64,000 bases of DNA from Streptomyces celluloflavus (lineage in GTDB: Bacteria > Actinomycetota > Actinomycetes > Streptomycetales > Streptomycetaceae), in assembly GCA_000720995.1 (NCBI GenBank), contig JOEL01000002.1, positions 248,001 to 312,000 on the forward strand, read 5' to 3'. Positions 1-64,000 of this stretch are shown here, piece after piece; position 1 is the stretch's first letter; every line of letters begins with the position of its first letter. The notes beneath the pieces were generated by a model. The model worked only from the letters and a program-made list of their open reading frames with translations. It searched no databases and had not been told where the DNA came from. A program made the translations under genes and the position numbers.

Positions 1-529
1 CCGCCACCGGGCCCACCAGGGTGTCCGACGGGGTGCGCACCCCGCCCGTCAGCACCACTGTCGGGGCCCCCGGGCGCGGCTCCGCGCCGCCGCTCGCCTC
101 GGCCCGCTGGGCGCCGTAGAACACATCGGCCACCCGCACCGAATTCGTCACCACCGTCAGCTCCGGCACCTCCAGCAGCTGCTGCGCCAGCGCGAACGCC
201 GTCGTGCCGCCCGCCAGCGCGATGGCGCTGCCCGGCGACGCCATCCGGGCCGCGGCCCTGGCGATGTCCTCCTTCGCGCTCAGCTCCAGCCCCGACTTCG
301 CCTCGAAACCGGGCTCGTGTGCGCTCGGTTCGCTCACCGGCACCGCGCCGCCGTGCACCTTCTCCAGCATGCCCTGGCGGGCCAGCGCGTCCAGATCGCG
401 ACGGACCGTCATGTCCGACACGCTGAGCCTGCGGGTCAGCTCATTGACCCGCACCCCGCCGCGCCGTCTGACCTCATCGAGGATCAGGGCCCGCCGCTGC
501 TCCGCGAGGAGGTTGTGGCTGTCGCTCAC
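1..529 (-). CDS. DeoR-family transcriptional regulator (3' end cut by window edge)
   Basis: This is the N-terminal 176 codons of a DeoR-type repressor; the remainder lies left of the window. Residues about 8-60 form the winged helix-turn-helix, with LILDEVRRRGGVRVNEL followed by the recognition-helix signature LSVSDMTVRRDLD. A linker (KVHGGAVPV) then leads into the sugar-phosphate-sensing DeoRC domain (LAGGTTAFALAQQL, VTNSVRVAD). DeoR regulators normally repress a neighbouring sugar or nucleoside catabolic operon and are released by a phosphorylated sugar. The target genes would be outside the window, so the ligand cannot be named. The GTG start at 529 is chosen because the reading begins MSDSHNLLAEQRR, as in the family, with a purine-rich GGAAGG upstream. 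It is divergent from the next gene across a 239-bp gap. Family call is firm; specificity is unknown. Confidence 0.88.
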   Translation of the reverse strand, partial: MSDSHNLLAEQRRALILDEVRRRGGVRVNELTRRLSVSDMTVRRDLDALARQGMLEKVHGGAVPVSEPSAHEPGFEAKSGLELSAKEDIARAAARMASPGSAIALAGGTTAFALAQQLLEVPELTVVTNSVRVADVFYGAQRAEASGGAEPRPGAPTVVLTGGVRTPSDTLVGPVA

Positions 530-768
530 CCCGGCCCGTCCCTTCCGCCCGGTCCGCGAGCCCGGGTCGTCCGTGCCGGCTTGCGCCCGCGATCACTGGT
601 GCCCTCATCCTCGCACGAGCCACCGACAGCGCGACGCGACCCGAATTGATGGCGTGAACGCGACAAGAATTTCACCGGCGGGGGGGTGGATGGATGTCCG
701 CCTGCGGGCAGGAGAGAATCTGACGGCCCGTCGCCGCACGGCGCCGCACGACAACGGGGGACACACCA

Positions 769-3165
769 GTGGAGACCGCGGACACCACACCGCACGCCCG
801 CCCGACGGACCGGGACGGCACGCCGCCCGGGCCCCAGGCCGCCGGACCGCGGCTCGCCCTGGAGCTGCTGGTGCACGGCGTCGGGGGCACCACCGCACAG
901 CAGATGCTCGGTGACCCGCGCGTCCAGCTGATCACCGGCGACGCCACCGCGGCCTGCTACCGCCGCACCGCGGACGTGGACGCCGAACAGCGGCCCGACG
1001 ACTACCACGGCGAACCGGTCCGCGAGGCGTACTGCTGGTCCAACCTCACCTCGGGCAACGGCGCCCGCGCCCTGTGGCTGATCCTGCTCCCCTTCATGGT
1101 CGCCAACCTCGCCCACTGGATGCGCCCCGCCGCCCCGCCCGACCACAAGGCCCAGCGGATCTACGACGTCCTGGTGCGCATCCTCGCGCTCACCCTCACC
1201 GTCCTGCTGACCGCCGCGGCCTGCGAGGTCGCCCTCGATCTGACGGCCTGGCAGTGCGCCGGCTCCGCGTACTGCGTCGCCGGGAAGTCCTGGCTGGGCT
1301 TCCTCAGTCCCGCCCACGGCGGCTGGTGGAGCGCCCCCGGCCGCCGCCTCGTGCTCGCCTCCGCGGTGCCGCTGCTGCTCGTCGGCCTGCTCTGGTGGCT
1401 CTCGCACCGCACCTGGAGCGCCTACGAATCCGCCTCACCGCCACCGCGCCGCCCCGGCGCCACCCGCGACCTCCCCGCCGACGAACGCACCGCGCTCGGC
1501 CTGGACGGCTTCTGGTACGGCCGCCGGCTCGTCGGCCGGCTGCGCGCCGCCCACACCGCGGCCGGCGTCCTGACCATCGCCGCCGCCCTGCTCGTCGCCA
1601 CCGCGCGGACCGACCGGCACGGTGGCGCGGGCACCGCCCTCGCCTTCACCGGCCAGGGCCTCACCGCCCTGGTCGTCCTGCTGGCCGCCACCACCCTGGT
1701 GATCGTCTGGCGCACCGCCCGCAGCGAGGCCGCCCGGGACGACGAATCCGACCTCCTGATCGTGCGGGCGCTGCCGTACGCCGCCCTCGCCGTGCTGGCC
1801 CTCACCGCCGTGCACACCGCCTGGGCGCGCCCCGGAGCCGACAGCGCGGGCCCGCTGCCCGGCGCCGGGACCTTCGGCGGTATCGCCGTCCTCCAGGGGG
1901 CCGTGGTCCTCGCGCTGGCCGTCACCGCCGGGTTCCTCCAGCGCGCCGCCCACAGCACGGCGCGCACCGCCCTGCGCGGGATGGCCGGACCGGCGGTCGC
2001 GCTGCTGTCCTGCGCCCTCGGCGGGGTGCTGACCGGGGGAGTGGCCGAGCGGTTCGCGGACTGGCTGGACCGCGGTGCGACCCCCGGCCAGGCGTACGCC
2101 CCCATGGCGGGCCCGCCGGTCCTGCTGTCCTGGCAGGCGTCGGTCATCCCCGCCCTGCTGGTCGTGGTCGCCGTCGTCGCGGCGCTCGCCGCGGTCCGGG
2201 CGACCGTCGTCCGTGACCGGATCGCCAAGGACATCCCCGGGCTCTACGACCCCAAGGAACGCCCCGACGCCTGGCGAACGAAGCGGATCGCCACGGTCAT
2301 CGCCCGTGCCGGCCTGACCGACGCGGCCCCCGTCCTGGTCGCCGCCACCGCCGTCGTCACCCTCGTCCTGGGCGCCGGCGCGGTGGCCGGTGCCTGGCTC
2401 ACCGGCCATGCGCCCGGCCGCGCCACCGACCACGCGGCGCCCGTCGTGCACGCCGCCGCGGCCACCGCCGAGGCACTCGGCTCCTGGCTGATGGGCGCCG
2501 GCGTGCTGCTGCTCGTCGCCACGGGCCGGCGCGCCTACCGCGACCTCTCCGCGCGCCGCACCATCGGCATCCTCTGGGACGTCGGCACCTTCTGGCCGCG
2601 CGCCGCCCACCCCTTCGCGCCCCCCTGCTACGCCGAACGGGCCGTCCCCGACCTCACCTGGCGGATGGCCACCTGGACCGAGCGGTTCGACGGCCGCCTG
2701 GTGCTCTCCGGGCACTCCCAGGGCAGCGTGCTGGCGGCGGCCGCCGTCTGGCAGCTGGACCCGGTGACCCGCAGCCGGGTCGCGCTGCTCACCTACGGCT
2801 GCCCGCTGGAACGCCTCTACGGACGCTGGTTCCCCGCCTACTTCGGCCCGCCCGCGCTCGCCGGACTGCACCGTCAGATGGACGACTGGCGCAATCTGTG
2901 GCGCCTCACCGACCCCATCGGCGGCCCGATCCGGCTCGTCTGCGAGGACGGCCGGCGGATCGACTGCGGCCCGCTGCGCGACCCGCTCGCCTTCGGCCGC
3001 ACCCTGTACCACCCGCTGCCCGCCCAGATCCTGGGCCACGGCGACTACCAGGCCGACCCGGTCTTCGACAAGGTACGGGCCGAACTGATCGCCCGGCTCG
3101 GTCCGGCCGACCGCCACCCGAGGCCCGTGCCCGCTCAGGGCGGCTCGGGCAGATCCCCGGCGTAG
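769..3165 (+). CDS. Large membrane protein with alpha/beta-hydrolase (lipase-like) halves
   Basis: A 798-aa protein starting at GTG 769 behind a GGGGGA ribosome site. Near the N-terminus (H36) is an HGVGGT segment typical of the oxyanion-hole strand of lipases. The middle, about residues 95-600, carries many hydrophobic segments (for example around 1075-1120, 1180-1230, 1360-1400 and 1900-1940 in base positions). Near residue 650 is the nucleophile elbow GHSQGS, followed by soluble sequence with an HGDYQ element near residue 755 that could supply the catalytic His. The hydrolase fold therefore seems split by a membrane block. Similar proteins are common in Streptomyces and are usually left as integral membrane proteins. 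Substrate unknown; lipid ester hydrolysis at the membrane is an inference. Its end overlaps the convergent downstream gene by 31 bp. Confidence 0.7.
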   Translation: METADTTPHARPTDRDGTPPGPQAAGPRLALELLVHGVGGTTAQQMLGDPRVQLITGDATAACYRRTADVDAEQRPDDYHGEPVREAYCWSNLTSGNGARALWLILLPFMVANLAHWMRPAAPPDHKAQRIYDVLVRILALTLTVLLTAAACEVALDLTAWQCAGSAYCVAGKSWLGFLSPAHGGWWSAPGRRLVLASAVPLLLVGLLWWLSHRTWSAYESASPPPRRPGATRDLPADERTALGLDGFWYGRRLVGRLRAAHTAAGVLTIAAALLVATARTDRHGGAGTALAFTGQGLTALVVLLAATTLVIVWRTARSEAARDDESDLLIVRALPYAALAVLALTAVHTAWARPGADSAGPLPGAGTFGGIAVLQGAVVLALAVTAGFLQRAAHSTARTALRGMAGPAVALLSCALGGVLTGGVAERFADWLDRGATPGQAYAPMAGPPVLLSWQASVIPALLVVVAVVAALAAVRATVVRDRIAKDIPGLYDPKERPDAWRTKRIATVIARAGLTDAAPVLVAATAVVTLVLGAGAVAGAWLTGHAPGRATDHAAPVVHAAAATAEALGSWLMGAGVLLLVATGRRAYRDLSARRTIGILWDVGTFWPRAAHPFAPPCYAERAVPDLTWRMATWTERFDGRLVLSGHSQGSVLAAAAVWQLDPVTRSRVALLTYGCPLERLYGRWFPAYFGPPALAGLHRQMDDWRNLWRLTDPIGGPIRLVCEDGRRIDCGPLRDPLAFGRTLYHPLPAQILGHGDYQADPVFDKVRAELIARLGPADRHPRPVPAQGGSGRSPA

Positions 3166-5591
3166 AGCAGCGTCAGGTCGTCGGTGCTCGGGTCGGCGAC
3201 CTGCGCGATCCGGCCCGCGTGCCGCTCGACCATCGCCTCGAACGTCTGCCGGGCGGTACGGCCGTTGCCGAACGTGGGGCCCTTGGGGAGCGCCGTGAAG
3301 TACGTCAGCAGCGCCTCCCCGGTCCCCTCGGCGAGGCGGTACTCATGCTCCTCGCCCTGCTGCTCGACGATCCGCAGCAGCTCCTCGGGCGCGTAGTCGC
3401 CGAACGTGATGGTCCGTGAGAAGCGGGAGGCCACACCCGGATTGACCGCCAGGAAGCGCGCCATCTCGACGGTGTAGCCCGCCACGATCACCACCACCGC
3501 GTCCCGGTGGTCCTCCATCAGCTTCACCAGCGTGTCGATGGCCTCCCGCCCGAAGTCCCGCCCGGAGTCCTCCGGGGAGAGGGCGTACGCCTCGTCGACG
3601 AAGAGCACTCCGCCACGCGCCCGGTCGAACGCCTCCTGGGTGCGGATCGCCGTCGACCCGATGTGCTCGCCCACCAGGTCCACCCGCGACACCTCGACCA
3701 GATGCCCGCTCTCCAGCACCCCCAGCGCGGCCAGGATCTCGCCGTACAGCCGGGCGACGGTCGTCTTGCCGGTACCGGGGGAGCCGGTGAAGACCAGATG
3801 GCGGCGGACCGAGGCGGCCTTCAGGCCCGCCTCCTGGCGCCGGCGCCCCACCTCGATCATGTTGATCAGGCTGCGTACCTCACGCTTGACGCTGTCCAGC
3901 CCGACCAGGGTGTCCAGTTCGCCCAGCACCTCCTCGGAGGGCCGGGCGGCGGCCGGCTCGGCGGCGCCCGCGGCGGGCGGCGGCGCGCTCCGCTCCGGGA
4001 CCGCGCCCGGCGCGGGGACGCCGCCCAGCAGCCCGGCCGTCCGCGTCACCTGCCCTGCCGTGGGCGCCGCTATCGCCCCGGTGGCCGGCGTCTGCGTGGC
4101 CCGGCTCTCGTCGCTGGTGCAGTCCTGGACCAGCGGCCCGCCGCCGTCGCCCGCCGCGAAGCCGCCGTCCGCGAACTCGTAGCCGCCACGCGCGCACCGC
4201 TCCGTACGGCACCGCGTCAGCGTCGTCCGGCATCCGTCGATCACATGGAAGCCGAACCCCGAACTGCCGGTGACCCGGCAGCCGTGGAAGGTGCCGCGGC
4301 CCTCCGCGGAGACGTAGAACCCGGCCTCGGCCGGTGAACTGACCGTGCAGCCCTCGATGGTGGGGTCGGCGCCCTTGGTGACGATCACGCCGGTCTGCGC
4401 GCCGTCGATGGTGCAGTTGGCGAGCGTGCCGCCGCTGCCGTGGTCGCGGAACCATGCACCGGTCGCGGCCTCCCGGATGCGGCAGTCGTCCAGCTGCACG
4501 GTCGCGCCGTCGCTCACCGACACCGCGGTGTTGCGGACCTGGGAGAGATCGCAGTCCACCACATCGGCGCGCGAGCCCCGGTCCAGGACGAACAGCGCGT
4601 CCGGCACGTCGTGCACCCGCGTCGCGTCCAGCACCGCGGTCGCGCCGTCGCTCACCCACACCGCCGGATAGTCGCCCGTACTGTCGTGGATCTCGCACCG
4701 GTTGGCGTCCACCCGGGTGCCCGGATCCCATACGGACAGGCCGTTGCGGCCGAAGTGCCGCACCGTACTGCGGGTCAGCGTCAGCACCGACCGGGAGCGC
4801 AGGTCGATCGCGTTCTCCGGGATGTCGTGGATGGCGCAGTCGGCAAGGGTGAGCACCGCGTCGGTGTCCAGCGTGATGCCGTCGGCCGCGGTGCGGTGCA
4901 CCGTGCAGTCGGTGAGCTGGCCCGTGGCCCGCGCCGCCACCTGCACCCCCGCGCCCTTGATCTCGTACAGCTCGCAGCCCACCGCCTCGACCGCGGTGCC
5001 CTCGCCGGTCAGCGACAGACCGGCGCCGGAGGCGTGGTGGATCCGGCAGTTCTCCAGCCGCGGCCGGGCCCCGCCGCGCACCGCCACCCCGGACTGCCCG
5101 GCGGCCAGCACCTCGCAGCCCTCGAAGATCCCGCCGGCGCCGTCCAGGATGCTGATGCCCACCCCGCCCGGGTTGTCGACCGTGCAGCGGCGCACCGTCG
5201 GCCGGGCGCCGCCGCGCACCTCGATACCGGACGCGGACCGGGTCACCACCCGCAGATCGGACAGCTCCGGGGCGCCGTCCTCCACCAGCAGCGCGGGCGA
5301 GGCCGAATCCGTCGCCTCCAGATGCAGATCGTGGACGGTGGCCGAGGCCCGGATCGTCAGCGCGACACCGTCGGCCGGCGCGATCCGCACCGAACCGCGC
5401 GCCCCGTCCGCCCCGCGCAGCGTCACCGCGCGCACCAGCACCAGATTCTCGCGGTAGGTGCCCGCCGGGACGGTCAGCACATCACCGTCCCCTGCGGCCT
5501 CCAGCGCGGCGGCGAGCGAGCTGTACTCCCCCGTACGGCGCCGCCAACGCGACGTTCCGGAGTGCGTCACCTGGACCGAGCCCTGTGCCAT
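3135..5591 (-). CDS. Right-handed beta-helix repeat protein fused to CbxX/CfqX-type AAA+ ATPase
   Basis: An 818-aa fusion. Residues about 20-480 are a parallel beta-helix of repeated 20-25-residue rungs (phrases such as GGARPTVRRCTVDN, GGARPRLENCRIHH), of the pectate-lyase/NosD type. An Ala/Pro-rich linker follows. Residues about 545-818 are an AAA+ module with Walker A GSPGTGKTT (near residue 605), Walker B VLFVDEAYAL and the second-region motif VNPGVASRFSRTI. The AAA part is related to CbxX/CfqX and to the EccA ATPase of type VII secretion. A chaperone or remodelling role with the beta-helix as substrate-recognition arm is inferred. The ATG at 5591 is preferred over an upstream in-frame start at 5702 because MAQGSVQVT begins the family-like sequence and has GAGGTGGGGA upstream. 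No other secretion gene is adjacent. Confidence 0.85.
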   Translation of the reverse strand: MAQGSVQVTHSGTSRWRRRTGEYSSLAAALEAAGDGDVLTVPAGTYRENLVLVRAVTLRGADGARGSVRIAPADGVALTIRASATVHDLHLEATDSASPALLVEDGAPELSDLRVVTRSASGIEVRGGARPTVRRCTVDNPGGVGISILDGAGGIFEGCEVLAAGQSGVAVRGGARPRLENCRIHHASGAGLSLTGEGTAVEAVGCELYEIKGAGVQVAARATGQLTDCTVHRTAADGITLDTDAVLTLADCAIHDIPENAIDLRSRSVLTLTRSTVRHFGRNGLSVWDPGTRVDANRCEIHDSTGDYPAVWVSDGATAVLDATRVHDVPDALFVLDRGSRADVVDCDLSQVRNTAVSVSDGATVQLDDCRIREAATGAWFRDHGSGGTLANCTIDGAQTGVIVTKGADPTIEGCTVSSPAEAGFYVSAEGRGTFHGCRVTGSSGFGFHVIDGCRTTLTRCRTERCARGGYEFADGGFAAGDGGGPLVQDCTSDESRATQTPATGAIAAPTAGQVTRTAGLLGGVPAPGAVPERSAPPPAAGAAEPAAARPSEEVLGELDTLVGLDSVKREVRSLINMIEVGRRRQEAGLKAASVRRHLVFTGSPGTGKTTVARLYGEILAALGVLESGHLVEVSRVDLVGEHIGSTAIRTQEAFDRARGGVLFVDEAYALSPEDSGRDFGREAIDTLVKLMEDHRDAVVVIVAGYTVEMARFLAVNPGVASRFSRTITFGDYAPEELLRIVEQQGEEHEYRLAEGTGEALLTYFTALPKGPTFGNGRTARQTFEAMVERHAGRIAQVADPSTDDLTLLYAGDLPEPP

Positions 5592-5747
5592 GGCGCTGTC
5601 GTGTCCCCACCTCGTACGGCTGTTGCCGGCCCGGCAGCCGTACGTCCGCGGATGTCCGCGGCCGGCTCTGCGGGGCCCCAGCCAGGAGGCTGGCTGCACC
5701 ACCGTAGCGCGCCCGGCGGGCGGGAGTTGACATGGTCAGCCGGACGG

Positions 5748-6362
5748 TCAGCTGCCCGCCCCGGCCCGCCCCCAGTCCTGGCCCGCGCGCTCCCACGCGA
5801 GGTCCCAGCGGCGGTGACGACGCACCGTCAGCCGCCGCACGGCCAGCCGCCGGCCGCCCCCGATCAGGCATCCGGCGGCCGCCGCGGCGCCCAGCCCCGC
5901 CAGCGCCGCGTGGGTGGCGGCGGTGCCGTCGTCCATCGGCGGCGGCAGCACCAGCCCCCGGCCGTCGGCCCAGATCCGGAACCGTTCACCGGGCCGCAGC
6001 GCACGCGGCGCGGCGATCCGCCCCGTGTGCGCGCTGCCGTCCCGCGCCGTCCAGCTGGCGACCACCCGCGGCTGCCCCGCGTGCGACGACGGGGTCTCCG
6101 GATCCGGGCCGAGCGGGGTCCGGGAGGCCGGCCGCTCGACCGTGGCCCACACCGGGTGCCGCGTTTCGCGCTGGATCCGTACGCCCTCCAGCAGCGTGCC
6201 GTACGCGGCCCGGCCGGCGTACCAGCCCGCGGCGGGCGTCCCCAGCACCATCAGGAGGACGGCGGCCAGCGCCAGCCACGCCTCGATCCGGTCGGTCCGG
6301 CGCCACAGCGGATTGCGCCGCCAGCGCCACAGCCCCGTCACCAGCCCGGTCATCGCCCGCAC
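5748..6362 (-). CDS. Rv1733c-like membrane protein
   Basis: A 204-aa protein with two predicted membrane helices: about residues 28-50 (AWLALAAVLLMVLGTPAAGW) and about 150-170 (ALAGLGAAAAAGCLIGG). Between them is an extracytoplasmic domain of about 95 residues containing VVASWTARDGS and PGERFRIWADG. This two-helix arrangement with a WxxxDG-type loop matches the Rv1733c family of actinobacterial membrane proteins, whose molecular function is not established. The GTG at 6362 is chosen because a near-perfect AAGGAGGT lies six bases upstream; an in-frame ATG three codons later is the alternative. The gene stands alone between two unrelated genes on the same strand. Confidence 0.72.
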   Translation of the reverse strand: MRAMTGLVTGLWRWRRNPLWRRTDRIEAWLALAAVLLMVLGTPAAGWYAGRAAYGTLLEGVRIQRETRHPVWATVERPASRTPLGPDPETPSSHAGQPRVVASWTARDGSAHTGRIAAPRALRPGERFRIWADGRGLVLPPPMDDGTAATHAALAGLGAAAAAGCLIGGGRRLAVRRLTVRRHRRWDLAWERAGQDWGRAGAGS

Positions 6363-6572
6363 CGCCGCACCTCCTTCTCCGGTTCCGTACCTACCTCATC
6401 GGGTGGAACCCGTGGGGGAGTTACGTAAAGAGAGAGCAACGTCACGTCGTGCGCGGGGGCGGCGGCGGGTGCCCGTACTGTGTCCTTCCTGCCTCACCCG
6501 GGTGGCAACTCCGTTGAGAGGAAGGCGGGTTGAGGGCACAGTGGCATGCCGGAAGGCCGCGCCGTCCGGCGG

Positions 6573-7151
6573 TCAGCGCAGCCGTACGGCCAGCGTCACC
6601 ACCGTGCCGACCGCTCCGGCGGCGGTGCCCGCAGCGCCCGCCTCGACCGGACCGGCGGCGACCGCGAACCGGTCCGCCACCAGCCGCGCCAGCCACAGCC
6701 CGCGCCCCTGCGGCGCACCGTCGAGGCCGGGCAGCAGCTCGGGGATCACCGCTTCGCTGAACCCGGGGCCGGCGTCGCTGATCCGGCACTCCAGCTCATC
6801 GCCCACCCGCCGCAGCTCCAGCCGCCCCGAACCGCCGGCATGCTCCACGGCGTTCCCGGCGATCTCGTCGACGGCCAGCACGAACTCACCCCGCCGCGGC
6901 TCGACCAGCCCCTCGCGGACCGCGCACTCCTCCACCAGCAGCCGCAGCTGGGGCAGCAGCCGGGCGGTGAAGCGGCGCCGCAGCAGCGGGCGGCAGGGCG
7001 CCTCGGCCGGCGTCCCGGCGGGCCGGGCCGGATCGGGGTGCGCCACCGCCGCACCACCTCCGTCGGGGCGCGCCACCGGGCGGTCCCCGGGCCGCGGATG
7101 CGGGACGGGGATGAGGTGGACGCTCCTGGTGTTCCTCGCAGCCATCGACAC
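6573..7151 (-). CDS. RsbW/SpoIIAB-like ATP-binding (anti-sigma-type) protein
   Basis: A 192-aa protein whose C-terminal 130 residues form a GHKL/HATPase_c fold: N-box VDEIAGNAVEHAGG, G1 box ISDAGPGF and G2 region GRGLWLARLVAD. The basic, proline-rich N-terminal 55 residues have no recognised domain. Stand-alone GHKL proteins of this size in Streptomyces act as serine kinases or anti-sigma factors that bind a partner sigma factor or anti-anti-sigma protein. No such partner is encoded next to it, so its target is unknown. The start could be GTG 7151 or the ATG at 7145; both give the same domain. The 210 bp between its stop and the next minus-strand gene contain no convincing coding sequence. 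Confidence 0.8.
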   Translation of the reverse strand: MSMAARNTRSVHLIPVPHPRPGDRPVARPDGGGAAVAHPDPARPAGTPAEAPCRPLLRRRFTARLLPQLRLLVEECAVREGLVEPRRGEFVLAVDEIAGNAVEHAGGSGRLELRRVGDELECRISDAGPGFSEAVIPELLPGLDGAPQGRGLWLARLVADRFAVAAGPVEAGAAGTAAGAVGTVVTLAVRLR

Positions 7152-7294
7152 GCGGCTCTCTGTCTCCCCGTCGGCCTCTCCCGTAGGCGGCGCCGGACGC
7201 TCACTGCCAGGCGGCCGGTAGACCGGGCCACAAGGGGTCCGGCGGCCGCCGCGAGCGCCCTCGGCGCGGCCACGGCGGGGGCCGCGCCGGCCCG

Positions 7295-7642
7295 TCAGCC
7301 GAGTATCCCGAACGGGTCGCCGACAGGGATGGTGCCGATCTCACGAGGGATCAGAATCTGGCCGAAGACCCACTGGTCACCGGAGCGCCGGCGCCCCGGG
7401 AGAGTGCGGCGCGGCTCCGCGCCGCGCCCGGCCGCGCACCGGCCGGCAGTGGCGATCACGCAGCGTGCGCCGGGTCCGGCGGCCCGGCCGGCCACCTCGC
7501 GGCACCGGACCCGGTGCCGGTCCTGCGTCGCCCGGGGCGCGGTGCCGCCCATCACCACATTGGGCCGGAAACGGTTCCTCGGCGGCGCGTCCCGGACGGC
7601 GGGACCGGCGTCGTCGCGGAGCGGTGAGACGTACCGGCCGGG
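7295..7642 (-). pseudogene. Remnant of a MOSC-domain protein (C-terminal half only)
   Basis: No intact gene occupies 7152-7973, but the minus strand reads a recognisable C-terminal MOSC beta-barrel ending at a stop at 7295. Three landmarks fit the family: RFRPNVV at the start of the fragment, a central RCVIAT strand, and a terminal WVFGQILIPREIGTIPVGDP that matches the family's closing GQNL-type strand and VGD turn. The N-terminal MOSC_N part and a plausible start are missing, and the middle is arginine-rich out-of-character sequence. MOSC proteins normally handle sulfur bound to molybdenum cofactor or related substrates. The identification rests on motif memory, not on an alignment. The rest of the 820-bp interval (7152-7294 and 7643-7973) holds nothing I can support. 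Confidence 0.5.
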
Positions 7643-7973
7643 TCCGGCCTCGTTCCGTCGGGACCACCCCCGGGTCCCGGGCGCCGTGACCATCAGCGGC
7701 TCCCTGCCGGGCGCGGCCCGGCCGGAGGGCGTCGCCCGTGAGCCCCCCGGCACGGACGAACGACGACTCCGGCCCCGGCCGTTGGATGCGCGGCCCGCGC
7801 TCGGTGGCCGCCCGCGACCACCGTCTCCCCGGCGGGCCTCACTGCTCCCCGGCCGCCTCGCTGGGACCGGCCCCGCGGCGGATGCGACCGGGCGCGGCGG
7901 GGCCGGTCGCGGTGCGGGCCCGGACCTGCGGCCGGCCGGCCGGTCGGGCCGGACAGTTGGCCGGCCGGCCGGA

Positions 7974-8432
7974 TCAGTACCCGCGCGGGTACTGGCGGCC
8001 GTACGGGTCGTCGTACGGAGCCGGGGGCCGCGGCGCGACCGGCGCGGCCGGACGCATCGCCTCGTACCCCGTGCCCGAGGCGGAGCGCTGGGGCTGCGGC
8101 GGCTGCGGGGCGGGATAGCCCCGGGTACCGGCCTGCTGCGGGATGTACGGCGCCGGAGTCTGCTGGAGCGGGGCGACCGGCTGCGCGGCCGCACCGGGAT
8201 AGCCCTGGCCCGGCGAGGGCGGAGACGGGGACGGGGCGGCGGGGAGCGCCGGCAGTGCCGAGGGCAGCGCCGGCAGATAGGACGAGCCGGTGTCGTACGC
8301 GGGCGGGGTGACCCGGATCGGGGCGATCTGCGGGGTACCGCGCTCCGCGACGAGGCTGTCGTAGATCGGGGTGTCCGGGAAGGAGGGCGAAGCGTAGTAG
8401 CCGCCGCCGTAGGTAGAGCGGGGGGAGGTCAT
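7974..8432 (-). CDS. DUF6643-like proline-rich Streptomyces protein
   Basis: A 152-aa protein beginning MTSPRSTYGGGYYASPSFPD, with a conserved-looking N-terminus (PIYDSLVAERGTPQIAPIRV) and a low-complexity Pro/Ala/Gln/Tyr-rich remainder. This pattern is a widely conserved Streptomyces hypothetical family (DUF6643 as I recall it). No enzyme motif, signal peptide or membrane helix is visible. The ATG at 8432 is chosen over an in-frame upstream start at 8708 because the sequence before it has no protein character. An AAGAGG lies unusually close to the ATG, with only one base between. Divergent from the TerD gene, with about 250 bp of shared promoter region. Function unknown. Confidence 0.7.
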   Translation of the reverse strand: MTSPRSTYGGGYYASPSFPDTPIYDSLVAERGTPQIAPIRVTPPAYDTGSSYLPALPSALPALPAAPSPSPPSPGQGYPGAAAQPVAPLQQTPAPYIPQQAGTRGYPAPQPPQPQRSASGTGYEAMRPAAPVAPRPPAPYDDPYGRQYPRGY

Positions 8433-8685
8433 ACCTCTTAAGTTAAGCCCACGATGTGTCGATTGGGGAGCCGGGCAAGGGGGTTCTTTCGCGTGTTGCG
8501 AGGGGCTCCGCGTCCACAATGTGAGCGAACTTACGGAAATCGGTCGCGAACGCCCGTATGGATCGTGTAAAGGCAGGACTTCTCGCAGGTGAACGAGGGG
8601 CGTTCGGGGCGCCCTGGGCCAAGTAGGTTGGGGGGGTGCCACGCTGACGGGGCGGCGCATACGAGGGGACGAGGAAGGCGCGGCG

Positions 8686-10038
8686 ATGACGATGCTCAAG
8701 GGCGGCAATGTTCCGGTACCCGCCGCGGCGGTCCGGGTGGAGCTGGGCTGGCAGGCCGCTCCCGGGGTTCCGGACGTGGACGCCTCCGCCCTCCTCCTGG
8801 TGTCGGGAAAGGTCCGCGACGACGCGGACTTCGTCTTCTACAACCAGGCCGTGCACGCCTCGGGCGCCGTACGCCACGAGGGCAAGCGGCCCGTCGGTGA
8901 CGCCATGACCGACAGCCTCACCGTCGATCTCGCCGCCGTCGAGGGCGCCGTCGACACGGTGGTGCTCGCGGCCTCGGCCGACGGCGGCACCTTCGGGAGC
9001 GTCCCCGGGCTGGGTGTCCGGGTGCTGGACGCGGTGAGCGGCGCCGAGCTCGCCCGCTTCGAGAGCCGGGACGCCACCGCCGAGACCGCCTTCGTGCTCG
9101 GCGAGCTCTACCGCCGCCAGGGCGGCTGGAAGTTCCGCGCGGTCGGGCAGGGCTACGCCACCGGGCTCGCGGGCCTGGCCACCGACTTCGGTATCGGCGT
9201 CGAAGAGCCCGCGCCCGCGCCCGCCCCCGGACCGCTCCTGGCGCAGGCCCCGCCGCCGGCGCCCGTGCCCCCGGCGGCGCCGCCCGTGCCCCTCGTGCCC
9301 CCGCTGCCGGCCGGTCAGCTCCCGTCCCCGCCCGTCCCGTCCGCGCCGTCCCCCGCGCCCGCCCCGGTCCGGCTGACGAAGGTGACGCTCACCAAGGCCG
9401 CCCCCGCCGTCTCCCTGACGAAACAGGGCGGCACCTCGGGCACGCTGCGGGTGAACCTCAACTGGACCGGCGGCAAGGGCGGCCGGAACCTGGGCCGCAA
9501 GCTCGGCCGCAAGGCGATGGAGGCGCTGGGCGCCCGGGGCGCGCTGCTCCCGCAGGGCGGCGACCTCGACCTCGACCTGTGCGCGCTGTTCGAGTTCACC
9601 GACGGCAGCGCCGGAGTGGTGCACCCCCTCGGCGGCAACTTCGGTTCGCTGCACACACCGCCGTACATCCAGCTCGACGGCGACGACCGCACCGGCGCTG
9701 TCGAGGGCGGCGAGAACCTGACCGTCAACCTCGACCACCAGGACCGGTTCAAGCGCATCCTGATCTTCGTCACCGTCTATGCCGGGGCGCGCAGTTTCGA
9801 GGGGCTGGACGCCACGGTCACCCTCCGGCCGCAGCACGGCGCACCCGTCGAGTTCGCGCTCGACGCCTGCACGGTGCCCGCCCCCGTCTGCGCGCTGGCG
9901 CTGCTCACCCGGACCGACGGCGAACTCGTCGTCCGGCGCGAGGCCCGCTATCTCGTCCCCGCGCCCGGCGTCAGCCCGCAGCGCACCGTCGACCACGCCT
10001 ACGGCTGGGGCCTGAACTGGTCCCCGGCCGCCAAATGA
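8686..10038 (+). CDS. TerD-family stress protein with two TerD domains
   Basis: A 450-aa protein. Residues about 1-175 are one TerD domain, with the characteristic [11 protein letters not shown] start, DADFVFYNQ, and the [16 protein letters not shown] tail. Residues about 178-235 are a Pro/Ala/Val-rich linker. The second copy begins with [16 protein letters not shown] and continues through VNLNWTGG and [13 protein letters not shown], with a Ca-binding-type acidic patch around [11 protein letters not shown], to YGWGLNW. TerD proteins were found in tellurite resistance; in actinobacteria many copies act in calcium-linked stress and differentiation responses, with unclear biochemistry. Start ATG 8686 has GAGGAAGG upstream. 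No other ter gene is adjacent, so tellurite resistance should not be assumed. Confidence 0.88.
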
Positions 10039-10066
10039 CGCAGGCCGCCGCACCGCACCGCGCGGG

Positions 10067-11215
10067 TCACGGCGCCCCGTACGTCCGGCCCTTCCACGCC
10101 GCCCCGCGCCCCCGGTAGTGCTGCACCGCCGAGTCCACGGTCATCAGCAGATACAGCAGCGCGGTGAACGGCAGCAGCGGCGCCGTCCACAGCGGCTGCC
10201 GGTAGTGACGGAGCATCGGCAGATACGTCCCGCACATCACCGCCCACGCCGCCCCGCCCAGCACCGCGGCCGGCGCCTCGCCCAGGGCCACTCCGGCCAG
10301 CAGCGTGACGGGCGGCGCGAGATACACCAGCGCCAGCCCGGCGACCGTCCCCAGCAGCAGCGACGGCCGGTGCCGCAGCTGGGCGTACGCGCTGCGCGCC
10401 ACCATCCGCCACAGCTGTGCCAGCCGCGGATACGGCCGCACGCTGACCACCCGGTCCGCGAGCCCCAGCCAGATCCGTCCGCCGGAGCGCTGCACGGCCC
10501 GCGCCAGCGTCACATCGTCGATCACCGCATGCCGGATGGACTCCGGGACGCCCGCCCGTTCGGCGGCCGCCCGCCGCAGCAGCACACAGCCGCCCGCCGC
10601 GGCCGCGGTCCGCGACCGGGGCCGGTTGACCCACCGGAACGGATACAGCTGACCGAAGAAATAGACGAAGGCCGGCACGATCAGCCGCTCCCAGCCCGTC
10701 TCGACCCGCAGCCGCGCCATCTGCGACACCAGATCCAGCTCCGCCGACCGCGCCGCCGCCACCAGCTCCCGCAGACTGTCCGGCTCATGGGCGATGTCCG
10801 CGTCGGTCAGCAGCAGATACTCCGGCGCGTACCGCTCGCGGGCCAGCGCCATCCCGTGCCGCACGGCCCACAGCTTGCCCGTCCAGCCCGGCTCGGGCTC
10901 GCCGGGCGAGGCGACGGTCAGCGGCAGCCCGCCCCGTTCGGCCGCCAGCTCCCGGGCCAGCGCGCCGGTCCCGTCCGTACTGCCGTCGTCGATCAGGAAC
11001 ACCTCCGCCCGCCCGGGGTACTTCTGCCCGAGCAGCGACGGCAGACTGGCCGGCAGCGCCCCGGCCTCGTCCCGCGCCGGGACCACCACCGCGACCGACG
11101 GCCAGCGCGCCGGATCCCGCCGGTCCGGCAGCCGGACGTCCGTACGCCAGAAGAAGCCCTGCCCCAGCAGCAGCCACACCCAGGCCAGCAGCGTCCCGGC
11201 TCCGATGTACTCCAT
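10067..11215 (-). CDS. HpnB-like membrane glycosyltransferase, family 2
   Basis: A 382-aa GT-A-fold enzyme: N-terminal hydrophobic helix (IGAGTLLAWVWLLLGQGFF), nucleotide-sugar-binding strand VAVVVPARDEAGALP, first Asp motif FLIDDGSTDGT, then PGWTGKLWAVRHG, the metal-binding DADI and an acceptor-site VIDDVTLARAV. The C-terminal 100 residues contain three hydrophobic helices. The PGWTGKLWA phrase and helix layout match the hopanoid-associated glycosyltransferase HpnB group. In hopanoid producers HpnB sits with squalene genes; none is near here, so a hopanoid substrate is not supported by context. The GTG/ATG choice is clear: ATG 11215 is preceded by GTGGGAGCG. Convergent with the TerD gene, 28 bp apart. 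Confidence 0.82.
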   Translation of the reverse strand: MEYIGAGTLLAWVWLLLGQGFFWRTDVRLPDRRDPARWPSVAVVVPARDEAGALPASLPSLLGQKYPGRAEVFLIDDGSTDGTGALARELAAERGGLPLTVASPGEPEPGWTGKLWAVRHGMALARERYAPEYLLLTDADIAHEPDSLRELVAAARSAELDLVSQMARLRVETGWERLIVPAFVYFFGQLYPFRWVNRPRSRTAAAAGGCVLLRRAAAERAGVPESIRHAVIDDVTLARAVQRSGGRIWLGLADRVVSVRPYPRLAQLWRMVARSAYAQLRHRPSLLLGTVAGLALVYLAPPVTLLAGVALGEAPAAVLGGAAWAVMCGTYLPMLRHYRQPLWTAPLLPFTALLYLLMTVDSAVQHYRGRGAAWKGRTYGAP

Positions 11216-11362
11216 CGCTCCCACGGGCCGCAGTCTGCCGCACGGACGGTGCCGCGCACCGGTGATCGGCCGGGTGCGCCGGAACGCCGTCGGCCGGCCG
11301 GGGGAGCGGCGGACCGCGGGCCGGTATGACAAACCGGGCGCGCGGCTGAGTAGAGTGTCGGG

Positions 11363-12217
11363 GTGAAGATCGCGCTGATGGACTCCGGGACCGGACTGCT
11401 CGCGGCGGCCGCCGCCGTGCGGAGACTGCGGCCGGACGCCGATCTCGTCCTCTCCGCCGATCCCGACAGCATGCCCTGGGGCCCGCGCACCCCCGAGGAC
11501 GTCGCCGCGCGCGCCCTCGCGGTCGCCCGCGCCGCCGCCGCGCACCGCCCCGAAGCCCTGATCGTCGCCTGCAACACCGCCTCCGTGCACGCGCTGCCGG
11601 TGCTCCGCGCCGCGCTGGAACCGGCCGTCCCCGTCATCGGCACGGTGCCCGCCATCAAGCCCGCCGCGGCCGCCGGCGGCCCCGTCGCGATCTGGGCCAC
11701 CCCCGCCACCACCGGCAGCCCCTACCAGCGGGAGCTGATCGAACGCTTCGCGGCCGGTGTGGCCGTCACCGGCGTACCGTGCCCCGGCCTCGCCGACGCC
11801 GTGGAGGCCGCGGACGACGCCGCCGTCGACGCGGCCGTCGCGGCCGCCGCCCGGCGCACCCCGCCGGACGTCCGCGCCGTCGTGCTGGGCTGCACCCACT
11901 ACGAACTGGTCGCCGACCGGATCCGGGCCGCCCTCCAGCGGCCCGGCGCCCCCGAACTCGTCCTGCACGGCTCCGCCGAGGCCGTCGCGGCCCAGGCGCT
12001 GCGCCGCGTCGGCGCCGAACCGGCCCCCGCCGCCGCGCCGACCGGCGGTCTGCGGGTGCTCCTCGGCGGCCGCCCGGCCCGGCTGCCCGCCGCGGCGCTC
12101 GCCTACCCGGAGGGCCGGCTGCTCGCCGCCGCCGAGACCCTGGCCGATACAGGTGCGGGCGCCGACCCGGATGCCGGTACCGGCACCGGTGAGCCCGCCG
12201 CCGCGCTGCGCCGCTGA
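11363..12217 (+). CDS. Glutamate racemase-like protein (Asp/Glu racemase superfamily)
   Basis: A 284-aa cofactor-independent racemase homologue. It has the DSGTG substrate-phosphate-like loop at the N-terminus, the first catalytic cysteine in IVACNTAS (C70) and the second in VVLGCTHYELV (C177), spaced as in MurI. Glutamate racemase makes D-glutamate for peptidoglycan. The canonical Streptomyces murI usually has different neighbours, and this copy ends in an Ala/Asp/Gly-rich tail of about 60 residues beyond the usual length. It may therefore be a paralogue with another amino-acid substrate. Start GTG 11363. A perfect GC palindrome follows the stop. Divergent from the glycosyltransferase. Confidence 0.8.
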   Translation: MKIALMDSGTGLLAAAAAVRRLRPDADLVLSADPDSMPWGPRTPEDVAARALAVARAAAAHRPEALIVACNTASVHALPVLRAALEPAVPVIGTVPAIKPAAAAGGPVAIWATPATTGSPYQRELIERFAAGVAVTGVPCPGLADAVEAADDAAVDAAVAAAARRTPPDVRAVVLGCTHYELVADRIRAALQRPGAPELVLHGSAEAVAAQALRRVGAEPAPAAAPTGGLRVLLGGRPARLPAAALAYPEGRLLAAAETLADTGAGADPDAGTGTGEPAAALRR

Positions 12218-12220
12218 CAC

Positions 12221-12236
12221 CGGGGGCGCGCCCCCG
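12221..12236. terminator. GC-rich perfect palindrome after the racemase gene
   Basis: Four bases after the racemase stop is a 16-bp perfect palindrome (CGGGGGCGCGCCCCCG). It has no T-run, so it is a possible Streptomyces-style tail-less terminator or transcript stabiliser rather than a classical one. Confidence 0.4.
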
Positions 12237-12346
12237 AAGACGCCGCCTCCGCACTGCCGGTGGCGGCCCGCGCCCCGCGTCCCGGGGTGACCAACGCCTC
12301 GTCCTGAGCCCTGCCCCAGCGTGCGAAGACGCGTACGCTGCGTCTC

Positions 12347-12973
12347 ATGAGGGACCACCCCCACGAGGGGGCAGCAGCCCCCGGTACCCCCGGCGATGCC
12401 GGTCGTGACAGCGGCGCCGGCAGCGGCGCGCCCGTGGTGCGCGGCGCCCATGCGGACGTTCCCGAGGTGTGGCACGGCAGCGCCACCAACCGCGTGCAGT
12501 GGCTGCTGGCCGCCGTGGGCGCGGCCTGTCTGGCCCTGGGCGTACAGCTCGCCGTCGAGAGCACCTGGACCGCCGGCCTCGCGCCCCTGGCGATGGCCGT
12601 GGTCGGCTGCGTCGCGGCCGGACTGCTGGTGATCTTCGGCACACTCGCCTTCGTCCATGTCGCGGTGCGCGTCGAGGCGGACCATCTGGAGGTCCGCTGC
12701 GGCCACATAGGGGTACCGCGCCGCCGGATCCCCCTCGACCATGTCGTCGGCGCCGACTTCGACCCCCAGGTCACCCCCCGGCACTGGGGCGGCTGGGGCT
12801 ACCGCTGGCGCCCAGAACAGGGCACCGCCGTCGTCGTACGCCGCGGCGAGGGCCTGGTGCTCCGGCTGGGCGACGGCCGCACCTTCACCGTCACCGTCGA
12901 TGACGCCGAGGGCGCCGTCCGCTGTATCCGCGGCCGGCTGGGCCTGCGCGGCGCGAGCCGGACCGGCGCCTGA
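12347..12973 (+). CDS. Two-helix membrane protein with PH-like C-terminal domain, function unknown
   Basis: A 208-aa protein. After a glycine/alanine-rich 45-residue N-terminus there are two adjacent membrane helices (about residues 52-70 LLAAVGAACLALGVQL and 78-105 LAPLAMAVVGCVAAGLLVIFG). The C-terminal soluble portion is beta-rich (VRVEADHLEVRCGHIGVPRRRIPLDHV, RTFTVTV) and ends with a helix. This resembles bacterial PH-like membrane proteins, which have no assigned chemistry. There is no good ribosome site before ATG 12347; a TACGCT box about 10 bases upstream of the ATG would allow a leaderless transcript, which is speculative. Confidence 0.7.
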   Translation: MRDHPHEGAAAPGTPGDAGRDSGAGSGAPVVRGAHADVPEVWHGSATNRVQWLLAAVGAACLALGVQLAVESTWTAGLAPLAMAVVGCVAAGLLVIFGTLAFVHVAVRVEADHLEVRCGHIGVPRRRIPLDHVVGADFDPQVTPRHWGGWGYRWRPEQGTAVVVRRGEGLVLRLGDGRTFTVTVDDAEGAVRCIRGRLGLRGASRTGA

Positions 12974-13034
12974 ACGGCCGGCCGCCGCCCGAGCGCGCCC
13001 GGGACCCACAAGATCGTCCCTTAGGGTTCCCGGC

Positions 13035-13523
13035 ATGGCTACCCCCGACTTCATCCATGACCTGCGGACCTCCATCGGCCACCAGCTCCTGTGGCTGCCG
13101 GGGGTCAGCGCGGTCGTCTTCGACGACGCGGGCCGGGTCCTGCTGGGCAAGCGGGCGGACACCGGCGGCTGGTCGGTCATCGGCGGTATCCCCGAGCCTG
13201 GTGAGCAGCCGGCCGAGACCGCGGTGCGCGAGGTCTACGAGGAGACGGCGGTGCGGGTCGTGCCCGAACGCGTCGTCCTCGTCGAGGCCATGGCGCCGGT
13301 CCGCTACCCCAACGGCGACCGGTGCCAGTTCATGGACGTCACGCTGCGCTGCCGCGCGATCGGCGGCACGGCCCGGGTCAACGACGACGAATCGCTGGAC
13401 GTGGGCTGGTTCGCGGTGGACGACCTGCCGGCGGTCCACGACTACGCGCTGACCCGGATCGAGCGGGCGCTGCAGGATGAGCCCACCTGGTTCCGCGGGA
13501 TGGGGGAGGACCCCCGGCCGTAG
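13035..13523 (+). CDS. NUDIX hydrolase
   Basis: A 162-aa NUDIX enzyme. The signature GX5EX7REUXEEXGU is seen as GGIPEPGEQPAETAVREVYEE, continuing TAV, with all the metal-binding glutamates. It begins MATPDFIHDLRTSIGHQLLWLPGVSAVV, the form of a common actinobacterial clade that hydrolyses nucleoside-diphosphate-linked or oxidised nucleotide substrates. The substrate cannot be read from sequence. ATG 13035 is chosen because upstream in-frame sequence lacks protein character. It lies 61 bp after the membrane-protein gene on the same strand and may be co-transcribed with it. Confidence 0.9.
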   Translation: MATPDFIHDLRTSIGHQLLWLPGVSAVVFDDAGRVLLGKRADTGGWSVIGGIPEPGEQPAETAVREVYEETAVRVVPERVVLVEAMAPVRYPNGDRCQFMDVTLRCRAIGGTARVNDDESLDVGWFAVDDLPAVHDYALTRIERALQDEPTWFRGMGEDPRP

Positions 13524-13546
13524 CGCGCGGGCCGCTCCCGGGGCCG

Positions 13547-14110
13547 CTACAGCTCCTCGGTCGACGGTTCGCCCACCGGCCCGCTGGGGTCGCCGGGCAG
13601 GCTGGGCAGCTGGGAGGAGTCGGGGCCGTCCGACGGGCCGGGGCCGGTGTCCGGGTCCGACGGGTACTCGGTGTGCATCTCCCGGTCCTCCTTGCGGCAG
13701 GAGCTGAGCCAGGTGCCGGCCGGACCGCTCTCGTACCGGCAGGTCCAGCCCCGTACGGCCAGCGAACCCCGGTCCCCGCCGGTCCGCCGCGGTGCCCGCA
13801 GGAAGAACTCGGTCATCACGCCGTGGGCCTCCGCGCAGTCCACCGTGCCGCCGGCGCCCGGGTCCGCGAAGAGCGCGGCGTTCCGTCCCGCGCCCAGCGC
13901 GTCCGGGAGCTCACCGCACTCCACGGACTGCCCGGGGACGGCGGGGGAGGCGGCCGACGTACCCGGCGAGGGGGCGCGGTCCGGGCCGCCGGTCCCCGTC
14001 CCGGTGGTGGACGACGCGGCGCCGGCGGTGACCCCGTCGCCGTCGCCGCTCCCGCATCCGGCGGCGGCGAGGGCGAGCAGCACGATCGGTACGGCGATCA
14101 GCACGCGCAT
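13547..14110 (-). CDS. Secreted lipoprotein, function unknown
   Basis: A 187-aa lipoprotein: N-terminus MRVLIAVPIVLLALAAAGC is a lipoprotein signal peptide with lipobox LAAAGC, so the Cys would be lipid-anchored outside the membrane. After a Gly/Asp/Ser/Thr-rich tether, a compact domain carries paired cysteines (VECGELPDALG, VDCAEAHGV, WTCRYESG, LSSCRKE), which suggest two disulfides. The tail is Asp/Pro/Gly/Ser-rich. No catalytic motif is recognised. ATG 14110 has a strong AAGGAGGT upstream. Convergent with the NUDIX gene, separated by 23 bp. Confidence 0.78.
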   Translation of the reverse strand: MRVLIAVPIVLLALAAAGCGSGDGDGVTAGAASSTTGTGTGGPDRAPSPGTSAASPAVPGQSVECGELPDALGAGRNAALFADPGAGGTVDCAEAHGVMTEFFLRAPRRTGGDRGSLAVRGWTCRYESGPAGTWLSSCRKEDREMHTEYPSDPDTGPGPSDGPDSSQLPSLPGDPSGPVGEPSTEEL

Positions 14111-14341
14111 GGTCGGACCTCCTTGTGGCGGCGGTGCGCAGGCGGCGCGCTGCGTCGTCTGACGCTAGGAGCCCGGCGGGGGCGCGGCGATCCGGGGCGG
14201 CCGTTCGGGTGAGCGGGCGCGGCGCGGACGGGCGTGGCAGCCGTCCCTCGCGGTGGGGGTGCGCGGCCGCCATATCACCGGGGCCAAGTGTGGGGCCGTG
14301 ACACATCGGCGCCGTTCCCCGGGGCTGCCTAAGGTGCGGGT

Positions 14342-15136
14342 ATGACCGCGATCGGCACTCCAGGCCCGGTATCCCTCGACCTCGCGGGCCGCACCGCCCT
14401 CGTCACCGGCGCCGCCGGCGGCATCGGACGCGCCTGCGCGCTGCGGCTGGCGGCGGCCGGCGCCGTGGTGCGCGCCGTGGACCGGGACGCGGCCGGTCTC
14501 GACGGCCTCCTGGACGCGCTGCCGGCCGGCACCCCCGGCGGCATCGAGCCGCACCCCCTCGACCTCACCGACCTGGCCGCCGCGGAGCGGGCCGCCGCCG
14601 GCAGCGATGTGCTGGTCAACAACGCGGGCCTGCAACTCGTCCGCCCCATCGAGGAGTTCCCGCCCGAGGCGTTCCACGAGGTGCTGACGGTCATGCTGGA
14701 AGCGCCCTTCCGGCTGCTGCGCGGCGCGCTGCCGCACATGTACGCGCGGGGCTGGGGCCGCATCGTCAACATCTCCTCCGTGCACGGCCTGCGGGCGTCC
14801 CCCTTCAAATCCGCGTACGTCGCCGCCAAGCACGGCCTGGAGGGGCTCTCGAAGACCGCCGCCCTGGAGGGCGCCCCGCACGGCGTCACCTCCAACTGCG
14901 TCAACCCCGGGTATGTCCGCACCCCGCTCGTCGAACGGCAGATCGCCGACCAGGCCGCCGCGCACGGCATCCCCGAGGACCGCGTACTGGCCGACATCCT
15001 GCTCGCCGACTCCGCGCTCAAGCGGCTGCTCGAACCCGAAGAGGTCGCCGAGGCCGTCGCCTATCTCTGCACCCCCCAGGCGTCCTTCGTCACCGGTACC
15101 TCGCTCGCCCTCGACGGCGGCTGGACCGCGCACTGA
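14342..15136 (+). CDS. Short-chain dehydrogenase, probable 3-hydroxybutyrate dehydrogenase
   Basis: A 264-aa classical SDR. It has the NAD-binding TGAAGGIG, the NNAG motif (VNNAGLQ), the catalytic Ser in IVNISSVHG, and Tyr159/Lys163 in AYVAAKHG. The segment NCVNPGYVRTPLVERQI and the tail SFVTGTSLALDGGW fit D-3-hydroxybutyrate dehydrogenase, which oxidises 3-hydroxybutyrate to acetoacetate with NAD and serves in storage-polymer or ketone-body catabolism. The linked regulator 112 bp downstream, on the same strand, supports a small regulated catabolic unit. SDR specificity is always uncertain from sequence alone, so the fold is firm and the substrate moderate. Confidence 0.82.
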   Translation: MTAIGTPGPVSLDLAGRTALVTGAAGGIGRACALRLAAAGAVVRAVDRDAAGLDGLLDALPAGTPGGIEPHPLDLTDLAAAERAAAGSDVLVNNAGLQLVRPIEEFPPEAFHEVLTVMLEAPFRLLRGALPHMYARGWGRIVNISSVHGLRASPFKSAYVAAKHGLEGLSKTAALEGAPHGVTSNCVNPGYVRTPLVERQIADQAAAHGIPEDRVLADILLADSALKRLLEPEEVAEAVAYLCTPQASFVTGTSLALDGGWTAH

Positions 15137-15248
15137 GCGCGCGGCACGGGACGGCGGTACGGCGGTGCGCCGTTCCGGGATGGCCGCGTACGGGACGGAA
15201 CGTGAGGCGGTGGAGGCTGGTGTGTCACGTCGTACCGGAGGTATCCCT

Positions 15249-17366
15249 GTGACCATGTCCAGCGAACATCCGATACCCGAGCGCGCTCCCGGACCGCCGC
15301 CGACGGGAACCACCGCCGCGCCCCCGCCCGACGAGCCGGCCGAGACCCCCTTCCTCCGGCTGCTGGCCACCGGCGCGTCCGCCGAGGACTTCGAACGGGC
15401 GGTGCTGCGCGCCCGCGCCGAGGGCGCGCCCGCCGGGCGGCTCGCCGCGCTGGAGCGGGCCAAGCTCCTCGCCCTGCGGGTACGGACCGAACTGGAGGGC
15501 CGGCGGCGGCGCGAGGCCGAACTGTCCGCGCTCTACGCGACCGTCCACGACCTCGCCGGACTGCGCGACCTCGACGCCGTACTGCGCGCGATCGTGCGCC
15601 GGGCCCGCTCCCTCCTGGGCACCGAGGTCGCCTATCTGACCCTCCACGACCCGTCGGCGGGCGATACGTATATGCGGGTCACCGACGGGTCGGTGTCCGC
15701 GCGGTTCCAGCAGCTGCGGCTCGGTATGGGGGAGGGGCTCGGCGGCCTCGTCGCCCAGACCGCCCGCCCGTACGTCACCGACAGCTACTTCCACGACGAG
15801 CGGTTCCGGCACACCCGCACCATCGACACCGGTGTCGAGGACGAGGGGCTGGTGGCGATCCTCGGGGTGCCGCTGATGCTCGGCAGCGGCGTGATCGGCG
15901 TGCTCTTCGCCGCCGACCGGCGTGAGCGGGTCTTCGAGCACGGCCAGATAGCGCTGCTCGCCGCGCACGCGGCACACGCCGCCGTCGCCATCGACACCGC
16001 CAACCTCCTCGCCGAGACCCGTAAGACGCTCACCGAACTGGAGGCCGCCAACGAGATCATCCGCGACCGCAGCGCGGTCATCGAGCGGGCCTCGGACATC
16101 CACGACCGGCTGACCGAACTGGTGCTGCGCGGCGGCGGGGTCCAGGACGTCGCGGACGCGCTGGCCGAAGTGCTCCGCGGCGAGGTGGAGTTCGCCGGTC
16201 CCGACCGGGCACCGGCCGCCGCACTGGACCGCTCCCGCGCCGACGGCCACGCCGTACGGGACGGTACGGACTGGGTCGCGGCGGTGTCGGCGGGCGGCGA
16301 GGTGCTGGGCGCCCTCGTACTGCGCGGCCATCCGGCGCTGGACCCCGTGGACCAGCGGACCCTGGAGCGCGCGGCGATGGTCACCTCCCTGCTGCTGCTC
16401 GCCCGGCGGAGCGCGGGCGAGGCCGAACAGCGGGTGCGGGGCGAGCTGCTGGACGACCTCCTCGACGCCGCCGGCCGCGACCCGCGGCTGCTGCGCGAGC
16501 GCGCGGCCCGGGTCGGCGCGAACCTCGACGCGCCGCATATCGTCCTCGCGGCGCGCATTGAAGGCCCGCCGGGCGCGCGCGCCGACGGCCCGCAGCCGGC
16601 GGACACCCCTGCCGGGGCGGCCCCACCGGCCCTCGCGCCGACCCCCGCCCCGGCTCCCGCGCCTGCTCTCGCCCCGGCCGCCGCCCGCACCGGTGCCGGG
16701 TACGACGCCGCCGGCCCCGTCGCCGGCGCCGACCGGCAGCGCCTGTGGTCGGCGGCCTCGCATCTCGCCGCCACCCGCCGGGGACTGGCCGCCGTACGGG
16801 ACGGCGGCGCGGTCCTGCTGCTGCCGCTCGGCCCCGGGGACGACCCGGCGCACGCCGCCCGGGAGGTCGCGGGACGTCTCGGCGCCGTCCTCCACGTACC
16901 CGTCACGGTCGGCGGCTCGGCGCCCGTGACGGCCCCGGCCGCCCGCCCCGCCGCGGTCGCCGACGCGTACGCGGAGGCCAGGCGCTGCCGGGAGGCGCTG
17001 CGGGTGCTGGGCCGCGGCGGGCAGGGCGCGGCCGCCGCCGACTTCGGGTTCCTCGGCCTGCTGCTCGCCGACACCCGCGATGTGGACGGGTTCGTGCACC
17101 GCACGCTCGGCGCGGTCACCGACTACGACGCGCGCCGCGGTACGGATCTGCTGCGCACCCTGAGTGCCTATTTCGCGAGCGGGATGAGCCCGGCCCGCAC
17201 CAAGGACGAACTGCACGTCCATGTGAACACCGTCGCCCAGCGGCTGGAGCGGGTGGGCCGCCTGCTGGGCCCCGACTGGCAGTCCCCGGCCCGCGCGCTG
17301 GAGATCCAGCTCGCGCTGCGGCTGCACCAGCTCTCCGCCGCGGTCGTCCGCCCGCCGGGGGCGTGA
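15249..17366 (+). CDS. GAF-domain, PucR-type helix-turn-helix regulator
   Basis: A 705-aa regulator. Residues about 95-265 form a GAF domain (LYATVHDLAGLRDLDAVLRAIV through LGVPLMLGSGVIGVLFAADRR), followed by a helical linker. A Pro/Ala-rich insertion lies near residues 440-475. The C-terminal PucR-type HTH is marked by LLRTLSAYFASGMSPARTKDELHVHVNTVAQRLER (given here in two parts: LLRTLSAYFASGM, then AQRLERVGRLLG). Such proteins sense a small metabolite through GAF and activate catabolic genes; the adjacent 3-hydroxybutyrate dehydrogenase is the obvious candidate target. GTG 15249 is chosen over ATG 15255 because GGAGGT sits six bases before it. Confidence 0.85.
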   Translation: MTMSSEHPIPERAPGPPPTGTTAAPPPDEPAETPFLRLLATGASAEDFERAVLRARAEGAPAGRLAALERAKLLALRVRTELEGRRRREAELSALYATVHDLAGLRDLDAVLRAIVRRARSLLGTEVAYLTLHDPSAGDTYMRVTDGSVSARFQQLRLGMGEGLGGLVAQTARPYVTDSYFHDERFRHTRTIDTGVEDEGLVAILGVPLMLGSGVIGVLFAADRRERVFEHGQIALLAAHAAHAAVAIDTANLLAETRKTLTELEAANEIIRDRSAVIERASDIHDRLTELVLRGGGVQDVADALAEVLRGEVEFAGPDRAPAAALDRSRADGHAVRDGTDWVAAVSAGGEVLGALVLRGHPALDPVDQRTLERAAMVTSLLLLARRSAGEAEQRVRGELLDDLLDAAGRDPRLLRERAARVGANLDAPHIVLAARIEGPPGARADGPQPADTPAGAAPPALAPTPAPAPAPALAPAAARTGAGYDAAGPVAGADRQRLWSAASHLAATRRGLAAVRDGGAVLLLPLGPGDDPAHAAREVAGRLGAVLHVPVTVGGSAPVTAPAARPAAVADAYAEARRCREALRVLGRGGQGAAAADFGFLGLLLADTRDVDGFVHRTLGAVTDYDARRGTDLLRTLSAYFASGMSPARTKDELHVHVNTVAQRLERVGRLLGPDWQSPARALEIQLALRLHQLSAAVVRPPGA

Positions 17367-17517
17367 CGGGGACGGTGCCGGGCCGTACCCGCCACCTGGG
17401 GCGGCACCCGTGGCCGGTGATCCGATAGCCCCCTCCGGGTGCGGACCGTACCGATCTGCGGGAGCGTGGGCCACGTCTGCAGACAGACCCCCTCCCCACC
17501 GGACGAAGGAGTTCGCC

Positions 17518-17712
17518 ATGGGTGACGACAGCACCATGGGCAAGATGAAGGGCAAGGCCAAAGAGGCGGCGGGCAAGGCCACCGGCGACGACCGGAAGGC
17601 GGCCGAGGGCCGCACCGACCAGGCCAAGGCCAAGGCCAAGGACACGATGGAGAACGCCAAGGACAAGGCCGCCGGGGTGAAGGACTCGCTGCGGGGCAAG
17701 GGCAAGTCCTGA
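17518..17712 (+). CDS. CsbD-family stress protein
   Basis: A 64-aa, very Lys/Ala/Asp-rich protein starting MGDDSTMGKMKGKAKEAAGK with the repeated KAKDTMENAKDKAAG pattern of CsbD proteins. These are small hydrophilic helical proteins induced by general stress; in Bacillus the gene belongs to the sigma-B regulon. ATG 17518 is preceded by AAGGAG at ideal spacing. It is a single-gene unit, 151 bp after the GAF/PucR regulator. Its biochemical role is unknown in the family. Confidence 0.92.
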   Translation: MGDDSTMGKMKGKAKEAAGKATGDDRKAAEGRTDQAKAKAKDTMENAKDKAAGVKDSLRGKGKS

Positions 17713-17721
17713 CTCCGGCCG

Positions 17722-17733
17722 GCACCCGGGTGC
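17722..17733. terminator. Short palindrome after csbD-like gene
   Basis: A 12-bp palindrome (GCACCCGGGTGC), extended by flanking CCGG half-sites, lies ten bases after the CsbD stop. It could form a small hairpin terminator but has no T-tract. Confidence 0.3.
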
Positions 17734-17844
17734 TCCGGCGGGGTGCCAGGACGGGCATCCCGCACGGGCGCCCGCACCGGCGCGCCCGCTCCCCGGCCGG
17801 GCCCTGACCGGCGCGGCCGGGACGCGGCCGCGCCGCGGTGCGCC

Positions 17845-19281
17845 TCAGGCCCGCCGGGCACCGCCCGCCGCGCTCCCCTCACCGGCCGCCGCGGCGTCGC
17901 CGGCCCCCGCACCCGTGTCCCCGGCCGGCTCCGGTGCCCCGCCCGGCCGCGCGGCGTCGGCCGCGCCGAGATCGCGGCTGCGGGTCTCCTTCGCCACGCC
18001 CACCGCGATCAGCGTGAGCACCGCGGCGAGGATGACGTACAGGGCGATCGGCGTCGGGCTGTCGAAGTCGGCGAGCAGCGCCGTCGCGATGAGCGGGGCG
18101 GGCGCGCCGGCCGCGACCGACGAGAACTGGGCGCCGATCGACGCGCCCGAGTACCGCATCCGCGTCGCGAACATCTCCGCGAAGAACGCCGCCTGCGGTG
18201 CGTACATCGCCCCGTGGAAGACCAGTCCGACGCTCACCGCGAGCAGCAGCAGCCCGAAGTCGGTGGAGTCCACCAGCGCGAAGAACGGGAACGCCCAGAC
18301 GGCCACCCCGACCGCGCCCAGCAGATAGACGGGCCGGCGGCCGATCCGGTCCGACAGGGCGCCCCAGGCGGGGATGACCGCGAAGTGCAGCGCGGAGGCG
18401 ATCAGCACCGCGTTCAGGGCGGTCTGCTGTGACAGGCCGGTGTGCGTGGTGGCGTAGACGAGGACGAACGCCGTGATGACGTAGTACGAGATGTTCTCGG
18501 CCATCCGGGCGCCCATCGCGATCAGCACGTCCCGCCAGTGGTACTTCAGGACGGCGACCAGAGGCATCCGCTCCACCGCCGCGCCCTCGGCCCGGCGCGA
18601 CTCCGCGTTCGCCAACGCGGCCTTGAACACCGGCGATTCATCCACGGACAGCCGGATCCACAGTCCCAGGAGCACCAGCACTCCGGAGAGCAGGAACGGC
18701 ACCCGCCAGCCCCAGGAGACGAACTCCGCGTCCGACAGCAGTGCGGTCAGCGCCGACAGCACACCGGTGGCGAGCAACTGCCCGGCGGGCGCACCGGTCT
18801 GCGGCCAGGACGCCCAGAACCCGCGCCGCCGCGCGTCGCCATGCTCCGACACCAGCAGCACCGCGCCGCCCCACTCACCGCCCAGTGCGAACCCCTGGAT
18901 CAGCCGCAGCAGGGTCAGCAGCACGGGCGCTGCCGTGCCGACCGTCGCATGCGTGGGCAGCAGCCCGATCGCGAAGGTCGCCCCGCCCATCATCAACAGG
19001 CTCAGCACCAGCAGCTTCTTGCGGCCCAGCCGGTCGCCGTAGTGCCCGAAGACCAGCGCCCCGAGGGGACGCGCGGCAAAGCCGACCGCGTAGGTCAGGA
19101 ACGACAGCAGGGTGCCCACGAGCGGGTCGGACCCGGGAAAGAACAGCTTGTTGAAGACGAGCGCGGCGGCGGAACCGTAGAGGAAGAAGTCGTACCACTC
19201 GACGGTGGTGCCGATGAGGCTCGCGGCGACGATGCGCTTGAGCGAGCCGGGAGTTGGGGGCGCGGATGCCGAGGCGGCCAT
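17845..19281 (-). CDS. MFS metabolite:proton symporter (MHS family)
   Basis: A 478-aa transporter with twelve predicted helices. The N-terminus SLKRIVAASLIGTTVEWYDFFLYG is diagnostic of the metabolite:H+ symporter (ShiA/ProP/KgtP) branch. The loop 2-3 motif appears as GHYGDRLGRKKLL, and its second-half counterpart as GALSDRIGRRPVY. Such proteins import organic acids, betaine or shikimate-like compounds across the cytoplasmic membrane. The C-terminal tail is an Ala/Gly/Asp-rich extension. ATG 19281 is taken because GGAAG is eight bases upstream; an upstream in-frame start at 19323 would add 14 uncharacteristic residues. No catabolic gene neighbours it, so the substrate is undetermined. Confidence 0.87.
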   Translation of the reverse strand: MAASASAPPTPGSLKRIVAASLIGTTVEWYDFFLYGSAAALVFNKLFFPGSDPLVGTLLSFLTYAVGFAARPLGALVFGHYGDRLGRKKLLVLSLLMMGGATFAIGLLPTHATVGTAAPVLLTLLRLIQGFALGGEWGGAVLLVSEHGDARRRGFWASWPQTGAPAGQLLATGVLSALTALLSDAEFVSWGWRVPFLLSGVLVLLGLWIRLSVDESPVFKAALANAESRRAEGAAVERMPLVAVLKYHWRDVLIAMGARMAENISYYVITAFVLVYATTHTGLSQQTALNAVLIASALHFAVIPAWGALSDRIGRRPVYLLGAVGVAVWAFPFFALVDSTDFGLLLLAVSVGLVFHGAMYAPQAAFFAEMFATRMRYSGASIGAQFSSVAAGAPAPLIATALLADFDSPTPIALYVILAAVLTLIAVGVAKETRSRDLGAADAARPGGAPEPAGDTGAGAGDAAAAGEGSAAGGARRA

Positions 19282-19421
19282 GGTCACCACTTCCGGGGGC
19301 AGGGGTGGATCAGGTGTCGCCACACCGTAGGAATGCCCAGGTCAGGCGGATATAGCGCGCATCCCCACAGTTACGGGGCCAGAGGTGTGCGCGGCCGCCA
19401 TCGGCGCGGCCGCCGGGGCGC

Positions 19422-19796
19422 GTGGAGTCCGCCCAGGGGCACCGCGCCGTGGGCACGCCGGACGGCGCCACCCACACCACGCGGTCCGTACGGATCTGCT
19501 TCCCCGGTGAGCGCATCGCCTGCGAGCAGACCACGCTGCCCGCGCGCCTGACGGCCCACACGGGGAGTGGCGGGTGTGCACCGCACCGGACGGCGTCGAG
19601 GCCGTCTCGCGGCACACCGTGGTGATCGACGCGGGGGCGCTCGCCGGTGTCCTGGGCGAAGAGGCGACGGTGGCCGGTGCACGGGGGTTGGTCCGCGACG
19701 CCCTCGGGGCCAACAGCCGGATCACGCCGGAGCGTGCCAGGAACTTCGCCGAGAACCGGGGAGCGGACGCGTCGCCGGTCCGACCCCCGGCAGGCC
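19422..19796 (+). pseudogene. Frameshifted remnant of an unrecognised protein
   Basis: Two plus-strand reading frames join into one sensible protein if a single G is restored in the G-run at 19562-19565. The first frame reads HTTRSVRICFPGERIACEQ and TLPARLTAHTG; the next frame continues EWRVCTAPDGVEAVSRHTVV, then AGVLGEEATVAGARGLVRDA and ITPERARNFAENRG. Both parts have balanced amino-acid composition, unlike the surrounding shadow frames. No start codon with a ribosome site is evident on the left, so the gene is probably truncated as well. I do not recognise the family. A sequencing error is an alternative to real decay. Flanking bases 19282-19421 and 19797-19884 show nothing supportable. Confidence 0.4.
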
Positions 19797-19884
19797 CGGC
19801 CGGGAACGGCGCTCGGACACCCGGGTTCCGCACATGCGGCCGGCCGGGCCCAGCCGTGGCTGGATCCGGCCGGCTATCCGGAGC

Positions 19885-20367
19885 TCAGGCGGTGGCCCGG
19901 TTGCCGGTGTAGAAGGCCGAGGAATCCGGCATCCACAGGAGCGCGACGGCCACCAGGCCGGCGACGCACGGGAGCAGACCGGTGAGGGTCACGAACAGCG
20001 GGAAGTTCTGGGTGAAGTCGTACAGCGCGATGACCGTGGAGAGGAGGAAGACCACGCTGGCGGCGATGCGCGACCAGCCCTTCCCCTTCCTGTTCGCCGC
20101 GGCCATCCACGGCCACAGGACGAGGCCGGCCACACCGAGAGTGAAGAGGTAGGTGAGGATGCTCGACTTCACCGTGCTCATGCGGCTCGCGGAGTAGCTC
20201 GGGTACGCATCCCTGAGCTGCTGGGTCAAGGTGTCGCTCATGGCCTGGTCGACGATCAGTACCACCGCCGCGAGGAGGGTCAGCCCCATGCCGACGTACA
20301 TGACGGTGGCCGCGTTCTTGACCGTCGCGGGCGCAGTCGGCCGTGCTAATTGCTGTTGGCTGGACAA
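19885..20367 (-). CDS. Four-helix membrane protein, function unknown, TTG start and TTA codon
   Basis: A 160-aa protein with four predicted membrane helices: TVMYVGMGLTLLAAVVLIVD, ILTYLFTLGVAGLVLWPWM, IAASVVFLLSTVIALYDF and LFVTLTGLLPCVAGLVAVALL. Short charged loops join them. This size and layout is common among Streptomyces hypothetical membrane proteins. The TTG at 20367 is preferred to more distant in-frame starts because GAGGAG lies exactly five bases upstream and the sequence MSSQQQLARPTA follows. Codon 7 (20347-20349 on the complement) is TTA, so expression may depend on bldA. The upstream region to 20655 is lower in GC than its surroundings. Confidence 0.7.
   Translation of the reverse strand: MSSQQQLARPTAPATVKNAATVMYVGMGLTLLAAVVLIVDQAMSDTLTQQLRDAYPSYSASRMSTVKSSILTYLFTLGVAGLVLWPWMAAANRKGKGWSRIAASVVFLLSTVIALYDFTQNFPLFVTLTGLLPCVAGLVAVALLWMPDSSAFYTGNRATA
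20347..20349 (-). promoter_or_regulatory. In-frame TTA (bldA-type) codon in the membrane-protein gene
   Basis: Reading from the TTG at 20367 gives ATG-equivalent, TCC, AGC, CAA, CAG, CAA, then TTA as codon 7. In Streptomyces TTA is translated only by the bldA leucyl-tRNA, usually abundant late in growth. Its role here depends on the TTG start being correct, though other in-frame starts would also include it. Confidence 0.7.
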
Positions 20368-20655
20368 AGGTACTCCTCTATCTGAATTCTTACGGTGCAC
20401 GGCACATAGGGGAGCGGTGAGGACTGTGCGGCTTCCGCGCACGGTGCAGTGCCGTGGACCGTAATGCCGATTCTTCGAGTGCTCGCTGTGGTGATGCCGA
20501 CGGTGGCAGGCCCGAGTTGGCGTGGACAGTCTAGCGGCGGGCCCCTCGACGACAATCAGGGAAGACCCTTAGGGGGCTATGTTTCGGCCTTGTGTAATAG
20601 TGCGTTGAGAGCGAGAGCCGATGAGGGTTTGGCGAGCGGATCGAGCTGGGTACCG

Positions 20656-20970
20656 CCGGGCCGAGACCGTGTCCGCCGCCACCCGTACGGCTTCCGGTGT
20701 CGCGGACGGCTGCTCGCCGGACCCGCAGTGCAGGGAGCCGAACGCGTCACCGGTCAGGAATTCCGAATGAACACGGGCGAGAGTCTCCTGGCCCGGGACC
20801 AGACCCGAGACATCTCCGTATTCCAATGCCGCCCACTCACGCAGACAATTGCGATTCGGATGACCGGCCGCGAGTAATTCACCATGCATGACCGGCGATC
20901 GGAGATCCACCACGCGCTCGGAATCCGATTGCCGGGAAACGGGACGGAGGGAGTTGCCTCGTCCTGTCAT
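20656..20970 (-). pseudogene. Truncated GTP cyclohydrolase II (ribA-type) remnant
   Basis: The minus strand from ATG 20970 reads the N-terminal third of a GTP cyclohydrolase II: SERVVDLRSPVMHGELLA, then LEYGDVSGLVPGQETLARVH, then SEFLTGDAFGSLHCGSGEQ at about 20710-20790. In active enzymes this last stretch is SECLTGDAFGSxxCDCGEQ with three zinc-binding cysteines; here the first is Phe and the third is replaced (CGSG), leaving one. After the EAV that follows, the frame turns into unrelated Arg/Ala/Ser-rich sequence, and the GTP-binding and catalytic C-terminal domain is absent. An intact enzyme opens GTP and starts riboflavin or pterin-like pathways. It is divergent from the RibD-type gene, as expected for an original pair. 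Bases 20368-20655 hold no supportable gene. Confidence 0.7.
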
Positions 20971-21301
20971 GCGGCCAATGGTGCCGCCGCGCGCGGGTAA
21001 TGGCGGGTGCGCAACAGAAGCCTCCTTCCCGGTGCTTGGTCTGCCGGGTTGTTCGTGAATGCGGGCAGAGTAATTCCATGACACCGTGGCCGGAGGGTAT
21101 GCCGCGGGCGGCTGCCACATCGTGGCCGTCATAGGACCGGCCGTGGTTGAGGTGTACCGGCAAGTGGTCACTTGCCGGACAGGGACGATGCGGTGATCGC
21201 TCATCCGGTCGCCGCGTTCACCAAGTACCCGGCCCTGCTCGGCGGGTAGACATGGACACGGGCTGGCGGGCGCCGACCGCAGCCACCGACGAAAGGCCAC
21301 C
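20971..21301. other. Noncoding interval upstream of the RibD-type gene
   Basis: This 331-bp stretch separates the ribA remnant from the divergent RibD-domain gene. It is less GC-rich than the surroundings and presumably carried the promoters of both. I see no convincing gene and no clear -10/-35 pair. Confidence 0.4.
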
Positions 21302-22171
21302 ATGCCACGAGAACTCGACGCCGACCGTGCCTGGGGCAGGTTGCTGTCCGTACGGACCCCACAGGACGCCGAGCGGGCCGGACTCGCCCCCGGGCCGGAC
21401 GGGGAGTGGCGGTGGACGGAGGACGCCACACCCGAGGCGACGCTGCTGGCCCACCGCTACCTCCCGCTGTGCCTGGCGGGCCCGCACTGCGTGTTCGCCC
21501 AACTCGGCCAGAGCGTGGACGGTTTCATCGCGACGCGCACCGGTGACGCGGTGTATGTCACCGGGGAGGAGGACCGCCGCCATCTGCACCGGTTGCGGGC
21601 CCTGGCTGACGCCGTGGTCGTCGGGGCCGGCACGGTCGTCGCGGACGACCCCCGGCTGACCGTCCGGGCCTGCGCGGGCGACAGCCCGCCCCGGGTGGTC
21701 CTGGACCGCAGCGGGCGGGTGCCGCCGGACCGGGGTGTGTTCACCGACGGCGCCGCGCCGACCCTGTGGATTCGGGGAGCCGGATGCGGCGTGCCCCGGC
21801 CCCGTCGGGACGGCGTCGAGATCCTCGATGTGCCGGGCGACGGCGAGCCCTTCGCGCCGCGGCGGCTGCTGGACGCGCTCACCGAGCGGTCCCTGGGCCG
21901 GGTCCTGATCGAGGGCGGCGGCGTCACGGTCTCCCGCTTTCTGGCGGCCGGCGTCCTGGACCGGCTCTACGTCACCGTCGCACCCGTGATCCTGGGCGAG
22001 GGCATACCCGGACTGCGCTTCCCCGGACCGGACCGGATGGGTGGCGCGCTACGGGCCCCGGTGCGCCGCTTCGCACTCGGGGAGGACACACTCCTGGAGT
22101 TCGAGCTCCGTACCGGCCGGGCGGGGGCGGGCCTGCCGCAGGAGCAGCACCCCCGCGCCGGGCAGGCTTGA
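21302..22171 (+). CDS. RibD C-terminal-type (dihydrofolate-reductase-like) pyrimidine reductase
   Basis: A 289-aa protein whose residues about 65-270 form the RibD reductase/dihydrofolate-reductase fold. Seen are VFAQLGQSVDGFIA (strand A, substrate site), VVVGAGTVVADDPRLTVR (NADPH/ribitol loop), LGRVLIEGGGVTVSRFL and VAPVILGEG. In riboflavin synthesis this domain reduces the ribose of the diaminopyrimidine product. The deaminase domain of bifunctional RibD is absent; instead there is an acidic 60-residue N-terminal region. A dedicated role in a flavin- or pterin-like secondary pathway is inferred from the neighbouring PTPS homologue and the ribA remnant. ATG 21302 has GAAAGG upstream. Its 3' end overlaps the convergent UPF0104 gene by 123 bp. 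Confidence 0.85.
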   Translation: MPRELDADRAWGRLLSVRTPQDAERAGLAPGPDGEWRWTEDATPEATLLAHRYLPLCLAGPHCVFAQLGQSVDGFIATRTGDAVYVTGEEDRRHLHRLRALADAVVVGAGTVVADDPRLTVRACAGDSPPRVVLDRSGRVPPDRGVFTDGAAPTLWIRGAGCGVPRPRRDGVEILDVPGDGEPFAPRRLLDALTERSLGRVLIEGGGVTVSRFLAAGVLDRLYVTVAPVILGEGIPGLRFPGPDRMGGALRAPVRRFALGEDTLLEFELRTGRAGAGLPQEQHPRAGQA

Positions 22172-23047
22172 GACGAAGGCGAGCACCCCGTAGACCACGG
22201 AGACGGCCAGGCCGTGTTCGGCGCTCAGCCCGGCGGAGCTGAACGCCAGTGCCAAGACGCCCTCCCGCGGCCCCCACCCGCCGATGTTCACCGGCAGCGC
22301 CATCGCCAGCAGCGCCAGCAGGAACAGCGGCACCAACTGGCCCACCGGCGCCCGGGTTCCCGTCACGCGTGCGGCGACCAGGAACATGCCGAGGTGTCCG
22401 GCGAGCACCGCCAGGGACAGGCCCGCCACCGCCGGCCAGGTGTCGCGGGCGAGCAGGCCCAGCCGGAGGTCCGTGCGGGCGGCGGACAGTGCGCGCCGCA
22501 GCCTGGCCGCGTACCGCCCCCAACGGGCCGCCGCCACCAGGGCGATGACCGCCGCACCCAGAACGGCCGCGGCGACGAGGAGGAGCAGGCCCAGCGGGGC
22601 ACCGCGGCCGTGCCGGAAGAGGGCGGGATCGGCCGGCAGGGCGATGGCGACGACGGCGATCAGCGCCACCTGGCCCGCGGTCCGTTCGAGGACCACCGCG
22701 CGCACCCCGCGGCCGAGGTCGCCGGAGTCCTTGCCGTGCCGCACGGCCCGGTGGACGTCGCCGAGCACCCCGCCGGGAAGCGCCGCGTTGAGGAACAGCG
22801 CGCGGTAGTAGTCCGCGACGGCGGCGCCCAGCGGGAGCCGCAGGCCCAGCCGGCCCGCAACCAGGCGCCAGCGCAGGGCGCTGAGGACGGTGGTGAACAG
22901 GCCGATGCCGAGCGCGATGGCCGGCGTCGCGGCGTCGAGGGAGCGCAGGGCGGCGAGGGACGCACCGGTCCCCATCCGCCAGAGCACCACCACGAGGATG
23001 CCGAGCCCGATGAGCACGCGGGCCACCGCCCAGACCCGCCGGTTCAT
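22049..23047 (-). CDS. UPF0104/LPG-synthase-TM-type flippase-like membrane protein
   Basis: A 332-aa polytopic membrane protein of the lysylphosphatidylglycerol-synthase transmembrane (UPF0104, flippase-like) family. Hydrophobic helices include RVLIGLGILVVVLWRMG and VGQLVPLFLLALLAMALPV. The family hallmarks LFLNAALPGGVLGDVHRAVR and LPVNIGGWGPREGVLALAF are both present. It lacks the soluble lysyl-transferase domain of MprF. Relatives are thought to move or flip lipids or lipid-linked sugars. The ATG at 23047 overlaps the stop of the upstream methyltransferase by 4 nt (ATGA), so translation is probably coupled. With a glycosyltransferase in the operon and a CDP-alcohol phosphatidyltransferase nearby, a lipid-linked product is plausible. 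Confidence 0.82.
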   Translation of the reverse strand: MNRRVWAVARVLIGLGILVVVLWRMGTGASLAALRSLDAATPAIALGIGLFTTVLSALRWRLVAGRLGLRLPLGAAVADYYRALFLNAALPGGVLGDVHRAVRHGKDSGDLGRGVRAVVLERTAGQVALIAVVAIALPADPALFRHGRGAPLGLLLLVAAAVLGAAVIALVAAARWGRYAARLRRALSAARTDLRLGLLARDTWPAVAGLSLAVLAGHLGMFLVAARVTGTRAPVGQLVPLFLLALLAMALPVNIGGWGPREGVLALAFSSAGLSAEHGLAVSVVYGVLAFVSSLPGAGVLLLRQARPRPAGTELELQECVLPECEAAHRGP

Positions 23048-23904
23048 ACCGGTGTCCCGCCCGGCGCCGCCGGGAGCGCCAGCAGGTCGCCGTGGTGCAC
23101 CACGGCGCGTAGCCGGCCCGCCGCGCAGGACCGCGACCGGCGCCGCAGATAGGCGTCGGCGCGGGGACCCAGCTCGGGCTGCTGCTCGACGGCCGCGGCC
23201 ACCCACTCGGTCAGCCACCGACTCAGCAGCGCCTCCTGTCCGGCGCCGAGCCGCCAGGGGCTGGGCCGGGACCACACCTTGGCGCCCCGTCGGCGGAACA
23301 CTCGGGCGGCGGCGTCGGCGGCGTCCGGGCCGAGCAGGCGGCGGTTGCCGTGGACCCGGCGCTGGTGGGCGTTGAACGCGGCGGTCAGCTCGGTGTCGAG
23401 CGGGTCGGCCGGATCGAGGCCGACCCGCCCCACGACGGAGAGGGCCAGCAGTGCCGGGCACCGGGCCCGCACGCACGCGGTGGCGAACGCGTCCACCTCG
23501 TCCGCGGTGAGCAGGTCCAGCAGGGCGGAGGCGGTGACCAGGGAGGCGCCGTCGAGGTCGGCCGCGCGCAGCTGTGTGATGTCACCCTGCCGGGTGCGGA
23601 CCGTGACGGGGCTGCCGTCGGCGGCGGTGTCCGGCATCCCGGCGGCGGCCAGTCGAAGCAGCTCGGGGTCGCGGTCGTGCAGGATCCAGTGCTGCGGTCC
23701 GGGCAGCCGGGCGGCGAGCCAGCGTCCCATGGAACCGGTGCCGCAGCCGAGGTCGTGGACCACCGTCCGGCCGGTGGCGGACGGTGCCTGCGCCAGATGG
23801 GCGGTGAGCGGCGCGAGCAGCTCACCGGAGCGGGCCCGTGCGTCGGCCGGTTCGCGCAACTCCAGCCATTCGGCGGCGTACCGGACCTGTCCTGCCGTGC
23901 TCAC
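23044..23904 (-). CDS. Class I SAM-dependent methyltransferase
   Basis: A 286-aa enzyme with motif I VVHDLGCGTGSMGRWLAAR, a motif II acidic residue in WILHDRDPELL, and a motif III-like region VTVRTRQGDITQLRAAD followed by LVTASALLDLLTADEVDAF. The domain fills most of the protein; an Arg-rich C-terminal segment (YLRRRSRSCAAGRLRAVVHH) follows. The methyl acceptor is unknown. GTG 23904 is chosen because it overlaps the preceding glycosyltransferase stop as GTGA, consistent with the other junctions in this operon; upstream in-frame starts would run deep into that gene. It probably modifies the same product as the adjacent glycosyltransferase. Confidence 0.85.
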   Translation of the reverse strand: MSTAGQVRYAAEWLELREPADARARSGELLAPLTAHLAQAPSATGRTVVHDLGCGTGSMGRWLAARLPGPQHWILHDRDPELLRLAAAGMPDTAADGSPVTVRTRQGDITQLRAADLDGASLVTASALLDLLTADEVDAFATACVRARCPALLALSVVGRVGLDPADPLDTELTAAFNAHQRRVHGNRRLLGPDAADAAARVFRRRGAKVWSRPSPWRLGAGQEALLSRWLTEWVAAAVEQQPELGPRADAYLRRRSRSCAAGRLRAVVHHGDLLALPAAPGGTPV

Positions 23905-25022
23905 ACGGTTCTCCCCGGCTGCCGGCCGAGCCGCGCCAGCAAGCCGGCGAGGCTCTCCACTGTCGTCCGCCATCCTGCCAACTCCGTACGGCGCAGCCGC
24001 GCCGACGCCCTCAGCCGCTCGCGCAGCGCGGCGTCCGCGAGCCACCGGCGCAGCGCCGCCGCCAGGGCCCCGGGGTCATCGGGGGGCACCAGGATGCCGG
24101 GCAGGCTGCCGTCCGGCGCGTGCCCCAGGGCGTCCGGGACACCGCCGACGGCCGTCGCCACCACGGGAGTTCCGCGGGCGAGTGTCTCGGTGACGACCAT
24201 GCCGTAGGGCTCCGCGCGGGAGGCCAGCACGCCGAGGTCGGCGGCGGCGTAGGTGCGGTGGAGGTCCGCGCCGGTCCGCGGGCCGAGCAGCCGTACCCGG
24301 CCGGTGAGGCCGAACCGTGCCACCGCGTCGCGCAGGTGCGCGCGGCGGTGGGGGCCGGGGCCCGGCGCTCCGGCGAACTCGCACTCCCAGTGCAGGTCGG
24401 TGAGGCCGGCGAGCGCCTGGAGGAGCAGGTCGTGTCCCTTCCGGGGGGTCAGCGAGGCCACGCACAGCAGCCGGGAGGCGCCGTCGGTGCCGGGTGCGAG
24501 GGGCGCGGGGTCGGTGCCCGGCGGGGCGATGTGGACGCGGCTCGGGTCGATGCCGTGGCGCGCGGTCAGCCGGCGGGCCGTCCAGGGACTGGTGGCCACG
24601 ACCGCGTCCGCGGCGCGCAGGGTCCGCCGCTCCCGTTCGTCGAGGCGGGCGGCGGTGGCCGGCGCCAGCCCGGTCTCGTCGGCCAGCGGCAGATGCACCA
24701 CGACGGCCGACCGCAGCCGGCCGGACTGCGGGACGACGGCCTCGGGCGCGCCGCAGGCGACCAGGCCGTCGAGGAGGACGACGGAGGCGTCGGGCAGGGC
24801 GGCGAGCGTGCGGGCGAGGCGCGCGCGGGCCGCGTCGTCCGGCTGCGGCCAGGAGCCCGGCAGCGCGGTCTCGTGCACGGTCCAGCCCGCCGCCGCGAGG
24901 CCCCGGCACACCTGGCGGTCGTAGACGTTGCCGCCGCTGGGGGCGGCCGGATCGTCGACGCCGCCGGGCAGCACGACGTGCACCCGGCCCGGGGCCGCCG
25001 TGAGCGTGCCGGCCGGGCTCAC
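23901..25022 (-). CDS. Glycosyltransferase, GT4-like (GT-B fold)
   Basis: A 373-aa GT-B glycosyltransferase. The N-terminal acceptor domain opens [22 protein letters not shown], with the glycine-rich loop after the first strand. The C-terminal nucleotide-sugar domain has [20 protein letters not shown], then [20 protein letters not shown], and the EX7E-type motif [20 protein letters not shown] (both glutamates present) followed by GGVPDAL. This is a retaining GT4-like arrangement, cytoplasmic or membrane-associated. GTG 25022 overlaps the PTPS stop by 4 nt. The donor sugar and acceptor are unknown; the operon suggests a pterin-like or lipid acceptor. Confidence 0.87.
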
Positions 25023-25417
25023 AGGGCGCGCTCGTACGTCGCCCAGGCGACAGGCGATTCGTGCAGGGTCACGGAGATGCCGGACAGTTGCCGGGCACCC
25101 TCGCCCAGGGCGCCGGAGTGCACCTGGCCGGCGAGCCGGTCGGCGATGACCTTGGCGAGGAACTCCGTGGAGGTGTTGATGCCCTCGAAGGCGGGGTGGT
25201 CGTCGAGGTTGCGGTAGTTGAACTCGCCCAGGACCGCTCCGAGTTCCTGGGTGGCCAGACCGATGTCGACCACGATGTTGTCGGCGTCGAGGGTGGTGCG
25301 ACGGAAGGTCGCGTCCACGGTGAAGGTCGCGCCGTGCAGCCGCTGGGCGGGCCCGAAGACCTCGCCGCGGAAGCTGTGGGCGGCCATGAAGTGGCTGCGG
25401 ACGGTGATGCTGAACAA
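25019..25417 (-). CDS. 6-pyruvoyl-tetrahydropterin synthase/QueD-family protein, noncanonical zinc site
   Basis: A 132-aa T-fold protein starting [21 protein letters not shown]. The first zinc His is present (HFMAAHS), but the second site, normally HGH, reads RLHGATF, so one histidine ligand is Ala. The catalytic Cys expected just before it is also absent (FGPAQRLHG). The acidic/His element [10 protein letters not shown] and the substrate-binding Glu near the C-terminus ([13 protein letters not shown]) are retained. Canonical members convert dihydroneopterin triphosphate to 6-pyruvoyl-tetrahydropterin or 6-carboxy-tetrahydropterin. I recall a similar divergent form near a second GTP cyclohydrolase II in S. 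coelicolor, which would make this a specialised subfamily. The TTG start at 25417 follows a GGAGG seven bases upstream. Confidence 0.8.
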
Positions 25418-25479
25418 CGGTCATCCTCCATGGAGTCCGGATTCCCCCCCCGGCCTTCGGGTGGGTGCGGCCCGCCCGT

Positions 25480-26469
25480 TCAGACCTCGTCGGCGGAGGG
25501 GTACTCGATCAGTTGGCACAGGACCGGGTGGCTGTTTTCGGCCAGTCGGGGCATGACCCGCGGCAGTTCCTCGAAGGCGCACCGCTCGGTGAGCAGCACG
25601 TCGAAGGCCGGGTCCGCGAGCAACTCCAGGGCCAGGGCGAGTCGGTCGGTGAAGGTGCGGCGGGACCGGCGGGCCGGGGAGACGGCGCCGACCTGGCTGC
25701 TGCGTACGGTCAGGCGGCGGGAGTGGAACGACTCGCCCAGCGGCAGGCTGACCCGCCGGTCGCCGTACCAGCTGAGTTCGAGCACCTCCCCTTCCGGCGC
25801 CAGGAGTTCGAGCGAGCGGGCGAGTCCGGCCTCGGTGGCGCTGGTGTGGAAGACCAGGTCGCGTCCGGGGCGGGCCTCCTCGGGAGGGGCGAAGCCGACG
25901 CCGAGGGCCCTGGCGATCTCCGCTCGGGCGGGATCGGTGTCGACCAGTTGCACTCCGACCGCCGGATACCGGGCGAGCACCGCCGCGACGCAGCAGCCGA
26001 CCATGCCCGCCCCGACCACCGAGATCCGGTCGCCGGGCAGCGGTGCAGCGTCCCACAGGGCGTTGACCGCGGTCTCCACCGTGCCGGCCAGTACGGCGCG
26101 GGCGGGGGGCACGGTGTCCGGTACGACGGTCACCGCGCCGGCGGGGACGACGTAGCGGGTCTGGTGCGGGTACAGGCAGAAGACGGTACGGCCGAGCAGG
26201 TCCGGCGGTCCCTGTTCGACGACGCCGACGTTGAGGTACCCGTATTTGACCGGTGCGGGGAAGTCGCCTTCCTGGAACGGCGCCCGCATGGCCGTGCGCT
26301 GACTCTCGGGCACCTCGCCGCGGAAGACCAGGGTCTCGGTGCCGCGGCTGATTCCGGAGTACAGGGTGCGGACCATGACGTCGCCGGCACCGGGGCCGGG
26401 CAGCGGAACCGTCCGGATCTCGCCCCGGCCGGGTGCCCGGAGCCAGAAGGCGCGTGCCGTGTGCTGCAT
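25480..26469 (-). CDS. Zinc-type medium-chain dehydrogenase
   Basis: A 329-aa MDR-family protein. The N-terminal GroES-like domain contains VMVRTLYSGISRGTETLVFRG and YPHQTRYVVPAG. The nucleotide-binding Rossmann loop is ISVVGAGMVGCCVAA, followed by an acidic strand end VQLVDTDPARA indicating NAD preference. The usual structural-zinc cysteine cluster is not seen, as in sorbitol- and bchC-like subgroups. ATG 26469 is supported by GGAGGTCACC directly upstream. The first gene of the minus-strand unit, it lies 62 bp before the PTPS gene and probably acts on the same pathway intermediate, for example oxidising or reducing a side-chain alcohol; this is inferred. Confidence 0.85.
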   Translation of the reverse strand: MQHTARAFWLRAPGRGEIRTVPLPGPGAGDVMVRTLYSGISRGTETLVFRGEVPESQRTAMRAPFQEGDFPAPVKYGYLNVGVVEQGPPDLLGRTVFCLYPHQTRYVVPAGAVTVVPDTVPPARAVLAGTVETAVNALWDAAPLPGDRISVVGAGMVGCCVAAVLARYPAVGVQLVDTDPARAEIARALGVGFAPPEEARPGRDLVFHTSATEAGLARSLELLAPEGEVLELSWYGDRRVSLPLGESFHSRRLTVRSSQVGAVSPARRSRRTFTDRLALALELLADPAFDVLLTERCAFEELPRVMPRLAENSHPVLCQLIEYPSADEV

Positions 26470-26601
26470 GGTGACCTCCGTGGCGGCGGGGCGGTACGCC
26501 ATCGTTCCCCGGCGGGGCCGGGCTGTGGTCCCCGAGACCCGGCAGGCACGCGGATACGCTGAGGCGCGCCGATTCACTTTGCCACACTGTAAGGAGACGT
26601 G
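26470..26601. promoter_or_regulatory. Divergent promoter interval between dehydrogenase and CDP-alcohol transferase genes
   Basis: Two divergent units start on either side of this 132-bp gap, so both promoters should lie here. A relatively AT-rich run (GATTCACTTTGCCACACTGT, 26571-26590) precedes the plus-strand gene. No confident -10/-35 pair or operator was identified. Confidence 0.45.
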
Positions 26602-27333
26602 GTGGCAGCTCAAGACCTCAGCGGCACCTGCCAGTTCAGCCAGGAGTTGACCATCGGCGTGGGCGCGCAGTTCGCCCTGCTGGCGCTGCTGTGGGTCGGG
26701 GTGGGACTGGGGCCGGCCGGCTGGCTGGCCGGCGCGGCGTTCGCCGCCGCCACCTGGGTGGTGCTGGCGCTGTCGCTGCGCAGGACGTGGTCGCGGCCGC
26801 TCGGGCCGGCGAACCGCGTCACGCTGGCGCGGACCGGGCTGGTGTGCGGGGTGACGGCGCTGGCGGCGAGCGCCGTGGCGGACCGGCGGACGCTCACCGT
26901 GGCGTCCATGGTCGTCCTCGCCGCGGTGGCGCTGGTCATGGACGCGGTCGACGGCCGGGTGGCGCGGCGCACCGGATCGGCCTCCGCGGTGGGGGCGCGC
27001 TTCGACATGGAGGTCGATGCCGTTCTGATCCTGGTGCTGAGCGCTTTCGTGGCGGTGTCCCAGGGGGCGTGGGTGCTGGTGATCGGCGCCATGCGCTACG
27101 CCTTCGTGGGGGCGGCCCGGCTGCTGCCGTGGCTGCGGGCCGCGTTGCCGCTGAGCTGCGCCCGCAAGGCCGTGGCCGCGCTCCAGGGGATCGTCCTCGT
27201 CGTGGCGAGCGCGGGGGTCCTGCCGCCGGTGGCCACCAGGCTGCTGCTCGGACTGTCGCTGGCCGCCCTCGTGTGGTCGTTCGGGCGGGACGTCGTGTGG
27301 CTGCGGCGGTGCGGGCCGCGTCAAGCGGTGTGA
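26602..27333 (+). CDS. CDP-alcohol phosphatidyltransferase
   Basis: A 243-aa membrane enzyme with the full family signature DG(X)2AR(X)8G(X)3D(X)3D, read here as DAVDGRVARRTG, then VGARFDMEVDA. Five to six hydrophobic helices surround it (for example LLALLWVGVGLGPAGWLAG and LTVASMVVLAAVALVM). Family members transfer a phosphatidyl or similar group from a CDP-alcohol to another alcohol at the membrane, giving phospholipids or phosphodiester-linked headgroups. The acceptor is unknown. GTG 26602 is preferred over the in-frame GTG at 26599 because AAGGAG then has a five-base spacer. Together with the UPF0104 protein and glycosyltransferase it suggests that the cluster's product is attached to or built on a lipid. 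Confidence 0.87.
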   Translation: MAAQDLSGTCQFSQELTIGVGAQFALLALLWVGVGLGPAGWLAGAAFAAATWVVLALSLRRTWSRPLGPANRVTLARTGLVCGVTALAASAVADRRTLTVASMVVLAAVALVMDAVDGRVARRTGSASAVGARFDMEVDAVLILVLSAFVAVSQGAWVLVIGAMRYAFVGAARLLPWLRAALPLSCARKAVAALQGIVLVVASAGVLPPVATRLLLGLSLAALVWSFGRDVVWLRRCGPRQAV

Positions 27334-27744
27334 GGTGGGATTGGGCCATGCGCTTCGATCGATTGTGATTGGCCTTGTTCTCTCTTGACGTAAGCGCACC
27401 CTGATTCGACCATGGCGTGTCGGTGGGGCCCGCGTCGCGCTGCGCCCGGTCCTTCGGGCCCGGCCATCACCCCGGGCCTGCGCATGGGCGCCGAGGTCCG
27501 CGCGCCTTTCGTCGTGCGCTTCGATATGGCAACCGGGTAAGGGAAATCTGGAATTATCTCATCCGGGGCCCGAGGTCCCGCGGCTCGGCAGTCCCATATG
27601 ACTGAAATAAAACGCAATTCCGGACGATGAGGGAACCGTAAATTCCGTTTCTCTTTGTTCGCTTGGTCGCCTCCGGCAGTTCTCTACGTGATCACAAGTG
27701 TGCTGAAGTATTTCTTCGGCTCGACGCTCCAAGGGGGAGCAGCG
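27334..27744. other. Noncoding interval upstream of the StrR-like regulator
   Basis: This 411-bp gap has clearly lower GC than the flanking genes, with AT-rich patches (around 27541-27660). It should hold the promoter of the pathway regulator. A TTGACG lies at 27385-27390 without a good -10 box at the right distance, and a GTGATCAC palindrome at 27688-27695. No StrR-type inverted repeat was recognised and no gene is supported. Confidence 0.45.
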
Positions 27745-28758
27745 GTGTCTGACGTATTGACTGGATTGGGCACGGAGCATCGGGACGGTGGTGAATTACG
27801 GCAGTACGTCACCGAGATAGTGGCCGTACGATCATTGTTGTACTTCGGGTCGCCGCGGCTGGCGGGCGAGGATCCCCACCACTCCCATGCGCTGGCCGAG
27901 ACGGATATGCCCCTGCCGCCGATCGTGGTGCACCGGCCCACGATGCATGTGATCGACGGTCTGCACCGCGTGCGCGCCGCTCTGCTGCGGGGTGACGAGC
28001 ACATCGAGGCACGGTTCTTCGACGGCTCCCCGGAGGACGCCTTCGTCATGGCCGTGAAACTCAACACCCGGCACGGCAGGCCCCTTTCGCAGGCCGATCG
28101 GACCGCGGCGGCCGCCCGCATCATCGGTACCCACCCGCACTGGTCCGACCGCAAGATCGCGGAGATCGCCGGGATCTCACCGAGCGGGGTCGGCGCCCTG
28201 CGGGCCCGTTCAACTGACGACGCCGGCCAGTCGAACACCCGGACCGGACGCGATGGGCGGGTGCGCCCGCTCAACGCCGCCGAAGGCCGCAGACGCGCCG
28301 GCGAGTTCATCGCCGAGCGTCCCGACGCCTCCTTGCGGGAGGTCGCCGAGGTCGCGGGCATCGCCGTCGCCACCGCCCGGGACGTACGCAAAAGGCTGGA
28401 GGACGGCGAGGATCCCGTACCGCCCAAACTGCGGGCCGCGGAGTGGCGGGACTCCGATCCCAAGGGTACACACGATCGGGCGAAAGAAGGGGATAAGGTC
28501 CCTGAACTCCCTTCCGAGAGCGACTCGTTGATCCTCTCCAGTATGCGCAAGGACCCCACGCTGCGCTTCCGGGAGTCCGGGCGGACGCTGCTGAGGCTGC
28601 TCAGCTGCCAGCCGATCGAACCGGAGCAGTGGCAGTGGCTCGCCACGGGCGTGCCCACGCACCGCGCGTGCGATGTGGTGCGGGCGGCGCGCCGACGCGG
28701 CGAGCAATGGCTCAGGTTCGCCCAGGAGTTGGAGGAGCGACGTCTCCACGAGAGTTAG
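27745..28758 (+). CDS. StrR/NovG-family (ParB-N-domain) pathway-specific activator
   Basis: A 337-aa DNA-binding protein. Residues about 18-100 are the ParB/Sulfiredoxin-like N-domain of StrR-type activators: EIVAVRSLLYFGSPRLAGED, PPIVVHRPTMHVIDGLHRVR and EARFFDGSPEDAFVMAVKLN. An HTH follows (LSQADRTAAAARI, WSDRKIAEIAGISPSGVGAL), and a second helix-turn-helix-like repeat occurs at EFIAERPDASLREVAEVAGI. StrR-family proteins switch on antibiotic clusters by binding inverted repeats before biosynthetic genes, so this is the likely activator of the PKS/NRPS operon. GTG 27745 is chosen for the AAGGGGGAG upstream. Codon 18 is TTA (27796-27798), which would make translation bldA-dependent. A strong hairpin follows the gene. 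Confidence 0.85.
   Translation: MSDVLTGLGTEHRDGGELRQYVTEIVAVRSLLYFGSPRLAGEDPHHSHALAETDMPLPPIVVHRPTMHVIDGLHRVRAALLRGDEHIEARFFDGSPEDAFVMAVKLNTRHGRPLSQADRTAAAARIIGTHPHWSDRKIAEIAGISPSGVGALRARSTDDAGQSNTRTGRDGRVRPLNAAEGRRRAGEFIAERPDASLREVAEVAGIAVATARDVRKRLEDGEDPVPPKLRAAEWRDSDPKGTHDRAKEGDKVPELPSESDSLILSSMRKDPTLRFRESGRTLLRLLSCQPIEPEQWQWLATGVPTHRACDVVRAARRRGEQWLRFAQELEERRLHES
27796..27798 (+). promoter_or_regulatory. In-frame TTA (bldA-type) codon in the pathway activator
   Basis: From GTG 27745 the codons run TCT GAC GTA TTG ... GGT GGT GAA TTA CGG CAG, placing TTA at codon 18. TTA is very rare in Streptomyces and typically sits in cluster regulators, delaying antibiotic production until bldA tRNA is available. 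The frame is fixed by the conserved protein downstream. Confidence 0.88.
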
Positions 28759-28796
28759 CCGGGCCGGCGCCGGGGGCCACTTCGCAGGACGCTTCT

Positions 28797-28837
28797 GAAG
28801 GCTGTTGAGCACACAGGCCGTGTGCGCAACAGCCTTC
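28797..28837 (+). terminator. Strong hairpin terminator after the activator gene
   Basis: An 11-bp perfect outer stem (GAAGGCTGTTG at 28797-28807 with CAACAGCCTTC at 28827-28837) encloses a 6-bp inner stem (GCACAC/GTGTGC) and a five-base loop, interrupted by one unpaired base on each side. It begins 38 bp after the stop and is followed by a modestly T-rich TGTCATTTCG. It should isolate the regulator's transcript from the biosynthetic operon. Confidence 0.85.
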
Positions 28838-29068
28838 TGTCATTTCGTGATGCGTGCGGGCCGCGTGTCGACGCGGACCGGATGTCGGCGTTCGGTCAGG
28901 TCCGGGGACGCCGGAAATGGCGGCCGCGGCGGCCTGTTCCGCCCCTCCGGGAGGATCTGCGCCGGCCTCCGGGGAGCGGGAAAACCCTGCAGCCTCCGCG
29001 ACGTCGGGAGTTTCCCCTGCTCGGGCGCCGAGTTGTGTACAAGTGTGCGGTTCTCGCGTGGTCGAGGC

Positions 29069-29097
29069 TTGCTGCTCGTATGCGAGATGAGTAGAAG
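29069..29097 (+). promoter_or_regulatory. Candidate vegetative-type promoter of the biosynthetic operon
   Basis: TTGCTG (29069-29074) and TAGAAG (29092-29097) are separated by 17 bases, a fair match to the Streptomyces HrdB-type pattern TTGACN/TAGRRT. It lies about 350 bp before the first biosynthetic gene. Support is the spacing and sequence only. Confidence 0.35.
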
Positions 29098-29175
29098 TTA
29101 GGGAGTACGCGGTAGACGTTTGGTTGAGCCATATTGCGCCAACGCATTCAGTGGATACGGCGACGGGGGAAAGAA

Positions 29176-29238
29176 ATGACTTCGGCAGACGGAATGCGGA
29201 TTCCTGGGTATCCCGGGACGATCCGTTTGCCGGTCTGA
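29176..29238 (+). CDS. Possible 20-codon leader ORF
   Basis: ATG 29176 follows GGGGGAAAGA and opens a frame of 20 codons (MTSADGMRIPGYPGTIRLPV) ending in TGA at 29236-29238. Third codon positions are not GC-biased, so it may be chance or an untranslated-leader element rather than a real peptide gene. If translated, it could influence expression of the operon that starts 207 bp later. Confidence 0.2.
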   Translation: MTSADGMRIPGYPGTIRLPV

Positions 29239-29445
29239 CCGGTACCGGTATTCGACCGCGCCGCCGTTCCGCGGCGATGCGCACCGTTCCCCGATCCTCT
29301 CCGGCGCGCCGTGACGGCCGCCCACGCGGGGGCGAGTGAGGTACCCGCCGTGCCCGCATTCCACCGCCGCCCTCTCGCCCCGCGCATCCCGTTCCCGGCC
29401 GCCGCGAGCCCAGGGCGTCCCCAGCAGGAAGGACCACCCGGCGAC

Positions 29446-30522
29446 ATGACTGAACCGACGGCCCCGGCAGCGGACCCGGTCCTGGCGCACCACCGGCGCG
29501 ATGGGGCCACCGGCCCGCCGGGGGGACGCGCCGCGGTCATCGCGGGGATCGGCTCGTACGTGCCACCCGGAGTCGTGACCAACCAGGACCTGGAAAAGCG
29601 GCTGGACACCTCCGACGAGTGGATCCGCAGCCGGACCGGCATCGCGACCCGGCACGTGGTCGACGCGGGGACCGCGACCTCCGACCTCGCGGTGGAAGCC
29701 GGGCGGCGGGCGCTGGCCTCGGCCGGCGAGCCGGGGGCGGACGCCGTCGTGCTGGCCACCACCACCTCCGACCGGCCGTGCCCGGCCACCGCGCCGGACG
29801 TGGCCGCCCGCCTCGGGCTGGCCGGCGTCGCCGCCTTCGACATCGCCGCCGTCTGCTCGGGCTTCCTCTACGGACTGGCCACCGCCGCGGGCCTGATCGC
29901 CGCCGGAACTGCCGGACGGGTGCTGCTCGTCGCGGCCGACGCCTTCACCACGATCATCGATCCGCTGGACCGCGGCACCGCCGTGATCTTCGCGGACGGT
30001 GCGGGCGCGGTGGTACTGCGGGCCGGTACGGCGGACGAGCCGGGTGCCGTCGGCCCGGTCGTGCTCGGCAGCGACGGAACGCTCAGCGACCTCATCGAAG
30101 TCCCCGCGGGCGGCTCCCGCCAGCGCTCCTCGGCCACCGCACCGGAGCCGGGGGAGGAGTTCTTCCGGATGCGGGGCCGCGACACCTACCGGCACGCGGT
30201 GATGCACATGCTGGCCGCCTCCGAGGAGGCGGTCGCCCGCGCGGGGTGGCGGCTGGCGGATGTCGACCGGCTCGCCGCTCACCAGGCCAACGCCCGCATC
30301 CTCGCCACCGTGGCGGAGCGGCTGGGCCTGCCCCCCGAGCGGCAGCTCTCCAATATCGAGACGGTGGGCAACACCGGCGCCGCGTCGATCCCCCTCCTGC
30401 TGGCGCAGTCCGCGGCCGAGGGCCGGCTGACGGCCGGTCACCGCGTCCTGCTCACCGCGTTCGGCGGGGGACTGGCCTGGGGGGCGACCACCGTGGTGTG
30501 GCCCGAGGTGAAGGCCCTCTGA
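29446..30522 (+). CDS. Beta-ketoacyl-ACP synthase III (FabH-like)
   Basis: A 358-aa thiolase-fold enzyme with the complete KAS III triad: Cys137 in DIAAVCSGFLYG, His279 in AHQANARI and Asn309 in ETVGNTGAAS. The N-terminal SYVPPGVVTNQDLEKRLDTS and DEWIRSRTGIATRHV are typical FabH. It condenses an acyl-CoA primer with malonyl-ACP. In this place it probably primes a dedicated fatty acyl chain, possibly with a branched primer, for the adjacent FAAL-PKS; that is inferred from the following ACP and KAS II. ATG 29446 is chosen because the FabH-like sequence follows soon after, with GGAAGGA 12 bases upstream; the frame stays open to a GTG at 29311. First gene of the long operon. Confidence 0.87.
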   Translation: MTEPTAPAADPVLAHHRRDGATGPPGGRAAVIAGIGSYVPPGVVTNQDLEKRLDTSDEWIRSRTGIATRHVVDAGTATSDLAVEAGRRALASAGEPGADAVVLATTTSDRPCPATAPDVAARLGLAGVAAFDIAAVCSGFLYGLATAAGLIAAGTAGRVLLVAADAFTTIIDPLDRGTAVIFADGAGAVVLRAGTADEPGAVGPVVLGSDGTLSDLIEVPAGGSRQRSSATAPEPGEEFFRMRGRDTYRHAVMHMLAASEEAVARAGWRLADVDRLAAHQANARILATVAERLGLPPERQLSNIETVGNTGAASIPLLLAQSAAEGRLTAGHRVLLTAFGGGLAWGATTVVWPEVKAL

Positions 30523-30602
30523 ACCGCCCTCCGATCCGTCCGCACGTGCGGACGCGCCGTGCGGACCCCCGATGCCCAGAGGCTCCCAGGAAAGGAAGCA
30601 CC

Positions 30603-30842
30603 GTGTCCGTGCAGTTCGAGCAACTCAAGGAAATCCTGGTCACCAAGTTGCGGGTGGCGCCGGAGCAGGTCACGCCCGAGGCGACGTGGGAGGACATCGA
30701 GCTGGACTCGCTGGCGATGGTCGAACTGTCGCTGATGCTGGAGGAGAACTGCGGTCTGCGGATCGGCGACGACGAACTGCTGGAGACGCCGACGATCAAG
30801 GACATGGTGCGCCTCATGGAAGAGCGGAGCACCACGGCCTGA
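30603..30842 (+). CDS. Stand-alone acyl carrier protein
   Basis: A 79-aa ACP starting at GTG 30603, with the phosphopantetheine serine (S36) in DIELDSLAMVEL and an acidic helix II/III region (LMLEENCGLRIGDDELLE). It would carry growing chains between the KAS III and KAS II that flank it, and possibly hand the finished acid to the FAAL. Its stop TGA shares one base with the ATG of the KAS II gene (TGATG), so the two are translationally coupled. AGGAAAGGAAGCACC upstream gives a good ribosome site. Confidence 0.92.
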   Translation: MSVQFEQLKEILVTKLRVAPEQVTPEATWEDIELDSLAMVELSLMLEENCGLRIGDDELLETPTIKDMVRLMEERSTTA

Positions 30843-32062
30843 TGTCCGGGATCGATGTCGCGGTGACCGGGATCGGCCTGGTCACCCCCGGTGGCGTCGG
30901 AGTCGGGCCGAGCTGGGCGGCGGTCTGCGAGGGCCGGCCGACGGCTGCCCTGGACCCCGGGCTCGCGGGCAACCCCGTACGGCTCGCGTGCCGGGTCCCC
31001 GGCTTCGACGCGGACGCCCTCCTCGGCGCCCGCCGCGCCTACCGGCTGGACAGATTCGTCCAGTTCGCGCTGGTGGCGGCGCGCGAGGCGCTCGCCGACG
31101 CCGGGCTCGACCCGCACTCCTGGGACGGTGCGCGGGTCGGGGTGGTGCTCGGCTGCGCCGACGGCGGGCCGGGCACGGTGGAGCAGCAGCACGACGTCCT
31201 GCGGGACCGTGGCGTCGCCAAGGTCTCCCCGCTGCTGCTGCCCATGCAGCTGCCGAACATGCTGGCCGGCCAGACCGCCATGGAGTTCGGGGCCACCGGA
31301 CCCAATCTGGTGGTGGCCACGGCCTGCGCGTCCGGGGCCACCGCCATCGGCACGGCCCGGGACCTGCTCGCGCTGGACCGGTGTGACGTCGTACTGGCGG
31401 GCGGCAGCGAAGCGATGATCACGCCCCTGGTGATGGCCGGTTTCGCGCAGATGGGAGCGCTCTCCCGCCGCGAGGACGACCCGGCGACCGCCTCCCGGCC
31501 GTTCGACGTCGGCCGCGACGGCTTCGTCGCGGGCGAGGGGGCGGGCGTCCTGGTGCTGGAGCGCACCGCCGACGCCCGAGCCCGCGGCGCCGGGGTGCGG
31601 GGCAGGATCGTCGGCTACGGCGCGACCGCGGACGCCCACCACATGACCAGCCCGCACCCCCGGGGCGTTGGGGTCGAGCGGGCCCTGCGCGCGGCGCTGG
31701 CCGACGCGGACGCCACCCCCGCCGACGTCCGGCACGTCAACGCCCACGGCACCTCCACGCAGCTCAACGACCTGGTCGAGGCCCAGGCGCTGAACCGGGT
31801 GCTGACCGCGGACCCGCTCGTCACCTCCACCAAGGGCGTGACGGGGCATCTGCTGGGCGCGGCGGGTGCGGTGGAGGCCGCGTTCGCCGTCCTGGCCGTC
31901 GAGCGAGGGGTGGTGCCTCCCACCGCCAACCTGTCCCGGCTGGACCCGCGGATGGACATCGGTGTCGCCCGTACCCGGACCGACGCCCGGGTGGAACTCG
32001 CGCTGAGCAATTCCTGCGGATTCGGCGGTCAGAACGCCACGCTGGCCATCGCCGCGGCCTGA
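30842..32062 (+). CDS. Beta-ketoacyl-ACP synthase II (FabF-like)
   Basis: A 406-aa elongating condensing enzyme. Catalytic residues are Cys162 in VVATACASGATAIG, His302 in VNAHGTSTQLND and His336 in KGVTGHLLGAAGA. The C-terminal NSCGFGGQNATL is the gatekeeper region of FabF/KAS II enzymes. With the preceding KAS III and ACP it makes a minimal elongation set; ketoreduction, dehydration and enoyl reduction would have to come from housekeeping fatty acid synthase. It is not a chain-length-factor-type protein because the active Cys is intact. Role in making the lipid starter is inferred from the FAAL immediately downstream. Confidence 0.87.
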   Translation: MSGIDVAVTGIGLVTPGGVGVGPSWAAVCEGRPTAALDPGLAGNPVRLACRVPGFDADALLGARRAYRLDRFVQFALVAAREALADAGLDPHSWDGARVGVVLGCADGGPGTVEQQHDVLRDRGVAKVSPLLLPMQLPNMLAGQTAMEFGATGPNLVVATACASGATAIGTARDLLALDRCDVVLAGGSEAMITPLVMAGFAQMGALSRREDDPATASRPFDVGRDGFVAGEGAGVLVLERTADARARGAGVRGRIVGYGATADAHHMTSPHPRGVGVERALRAALADADATPADVRHVNAHGTSTQLNDLVEAQALNRVLTADPLVTSTKGVTGHLLGAAGAVEAAFAVLAVERGVVPPTANLSRLDPRMDIGVARTRTDARVELALSNSCGFGGQNATLAIAAA

Positions 32063-32151
32063 GCGAACGAAAGAGAAGCAGCGCAAGAAAGAACTGGCCG
32101 GGAAATTTTCGAACCTTCGAGAAAGGAGGAGGGGAGTACGGCCGAAGGGCA

Positions 32152-32664
32152 GTGTTCCCCTGCCGTCCAATGAGCGGAATGACCGGTGTGACGGGCGCTT
32201 CCATGGATGTGACCGGAAAGACGGTGCGGAGCATCGGCCTGCTGCGCATCGACCACCTCGGCATGGCCGTCGCCGACCTCGACGAGGCGATCGAGTACTA
32301 CCAGCGGGTGTTCGGCATGCGCTGCACCCATATCGAGGAGAACCACGAACAAGGGGTGCGGGAGGCGATGATGTCGGTCGGGGACGACGCGGCGGGCGGG
32401 TGCGTCCAGCTGCTCGCACCCCTGACGCCGACGTCGACGATTGCGCGGTTCCTGGACCGCTCGGGCCCCGGCGTGCAGCAGATCGCGTACACCGTCACCG
32501 ACGTGGAGGCGGCCGGTGCGGCGCTGCGCGAGCGCGGGGTGCGCCTGCTGTACGACGCGCCGCGGCGGGGCACGGCGGGCTCCCGGGTCAACTTCGTGAA
32601 CCCCAAGGACGCCGGCGGGCTGCTGGTCGAGCTGGTGGAGCCGGCCCCGGCCGCGGACCACTGA
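32152..32664 (+). CDS. Methylmalonyl-CoA epimerase (VOC family)
   Basis: A 170-aa glyoxalase/VOC-fold protein. It shows GLLRIDHLGMAVADLDEAIE, then YYQRVFGMRCTHIEEN, a central QQIAYTVTDVEAAGAALRER and the C-terminal NPKDAGGLLVELVE, with metal-binding His and Glu residues in the expected strands. Methylmalonyl-CoA epimerase interconverts (2R)- and (2S)-methylmalonyl-CoA; PKS acyltransferases use the 2S form. A dedicated copy inside the cluster argues that at least one AT uses methylmalonyl-CoA. Start is uncertain: GTG 32152 has GAAGGG four bases upstream, while ATG 32170 lacks a ribosome site. The preceding 90 bp contain an AT-rich run with a strong GGAGGAGG near 32122. Confidence 0.83.
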   Translation: MFPCRPMSGMTGVTGASMDVTGKTVRSIGLLRIDHLGMAVADLDEAIEYYQRVFGMRCTHIEENHEQGVREAMMSVGDDAAGGCVQLLAPLTPTSTIARFLDRSGPGVQQIAYTVTDVEAAGAALRERGVRLLYDAPRRGTAGSRVNFVNPKDAGGLLVELVEPAPAADH

Positions 32665-32845
32665 GATTTCCCGGATTCCGCTTCACGAAGGCCGCGCCGG
32701 TACGCCGGTACGGCAATGGAGCAGTACACCGAGCAACCGGAATTCCTGTGTCCGGGTTCAGGAAGACCTTTGGGCCGGCATCGGGTAACTCCGTGAAGTC
32801 CCTCAGGGGTTCGGGAATTATTCGCGTGGAAAATGGGGGGCGGCT

Positions 32846-41611
<8,766 letters not shown>

Positions 41612-41613
41612 GC

Positions 41614-44600
41614 ATGACCCCGCCGGAAGACAAGCAGACCTCGGCCGCCACCCTCAAGCGCGCCTACGTGGCGATGGAGCGGACGCAGCGCCGCCTCGAC
41701 GCCCTGGAGCACGCCGCCACCGAACCCATCGCGATCGTCGGTCTGGGCTGCCGCTTCCCCGGCGGCGCCGTCGACGCCGACACCTACTGGGAGGTGCTGA
41801 GCAAGGGCATCGACGCGGTCACCGAGATCCCCGCGGACCGCTGGGACGCCGAGGCGTTCTTCAGCGAGACCCCGGCCCCCGGCAAGGTCAGCACCAAGTC
41901 GGGCGGCTTCCTGGACCACATCGACCGCTTCGACCACGGCTTCTTCGGCATCTCCCGGCGCGAGGCCGTCTTCATGGACCCGCAGCAGCGCATCAGCCTG
42001 GAAGTGGCCTGGGAGGCCCTGGAGAACGCGGGCATCGCCCCGTCCTCCCTGGCCGGCAGCCGCACCGGCGTGTTCATGGGCGTGGCCAGCTTCGACTTCG
42101 CCACCGAAACCCTGCACACGCCGCTGGACTACACCGCCCACGCCACCACCGGCTTCGCGCACAGCGTCCTGCCGGGCCGCATCTCCTACACCCTGGACCT
42201 GCACGGCCCCAGCGTCGCCGTGGACACCGCCTGCTCCTCGTCCCTGGTCGCCGTGCACCAGGCGTGCCAGAGCCTGCGCACGAAGGAGTGCGACCTGGCC
42301 CTGACCGGCGGTGTCAACGTCATCGTCTCGCCGCTGCCCAGCGTCTCCTTCTCGCAGTTCGGCCGGATGGTCTCCGTCGACGGGCGCTGCAAGGCGTTCG
42401 ACGCCTCGGCCAACGGCTACGTACGCAGCGAGGGCTGCGGTGTCGTCGTCCTCAAGCGGCTCTCCGACGCCGTCCGCGACGGCGACGCGGTCCTCGCCCT
42501 GATCCGCGGCGGCGCGCTCAACCAGGACGGCCGCAGCGCCGGGCTCACCGCCCCCAACGGCACCGCCCAGCGCGAGGTGCTGCGCGCCGCCGTGACCGCC
42601 GCCGGTGTCCGGCCCGACGAGGTGAACTTCGTCGAGGCGCACGGCACCGGTACCCGCATCGGCGACCCCATCGAGGTCGAGGCCCTGGCCGACGTCTACG
42701 GCCGCCCGCAGGGCAGCCCGGTCTGCCTCGGCTCCTGCAAGACCAACATCGGCCACCCCGAGGCGGCCGCGGGCATCGCCGCGTTCATCAAGGTCGTCCT
42801 CTCCCTCCAGCACGCCGCCATCCCCGGCAATGTGCACTTCGAGGAGCTCAACCCCGACATCTCCTTCGAGGGGACCACCTTCGCCGTCCCCACCGAACTG
42901 ACGCCCTGGCCCGCCACCGAAGGCCGCCGGCTCGCGGGCGTCAGCAGCTTCGGCTTCAGCGGCACCAACGCCCACCTCATCCTGGAACAGGCCCCCGACC
43001 GGGCCGCGGCGCCCCGGGACGACACCCGGCCCCGGTCCGTGCTCGCCCTCTCCGCCAAGAGCGAGCAGGCGCTGGCCGAACTCGCCACGAGATACCGCGA
43101 CCACCTCGGCGCCGACGGCACCGACAGCGTCGCCGACGTGTGCTACTCCGCCAACACCGGCCGGTCCCTCTTCCGCCACCGCCTGGCCGTCGCGGGCGCC
43201 ACCCGGCAGGACATCGCCGCCGAACTCGCCGCGTTCACCAGCGGCGGACCGGTGGGGGAGGGCACCGCCTCAGGCGAGGCCCGCGGCTGCGAAACGGTGT
43301 TCCTCTTCACCGGCCAGGGCGTCCAGCGCACCGGTATGGCCCGCGGCCTGTACGAGACCCAGCCCGTTTTCCGCGAGGCCGTCGACCGCTGCGCCGAGAT
43401 CCTGCGGCCGCTGCTCGCCAAGCCGCTGCTGTCCGTGCTGTACCCGGACGACCCCGGCTCCCAGGAGATCAACGAGACCGGCTACGCCCAGCCGGCCGTC
43501 TTCGCCGTCGAGTACGCCATGGCGCAGCTCTGGATGTCCTGGGGAATCAAACCGGTCGCCGTCCTCGGCCACAGCTTCGGCGAGTACGTCGCCTCCTGCG
43601 TCGCGGGCGCGATGAGCCTGGCGGACGGGCTGAAGCTGACCGTCGCCCGCTCCCGGCTGATGCAGTCGCTGGCGGACACCGGCGCGATGGCCGCGATCTC
43701 CGCGTCCGAACTGGAGGTCGCCGAGGAGATCGCCGACTGGCCGGACCGGATCTCCGTCGCGGCCGTCAACGGGCCCGCCAGCACCACCGTTTCCGGCGAC
43801 CGCGAGCTGGTGGAGCGGGTCTGCGAGGTCTTCGCCGCGCGGGACGTGCGGGCCAAGCCGCTGCACATCACCACCTCCTCGCACTCCCCGCTGATCGAGC
43901 CCGTCCTCGGACCGCTGCGCCGCGCCGCCGAGGAGATCACCTTCACCCCGTCGCGCATCCCCCTCGTCTCCAACCTCGACGGCGAACTGTGGCAGTGGGA
44001 CCAGGCGCCCGACGCCGACTACTGGTGCCGCCACGCCCGCCGCCCGGTGCGCTTCGCCGCCGGTATCTCCACCCTGTTGGGCCTGGGCTACCGCACGTTC
44101 ATCGATGTCGGCCCGGCCCCCGTACTGCTCGGCCTGGTCAGCGACATGCTGCCGCCCGGCCACGACGCGCTGCTGCTGCCCAGCCTGCGGCCCCAGCGGA
44201 ACGACTGGCAGGTGCTCTCCGCCACGGTCGCGCAACTCCACGCCGCCGGCGGCGACTTCGACTGGGCCGGCTTCGACGCCGGCTACACCCGCACCAAGGT
44301 CCGCGTCCCCCACTACGCCTTCGAGCAGACCTCCTGCTGGCGGGCGCCGCGCAACGCCGCTGTCGAGGCGGCGGGCGGCCAGGTGGACACCTGTGCCCAG
44401 GACGGCCCGGCCGCCCCGGACGGCGCCGACGCGTTCGAGGACGAGGACCTGCTCCACCGGCTCGCCTGGCAGCAGGCCCCGGACGGGGCCGCGCCCTGGC
44501 CGGGCGGCGGCGGGCGCACCTGGCTCCTCCTGGCCGACGGCACCGGAGTCGCCGACGCCGTCGCCGCCGTGCTCACCGAGCGCGGCGACCGCTGGGTGCG

Positions 44601-46454
44601 CGCCGTACCGGGCACTGCGTACCACTACGACGGCACCGGTGAGGCCACCGTCCGCCGGGACACGGCCGAGGACCTCGCCCGGCTCCTGGCGGAGCTCGGC
44701 CCGGACACCGCGGGCGGCCTGGCGGTCGTCCACCTGTGGAGCCTGGACACCGGCGCGGGCGAACCGGCCGACGGGGCCGCGCTGCTGCGGGCCCAGCACG
44801 ACGGCTGCATGAGCGCGGTACGCGCCGCCCAGGCCCTCGCCCGGACCACCGCCACCGGTCCGGCCCGCCTGTGGCTGGTCACCCGCGGCGCCGTCCGCAC
44901 CGGCGAGGACGGCCCCGCGGTCCCGGCCCTCGCGCCGGCCACCCTGTGGGGCCTGGGCCGTTCGCTCCAGCAGGAGCACACCGCGATCTGGGGCGGACTG
45001 ATCGACCTGGACCCACGCGACGAACCGCAGGCCCTCGCGGCCCGGCTGACCGCCGAGATCGGGCGCGGCGACGGCGAGGACCAGACCGCCCTGCGCGGCG
45101 CACACCGCTACCTCGCACGCCTGGTGCGCGAACCGGCCCCCGAGGCACCCGGGCGCGGCTTCGGATGGCGCCGGGACGCCGCCTACCTCGTCACCGGCGG
45201 CCTGGGCGGCATCGGACTGGCCGTGGCCCGCTCCATGGCACTGGCCGGTGCCCGCCGGCTGATCCTCGTCGGCCGCACCGGCCTCCCGCCGCGCGGCACC
45301 TGGACCGCGCTGCCCGCCGACGACCCGGCGGCCCACCGCGTCGCCGCCGTACGGGAGCTGGAGTCCCTGGGCGTGAGCGTCCGCGTGGAGCCGCTGGACG
45401 TCTCCGACGAGGAGCAGGTGAACGCCTTCCTCGACCGGTACGAGCAGGAGGGCCACCCCCCGGTCCGCGGTGTGGTCCACGCGGCCGGCGTCGGCGATGC
45501 CGTCCCCCTGCTCGACCTGGAGCCCGACGCCCTGGAGTGGCATCTGCGCGCCAAGGCGCTGGGCGCCTGGGTCCTGCACCGCCGGTTCGCCGAGCGGGAA
45601 CTGGACTTCTTCACGCTCTGCTCCTCCACCAGCTCCCTGCTCAGCTCCCCGTTCTTCGCGGCGTACGCGGCGGCCAACGCGTTCCTCGACGCCCTGGCCG
45701 GACTGCGCCGCGCCCGGGGCCTGCCCGCGCTCAGCGTCAACTGGGGCATCTGGCGGGACACCGGTATGGCCACGCGGGAGGCCGGGTCCACCCCCGGGCT
45801 CAGCCGCGGTATGGGCACCCTGCGCCCCGGCCAGGCGCTGCGCGTCTTCCACCGGCTGCTGCGCCACGAGGGGGCGCAGATCGCGGTGGTGCCGGTCGAC
45901 TGGCCGGACTGGGGGCGCCGCTATCAGGAGGTCTCCGGCTCCGCCCTGCTGTCCGAACTGGTCGGCGGCCGGGGCAGCGTGCCCGCGGCGCGGGCCGTGG
46001 CCCGCCGCTCCCGCCAACTGATCACCCGCGACGAACTGTGCGCGCTCCCCGGGCCCGAGCGCGCACCGGCGCTCTCCGAGCGGCTGCTGCGCAGCGTCAC
46101 CGCGGCACTGGACGCGCAGTCCGTGCGCCCGTCCGCCGACCAGCCGCTGCTCGACCTCGGCGTCGACTCCCTGATGGCGGTGGAACTCAAGAACGAGATC
46201 GAGGGCGGGCCGGGCGTCTCTCTGCCCATCTCCGCCTTCCTCAAGGAGGACGCCTCGGTGGAGCGGATCGTCGAACAGATCATGGCGCGGCTGTCGGCCG
46301 GGCCCGGCGCCGCGGCCGGGGACACCGGCATCCGCAAGGCACCGCGCTACGAGGACGCCGCGGCCGAACTCCTCGCCGAGCTCGCCGGGCTCCCGGAGGA
46401 GCGGGTGCGCGGCCGGCAGGACCGGCAGCAGGACCGGCGAGAGGAGGGGCCGAA

Positions 46455-46458
<4 letters not shown>
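41614..46458 (+). CDS. PKS module: KS-AT-KR-ACP
   Basis: A 1614-aa single module starting two bases after the previous stop. Residues 1-36 form a helical N-terminal docking segment (LKRAYVAMERTQRRLDALEH). KS about 37-460 has Cys207 (DTACSSSLVAVHQ), EAHGTGTRIGDP and KTNIGHPEAAAG. AT about 560-870 has Ser654 in GHSFGE; the position of HAFH/YASH reads TSSH (754-757), so not a standard malonyl signature. KR about 1185-1430 has GGLGGIG and Tyr1351, without an LDD motif. ACP carries S1519 (GVDSLMAVEL). No DH is present, so this module should leave a beta-hydroxyl, which in APD depsipeptides is the macrolactone oxygen. The C-terminus is a charged Arg/Gln/Glu tail. Confidence 0.92.
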
Positions 46459-49811
<3,353 letters not shown>

Positions 49812-49816
49812 CCGGC

Positions 49817-52800
49817 GTGCCCGACACAGCGGACGAACCGAACGCGACCGACGAACGGCCCGACGAACGGGACACCGTGGACAACCTGAACGCCCCGGAC
49901 GCCCCGGACGCCCCGGACGCGGCGGACGACGCCAACCACGTGGCGATCATCGGCATGGCCGGGCGCTTCCCCGGCGCCTCCGGTATCGACGCCTTCTGGC
50001 GCAACCTCGAAGCGGGCCGCGAGACCATCGCCGCCCTCACCGACGAGGAACTGCTGGCCTCCGGCGTCACCGCGCAGGAGCTGGCGGACCCCCGCTACGT
50101 CCGCGCCAAGGGCGTGCTGGAGGACGGCGACCGCTTCGACGCCGCCTTCTTCGGCTACACCCCGCGCGAGGCCGAGCTGATGGACCCCCAGCACCGGGTG
50201 TTCCTCGAATGCGCCTGGGAGGCCCTGGAGTCCGCGGGCTGCGACCCCACCACCTTCGAGGGCCGCATCGGCGTCTTCGCCGGCGCCAGCCTCAACTCCT
50301 ACCTCCTCTTCAACATCATGGGGAACCGCCGGGTCTACGACTCCACCGGCCTCCACCGCACCCTGCTCGCCAGCGACAAGGACTTCCTCGCCACCCGCGC
50401 GTCGTACAAGTTCGACCTCAAGGGCCCGGCCGTCACCGTCCAGACCGCGTGCTCCACCTCGCTGACGGCGGTGCACCTGGCCTGCCAGAGCCTGCTCAAC
50501 GGCGAGTGCGATATCGCCCTGGCCGGCGGCGTCTCCGTCTCCGTCCCCCTCAAGAGCGGCTATCTGCACGAGCAGGGCGGCATCCTGTCGGCACAGGGGC
50601 ACTGCCGCGCCTTCGACGCCGACGCCGACGGCACGGTCGCCGGCAACGGCACGGGCATCGTCGTCCTGCGCCGCCTGGCCGACGCCCGCGCGCACGGCGA
50701 CGAGATCGACGCCGTCGTCCGCGGCACCGCGGTCAACAACGACGGCGCCCTGAAGGCCGGCTACACCGCGCCCAGTGTCGAGGGCCAGGCCGAGGTCATC
50801 GCCGAGGCGCTGGCGGTCGCCGAGGTGGACCCGGCCTCCGTCGGTTACGTCGAGACCCACGGCACCGGCACCGCCCTCGGCGACCCCATCGAGATCGCCG
50901 CGCTGACCCGCGCCTACCGGGAGCACACCGACGAGACCGGCTACTGCGCGATCGGGTCGGTGAAGAGCAGCGTCGGCCACCTCGACGCCGCCGCCGGTGT
51001 CACCGCCCTCATCAAGGCCACCCTCGCCCTCAAACGCCAGGCCATCCCGGCCACCCTCGGCTTCACCCGGCCCCACCCCGAACTCGCCCTCGCCGACAGC
51101 CCGTTCTTCGTCAACGACCGCCTGCGCCCCTGGCCCCGGGCGGACGGGGCCCCGCGCCGCGCCGGGGTCAGCGCCTTCGGCATCGGCGGCACCAACGTCC
51201 ACGTCGTCCTGGAGGAGGCACCGGACGCCGCGCCCGGCGGCCCCTCCCGGGCCGTGCAGCTGCTCCCGCTGGCCGCCCGGACCGCGCCCGCGCTGGTGGC
51301 GGGCGCCCGCCGGCTCGCCGACCATCTGGAGCGGCACCCCGAGCTCCCCCTGGGCGACGTGGCCCACACCCTGGCGCGGGGCCGGCGCGCCTTCGGCACC
51401 CGCGCCGGCGTCGTCTGCCGGGACACCGCGGAGGCCGTCACCGCGCTGCGCGCCCTGACCGAGGCCGACGCCCGCCCGGCCGCCGACCGGGCACCGGTGG
51501 CCTTCCTCTTCCCGGGCCAGGGCTCCCAGTACGCGGGGATGGCCCGGGACCTCTACGCGCACGAACCGCGCTTCGCGGCGGAAGTCGACCGGTGCGCCGA
51601 GCTGTTCGCCCCGCACCTGGGCACGGACCTGCGCACGCTGCTGTACCCGGAACCGGGACAGGAGGAGGCCGCGAACCGGGAGCTGGCGCAGACCGCCCTC
51701 ACCCAGCCCGCGCTGTTCACCGTCGAGTACGCGCTGGCACAGCTGTGGATGTCCTGGGGGGTGCGGCCCGGCGCGATGGCCGGCCACAGCATCGGCGAGT
51801 ACGTCGCCGCCTGCCTGGCCGGCGTCTTCCCGCTCCCGGACGCGGTACGCCTGGTGGCGGCCCGCGGACGGCTGGTCCAGGCGATGCCCCGGGGCGCCAT
51901 GCTCACCGTCTTCCTGCCCGAGGACGAGACCGCGCGGTGGCTCGGCGAGGACGACGCGCTGTGCCTGGCGGCGGTCAACTCCACCGGGCTGAGCGTGGTC
52001 TCCGGCCCGCACGTGGCCGTCGAGGCGCTGCGCGAACGGCTGCGGGCCGCGGGGATCGCCGCCCGCGCCCTGCACACCTCGCACGCCTTCCACTCACCGA
52101 GCATGGACGGCGCCGTCGCACCCTTCGTCGAGGAGGTCCGCACAGTCCGCCCGGCCGCACCGCGGATCCCGTTCTGCTCGGACGTCACCGGCACCTGGAT
52201 CACCGACGAAGAGGCCACCAGCCCCGAATACTGGGGGCGGCACCTGCGGCGCACGGTGCGGTTCGCCGACGTCCTCGACGTCCTGCTGGCCGACCCCGAT
52301 CTGGTACCGCTGGAGGTGGGACCGGGCCAGGCCCTCGGCAACTTCGTGCGCCAGCACGCCGCCTGCCGCGACGGCCGTACCGCGTTCGGCTCGCTGCGGC
52401 ACCCCAAGGACAAGCGCGACGACCGCGCCCACCTCGCCCAGACCCTCGGCGCGCTGTGGAGCGCCGGCGCGGACGTCGACTGGTCCGCCCACTTCGCCGA
52501 CGAGCGCCGCCGTCCGGTGCGGCTGCCCGGATACGCCTTCGAACGGCAGCGGTACTGGATCGAGCCGGACGCCGACGGCGGACCCGGCCCGCGCTCCGCC
52601 GCCCAGGCCACCGCCCCGCTCGACGACTGGTTCTACACCCCCGGCTGGAAACGGCGGCCGCACCCCGGCGCGCGGCCCGCCGACGCGACGGACGCCGTAT
52701 GGGCCGTCCTGGGCACCGACCTGGCCCTGGGCCGCGAACTGGCGCGGCGCCTGGAGTCCGAGGGCGCCACCGTCGTCCGCGTCGGCACCGGCGGCGCCCT

Positions 52801-55639
52801 CGCCCGCGACGGGGAGCGCTCCTGGACGCTGGACCCCGCCAGCCGCGAACACCTCACCGGCCTCGTCACATCCCTCGGCGCCGACGGGCCGCGGCCGCTG
52901 CGCCTCGTCCACCTGTGGAGCACCGCCGACGGGCCCGCGGCCGGCCTCGACGCGGCCCGGCTGGACGCGGCCCGCCGCACCGGCTTCGACAGCCTCCTCG
53001 CGCTGGCCCAGGCCCTCGGCGAGGTCCGCCCGCAGGCCCCGGTCACCCTCGACGTGCTGGCCCGCGGCCTGTACAGCGTCACCGGCGAGGAGCCCCTGCA
53101 GCCGGAGAACGCCACCCTGCTCGGCGCCTGCACCGTCATCGGCCAGGAGATCGCCGGCGTCACCTGCCGCACCCTGGACGTCACCGGCACCGATCCGCAC
53201 CGGCCGGGCGACGGCGCGGTCCGGGCGGTGCGCGGTGTCCTCGGCACCCCCGTCGAGGAGCGCGAACTGGCGCTGCGCGGCGCCCACTGGTGGATCCGCG
53301 ACTTCGACGCGACGCCGCTCCCCGAAGGCCGCACCCGGCTGCGCGACGGCGGCGTCTACCTCGTCACCGGCGGCCTGGGCGGCATCGGACTGGCCCTGGC
53401 CGAGCACCTGGCCGAAGCCGTCGAACGCCCCGTCATCGGCCTGCTGAGCCGCTCCCCGTTCCCCGCCGAGGACACCTGGGACACCCACCTCGCCGCACCC
53501 GGCGCACCGGACCCCACCGCCGTCCGCATCCGCCGGCTGCGGCGCCTCCAGGAGCTGGGGGCGCGGACCGTTGTCCTCCAGGGCGACGTCACCGACCGGG
53601 AACAGACCGCGCGGGCGGTCGCCGCACTGCGCCGCCACGGTGCGCTCAACGGCGTCGTCCACGCGGCCGGACTGCCCTCCCGCGGCATGATCACGGGCAA
53701 GACGCGCGCGGACGCCGACCAGGTGCTCGCCGCCAAGACCCTCGGCACGCTGGTACTCGACGAGGTCTGCGGCACGGACGGACTGGACTTCCTGCTGCTG
53801 TGCTCGTCCCTGACCGCCCTGCTGGGCGGCCCCGGCCAGAGCGACTACTGCGCCGCCAACGCCTTCCTGGACGCCTACGCCCAGTGGAAGCGCCAGGAGA
53901 CCGGGACGCCGGTCGCGGCCGTGGCCTGGGACACCTGGCGCGGTGTGGGCATGGCCGCCGGGCTCGCCGCCCGGCTCGGCGGCGCCACCGCGGCCGGCGG
54001 CGAGCCGACCGGCCACCCGCTGCTGCACCACCTGGTGGAGTCCGGGCCGCAGTCGCGGACCTACCGCAGCGCACTCAACACCGACGACACCTGGGTGATC
54101 GCCGACCACCGCATCATGGGCCACGGCCTGGTACCCGGCACGGCCTATCTCGAACTGGTGCGGGCCGCGGTCGCCGAGGAGTCCGCCGGGCGCGCCGTGG
54201 AACTGCGCGATGTGCTGTTCGCCCTCCCCGTCGTCGTACCCGACGGGCACACCAGGGCGCTCCACACCACCGTGGAGACCCGCGACGGACAGCGGCGGTT
54301 CACGGTGCGCAGCAACGACGGCACCGGCGACCCCGCCATCTGGCAGACCCATGCCGTCGGCACCGTCGCCTTCCCCGACGCCGAGGGCCCGCGGACCGCC
54401 GTGCCCCGCGACCTCGAAGCGCTGCGCCGGGAGTTCGCCGCCGCGCGGGTCGTCGACGGCCAGGAGGAACTGCGCCGGCTGTTCAAGCTGGACCTCCTGG
54501 AGCAGGGCGGGCGCATCGAGTTCACCCTCGGCCCGCGCTGGCACTGCCTCCACCGGGTCCATGTCGCCGAGGACCGGCTGCTGGTCGAACTGGGCCTGGA
54601 CGAGGCGTTCCTGGCCGACCTCGACGGCTTCGCGCTGCACCCGGCGCTGCTGGACGTCGCGGGCGTCTCCGCCCGCATCCAGATGCGCGACGGCTACTAC
54701 CTGCCGTTCACCTACGGCAGCCTGCGCGTCCACGGCGCGCTGACCGCCACCGTGCTGTGCGACGTGCATCTGAAGGGTTCCGACGACGCGGGCGAGACCC
54801 TGAGGTGCGATATCGACATCCTCGATCCGCGCGGGCACCCGCTGGTCGAGATCGCCGACTTCACGCTCAAGCGGATCAACGACGTCGACGCCATGATCGA
54901 GCAGATCGGGCAGGCCACCGACGCCGCGGTACGGGGCGGCGACGGCGGCACGGTGGCGGGGCCCGCCGAGGGCGGCACGCTGCGCACCCTGGCCGAGGGC
55001 ATCGCCGAACGGGACGGCGTGGCCGCGTTCGCCCGCGTCCTGGCCGCCCCCGTGCTGCCGGCCCAGCTCGTCGTCTCCCACCTCGACCTCGCCACGGCGC
55101 GCGGGCTCGCCCGCTCGCTCACGCCGGAGGCGCTGGCCCGGGAGGCCGAGACCTTCGCACCGCCCGGCGGCACGCACCCGCGCCCCGACCTGGACACGCC
55201 CTTCGTCGCCCCGGCCACCGACCCGGAGCGGGCGGTCGTAGCCATCTGGCAGGAGGTGCTGGGCATCGACGGTATCGGCGTCCACGACGACTTCTTCGCG
55301 CTCGGCGGCCATTCGCTCGCCGCCGTGCAGATCGGCGCGAAGGTCCGGACCCGGTTCGGTACGGAGATCGAACTGCGGGAGTTCTTCAACGGGCCGACCG
55401 TCGCCCACACCGTCACCCTCCTCGCGGCCGGCGGCACGCACCGAGGCCCTGCGGACGCCATCCCGGCACTGCGCCGCGACCCGGAACCCGGCGCACCGGA
55501 CGAAGCACCGGACGGCCTCGACCTGGCGGGCCTGTCCGACGAGGAAGTGGAAGCCATGCTCCGGGACGTGCTCGCCGCCGATGCGGCCGGGTCCGTGGCA
55601 CCCGGCACGCACCCGGAGCGGCAGGGGGAGAGCGAATGA
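49817..55639 (+). CDS. PKS module with reversed order: KS-AT-KR-DH-ACP
   Basis: A 1940-aa module. The first 40 residues are strongly acidic with a PDA repeat. KS (about 42-465; Cys212, His348, KSSVGH) has the GVFAGASLNSYLLFN segment common in KS domains that accept from NRPS. AT (Ser658 in GHSIGE) has HAFH at 756-759, the malonyl signature. KR about 1175-1400 has GGLGGIG and Tyr1344. Unusually the dehydratase comes after the KR: hot-dog domain about 1405-1690 with His1431 in DHRIMGHGLVPG; the second catalytic position reads LLDVAGVSA, not the usual DxxxQ. ACP S1833 (GGHSLAAV) resembles a PCP. Acting on seryl-S-PCP it would give a 4-amino-5-hydroxy-2-enoyl unit, which loss of water would turn into aminopentadienoate. 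Confidence 0.91.
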   Translation: MPDTADEPNATDERPDERDTVDNLNAPDAPDAPDAADDANHVAIIGMAGRFPGASGIDAFWRNLEAGRETIAALTDEELLASGVTAQELADPRYVRAKGVLEDGDRFDAAFFGYTPREAELMDPQHRVFLECAWEALESAGCDPTTFEGRIGVFAGASLNSYLLFNIMGNRRVYDSTGLHRTLLASDKDFLATRASYKFDLKGPAVTVQTACSTSLTAVHLACQSLLNGECDIALAGGVSVSVPLKSGYLHEQGGILSAQGHCRAFDADADGTVAGNGTGIVVLRRLADARAHGDEIDAVVRGTAVNNDGALKAGYTAPSVEGQAEVIAEALAVAEVDPASVGYVETHGTGTALGDPIEIAALTRAYREHTDETGYCAIGSVKSSVGHLDAAAGVTALIKATLALKRQAIPATLGFTRPHPELALADSPFFVNDRLRPWPRADGAPRRAGVSAFGIGGTNVHVVLEEAPDAAPGGPSRAVQLLPLAARTAPALVAGARRLADHLERHPELPLGDVAHTLARGRRAFGTRAGVVCRDTAEAVTALRALTEADARPAADRAPVAFLFPGQGSQYAGMARDLYAHEPRFAAEVDRCAELFAPHLGTDLRTLLYPEPGQEEAANRELAQTALTQPALFTVEYALAQLWMSWGVRPGAMAGHSIGEYVAACLAGVFPLPDAVRLVAARGRLVQAMPRGAMLTVFLPEDETARWLGEDDALCLAAVNSTGLSVVSGPHVAVEALRERLRAAGIAARALHTSHAFHSPSMDGAVAPFVEEVRTVRPAAPRIPFCSDVTGTWITDEEATSPEYWGRHLRRTVRFADVLDVLLADPDLVPLEVGPGQALGNFVRQHAACRDGRTAFGSLRHPKDKRDDRAHLAQTLGALWSAGADVDWSAHFADERRRPVRLPGYAFERQRYWIEPDADGGPGPRSAAQATAPLDDWFYTPGWKRRPHPGARPADATDAVWAVLGTDLALGRELARRLESEGATVVRVGTGGALARDGERSWTLDPASREHLTGLVTSLGADGPRPLRLVHLWSTADGPAAGLDAARLDAARRTGFDSLLALAQALGEVRPQAPVTLDVLARGLYSVTGEEPLQPENATLLGACTVIGQEIAGVTCRTLDVTGTDPHRPGDGAVRAVRGVLGTPVEERELALRGAHWWIRDFDATPLPEGRTRLRDGGVYLVTGGLGGIGLALAEHLAEAVERPVIGLLSRSPFPAEDTWDTHLAAPGAPDPTAVRIRRLRRLQELGARTVVLQGDVTDREQTARAVAALRRHGALNGVVHAAGLPSRGMITGKTRADADQVLAAKTLGTLVLDEVCGTDGLDFLLLCSSLTALLGGPGQSDYCAANAFLDAYAQWKRQETGTPVAAVAWDTWRGVGMAAGLAARLGGATAAGGEPTGHPLLHHLVESGPQSRTYRSALNTDDTWVIADHRIMGHGLVPGTAYLELVRAAVAEESAGRAVELRDVLFALPVVVPDGHTRALHTTVETRDGQRRFTVRSNDGTGDPAIWQTHAVGTVAFPDAEGPRTAVPRDLEALRREFAAARVVDGQEELRRLFKLDLLEQGGRIEFTLGPRWHCLHRVHVAEDRLLVELGLDEAFLADLDGFALHPALLDVAGVSARIQMRDGYYLPFTYGSLRVHGALTATVLCDVHLKGSDDAGETLRCDIDILDPRGHPLVEIADFTLKRINDVDAMIEQIGQATDAAVRGGDGGTVAGPAEGGTLRTLAEGIAERDGVAAFARVLAAPVLPAQLVVSHLDLATARGLARSLTPEALAREAETFAPPGGTHPRPDLDTPFVAPATDPERAVVAIWQEVLGIDGIGVHDDFFALGGHSLAAVQIGAKVRTRFGTEIELREFFNGPTVAHTVTLLAAGGTHRGPADAIPALRRDPEPGAPDEAPDGLDLAGLSDEEVEAMLRDVLAADAAGSVAPGTHPERQGESE
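49892..49918 (+). repeat. Three 9-bp tandem repeats encoding Ala-Pro-Asp
   Basis: GCCCCGGAC occurs three times in a row in the acidic N-terminal linker of the PKS, coding APD each time. It is in frame and probably extends a flexible docking arm. Confidence 0.9.
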
Positions 55640-58600
55640 GCGGGACGAGCGGAGCGGGGGACGGCGGTATGCGCGGCACCGGCCTGGACGGTCTCACACC
55701 GGAACAGAAGCGGGCGCTGCTGGCCCGGCGCCTGAAGGAGCGCACACAGCGCCGCACCTTCCCCGCGTCGTTCTCCCAGGCGCGGATGTGGTTCCTGGAG
55801 CAGCTGACCCCGGGCAACGCCGCGTACACCGTCCCCGGCGCGATGCGGGTGCACGGCCCGCTGGACGTGGACCTCTGGCGGCGCTGCTGCCGGGAGCTGG
55901 TGCGGCGGCACGAGGCGCTGCGCACCACGTTCGAGGAGTCCGACGGGCAGCCGGTGCAGGTCGTCGCCGCCACCGGCGAGCTGGAGGTGACCGTCGAGGA
56001 CTGCCCGCAGCTGAGCGGTCCCGGCGGAGACGAGGCCGTCCGGGAGCTGGCCCGCGCGGAGTTCGCCCGCCCCTTCGACCTGACCACCGGCCCCTTGCTG
56101 CGGATGAAGTTCCTGCGGCTGGCGCCCGAAGAGCACATCCTGCTGCTGACGATGCATCACATCGTCGGCGACCTGTGGTCCACCTCCGTCGCCTTCGGGG
56201 AACTGATAGCCCTCTACGGCGCGTTGAGCAAGGGAGAGCGGCCGCACCTGCCCGAACTGCCCATCCAGTACGCGGACTACGCCGTATGGCAGCGCAACCG
56301 GCTGGCGGGCGACGCGCTCGCCGCCGACCTGGCGTACTGGCAGGAGACCCTGCGCGGCGCCCCGCCGATGCTGGAGCTGCCCACCGACCGGCCCCGCCCG
56401 CCCGTGCAGAGCACCCGCGGCAGCTCGGTGCCCTTCACCGTCCCGCCCCAGGCCATGGAGCGGCTGCTGGAGCTGAGCCGGGACGCGGGCGCCACCCCGT
56501 TCATGACGGTCCTGGCGGCCTTCCTGGTGCTGCTGCACCGCCACAGTCGCGAGGAGGACATCGTCGTCGGGGTGCCCGTCGCCGGGCGCGGCCGCTCCGA
56601 AGCCGAATCGCTGATCGGGCTGTTCACCAACATGCTCGCGCTGCGCACCGACCTGTCGGGCCGGCCGGGCTTCCGCGAGGTGCTGGCCCGGGTCCGCCAG
56701 GCGTCCCTGGGCGCCTTCGCCCATCAGGAGCTGCCCTTCGAGCGGCTGGTGGAGGAGGTGCACCCGCAGCGGGACCCGTCGCGCTCGCCGGTCTTCCAGG
56801 TCTCCTTCCTCTTCCAGAACATCCCGCTGCCCGACTTCGGCGAGGTCGGGCTGCGCATGGCACCGATGGAGGTGCGGAGCGCCACCTCCCGCTTCGACCT
56901 GGAACTCCAGGTCTTCCACCGGCCGGACGGGCTCAGCGGCTGGTTCGAGTTCAACACCGACCTGTTCGACCCGGCCACCGTCGAACGCATGGCCCGCCAC
57001 CTCAGGGTGCTGCTGGAGAGCGTGACCGCCGACCCGGACCGGCCCGTCGGCGAACTGCCCATGCTCACCGCCGACGAGGAGCGCGCCCTGCGGGACGAGG
57101 GCACCGGCCGCCGCGAGGCGGACGAGCCGCCGCCGGCGCACCGGCGCTTCGCCCGGCAGGCCGCCCGCACCCCGCGGGCACCCGCCCTGCGCACCGCGGA
57201 GGAGACCCTCGACTACGCCGCACTCGACCGCCGCGCCAACCAGCTGGCACACCGCCTCGCGCGGCTCGGGGTGGGCACCGACGTCCTGGTCGGCCTCTGC
57301 CTGGAGCGCACCGCCGACCTGGTCGTCGCCGTGCTGGCGGTGCTCAAGGCGGGCGGCGCCTTCGTACCGCTGGACCCCGGCTTCCCGCCGGACCGCATCG
57401 CGTACTCCCTGGCGGACTCCGGGGTGTCCGTCCTGCTGACCCAGCGCACGGTGCTCGACGGGCTCGCGCCCGCCGAGGCGACCGCGCTGTGCCTGGACGA
57501 GCTGCGCGCGGAACTGGCCGCCGAACCCGCCGACGCCGTCGAAGCGCCGGTGCGGCCCCAGGACCTCGCCTATGTCATCTACACCTCCGGCTCCACCGGG
57601 CGCCCCAAGGGCGTCCAGATCCCGCACGGCGCCCTGGCCAACTTCCTGCGGTCGATGCGGCAGGAGCCCGGCATCACGGCCGGCGACACCCTGCTCGCCG
57701 TCACCACCCTCGCGTTCGACATCTCCCTGCTGGAGATCCTGCTGCCCCTGACGGAGGGCGCCCAGGTCGTACTGGCCGACCGCACCACCGCCGCCGACGG
57801 GGAGCAACTGGGCGCCGCCCTGGCGCGATCCGGGGCGACGGTCATGCAGGCCACCCCCTCCACCTGGCGCATGCTGCTGGACGCCGGCTGGCAGGGAGCC
57901 CGGGGCTTCCGCGCACTGGCGGGCGGCGAGCCGCTGCCCGAGGAACTCGCCGGCCGGCTGCTCGCCACCGGCGTGGAGCTGTGGAACATGTACGGGCCGA
58001 CCGAGACCACCATCTGGTCCGCGGCCTCCCGGGTCGCCCCCGGCCCGGTCACCCTCGGCGGCCCCCTCCTCAACACCGAGCTGCACGTACTGGACGCCGG
58101 GGGCCACCTGGTGCCGCACGGCGTGCCGGGCGAGCTGTGCATCGGCGGCGCCGGGCTGGCCCGCGGCTACCTGGGCCGGCCCGAGCTGACCCGGGACCGG
58201 TTCATCACCCACCCCTTCCCCCGCGGCATGGGGGAGCGGCTGTACCGCACCGGGGACCTGGTGCGCCGCCGGGCCGGCGGCCGCATCGAGTTCCTGGGCC
58301 GGCTGGACCACCAGGTGAAGCTGCGCGGCCACCGCATCGAGCTCGGCGAGATCGAGTCGGTGCTGGCCCAGCAGGACGCGGTCCGGGAGGCGGTCGTCGC
58401 GGTCCGCGAGGACATACCCGGCGACCAGCGGCTGACGGCGTACGTGGTGGCCGCGGACGAAGCGGACGCCCCGGACGCCGCGGGCTTCCGGGCCGGTGAC
58501 GACGGCACCGAGCCGGCGTGGGAGCCGGAGCACGGACCGGCGTCGTCGGAGAGCCCGGAGGAGTGGCGCCGCATCTGGGATGCCGCCTACGCCGAGGCCG

Positions 58601-60330
58601 CCGATACCGCCGTGGACGCGGACACCGGGGCCGGGGCGGACGCGGCCTTCGACATCCGCGGCTGGAACAGCAGTTACACCGGCGAGCCGATCCCCGCCCC
58701 GGAGATGCGCGAATGGGTCGAGCGGACCGCGGAGCTGGTCCGCGGCCTGGGCCCGCGCTCCGTCCTCGACCTGGGGTGCGGCACCGGCCTGCTGCTGCAC
58801 CGGCTCGCGCCGCACTGCGACCACTACTGGGGCACCGATATCTCGCCCGTCGCCCTGGACAGGCTGCGGCGCTCCGTTGGCCCCGGCCGCCATCCGGCGG
58901 ACGTCCGGCTCTTCGAGTGCGCCGCGGACCGGGCCGGCACCCTGCCGGACCGGCAGTTCGACGTCGTGGTCCTCAACTCGGTGGTGCAGTACTTCCCCGA
59001 TGAGCGCTACCTGCTGCGGGTGCTGGAGGCCGCCGTACGGCGCCTGGCCCCCGGCGGCACGCTCGTGGTCGGGGACGTGCGCAGCCTGCCGCTGCTGGAG
59101 AGCTTCCACGCCGCCGTGCAACTCCACCGCGCCGAGGCGGGGCTGACGGCCGGGCAGCTGGCCGGGCGGATCCGCCGCGCGGTCGCCGAGGACCGGGAAC
59201 TGGTCATCGACCCGGCCCTGTTCACCGCCTTCGCCGCGCGGTCGGACGCCCTCACCTCGGTCGCGGTGCTGCCCAAACGCGGCACCTTCGCCAACGAGAT
59301 GACCCGCTTCCGCTACGACGTCCTGCTGACCGCCGGCACCGGCTCCACCACCGCGGCCCCCACCCCGCCCGCACCTGCCTGGCTCGACTGGCGCGCGGAG
59401 CGGCTCACCCCGGACGCGCTGCGCGCCCGCCTGACCGCCGGCCGGCCCGCGACGCTGGCCCTCCGTGCCGTCCCCAACCGGCGGACGGCCCCCGGCGCCG
59501 CGCTGCTGACCGCCCTCCGGGACGCGGACGGCTCCCCGGTCGCAGAGCTGCACGCCGCGCTCGACGGTACGCCGGACGCCGACGGCGCCACCGACCCCGA
59601 ACAGCTGTGGCAGCTCGCGGCGGAGAGCGGCTACCGCATCGCCTTCGACTGGGCCGGGCACGGCACCGACGGCTCCTTCGACGCCGTCCTCACCCGCGCC
59701 GACGCCGCCGACGCCGCCGCAGTCACCGCCGCGCTCCCGGCCGCCCCCGACGCCGACGCCCCCGCCCGCCCCTGGCACACCTACGTCAACGGCGCCGAAC
59801 GCCGCCGCACCCAGCGGCTCACGGCCCACCTGCGCAGCGCCGCCGCCCGCACGCTCCCCGCATACATGATCCCGGCCGCGTTCGTCTTCCTGGACGCGCT
59901 GCCGCTGACCCCGAACGGCAAGATCGACCGCAAGGCGCTGCCCGACCCCGACCTCGGCCGCCGGGAGCTGAGTTCGGCCTACGTCGCCCCGCGCACTGCG
60001 GTCGAGGAGGTCGTGGCGGGCTTCTGGGCGGAGGTGCTGGGCCTGGACCGGGTGGGGGCGTTCGACAACTTCTTCGACCTGGGAGGCCATTCGCTGCTCA
60101 GTACCCGCATCGCCGCCCGCCTCAAGGACGCCTTTCGGACCACCGTCCCGCTGCACCGGGTCTTCGGCCATCCGACCGTGGCCGGTCTCGCCGAGACCCT
60201 GGTGGCCGAGAGCGGCAACGGCGAGGTCATCGAGAAGACCGCCGAGCTGCTGGTGAAGCTCAGTGCCCTCTCCGACGACCAGGTGGCCCAGGCACTCGAC
60301 GGCAACCCGCCGACGGGTACGGGCTCGTGA
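55636..60330 (+). CDS. NRPS module C-A(Gly)-N-methyltransferase-PCP
   Basis: A 1564-aa module whose ATG overlaps the previous stop as ATGA. The C domain (about 45-470) has HHIVGDL at H174. The A domain (from about 490) gives D695 I L from FDISLLE, Q from MQATPS, L/G from ALAGGE, M from WNMYG, I/W from TTIWS and K: DILQLGMIWK, a glycine code. A SAM methyltransferase is inserted before the A-domain C-terminal lobe (about 950-1260; LDLGCGTG at 1045, NSVVQYFPDERYL), as in N-methylating modules. The A10 lysine (K1429, NGKIDRKAL) and PCP serine (S1486, GGHSLLST) are intact. The predicted unit is N-methylglycine (sarcosine), which matches the rakicidin-type depsipeptides. Confidence 0.93.
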   Translation: MSGTSGAGDGGMRGTGLDGLTPEQKRALLARRLKERTQRRTFPASFSQARMWFLEQLTPGNAAYTVPGAMRVHGPLDVDLWRRCCRELVRRHEALRTTFEESDGQPVQVVAATGELEVTVEDCPQLSGPGGDEAVRELARAEFARPFDLTTGPLLRMKFLRLAPEEHILLLTMHHIVGDLWSTSVAFGELIALYGALSKGERPHLPELPIQYADYAVWQRNRLAGDALAADLAYWQETLRGAPPMLELPTDRPRPPVQSTRGSSVPFTVPPQAMERLLELSRDAGATPFMTVLAAFLVLLHRHSREEDIVVGVPVAGRGRSEAESLIGLFTNMLALRTDLSGRPGFREVLARVRQASLGAFAHQELPFERLVEEVHPQRDPSRSPVFQVSFLFQNIPLPDFGEVGLRMAPMEVRSATSRFDLELQVFHRPDGLSGWFEFNTDLFDPATVERMARHLRVLLESVTADPDRPVGELPMLTADEERALRDEGTGRREADEPPPAHRRFARQAARTPRAPALRTAEETLDYAALDRRANQLAHRLARLGVGTDVLVGLCLERTADLVVAVLAVLKAGGAFVPLDPGFPPDRIAYSLADSGVSVLLTQRTVLDGLAPAEATALCLDELRAELAAEPADAVEAPVRPQDLAYVIYTSGSTGRPKGVQIPHGALANFLRSMRQEPGITAGDTLLAVTTLAFDISLLEILLPLTEGAQVVLADRTTAADGEQLGAALARSGATVMQATPSTWRMLLDAGWQGARGFRALAGGEPLPEELAGRLLATGVELWNMYGPTETTIWSAASRVAPGPVTLGGPLLNTELHVLDAGGHLVPHGVPGELCIGGAGLARGYLGRPELTRDRFITHPFPRGMGERLYRTGDLVRRRAGGRIEFLGRLDHQVKLRGHRIELGEIESVLAQQDAVREAVVAVREDIPGDQRLTAYVVAADEADAPDAAGFRAGDDGTEPAWEPEHGPASSESPEEWRRIWDAAYAEAADTAVDADTGAGADAAFDIRGWNSSYTGEPIPAPEMREWVERTAELVRGLGPRSVLDLGCGTGLLLHRLAPHCDHYWGTDISPVALDRLRRSVGPGRHPADVRLFECAADRAGTLPDRQFDVVVLNSVVQYFPDERYLLRVLEAAVRRLAPGGTLVVGDVRSLPLLESFHAAVQLHRAEAGLTAGQLAGRIRRAVAEDRELVIDPALFTAFAARSDALTSVAVLPKRGTFANEMTRFRYDVLLTAGTGSTTAAPTPPAPAWLDWRAERLTPDALRARLTAGRPATLALRAVPNRRTAPGAALLTALRDADGSPVAELHAALDGTPDADGATDPEQLWQLAAESGYRIAFDWAGHGTDGSFDAVLTRADAADAAAVTAALPAAPDADAPARPWHTYVNGAERRRTQRLTAHLRSAAARTLPAYMIPAAFVFLDALPLTPNGKIDRKALPDPDLGRRELSSAYVAPRTAVEEVVAGFWAEVLGLDRVGAFDNFFDLGGHSLLSTRIAARLKDAFRTTVPLHRVFGHPTVAGLAETLVAESGNGEVIEKTAELLVKLSALSDDQVAQALDGNPPTGTGS

Positions 60331-60505
60331 CCCGCGGGGCACCGCGGCGGCCGCGGACCGGCGGAGCCGCGGACCCGGCCGACCCGCACCGCTCTGTGGT
60401 GCCCCGCTCCCAACGGCCCGCGCGCACCACCGCAACCACGGTCGTCCGTCCCCGGACCACCCGCACCACCACCCTCACGACGACGGCACGAAAGAGGCAC
60501 CATCA

Positions 60506-63500
60506 GTGACCCCCACCGGCCGCTTCAACCTCTCGTCCCAGCGCCGGGAGCTCCTGGAGAGCCTGCTGCGCGCGGAAGGAATCGAACGGGCACCGTCCCG
60601 GACGGTCGTGCCGCGCCAGGACCCGGCGGCACCCGTCCCCCTGGCCTTCTCGCAGAGCCGGTTCTGGTTCCTGGACCGCTTCTCGGCCAACAGCGCCTCC
60701 TACGTCATCTCGGCGGGACTGCGCGTGCACGGAGACTTCCGCCCCGAGGCGTTCACCCGCGCCTGCCAGGAGGTCGTGCGCCGCCACGAGTCGCTGCGCA
60801 CGGTCTTCCACGAGGACGGCGGGCAGCCCGTCCAGCAGGTCCGCGACGACCTGCCGCCCGAGGTACGCACCGTCGGCCTGCGGCACCTGCCCCAGGACGC
60901 CGCCGAGGCGGAGACCGAGCGGCGCGAGGCGGCGCTGGTCGCCCGGCCCTTCGACCTCGCCACCGGCCCGCTGCTGCGCGTCGAGATCCTCGACCTGGCA
61001 CCGGACGAGGCGGTCGTGCTGGTCAACCTGCACCACATCGTCACCGACCGCTGGTCCATGGACATCCTCATGCGGGAGATCACCGGTGCCTACGGCGCGC
61101 TGGCGGCCGGCCGGCCGGCCCAACTGCCGCCGCTCACCGTGCAGTACGCCGACTTCGCGCGCTGGCAGCACGGCCCGGCGGCACAGGCGGCCTGGCAGTC
61201 CGACCTGGAGTACTGGACGCGGCAGCTCGCGGACCTCCCCTCGGAGACCGGCCTGCCGACGGTGCTGCCCCGCCCCAAGGAGAAGACCTACCGCGGCTCC
61301 TCCGTACCGCTGCGGCTGCCGGCCGGCCTCCTGGCCCGGCTGCACGAGGTGGGACGGGCCGCGGACGCCACCCCGTTCATGGTGCTCACCGCGGTCTTCC
61401 AGGTCCTGCTGGCCCGCCTGAGCGGCAACGACGACATCGTCGTCGGCACCCCCGTCGCCCACCGCACCCAGCCGGAACTGGAGCCCCTGGTCGGCCTGTT
61501 CGTCAACACCCTCGTCCTGCGCACCGACCTGAGCGGCGACCCCACCTTCCACGAGGCCCTGCGGCGCGTCGCGGCGGTGTGCCTGACGGCGTACGACCAC
61601 CAGGACATCCCCTTCGAGCGCCTGGTGGAACAGCTGAAACCCGAGCGGTCCCTGGCCCACACCCCGGTCTTCCAGGTGCTGGTGTCGTACCAGAACGTCC
61701 CGATCCCGGTGTGGAACGAGGGCACGGTGCGCGCCGAGCCGCTCGCCCTGGAGGCCAAGAAGGCCGAATTCGACCTTCTGCTGGACATGTTCGAGGACGA
61801 CGGGCAGGTCTGGGGCCGCCTGGAGTACAGCACCGACCTCTTCGACGAGCCCGCCGCCCGGTCGCTGGTGGCCCGCTTCGAGCGGCTGCTGCACGCCGTG
61901 GCCGCCGACCCGCGGCAGCGCATCGGCGACCTCCCCCTCCTCGACGACGCCGAGCAGCGGCGGCTGACCGCCCCCACCGGCGCGGACCGGCCGCCGGACG
62001 AGCGGGACGCGCCGCTCCAGACGCCCTTCGAGGACCTCGCCCGCGCCCACCCCGACGCCCCCGCGATCCGGTACGGCGGCCACCTCCTGACCTACGGCCA
62101 GGCCGACCGGCGCGCCAACCAGCTCGCCCACTGGCTCCGCCGGCTGGGCGTGCAGCAGGGCGTCCTGGTCGGCCTGTGCACCGACCGCACACCCGAGCGG
62201 GCCATCGGCGCCCTGGCGGTGCTCAAGGCCGGCGGCACCCTCCTGCCGCTGGACCCCGCCGATCCGCCGCAGCGCCTGGCGCAGCAGCTCGACGACGCCC
62301 GGCCGCCACTGCTCCTCACCCACAAAACCGCGCGTTCCGTCCTGCCGCCCGACGACGCCGAGGTGCTGGACCTCGACGACCTCGGCCCGGCCCTCGACGA
62401 GGAACCCGAGGACGCCCCGCCGGCCGGCACCCACGGCACCCACCCCGCCTGCCTCGGCCACACCGCGGGCACCACGGGCCGGCCCAAGGGCGTCCAGACC
62501 ACCCACGCCGCGCTCCGCCACCTGCTGCTGGGGCTGCGCGACCACTTCGCGCTCGGCGCCCGGGACCGGGTGCTGCACGCCGCATCGTTCTCCACCACCA
62601 CCGGGCTGCGCGAGGTGCTCTGGCCGCTGCTGAGCGGCGCCGAACTCGTCCTCGCCCCGGAGCCGGCGACCGCGGACCCCGGGCGGCTGGCCGCGGTGAT
62701 CCGGGGAACGGGCGTGACCACCGTCGACCTCACCCCGCCCCGGCTCCAGCGCTTCCTCCACGAACCGGACGCGGCCCACTGCACCACCCTGCGGCTGGTG
62801 CTCAGCGGCGGCGAACCGCTGCCCCCGGCCCTCCCCGCACGCCTCCGCGCCCGGACGGCGGCCGAACTGCACCACCTGTACGGGTCCCGCGAGACCGGCG
62901 GGCCCGCCCTGGCCCGGCACTGCCGCCCGGACGACACCGCCGCCCCGGTGCCGGCCGGCACGCCCCTCGCCGGCGCCCGCGTCCTCGTCCTGGACGCGGC
63001 CCGGCGGCCCGTGCCCACCGGCGTATCCGGCGAGCTGTACATCGGCGGGCCCGCCCTCGCCCAGGGCTACCCGGACCGGCCCGACCTCACCGCCGAGCAC
63101 TTCACCGACCACCCCGCCGTCCCCGGCGAACGGCTCCACCGGACCGGCGACCGGGCCCGGCTGCGCCCCGACGGCGGCCTGGAGATCCTCGGCCGCGTCG
63201 GCGAGGAGGCGACACTGCGCGGCTTCCGGATACCCGTGGACCGTGTCGAGGCCGAACTGGCCGCCCACCCTTCCGTAGGCGAGGCCGTGGCCACCGTGAC
63301 CGCCCGGTCCGGCGCGGAGCGACTCACCGACTACGTCACTGCCTACGTCACCGCTGACGACAAAGGAGCCCCCGATCCGGCCGAACTGACCGCGCACGCC
63401 AGGGAACGCCTGCCGGAGTACATGGTTCCGTCCGTCGTCGTCCTGCCCGCGCTCCCGCTGACCTTCGACGGCCGCACCGACCAGGCCGCCCTGCCCGCCC

Positions 63501-64000
63501 CCGAGACCGCCGCCCCCGGCGACGGGCCGCGCTGCACCGAGCCCAGCGGCGACCTGGAGCGCGCCATCGCCGAATCCTGGCGGGAGCTGCTGGGCGCCCC
63601 GCGGATCGGCGCCCACGACAACTTCTTCGAACTGGGCGGCCACTCCCTGCTCCTGACCAAGCTCGCCGCCCAGCTCTCCGCCGCCCACGGCATCGACGTC
63701 CCGCTGCGCATGCTGTTCGAGAACCTCACCGTGGCGCGGATGGCGGCCTGGATCGACGAGCACCGGGGCGACGGCGCCGCCAAGGCCACGGCCATCCCAC
63801 TCCTCGGCCGCGATGGCGGACTGCCGCTCTCCTTCGCCCAGGAAGAGCTGTACCTGCACCAGCCGGTGCCCGCCCAGGAACCGTTCCACAACGTCCTGAC
63901 CGCGGTCACCCTCCACGGCCCGCTCGACGAGGCGGCCCTGCGCCACACCCTGGACACCGTCGTCCGGCGCCACGAGGCGCTGCGCACCCGCATCGCGGAG
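60506..64000 (+). CDS. NRPS with degenerate adenylation domain: C-A*-PCP-C... (runs off window)
   Basis: The first 1165 residues of an NRPS. C1 (about 45-480) has HHIVTDR at H176. The A domain (about 495-1000) is badly eroded. A3 reads HTAGTTG (652-658) instead of TSGSTG. A4 reads FSTTTGLRE (from F695), with no Asp at the amino-group-binding position and two extra residues. A5 reads YGSRETGG instead of YGPTE. A8 reads EEATLRGFRIP. The A10 catalytic lysine is Arg990 (FDGRTDQ). The PCP is normal (S1047, ELGGHSLLL), and a second C domain starts near 1105. The module therefore cannot activate an amino acid in the usual way. GTG 60506 has AGAGG upstream; 175 bp separate it from the previous gene. 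3' end, further modules and release domain are outside the window. Confidence 0.92.
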   Translation, partial: MTPTGRFNLSSQRRELLESLLRAEGIERAPSRTVVPRQDPAAPVPLAFSQSRFWFLDRFSANSASYVISAGLRVHGDFRPEAFTRACQEVVRRHESLRTVFHEDGGQPVQQVRDDLPPEVRTVGLRHLPQDAAEAETERREAALVARPFDLATGPLLRVEILDLAPDEAVVLVNLHHIVTDRWSMDILMREITGAYGALAAGRPAQLPPLTVQYADFARWQHGPAAQAAWQSDLEYWTRQLADLPSETGLPTVLPRPKEKTYRGSSVPLRLPAGLLARLHEVGRAADATPFMVLTAVFQVLLARLSGNDDIVVGTPVAHRTQPELEPLVGLFVNTLVLRTDLSGDPTFHEALRRVAAVCLTAYDHQDIPFERLVEQLKPERSLAHTPVFQVLVSYQNVPIPVWNEGTVRAEPLALEAKKAEFDLLLDMFEDDGQVWGRLEYSTDLFDEPAARSLVARFERLLHAVAADPRQRIGDLPLLDDAEQRRLTAPTGADRPPDERDAPLQTPFEDLARAHPDAPAIRYGGHLLTYGQADRRANQLAHWLRRLGVQQGVLVGLCTDRTPERAIGALAVLKAGGTLLPLDPADPPQRLAQQLDDARPPLLLTHKTARSVLPPDDAEVLDLDDLGPALDEEPEDAPPAGTHGTHPACLGHTAGTTGRPKGVQTTHAALRHLLLGLRDHFALGARDRVLHAASFSTTTGLREVLWPLLSGAELVLAPEPATADPGRLAAVIRGTGVTTVDLTPPRLQRFLHEPDAAHCTTLRLVLSGGEPLPPALPARLRARTAAELHHLYGSRETGGPALARHCRPDDTAAPVPAGTPLAGARVLVLDAARRPVPTGVSGELYIGGPALAQGYPDRPDLTAEHFTDHPAVPGERLHRTGDRARLRPDGGLEILGRVGEEATLRGFRIPVDRVEAELAAHPSVGEAVATVTARSGAERLTDYVTAYVTADDKGAPDPAELTAHARERLPEYMVPSVVVLPALPLTFDGRTDQAALPAPETAAPGDGPRCTEPSGDLERAIAESWRELLGAPRIGAHDNFFELGGHSLLLTKLAAQLSAAHGIDVPLRMLFENLTVARMAAWIDEHRGDGAAKATAIPLLGRDGGLPLSFAQEELYLHQPVPAQEPFHNVLTAVTLHGPLDEAALRHTLDTVVRRHEALRTRIAE

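What the first reader, a model, noticed from the sequence alone, without database searches (positions are those of the whole stretch)
29446..64000. Assembly line matching the logic of APD cyclodepsipeptides (rakicidin/BE-43547 type) in a Streptomyces
The order FAAL-PKS, KR-only PKS, Ser-NRPS, malonyl PKS with KR and DH, and Gly-NMT NRPS predicts lipid / beta-hydroxy acyl / serine-derived 4-amino-2,4-pentadienoate / sarcosine. The sequence shows domains, carrier sites and Ser and Gly codes directly. That APD depsipeptides combine a 3-hydroxy lipid, a Ser+malonate-derived dienamide and N-methylglycine is established for rakicidins, as I recall it. The APD dienamide is the reactive feature of that family. 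The final residue(s) here are undetermined, so the product may be a new member.
Basis: partly seen in the sequence, partly recalled or inferred. Interest (0 to 1): 0.82.

Follow-up and report, generated by a model that had tools for sequence, protein, structure and literature searches.

The report
A rakicidin gene cluster, probably Streptomyces
This stretch of a bacterial genome holds most of a known kind of gene cluster, the one that makes rakicidin-type antitumour lipopeptides, and comparison with relatives suggests that one building block is loaded by a separate helper enzyme because the built-in loading site is dead.

Summary
Read past the window end, it matches the published rakicidin D cluster of Streptomyces sp. 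MWW064 over 15 genes, in order, at 81-94% protein identity, including the Asn oxygenase RakO and the odd NRPS RakN. Apparently new: RakH, published as the Asn module, has a dead adenylation (A) domain, while RakN joins a catalytically dead condensation domain to an intact A domain with an Asn-like code and has no carrier domain. RakH's A domain is dead, and RakN's code identical, in 6 of 6 rak clusters; in 6 of 6 other APD clusters whose last A domain could be read, and where no RakN was seen, it is intact. I infer that RakN charges RakH's carrier in trans. Dead A domains rescued in trans are known, by [A-T] proteins (PMC8949500). A KASIII-ACP-KS trio, not seen in the Micromonosporaceae rak clusters, may build the short starter acid. 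New member of a known kind; moderate interest.

The parts
27835..28758 (+). putative cluster-linked regulator (by position probably the 331-aa 'transcriptional regulator' of MWW064)
   Evidence: 84% to MWW064 over 302 aa; only a sub-threshold wHTH match in Pfam
29446..30522 (+). KASIII (FabH-like), 358 aa
   Evidence: TIGR00747 and NF006829 above cutoff; 89% to MWW064; no hit in 4 of 4 Micromonosporaceae rak clusters in the stretches fetched
30603..30842 (+). stand-alone ACP, 79 aa
   Evidence: PF00550; DSL site; 94% to MWW064
30842..32062 (+). KASII-like ketosynthase, 406 aa
   Evidence: NF005589 above cutoff, TIGR03150 just below; 92% to MWW064
32224..32664 (+). methylmalonyl-CoA epimerase, 146 aa
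   Evidence: TIGR03081 above cutoff; homologues at 69-76% in 4 of 4 Micromonosporaceae rak clusters
32882..41611 (+). RakAB: FAAL-ACP-KS-AT-DH-ER-KR-ACP, 2909 aa
   Evidence: best solved relative 7r7g 'Polyketide synthase', then fatty-acid-AMP ligases such as FadD23 and FadD32; 86.5% to MWW064 RakAB
41614..46458 (+). RakC: KS-AT-KR-ACP, AT motif TSSHS, 1614 aa
   Evidence: 86% to MWW064
46455..49811 (+). RakD: C-A(Ser-like)-T, 1118 aa
   Evidence: 88% to MWW064
49817..55639 (+). RakEF: KS-AT(malonyl)-KR-DH-ACP, 1940 aa
   Evidence: 85% to MWW064
55669..60330 (+). RakG: C-A(Gly-like)-methyltransferase-T, 1553 aa
   Evidence: 83% to MWW064
60506..64000 (+). RakH: C-A*(dead)-T-C; the gene runs on to window-equivalent 65215 (L013:1506-6215), 1569 aa. 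Beyond the window follow ABC exporter (65217-66884), type II TE (66874-67629), RakN (67701-70730), RakO (70776-71771), PvdQ-like acylase (71923-74301)
   Evidence: 81-87% to the MWW064 counterparts

Best explanation
A rakicidin biosynthetic cluster (probability about 0.95). A short fatty acid is activated by the RakAB FAAL and extended by a fully reducing module (C4 methyl) and by RakC with ketoreduction (C2 methyl, C3 hydroxyl). RakD adds Ser; RakEF adds malonate, reduces and dehydrates, giving the 4-amino-2,4-pentadienoate unit; RakG adds N-methyl-Gly. RakH then condenses (3-hydroxy)Asn, made with RakO. My addition (about 0.8): RakH's own A domain is dead, and RakN, an Asn-coded A domain behind a catalytically dead C domain and without a T domain, charges the RakH carrier in trans. 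RakH's terminal C domain probably closes the ring on the lipid 3-hydroxyl, since Pfam found no TE in RakH. Shown by sequence: domains, motifs, orthology. Inferred: substrates, trans loading, cyclisation. Weaker (about 0.55): the KASIII-ACP-KS trio supplies a hexanoate-length starter.
For: Collinear 15-gene match to the MWW064 rak cluster, 81-94% (Table 6 of PMC5073741); serine plus acetate/malonate origin of the APD unit shown there by 13C feeding. RakO's best solved relative is the Asn oxygenase 2og5-2og7, with the FHxEN, HGR and DRWLQR stretches kept (their roles recalled). RakH A domain: no Asp235, altered A3 and A5, A10 Lys replaced, in 6 of 6 rak clusters; RakN code DLPKIAEIGK in 6 of 6; last A domain intact in 6 of 6 other APD clusters where it could be read and no RakN was seen. 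RakN C-domain HHxxxDG lost in 6 of 6, His-His-xxx-Asp of RakH C1 and C2 kept in 6 of 6. Window vs four Micromonosporaceae clusters: RakN A 69-70% but RakN C 38-40%; RakH C1 59-60% but RakH A 35-38%. Against MWW064, dN is 0.070 in RakN A and 0.145 in its C; 0.068 in RakH C1 and 0.123 in its A.
Against: No product, expression or enzyme data for this strain. The RakN code differs from the Asn code that I recall (DLTKLGEVGK) at 4 of 10 positions, one of them a Pro at 239. The six rak clusters are two lineages, so the 6-against-6 contrast is not made of independent events; absence of RakN was judged only on the stretches fetched. The RakH A domain is relaxed but not neutral (dN/dS 0.585). RakH T (0.95), RakH C2 (0.60) and RakO (0.55) are high too, and by identity to MWW064 RakH T (78%) is below the RakH A domain (81%), so the constraint test is not clean. 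Komaki et al. assign Asn to RakH.
Confidence: 0.83

Rival explanations
1. RakH's A domain is divergent but active and loads Asn in cis, as published; RakN makes something else or is a relic.
For: Komaki et al. assign Asn to RakH; the RakH A domain still scores 272 bits as AMP-binding and is not evolving neutrally.
Against: The A10 Lys and Asp235 are gone in 6 of 6; in the four Micromonosporaceae clusters the A3 loop and GPTE motif are gone too; RakH A identity falls to 35-38% while RakN A stays at 69-70%.
Confidence: 0.12
2. An APD depsipeptide of another type (BE-43547, vinylamycin, boholamide) or a new one with a different last residue.
For: Homologues of the RakEF and RakG modules are found in all, and of RakD in most, of the APD loci examined.
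Against: RakN and RakO are present and the order equals MWW064's rak; no extra Gly module before Ser and no Val-type last code such as DAYFWGVTFK, seen in G049, G186 and G545 (Val reading recalled).
Confidence: 0.05
3. The cluster is a rak cluster but silent or broken in this strain (compatible with the best explanation of its design).
For: No expression data; many such clusters are silent under standard culture (PMC12916061, abstract).
Against: All 15 frames are open and collinear; dN/dS is below 1 in all 27 domains or genes tested.
Confidence: 0.2

Closest known systems
rak cluster of Streptomyces sp. MWW064 (NBRC 110611; rakicidin D)
   Same: All 15 genes from KASIII to acylase, same order, 81-94% identity; same codes in the live A domains apart from one residue in RakD (F/I); upstream flank from 19885 also syntenic
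   Different: A different genome (8.68 vs 7.9 Mb); no match for the 16 genes called downstream of the acylase in the roughly 3.5 kb of MWW064 held beyond it, and the best match of the next gene lies on another MWW064 contig
rak clusters of Micromonosporaceae (rakicidins A/B; published in Micromonospora sp. DSW705, PMC5075396; here the unnamed G924, G937, G972, G1003)
   Same: RakAB to RakO, ABC exporter, TEII and epimerase, 48-76% by gene
   Different: No KASIII, ACP or acylase hit in about 17-18 kb upstream and 3-4 kb downstream; KS matches only at 28-30%, inside the PKS genes
Albicidin, ramoplanin and enduracidin NRPSs (inactive A domain rescued in trans; PMC8949500, passages seen)
   Same: A dead in-line A domain and a separate protein with the right A domain
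   Different: Those are [A-T] proteins; RakN is [C*-A] with no T, so it would have to charge the RakH T directly
CDA hexanoyl genes fabH4/fabF3 (PMC9136287, passage seen)
   Same: A dedicated KASIII and KASII in a lipopeptide cluster, giving a C6 acyl chain
   Different: No HxcO/HcmO-type oxidase among the genes annotated here; the acid enters through a FAAL; homology to the CDA genes themselves not tested

Membership tests
Rakicidin (rak) clusters | Gene order RakAB-RakC-RakD-RakEF-RakG-RakH-ABC-TEII-RakN-RakO | tested here: met
   Collinear with MWW064, 81-88% for these ten genes
Rakicidin (rak) clusters | Ser, malonate and Gly-NMT modules giving APD and sarcosine; KR-DH order in RakEF | tested here: met
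Rakicidin (rak) clusters | Asn supply and hydroxylation (RakO, Asn-type A code) | tested here: met
   RakO closest to AsnO structures; Asn-like code in RakN, not RakH
Rakicidin (rak) clusters | Production of a rakicidin | not testable with these tools
   Needs culture and mass spectrometry
BE-43547 clusters | Three amino acid modules reading Gly, Ser, Gly (PMC5075396) | tested here: not met
   Order here is Ser, Gly, then RakH
Vinylamycin clusters | Val-coded A domain in the last module (PMC5075396) | tested here: not met
   Last in-line A domain is dead; the separate one is Asn-like
NRPSs with an inactive A domain complemented in trans | In-line A domain lacking core motifs plus a separate live A domain of the right specificity | tested here: met
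   (by sequence only)
NRPSs with an inactive A domain complemented in trans | Shown transfer of the amino acid in trans | not testable with these tools
   Biochemistry needed
NRPSs with an inactive A domain complemented in trans | Stand-alone protein is an [A-T] didomain | tested here: not met
   RakN ends just after A10; no PP-binding match

The most novel reading that the evidence does not exclude
In rakicidin clusters generally the last amino acid is chosen not by the in-line module but by RakN, a carrier-less stand-alone protein whose decayed condensation domain serves only to dock on RakH, while RakH's adenylation domain has become a structural fossil. The fossil may have arisen twice from a copy of the Ser domain of RakD. 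The last residue would then be set by a separable part.
Probability: 0.6. Interest if true: 0.55.

Novelty: new member of a known kind. Interest (0 to 1): 0.4.

Why it matters
Some APD depsipeptides are hypoxia-selective cytotoxins and inhibit Gram-positive bacteria growing anaerobically (PMC12916061; abstract, introduction and the section on rakicidin producers seen). In 2016 Komaki et al. found a rak cluster in only one Streptomyces, MWW064; this is another, diverged one, useful for comparison. If right, the RakH/RakN division of labour corrects the published assignment of the Asn step, explains why RakH's substrate could not be predicted ('X'), and warns that prediction from the in-line A domain would miss the residue. 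It can be tested with two purified proteins.

Tried and rejected
RakG's condensation domain carries HHxxxDL instead of HHxxxDG in the window and in 16 of 16 related APD loci. I considered it as a sign that this domain removes the Ser hydroxyl. Rejected as evidence: over the loci then held, 18 of 196 distinct motifs were DL; 15 of these are the APD ones, but 3 (L022, L050, L063) lie in loci fetched only as distant RakEF relatives (38-42%) and not shown to be APD clusters. Its best solved relatives are other condensation domains, with AmbE (7r9x) far down the list. Who removes the second water stays open; Komaki et al. propose the RakEF DH.

Whether RakH's dead A domain arose once or twice: in a tree of 52 of 55 A-domain pieces (3 short ones dropped) the Micromonosporaceae ones stand beside their own RakD A domains (100/98) and the MWW064/window pair at the base of the RakD-type group, but one clade of all six is not rejected (AU p 0.081), branches are long and composition is odd. 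Left open.

The KASIII-ACP-KS trio as a rakicidin-only device: rejected. The KS has matches at E <= 1e-130 in 52 of 199 genus genomes, own included. In the 9 best other genomes, which I fetched, 9 of 9 have the trio together. Neighbours were scanned mainly in one (G035, 8 proteins; 2 more in G126): LPG_synthase_C, seryl-tRNA synthetase, a desaturase and a sub-threshold AurF-like match, recalling azoxy clusters, near which KASIII-like genes are reported (PMC9379638, passages). One distant APD-like locus, G963, has a KASIII homologue at 33%.

Other rak clusters by RakN's first 500 residues: 17 of 394 class genomes matched at E <= 1e-30, own included; in the rows listed the others were 32-40% identical and lay in long NRPS frames, so none looked like a RakN.

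The acylase as maturation enzyme: no evidence either way; it is PvdQ/MacQ-like (below the NCBIfam cutoff) and among the stretches searched found only in the window's genome and MWW064.

Structure prediction and fold search were not used.

Full report
WHAT IS THERE. The window is bases 248001-312000 of a 443-kb contig of an 8.68-Mb, 193-contig genome. I fetched the flanks and called genes. The window stops inside the sixth, RakH. Beyond it follow a cyclic-peptide ABC exporter (TIGR01194 above cutoff), a type II thioesterase, a 1009-aa NRPS with C-like and A domains, a TauD-family oxygenase and a penicillin-amidase family protein.

WHAT IT IS. Komaki et al. (PMC5073741, parts 1-3 of 4 seen) describe the rakicidin D cluster of Streptomyces sp. 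MWW064. Its Table 6 has the same genes in the same order; KASIII, ACP, KS and epimerase have identical lengths (358, 79, 406, 146 aa). A scan of bacterial genomes for relatives of the RakEF KR-DH region returned the MWW064 contig at 82% as its best hit, the next being 52% (406 relatives found, 80 kept). Gene by gene the 15 genes run from 80.7% (RakN) to 93.8% (epimerase), all collinear. The upstream flank is also syntenic from position 19885, about as far as my MWW064 stretch reached; the genes downstream of the acylase found no match in the roughly 3.5 kb held beyond it.

CHEMISTRY. The A codes are Ser-like in RakD and Gly-like in RakG, with a methyltransferase inside RakG. RakEF has a malonyl AT motif and KR before DH, the order Komaki et al. 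call unusual. RakC's AT motif is TSSHS, which PMC5075396 (parts 1-3 of 4 seen) takes as likely methylmalonyl; RakAB's AT reads FASHC at that place, and Komaki et al. predict methylmalonyl for its MWW064 counterpart. From their 13C data (acetate C-2 into C18, C20 and C22) I infer a six-carbon starter for rakicidin D, followed by two methylmalonyl extensions. The domain content here predicts the same pattern.

THE LAST RESIDUE. RakO is closest to the asparagine oxygenase structures 2og5-2og7. Komaki et al. give the Asn step to RakH, whose substrate they could not predict. Here RakH's A domain lacks Asp235, has TAG for TSG in A3, GSRE for GPTE in A5, and Arg for the A10 Lys. RakN has intact A motifs with the code DLPKIAEIGK, 6 of 10 positions as in the Asn code that I recall. 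Its C domain has lost the catalytic HHxxxDG and it has no T domain.

COMPARATIVE TEST. I collected 16 related APD loci besides the window: MWW064; L015; three genus genomes (G049, G186, G103) of the four others that matched at E <= 1e-100 in 392 genus genomes (5 of 392 with own; G339 at 38% not used); G545 and G680 from the class search (7 of 394 with own at E <= 1e-100; the four at 39-40% not used); and all nine that matched at E <= 1e-150 in 354 genomes of the family of Salinispora cortesiana, which I call Micromonosporaceae. A further search of G545's genus gave 1 of 13, G545 itself. Six clusters (window, MWW064, G924, G937, G972, G1003) have RakN and RakO. In 6 of 6 RakH's A domain is dead and RakN's code is identical. 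In six others (G768, G903, G545, G049, G186, G963) a last-module A domain could be read and no RakN was seen in the stretch fetched; it is intact in 6 of 6. The remaining five (G680, G103, L015, G789, G1065) showed no such last A domain, because the contig or stretch ended or the line has the Gly-Ser-Gly, BE-43547-like order. The six rak clusters form two lineages, so these are not independent events.

CONSTRAINT. Window against the four Micromonosporaceae rak clusters: RakN A 69-70%, RakN C 38-40%, RakH C1 59-60%, RakH A 35-38%, RakH T 52-55%, RakH C2 52-54%, RakD A 62-64%, RakG A 68-71%. Window against MWW064 (Nei-Gojobori counting in my script): dN 0.070 for RakN A, 0.145 for RakN C, 0.068 for RakH C1, 0.123 for RakH A, 0.111 for RakH T, 0.090 for RakH C2. 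By dN and by these cross-family identities the two domains predicted to be dead are the least conserved NRPS domains. Against a clean story: by identity to MWW064 RakH T (78%) is below RakH A (81%), RakH T (dN/dS 0.95), C2 (0.60) and RakO (0.55) are also high, and the dead A domain is not neutral (0.585). Both RakH condensation domains keep HHxxxD in all six.

INFERENCE. Three amino acids, three NRPS carriers (RakD, RakG, RakH) and three live A domains (RakD, RakG, RakN): the only carrier without a live A domain in cis is RakH's. RakN therefore most likely charges RakH in trans. Inactive A domains rescued in trans by stand-alone [A-T] proteins are described for albicidin, ramoplanin and enduracidin; in the last two an N-terminal extension is present, shown to be needed for ramoplanin (PMC8949500, passages). 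RakN would be a T-less variant, with its dead C domain perhaps playing the part of that extension; this last point is a guess. I found no report of it: a full-text search for RakN with rakicidin gave only PMC5073741; three related searches gave a software paper not opened, three general papers of which I opened one and a list of 13 with 10 shown; one gave none. Most subscription papers are not held. Albright et al. 2014 was looked up and is not held; the BE-43547 biosynthesis paper of Villadsen et al., seen only in a reference list, was not looked up. The idea may be in print there.

PARTS NOT SHARED WITH MICROMONOSPORACEAE. The KASIII-ACP-KS trio and the PvdQ-like acylase are in the window's genome and MWW064 and gave no hit in 4 of 4 Micromonosporaceae rak clusters over the stretches held, apart from generic KS matches within the PKS genes; Table 6 of PMC5075396 lists none in DSW705 either. 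The CDA cluster is reported to use a KASIII/KASII pair for a hexanoyl chain (PMC9136287, passage). I infer that the trio makes the short starter, at about 0.55.

VERDICT. The finding is right and the thing is known: another, diverged rakicidin cluster of the MWW064 kind. The RakH/RakN division of labour is the part that may be new.

Noticed in passing
G768 (L151/L152), G903 (L159), G963 (L162/L163): APD-like clusters whose last A domain has codes DAIQLGFVNK, DLTKLGHI(-)K and DFTKVGHIGK, with no RakN seen; the latter two look Asp/Asn-like to me (recalled codes). Possible new APD members; G963 is distant (RakEF 45%).
   Followed up: partly
window 19885-27333: A block of genes (LPG_synthase_TM, methyltransferase, glycosyltransferase, PTPS, zinc dehydrogenase-like, CDP-alcohol phosphatidyltransferase) lies upstream of rak in both this genome and MWW064 at 81-87%; it looks like shared chromosomal context rather than part of the pathway.
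   Followed up: partly
L180-L188: Close relatives of the KS (78-83%) with KASIII and ACP beside it in 9 other genomes of the genus; in G035 (L181) next to azoxy-cluster-like genes.
   Followed up: partly
L013:12923-15301 (window-equivalent 71923-74301): PvdQ/MacQ-like acylase beside rakO here and in MWW064, with a likely N-terminal nucleophile Ser231; a candidate lipopeptide deacylase of unknown role.
   Followed up: partly
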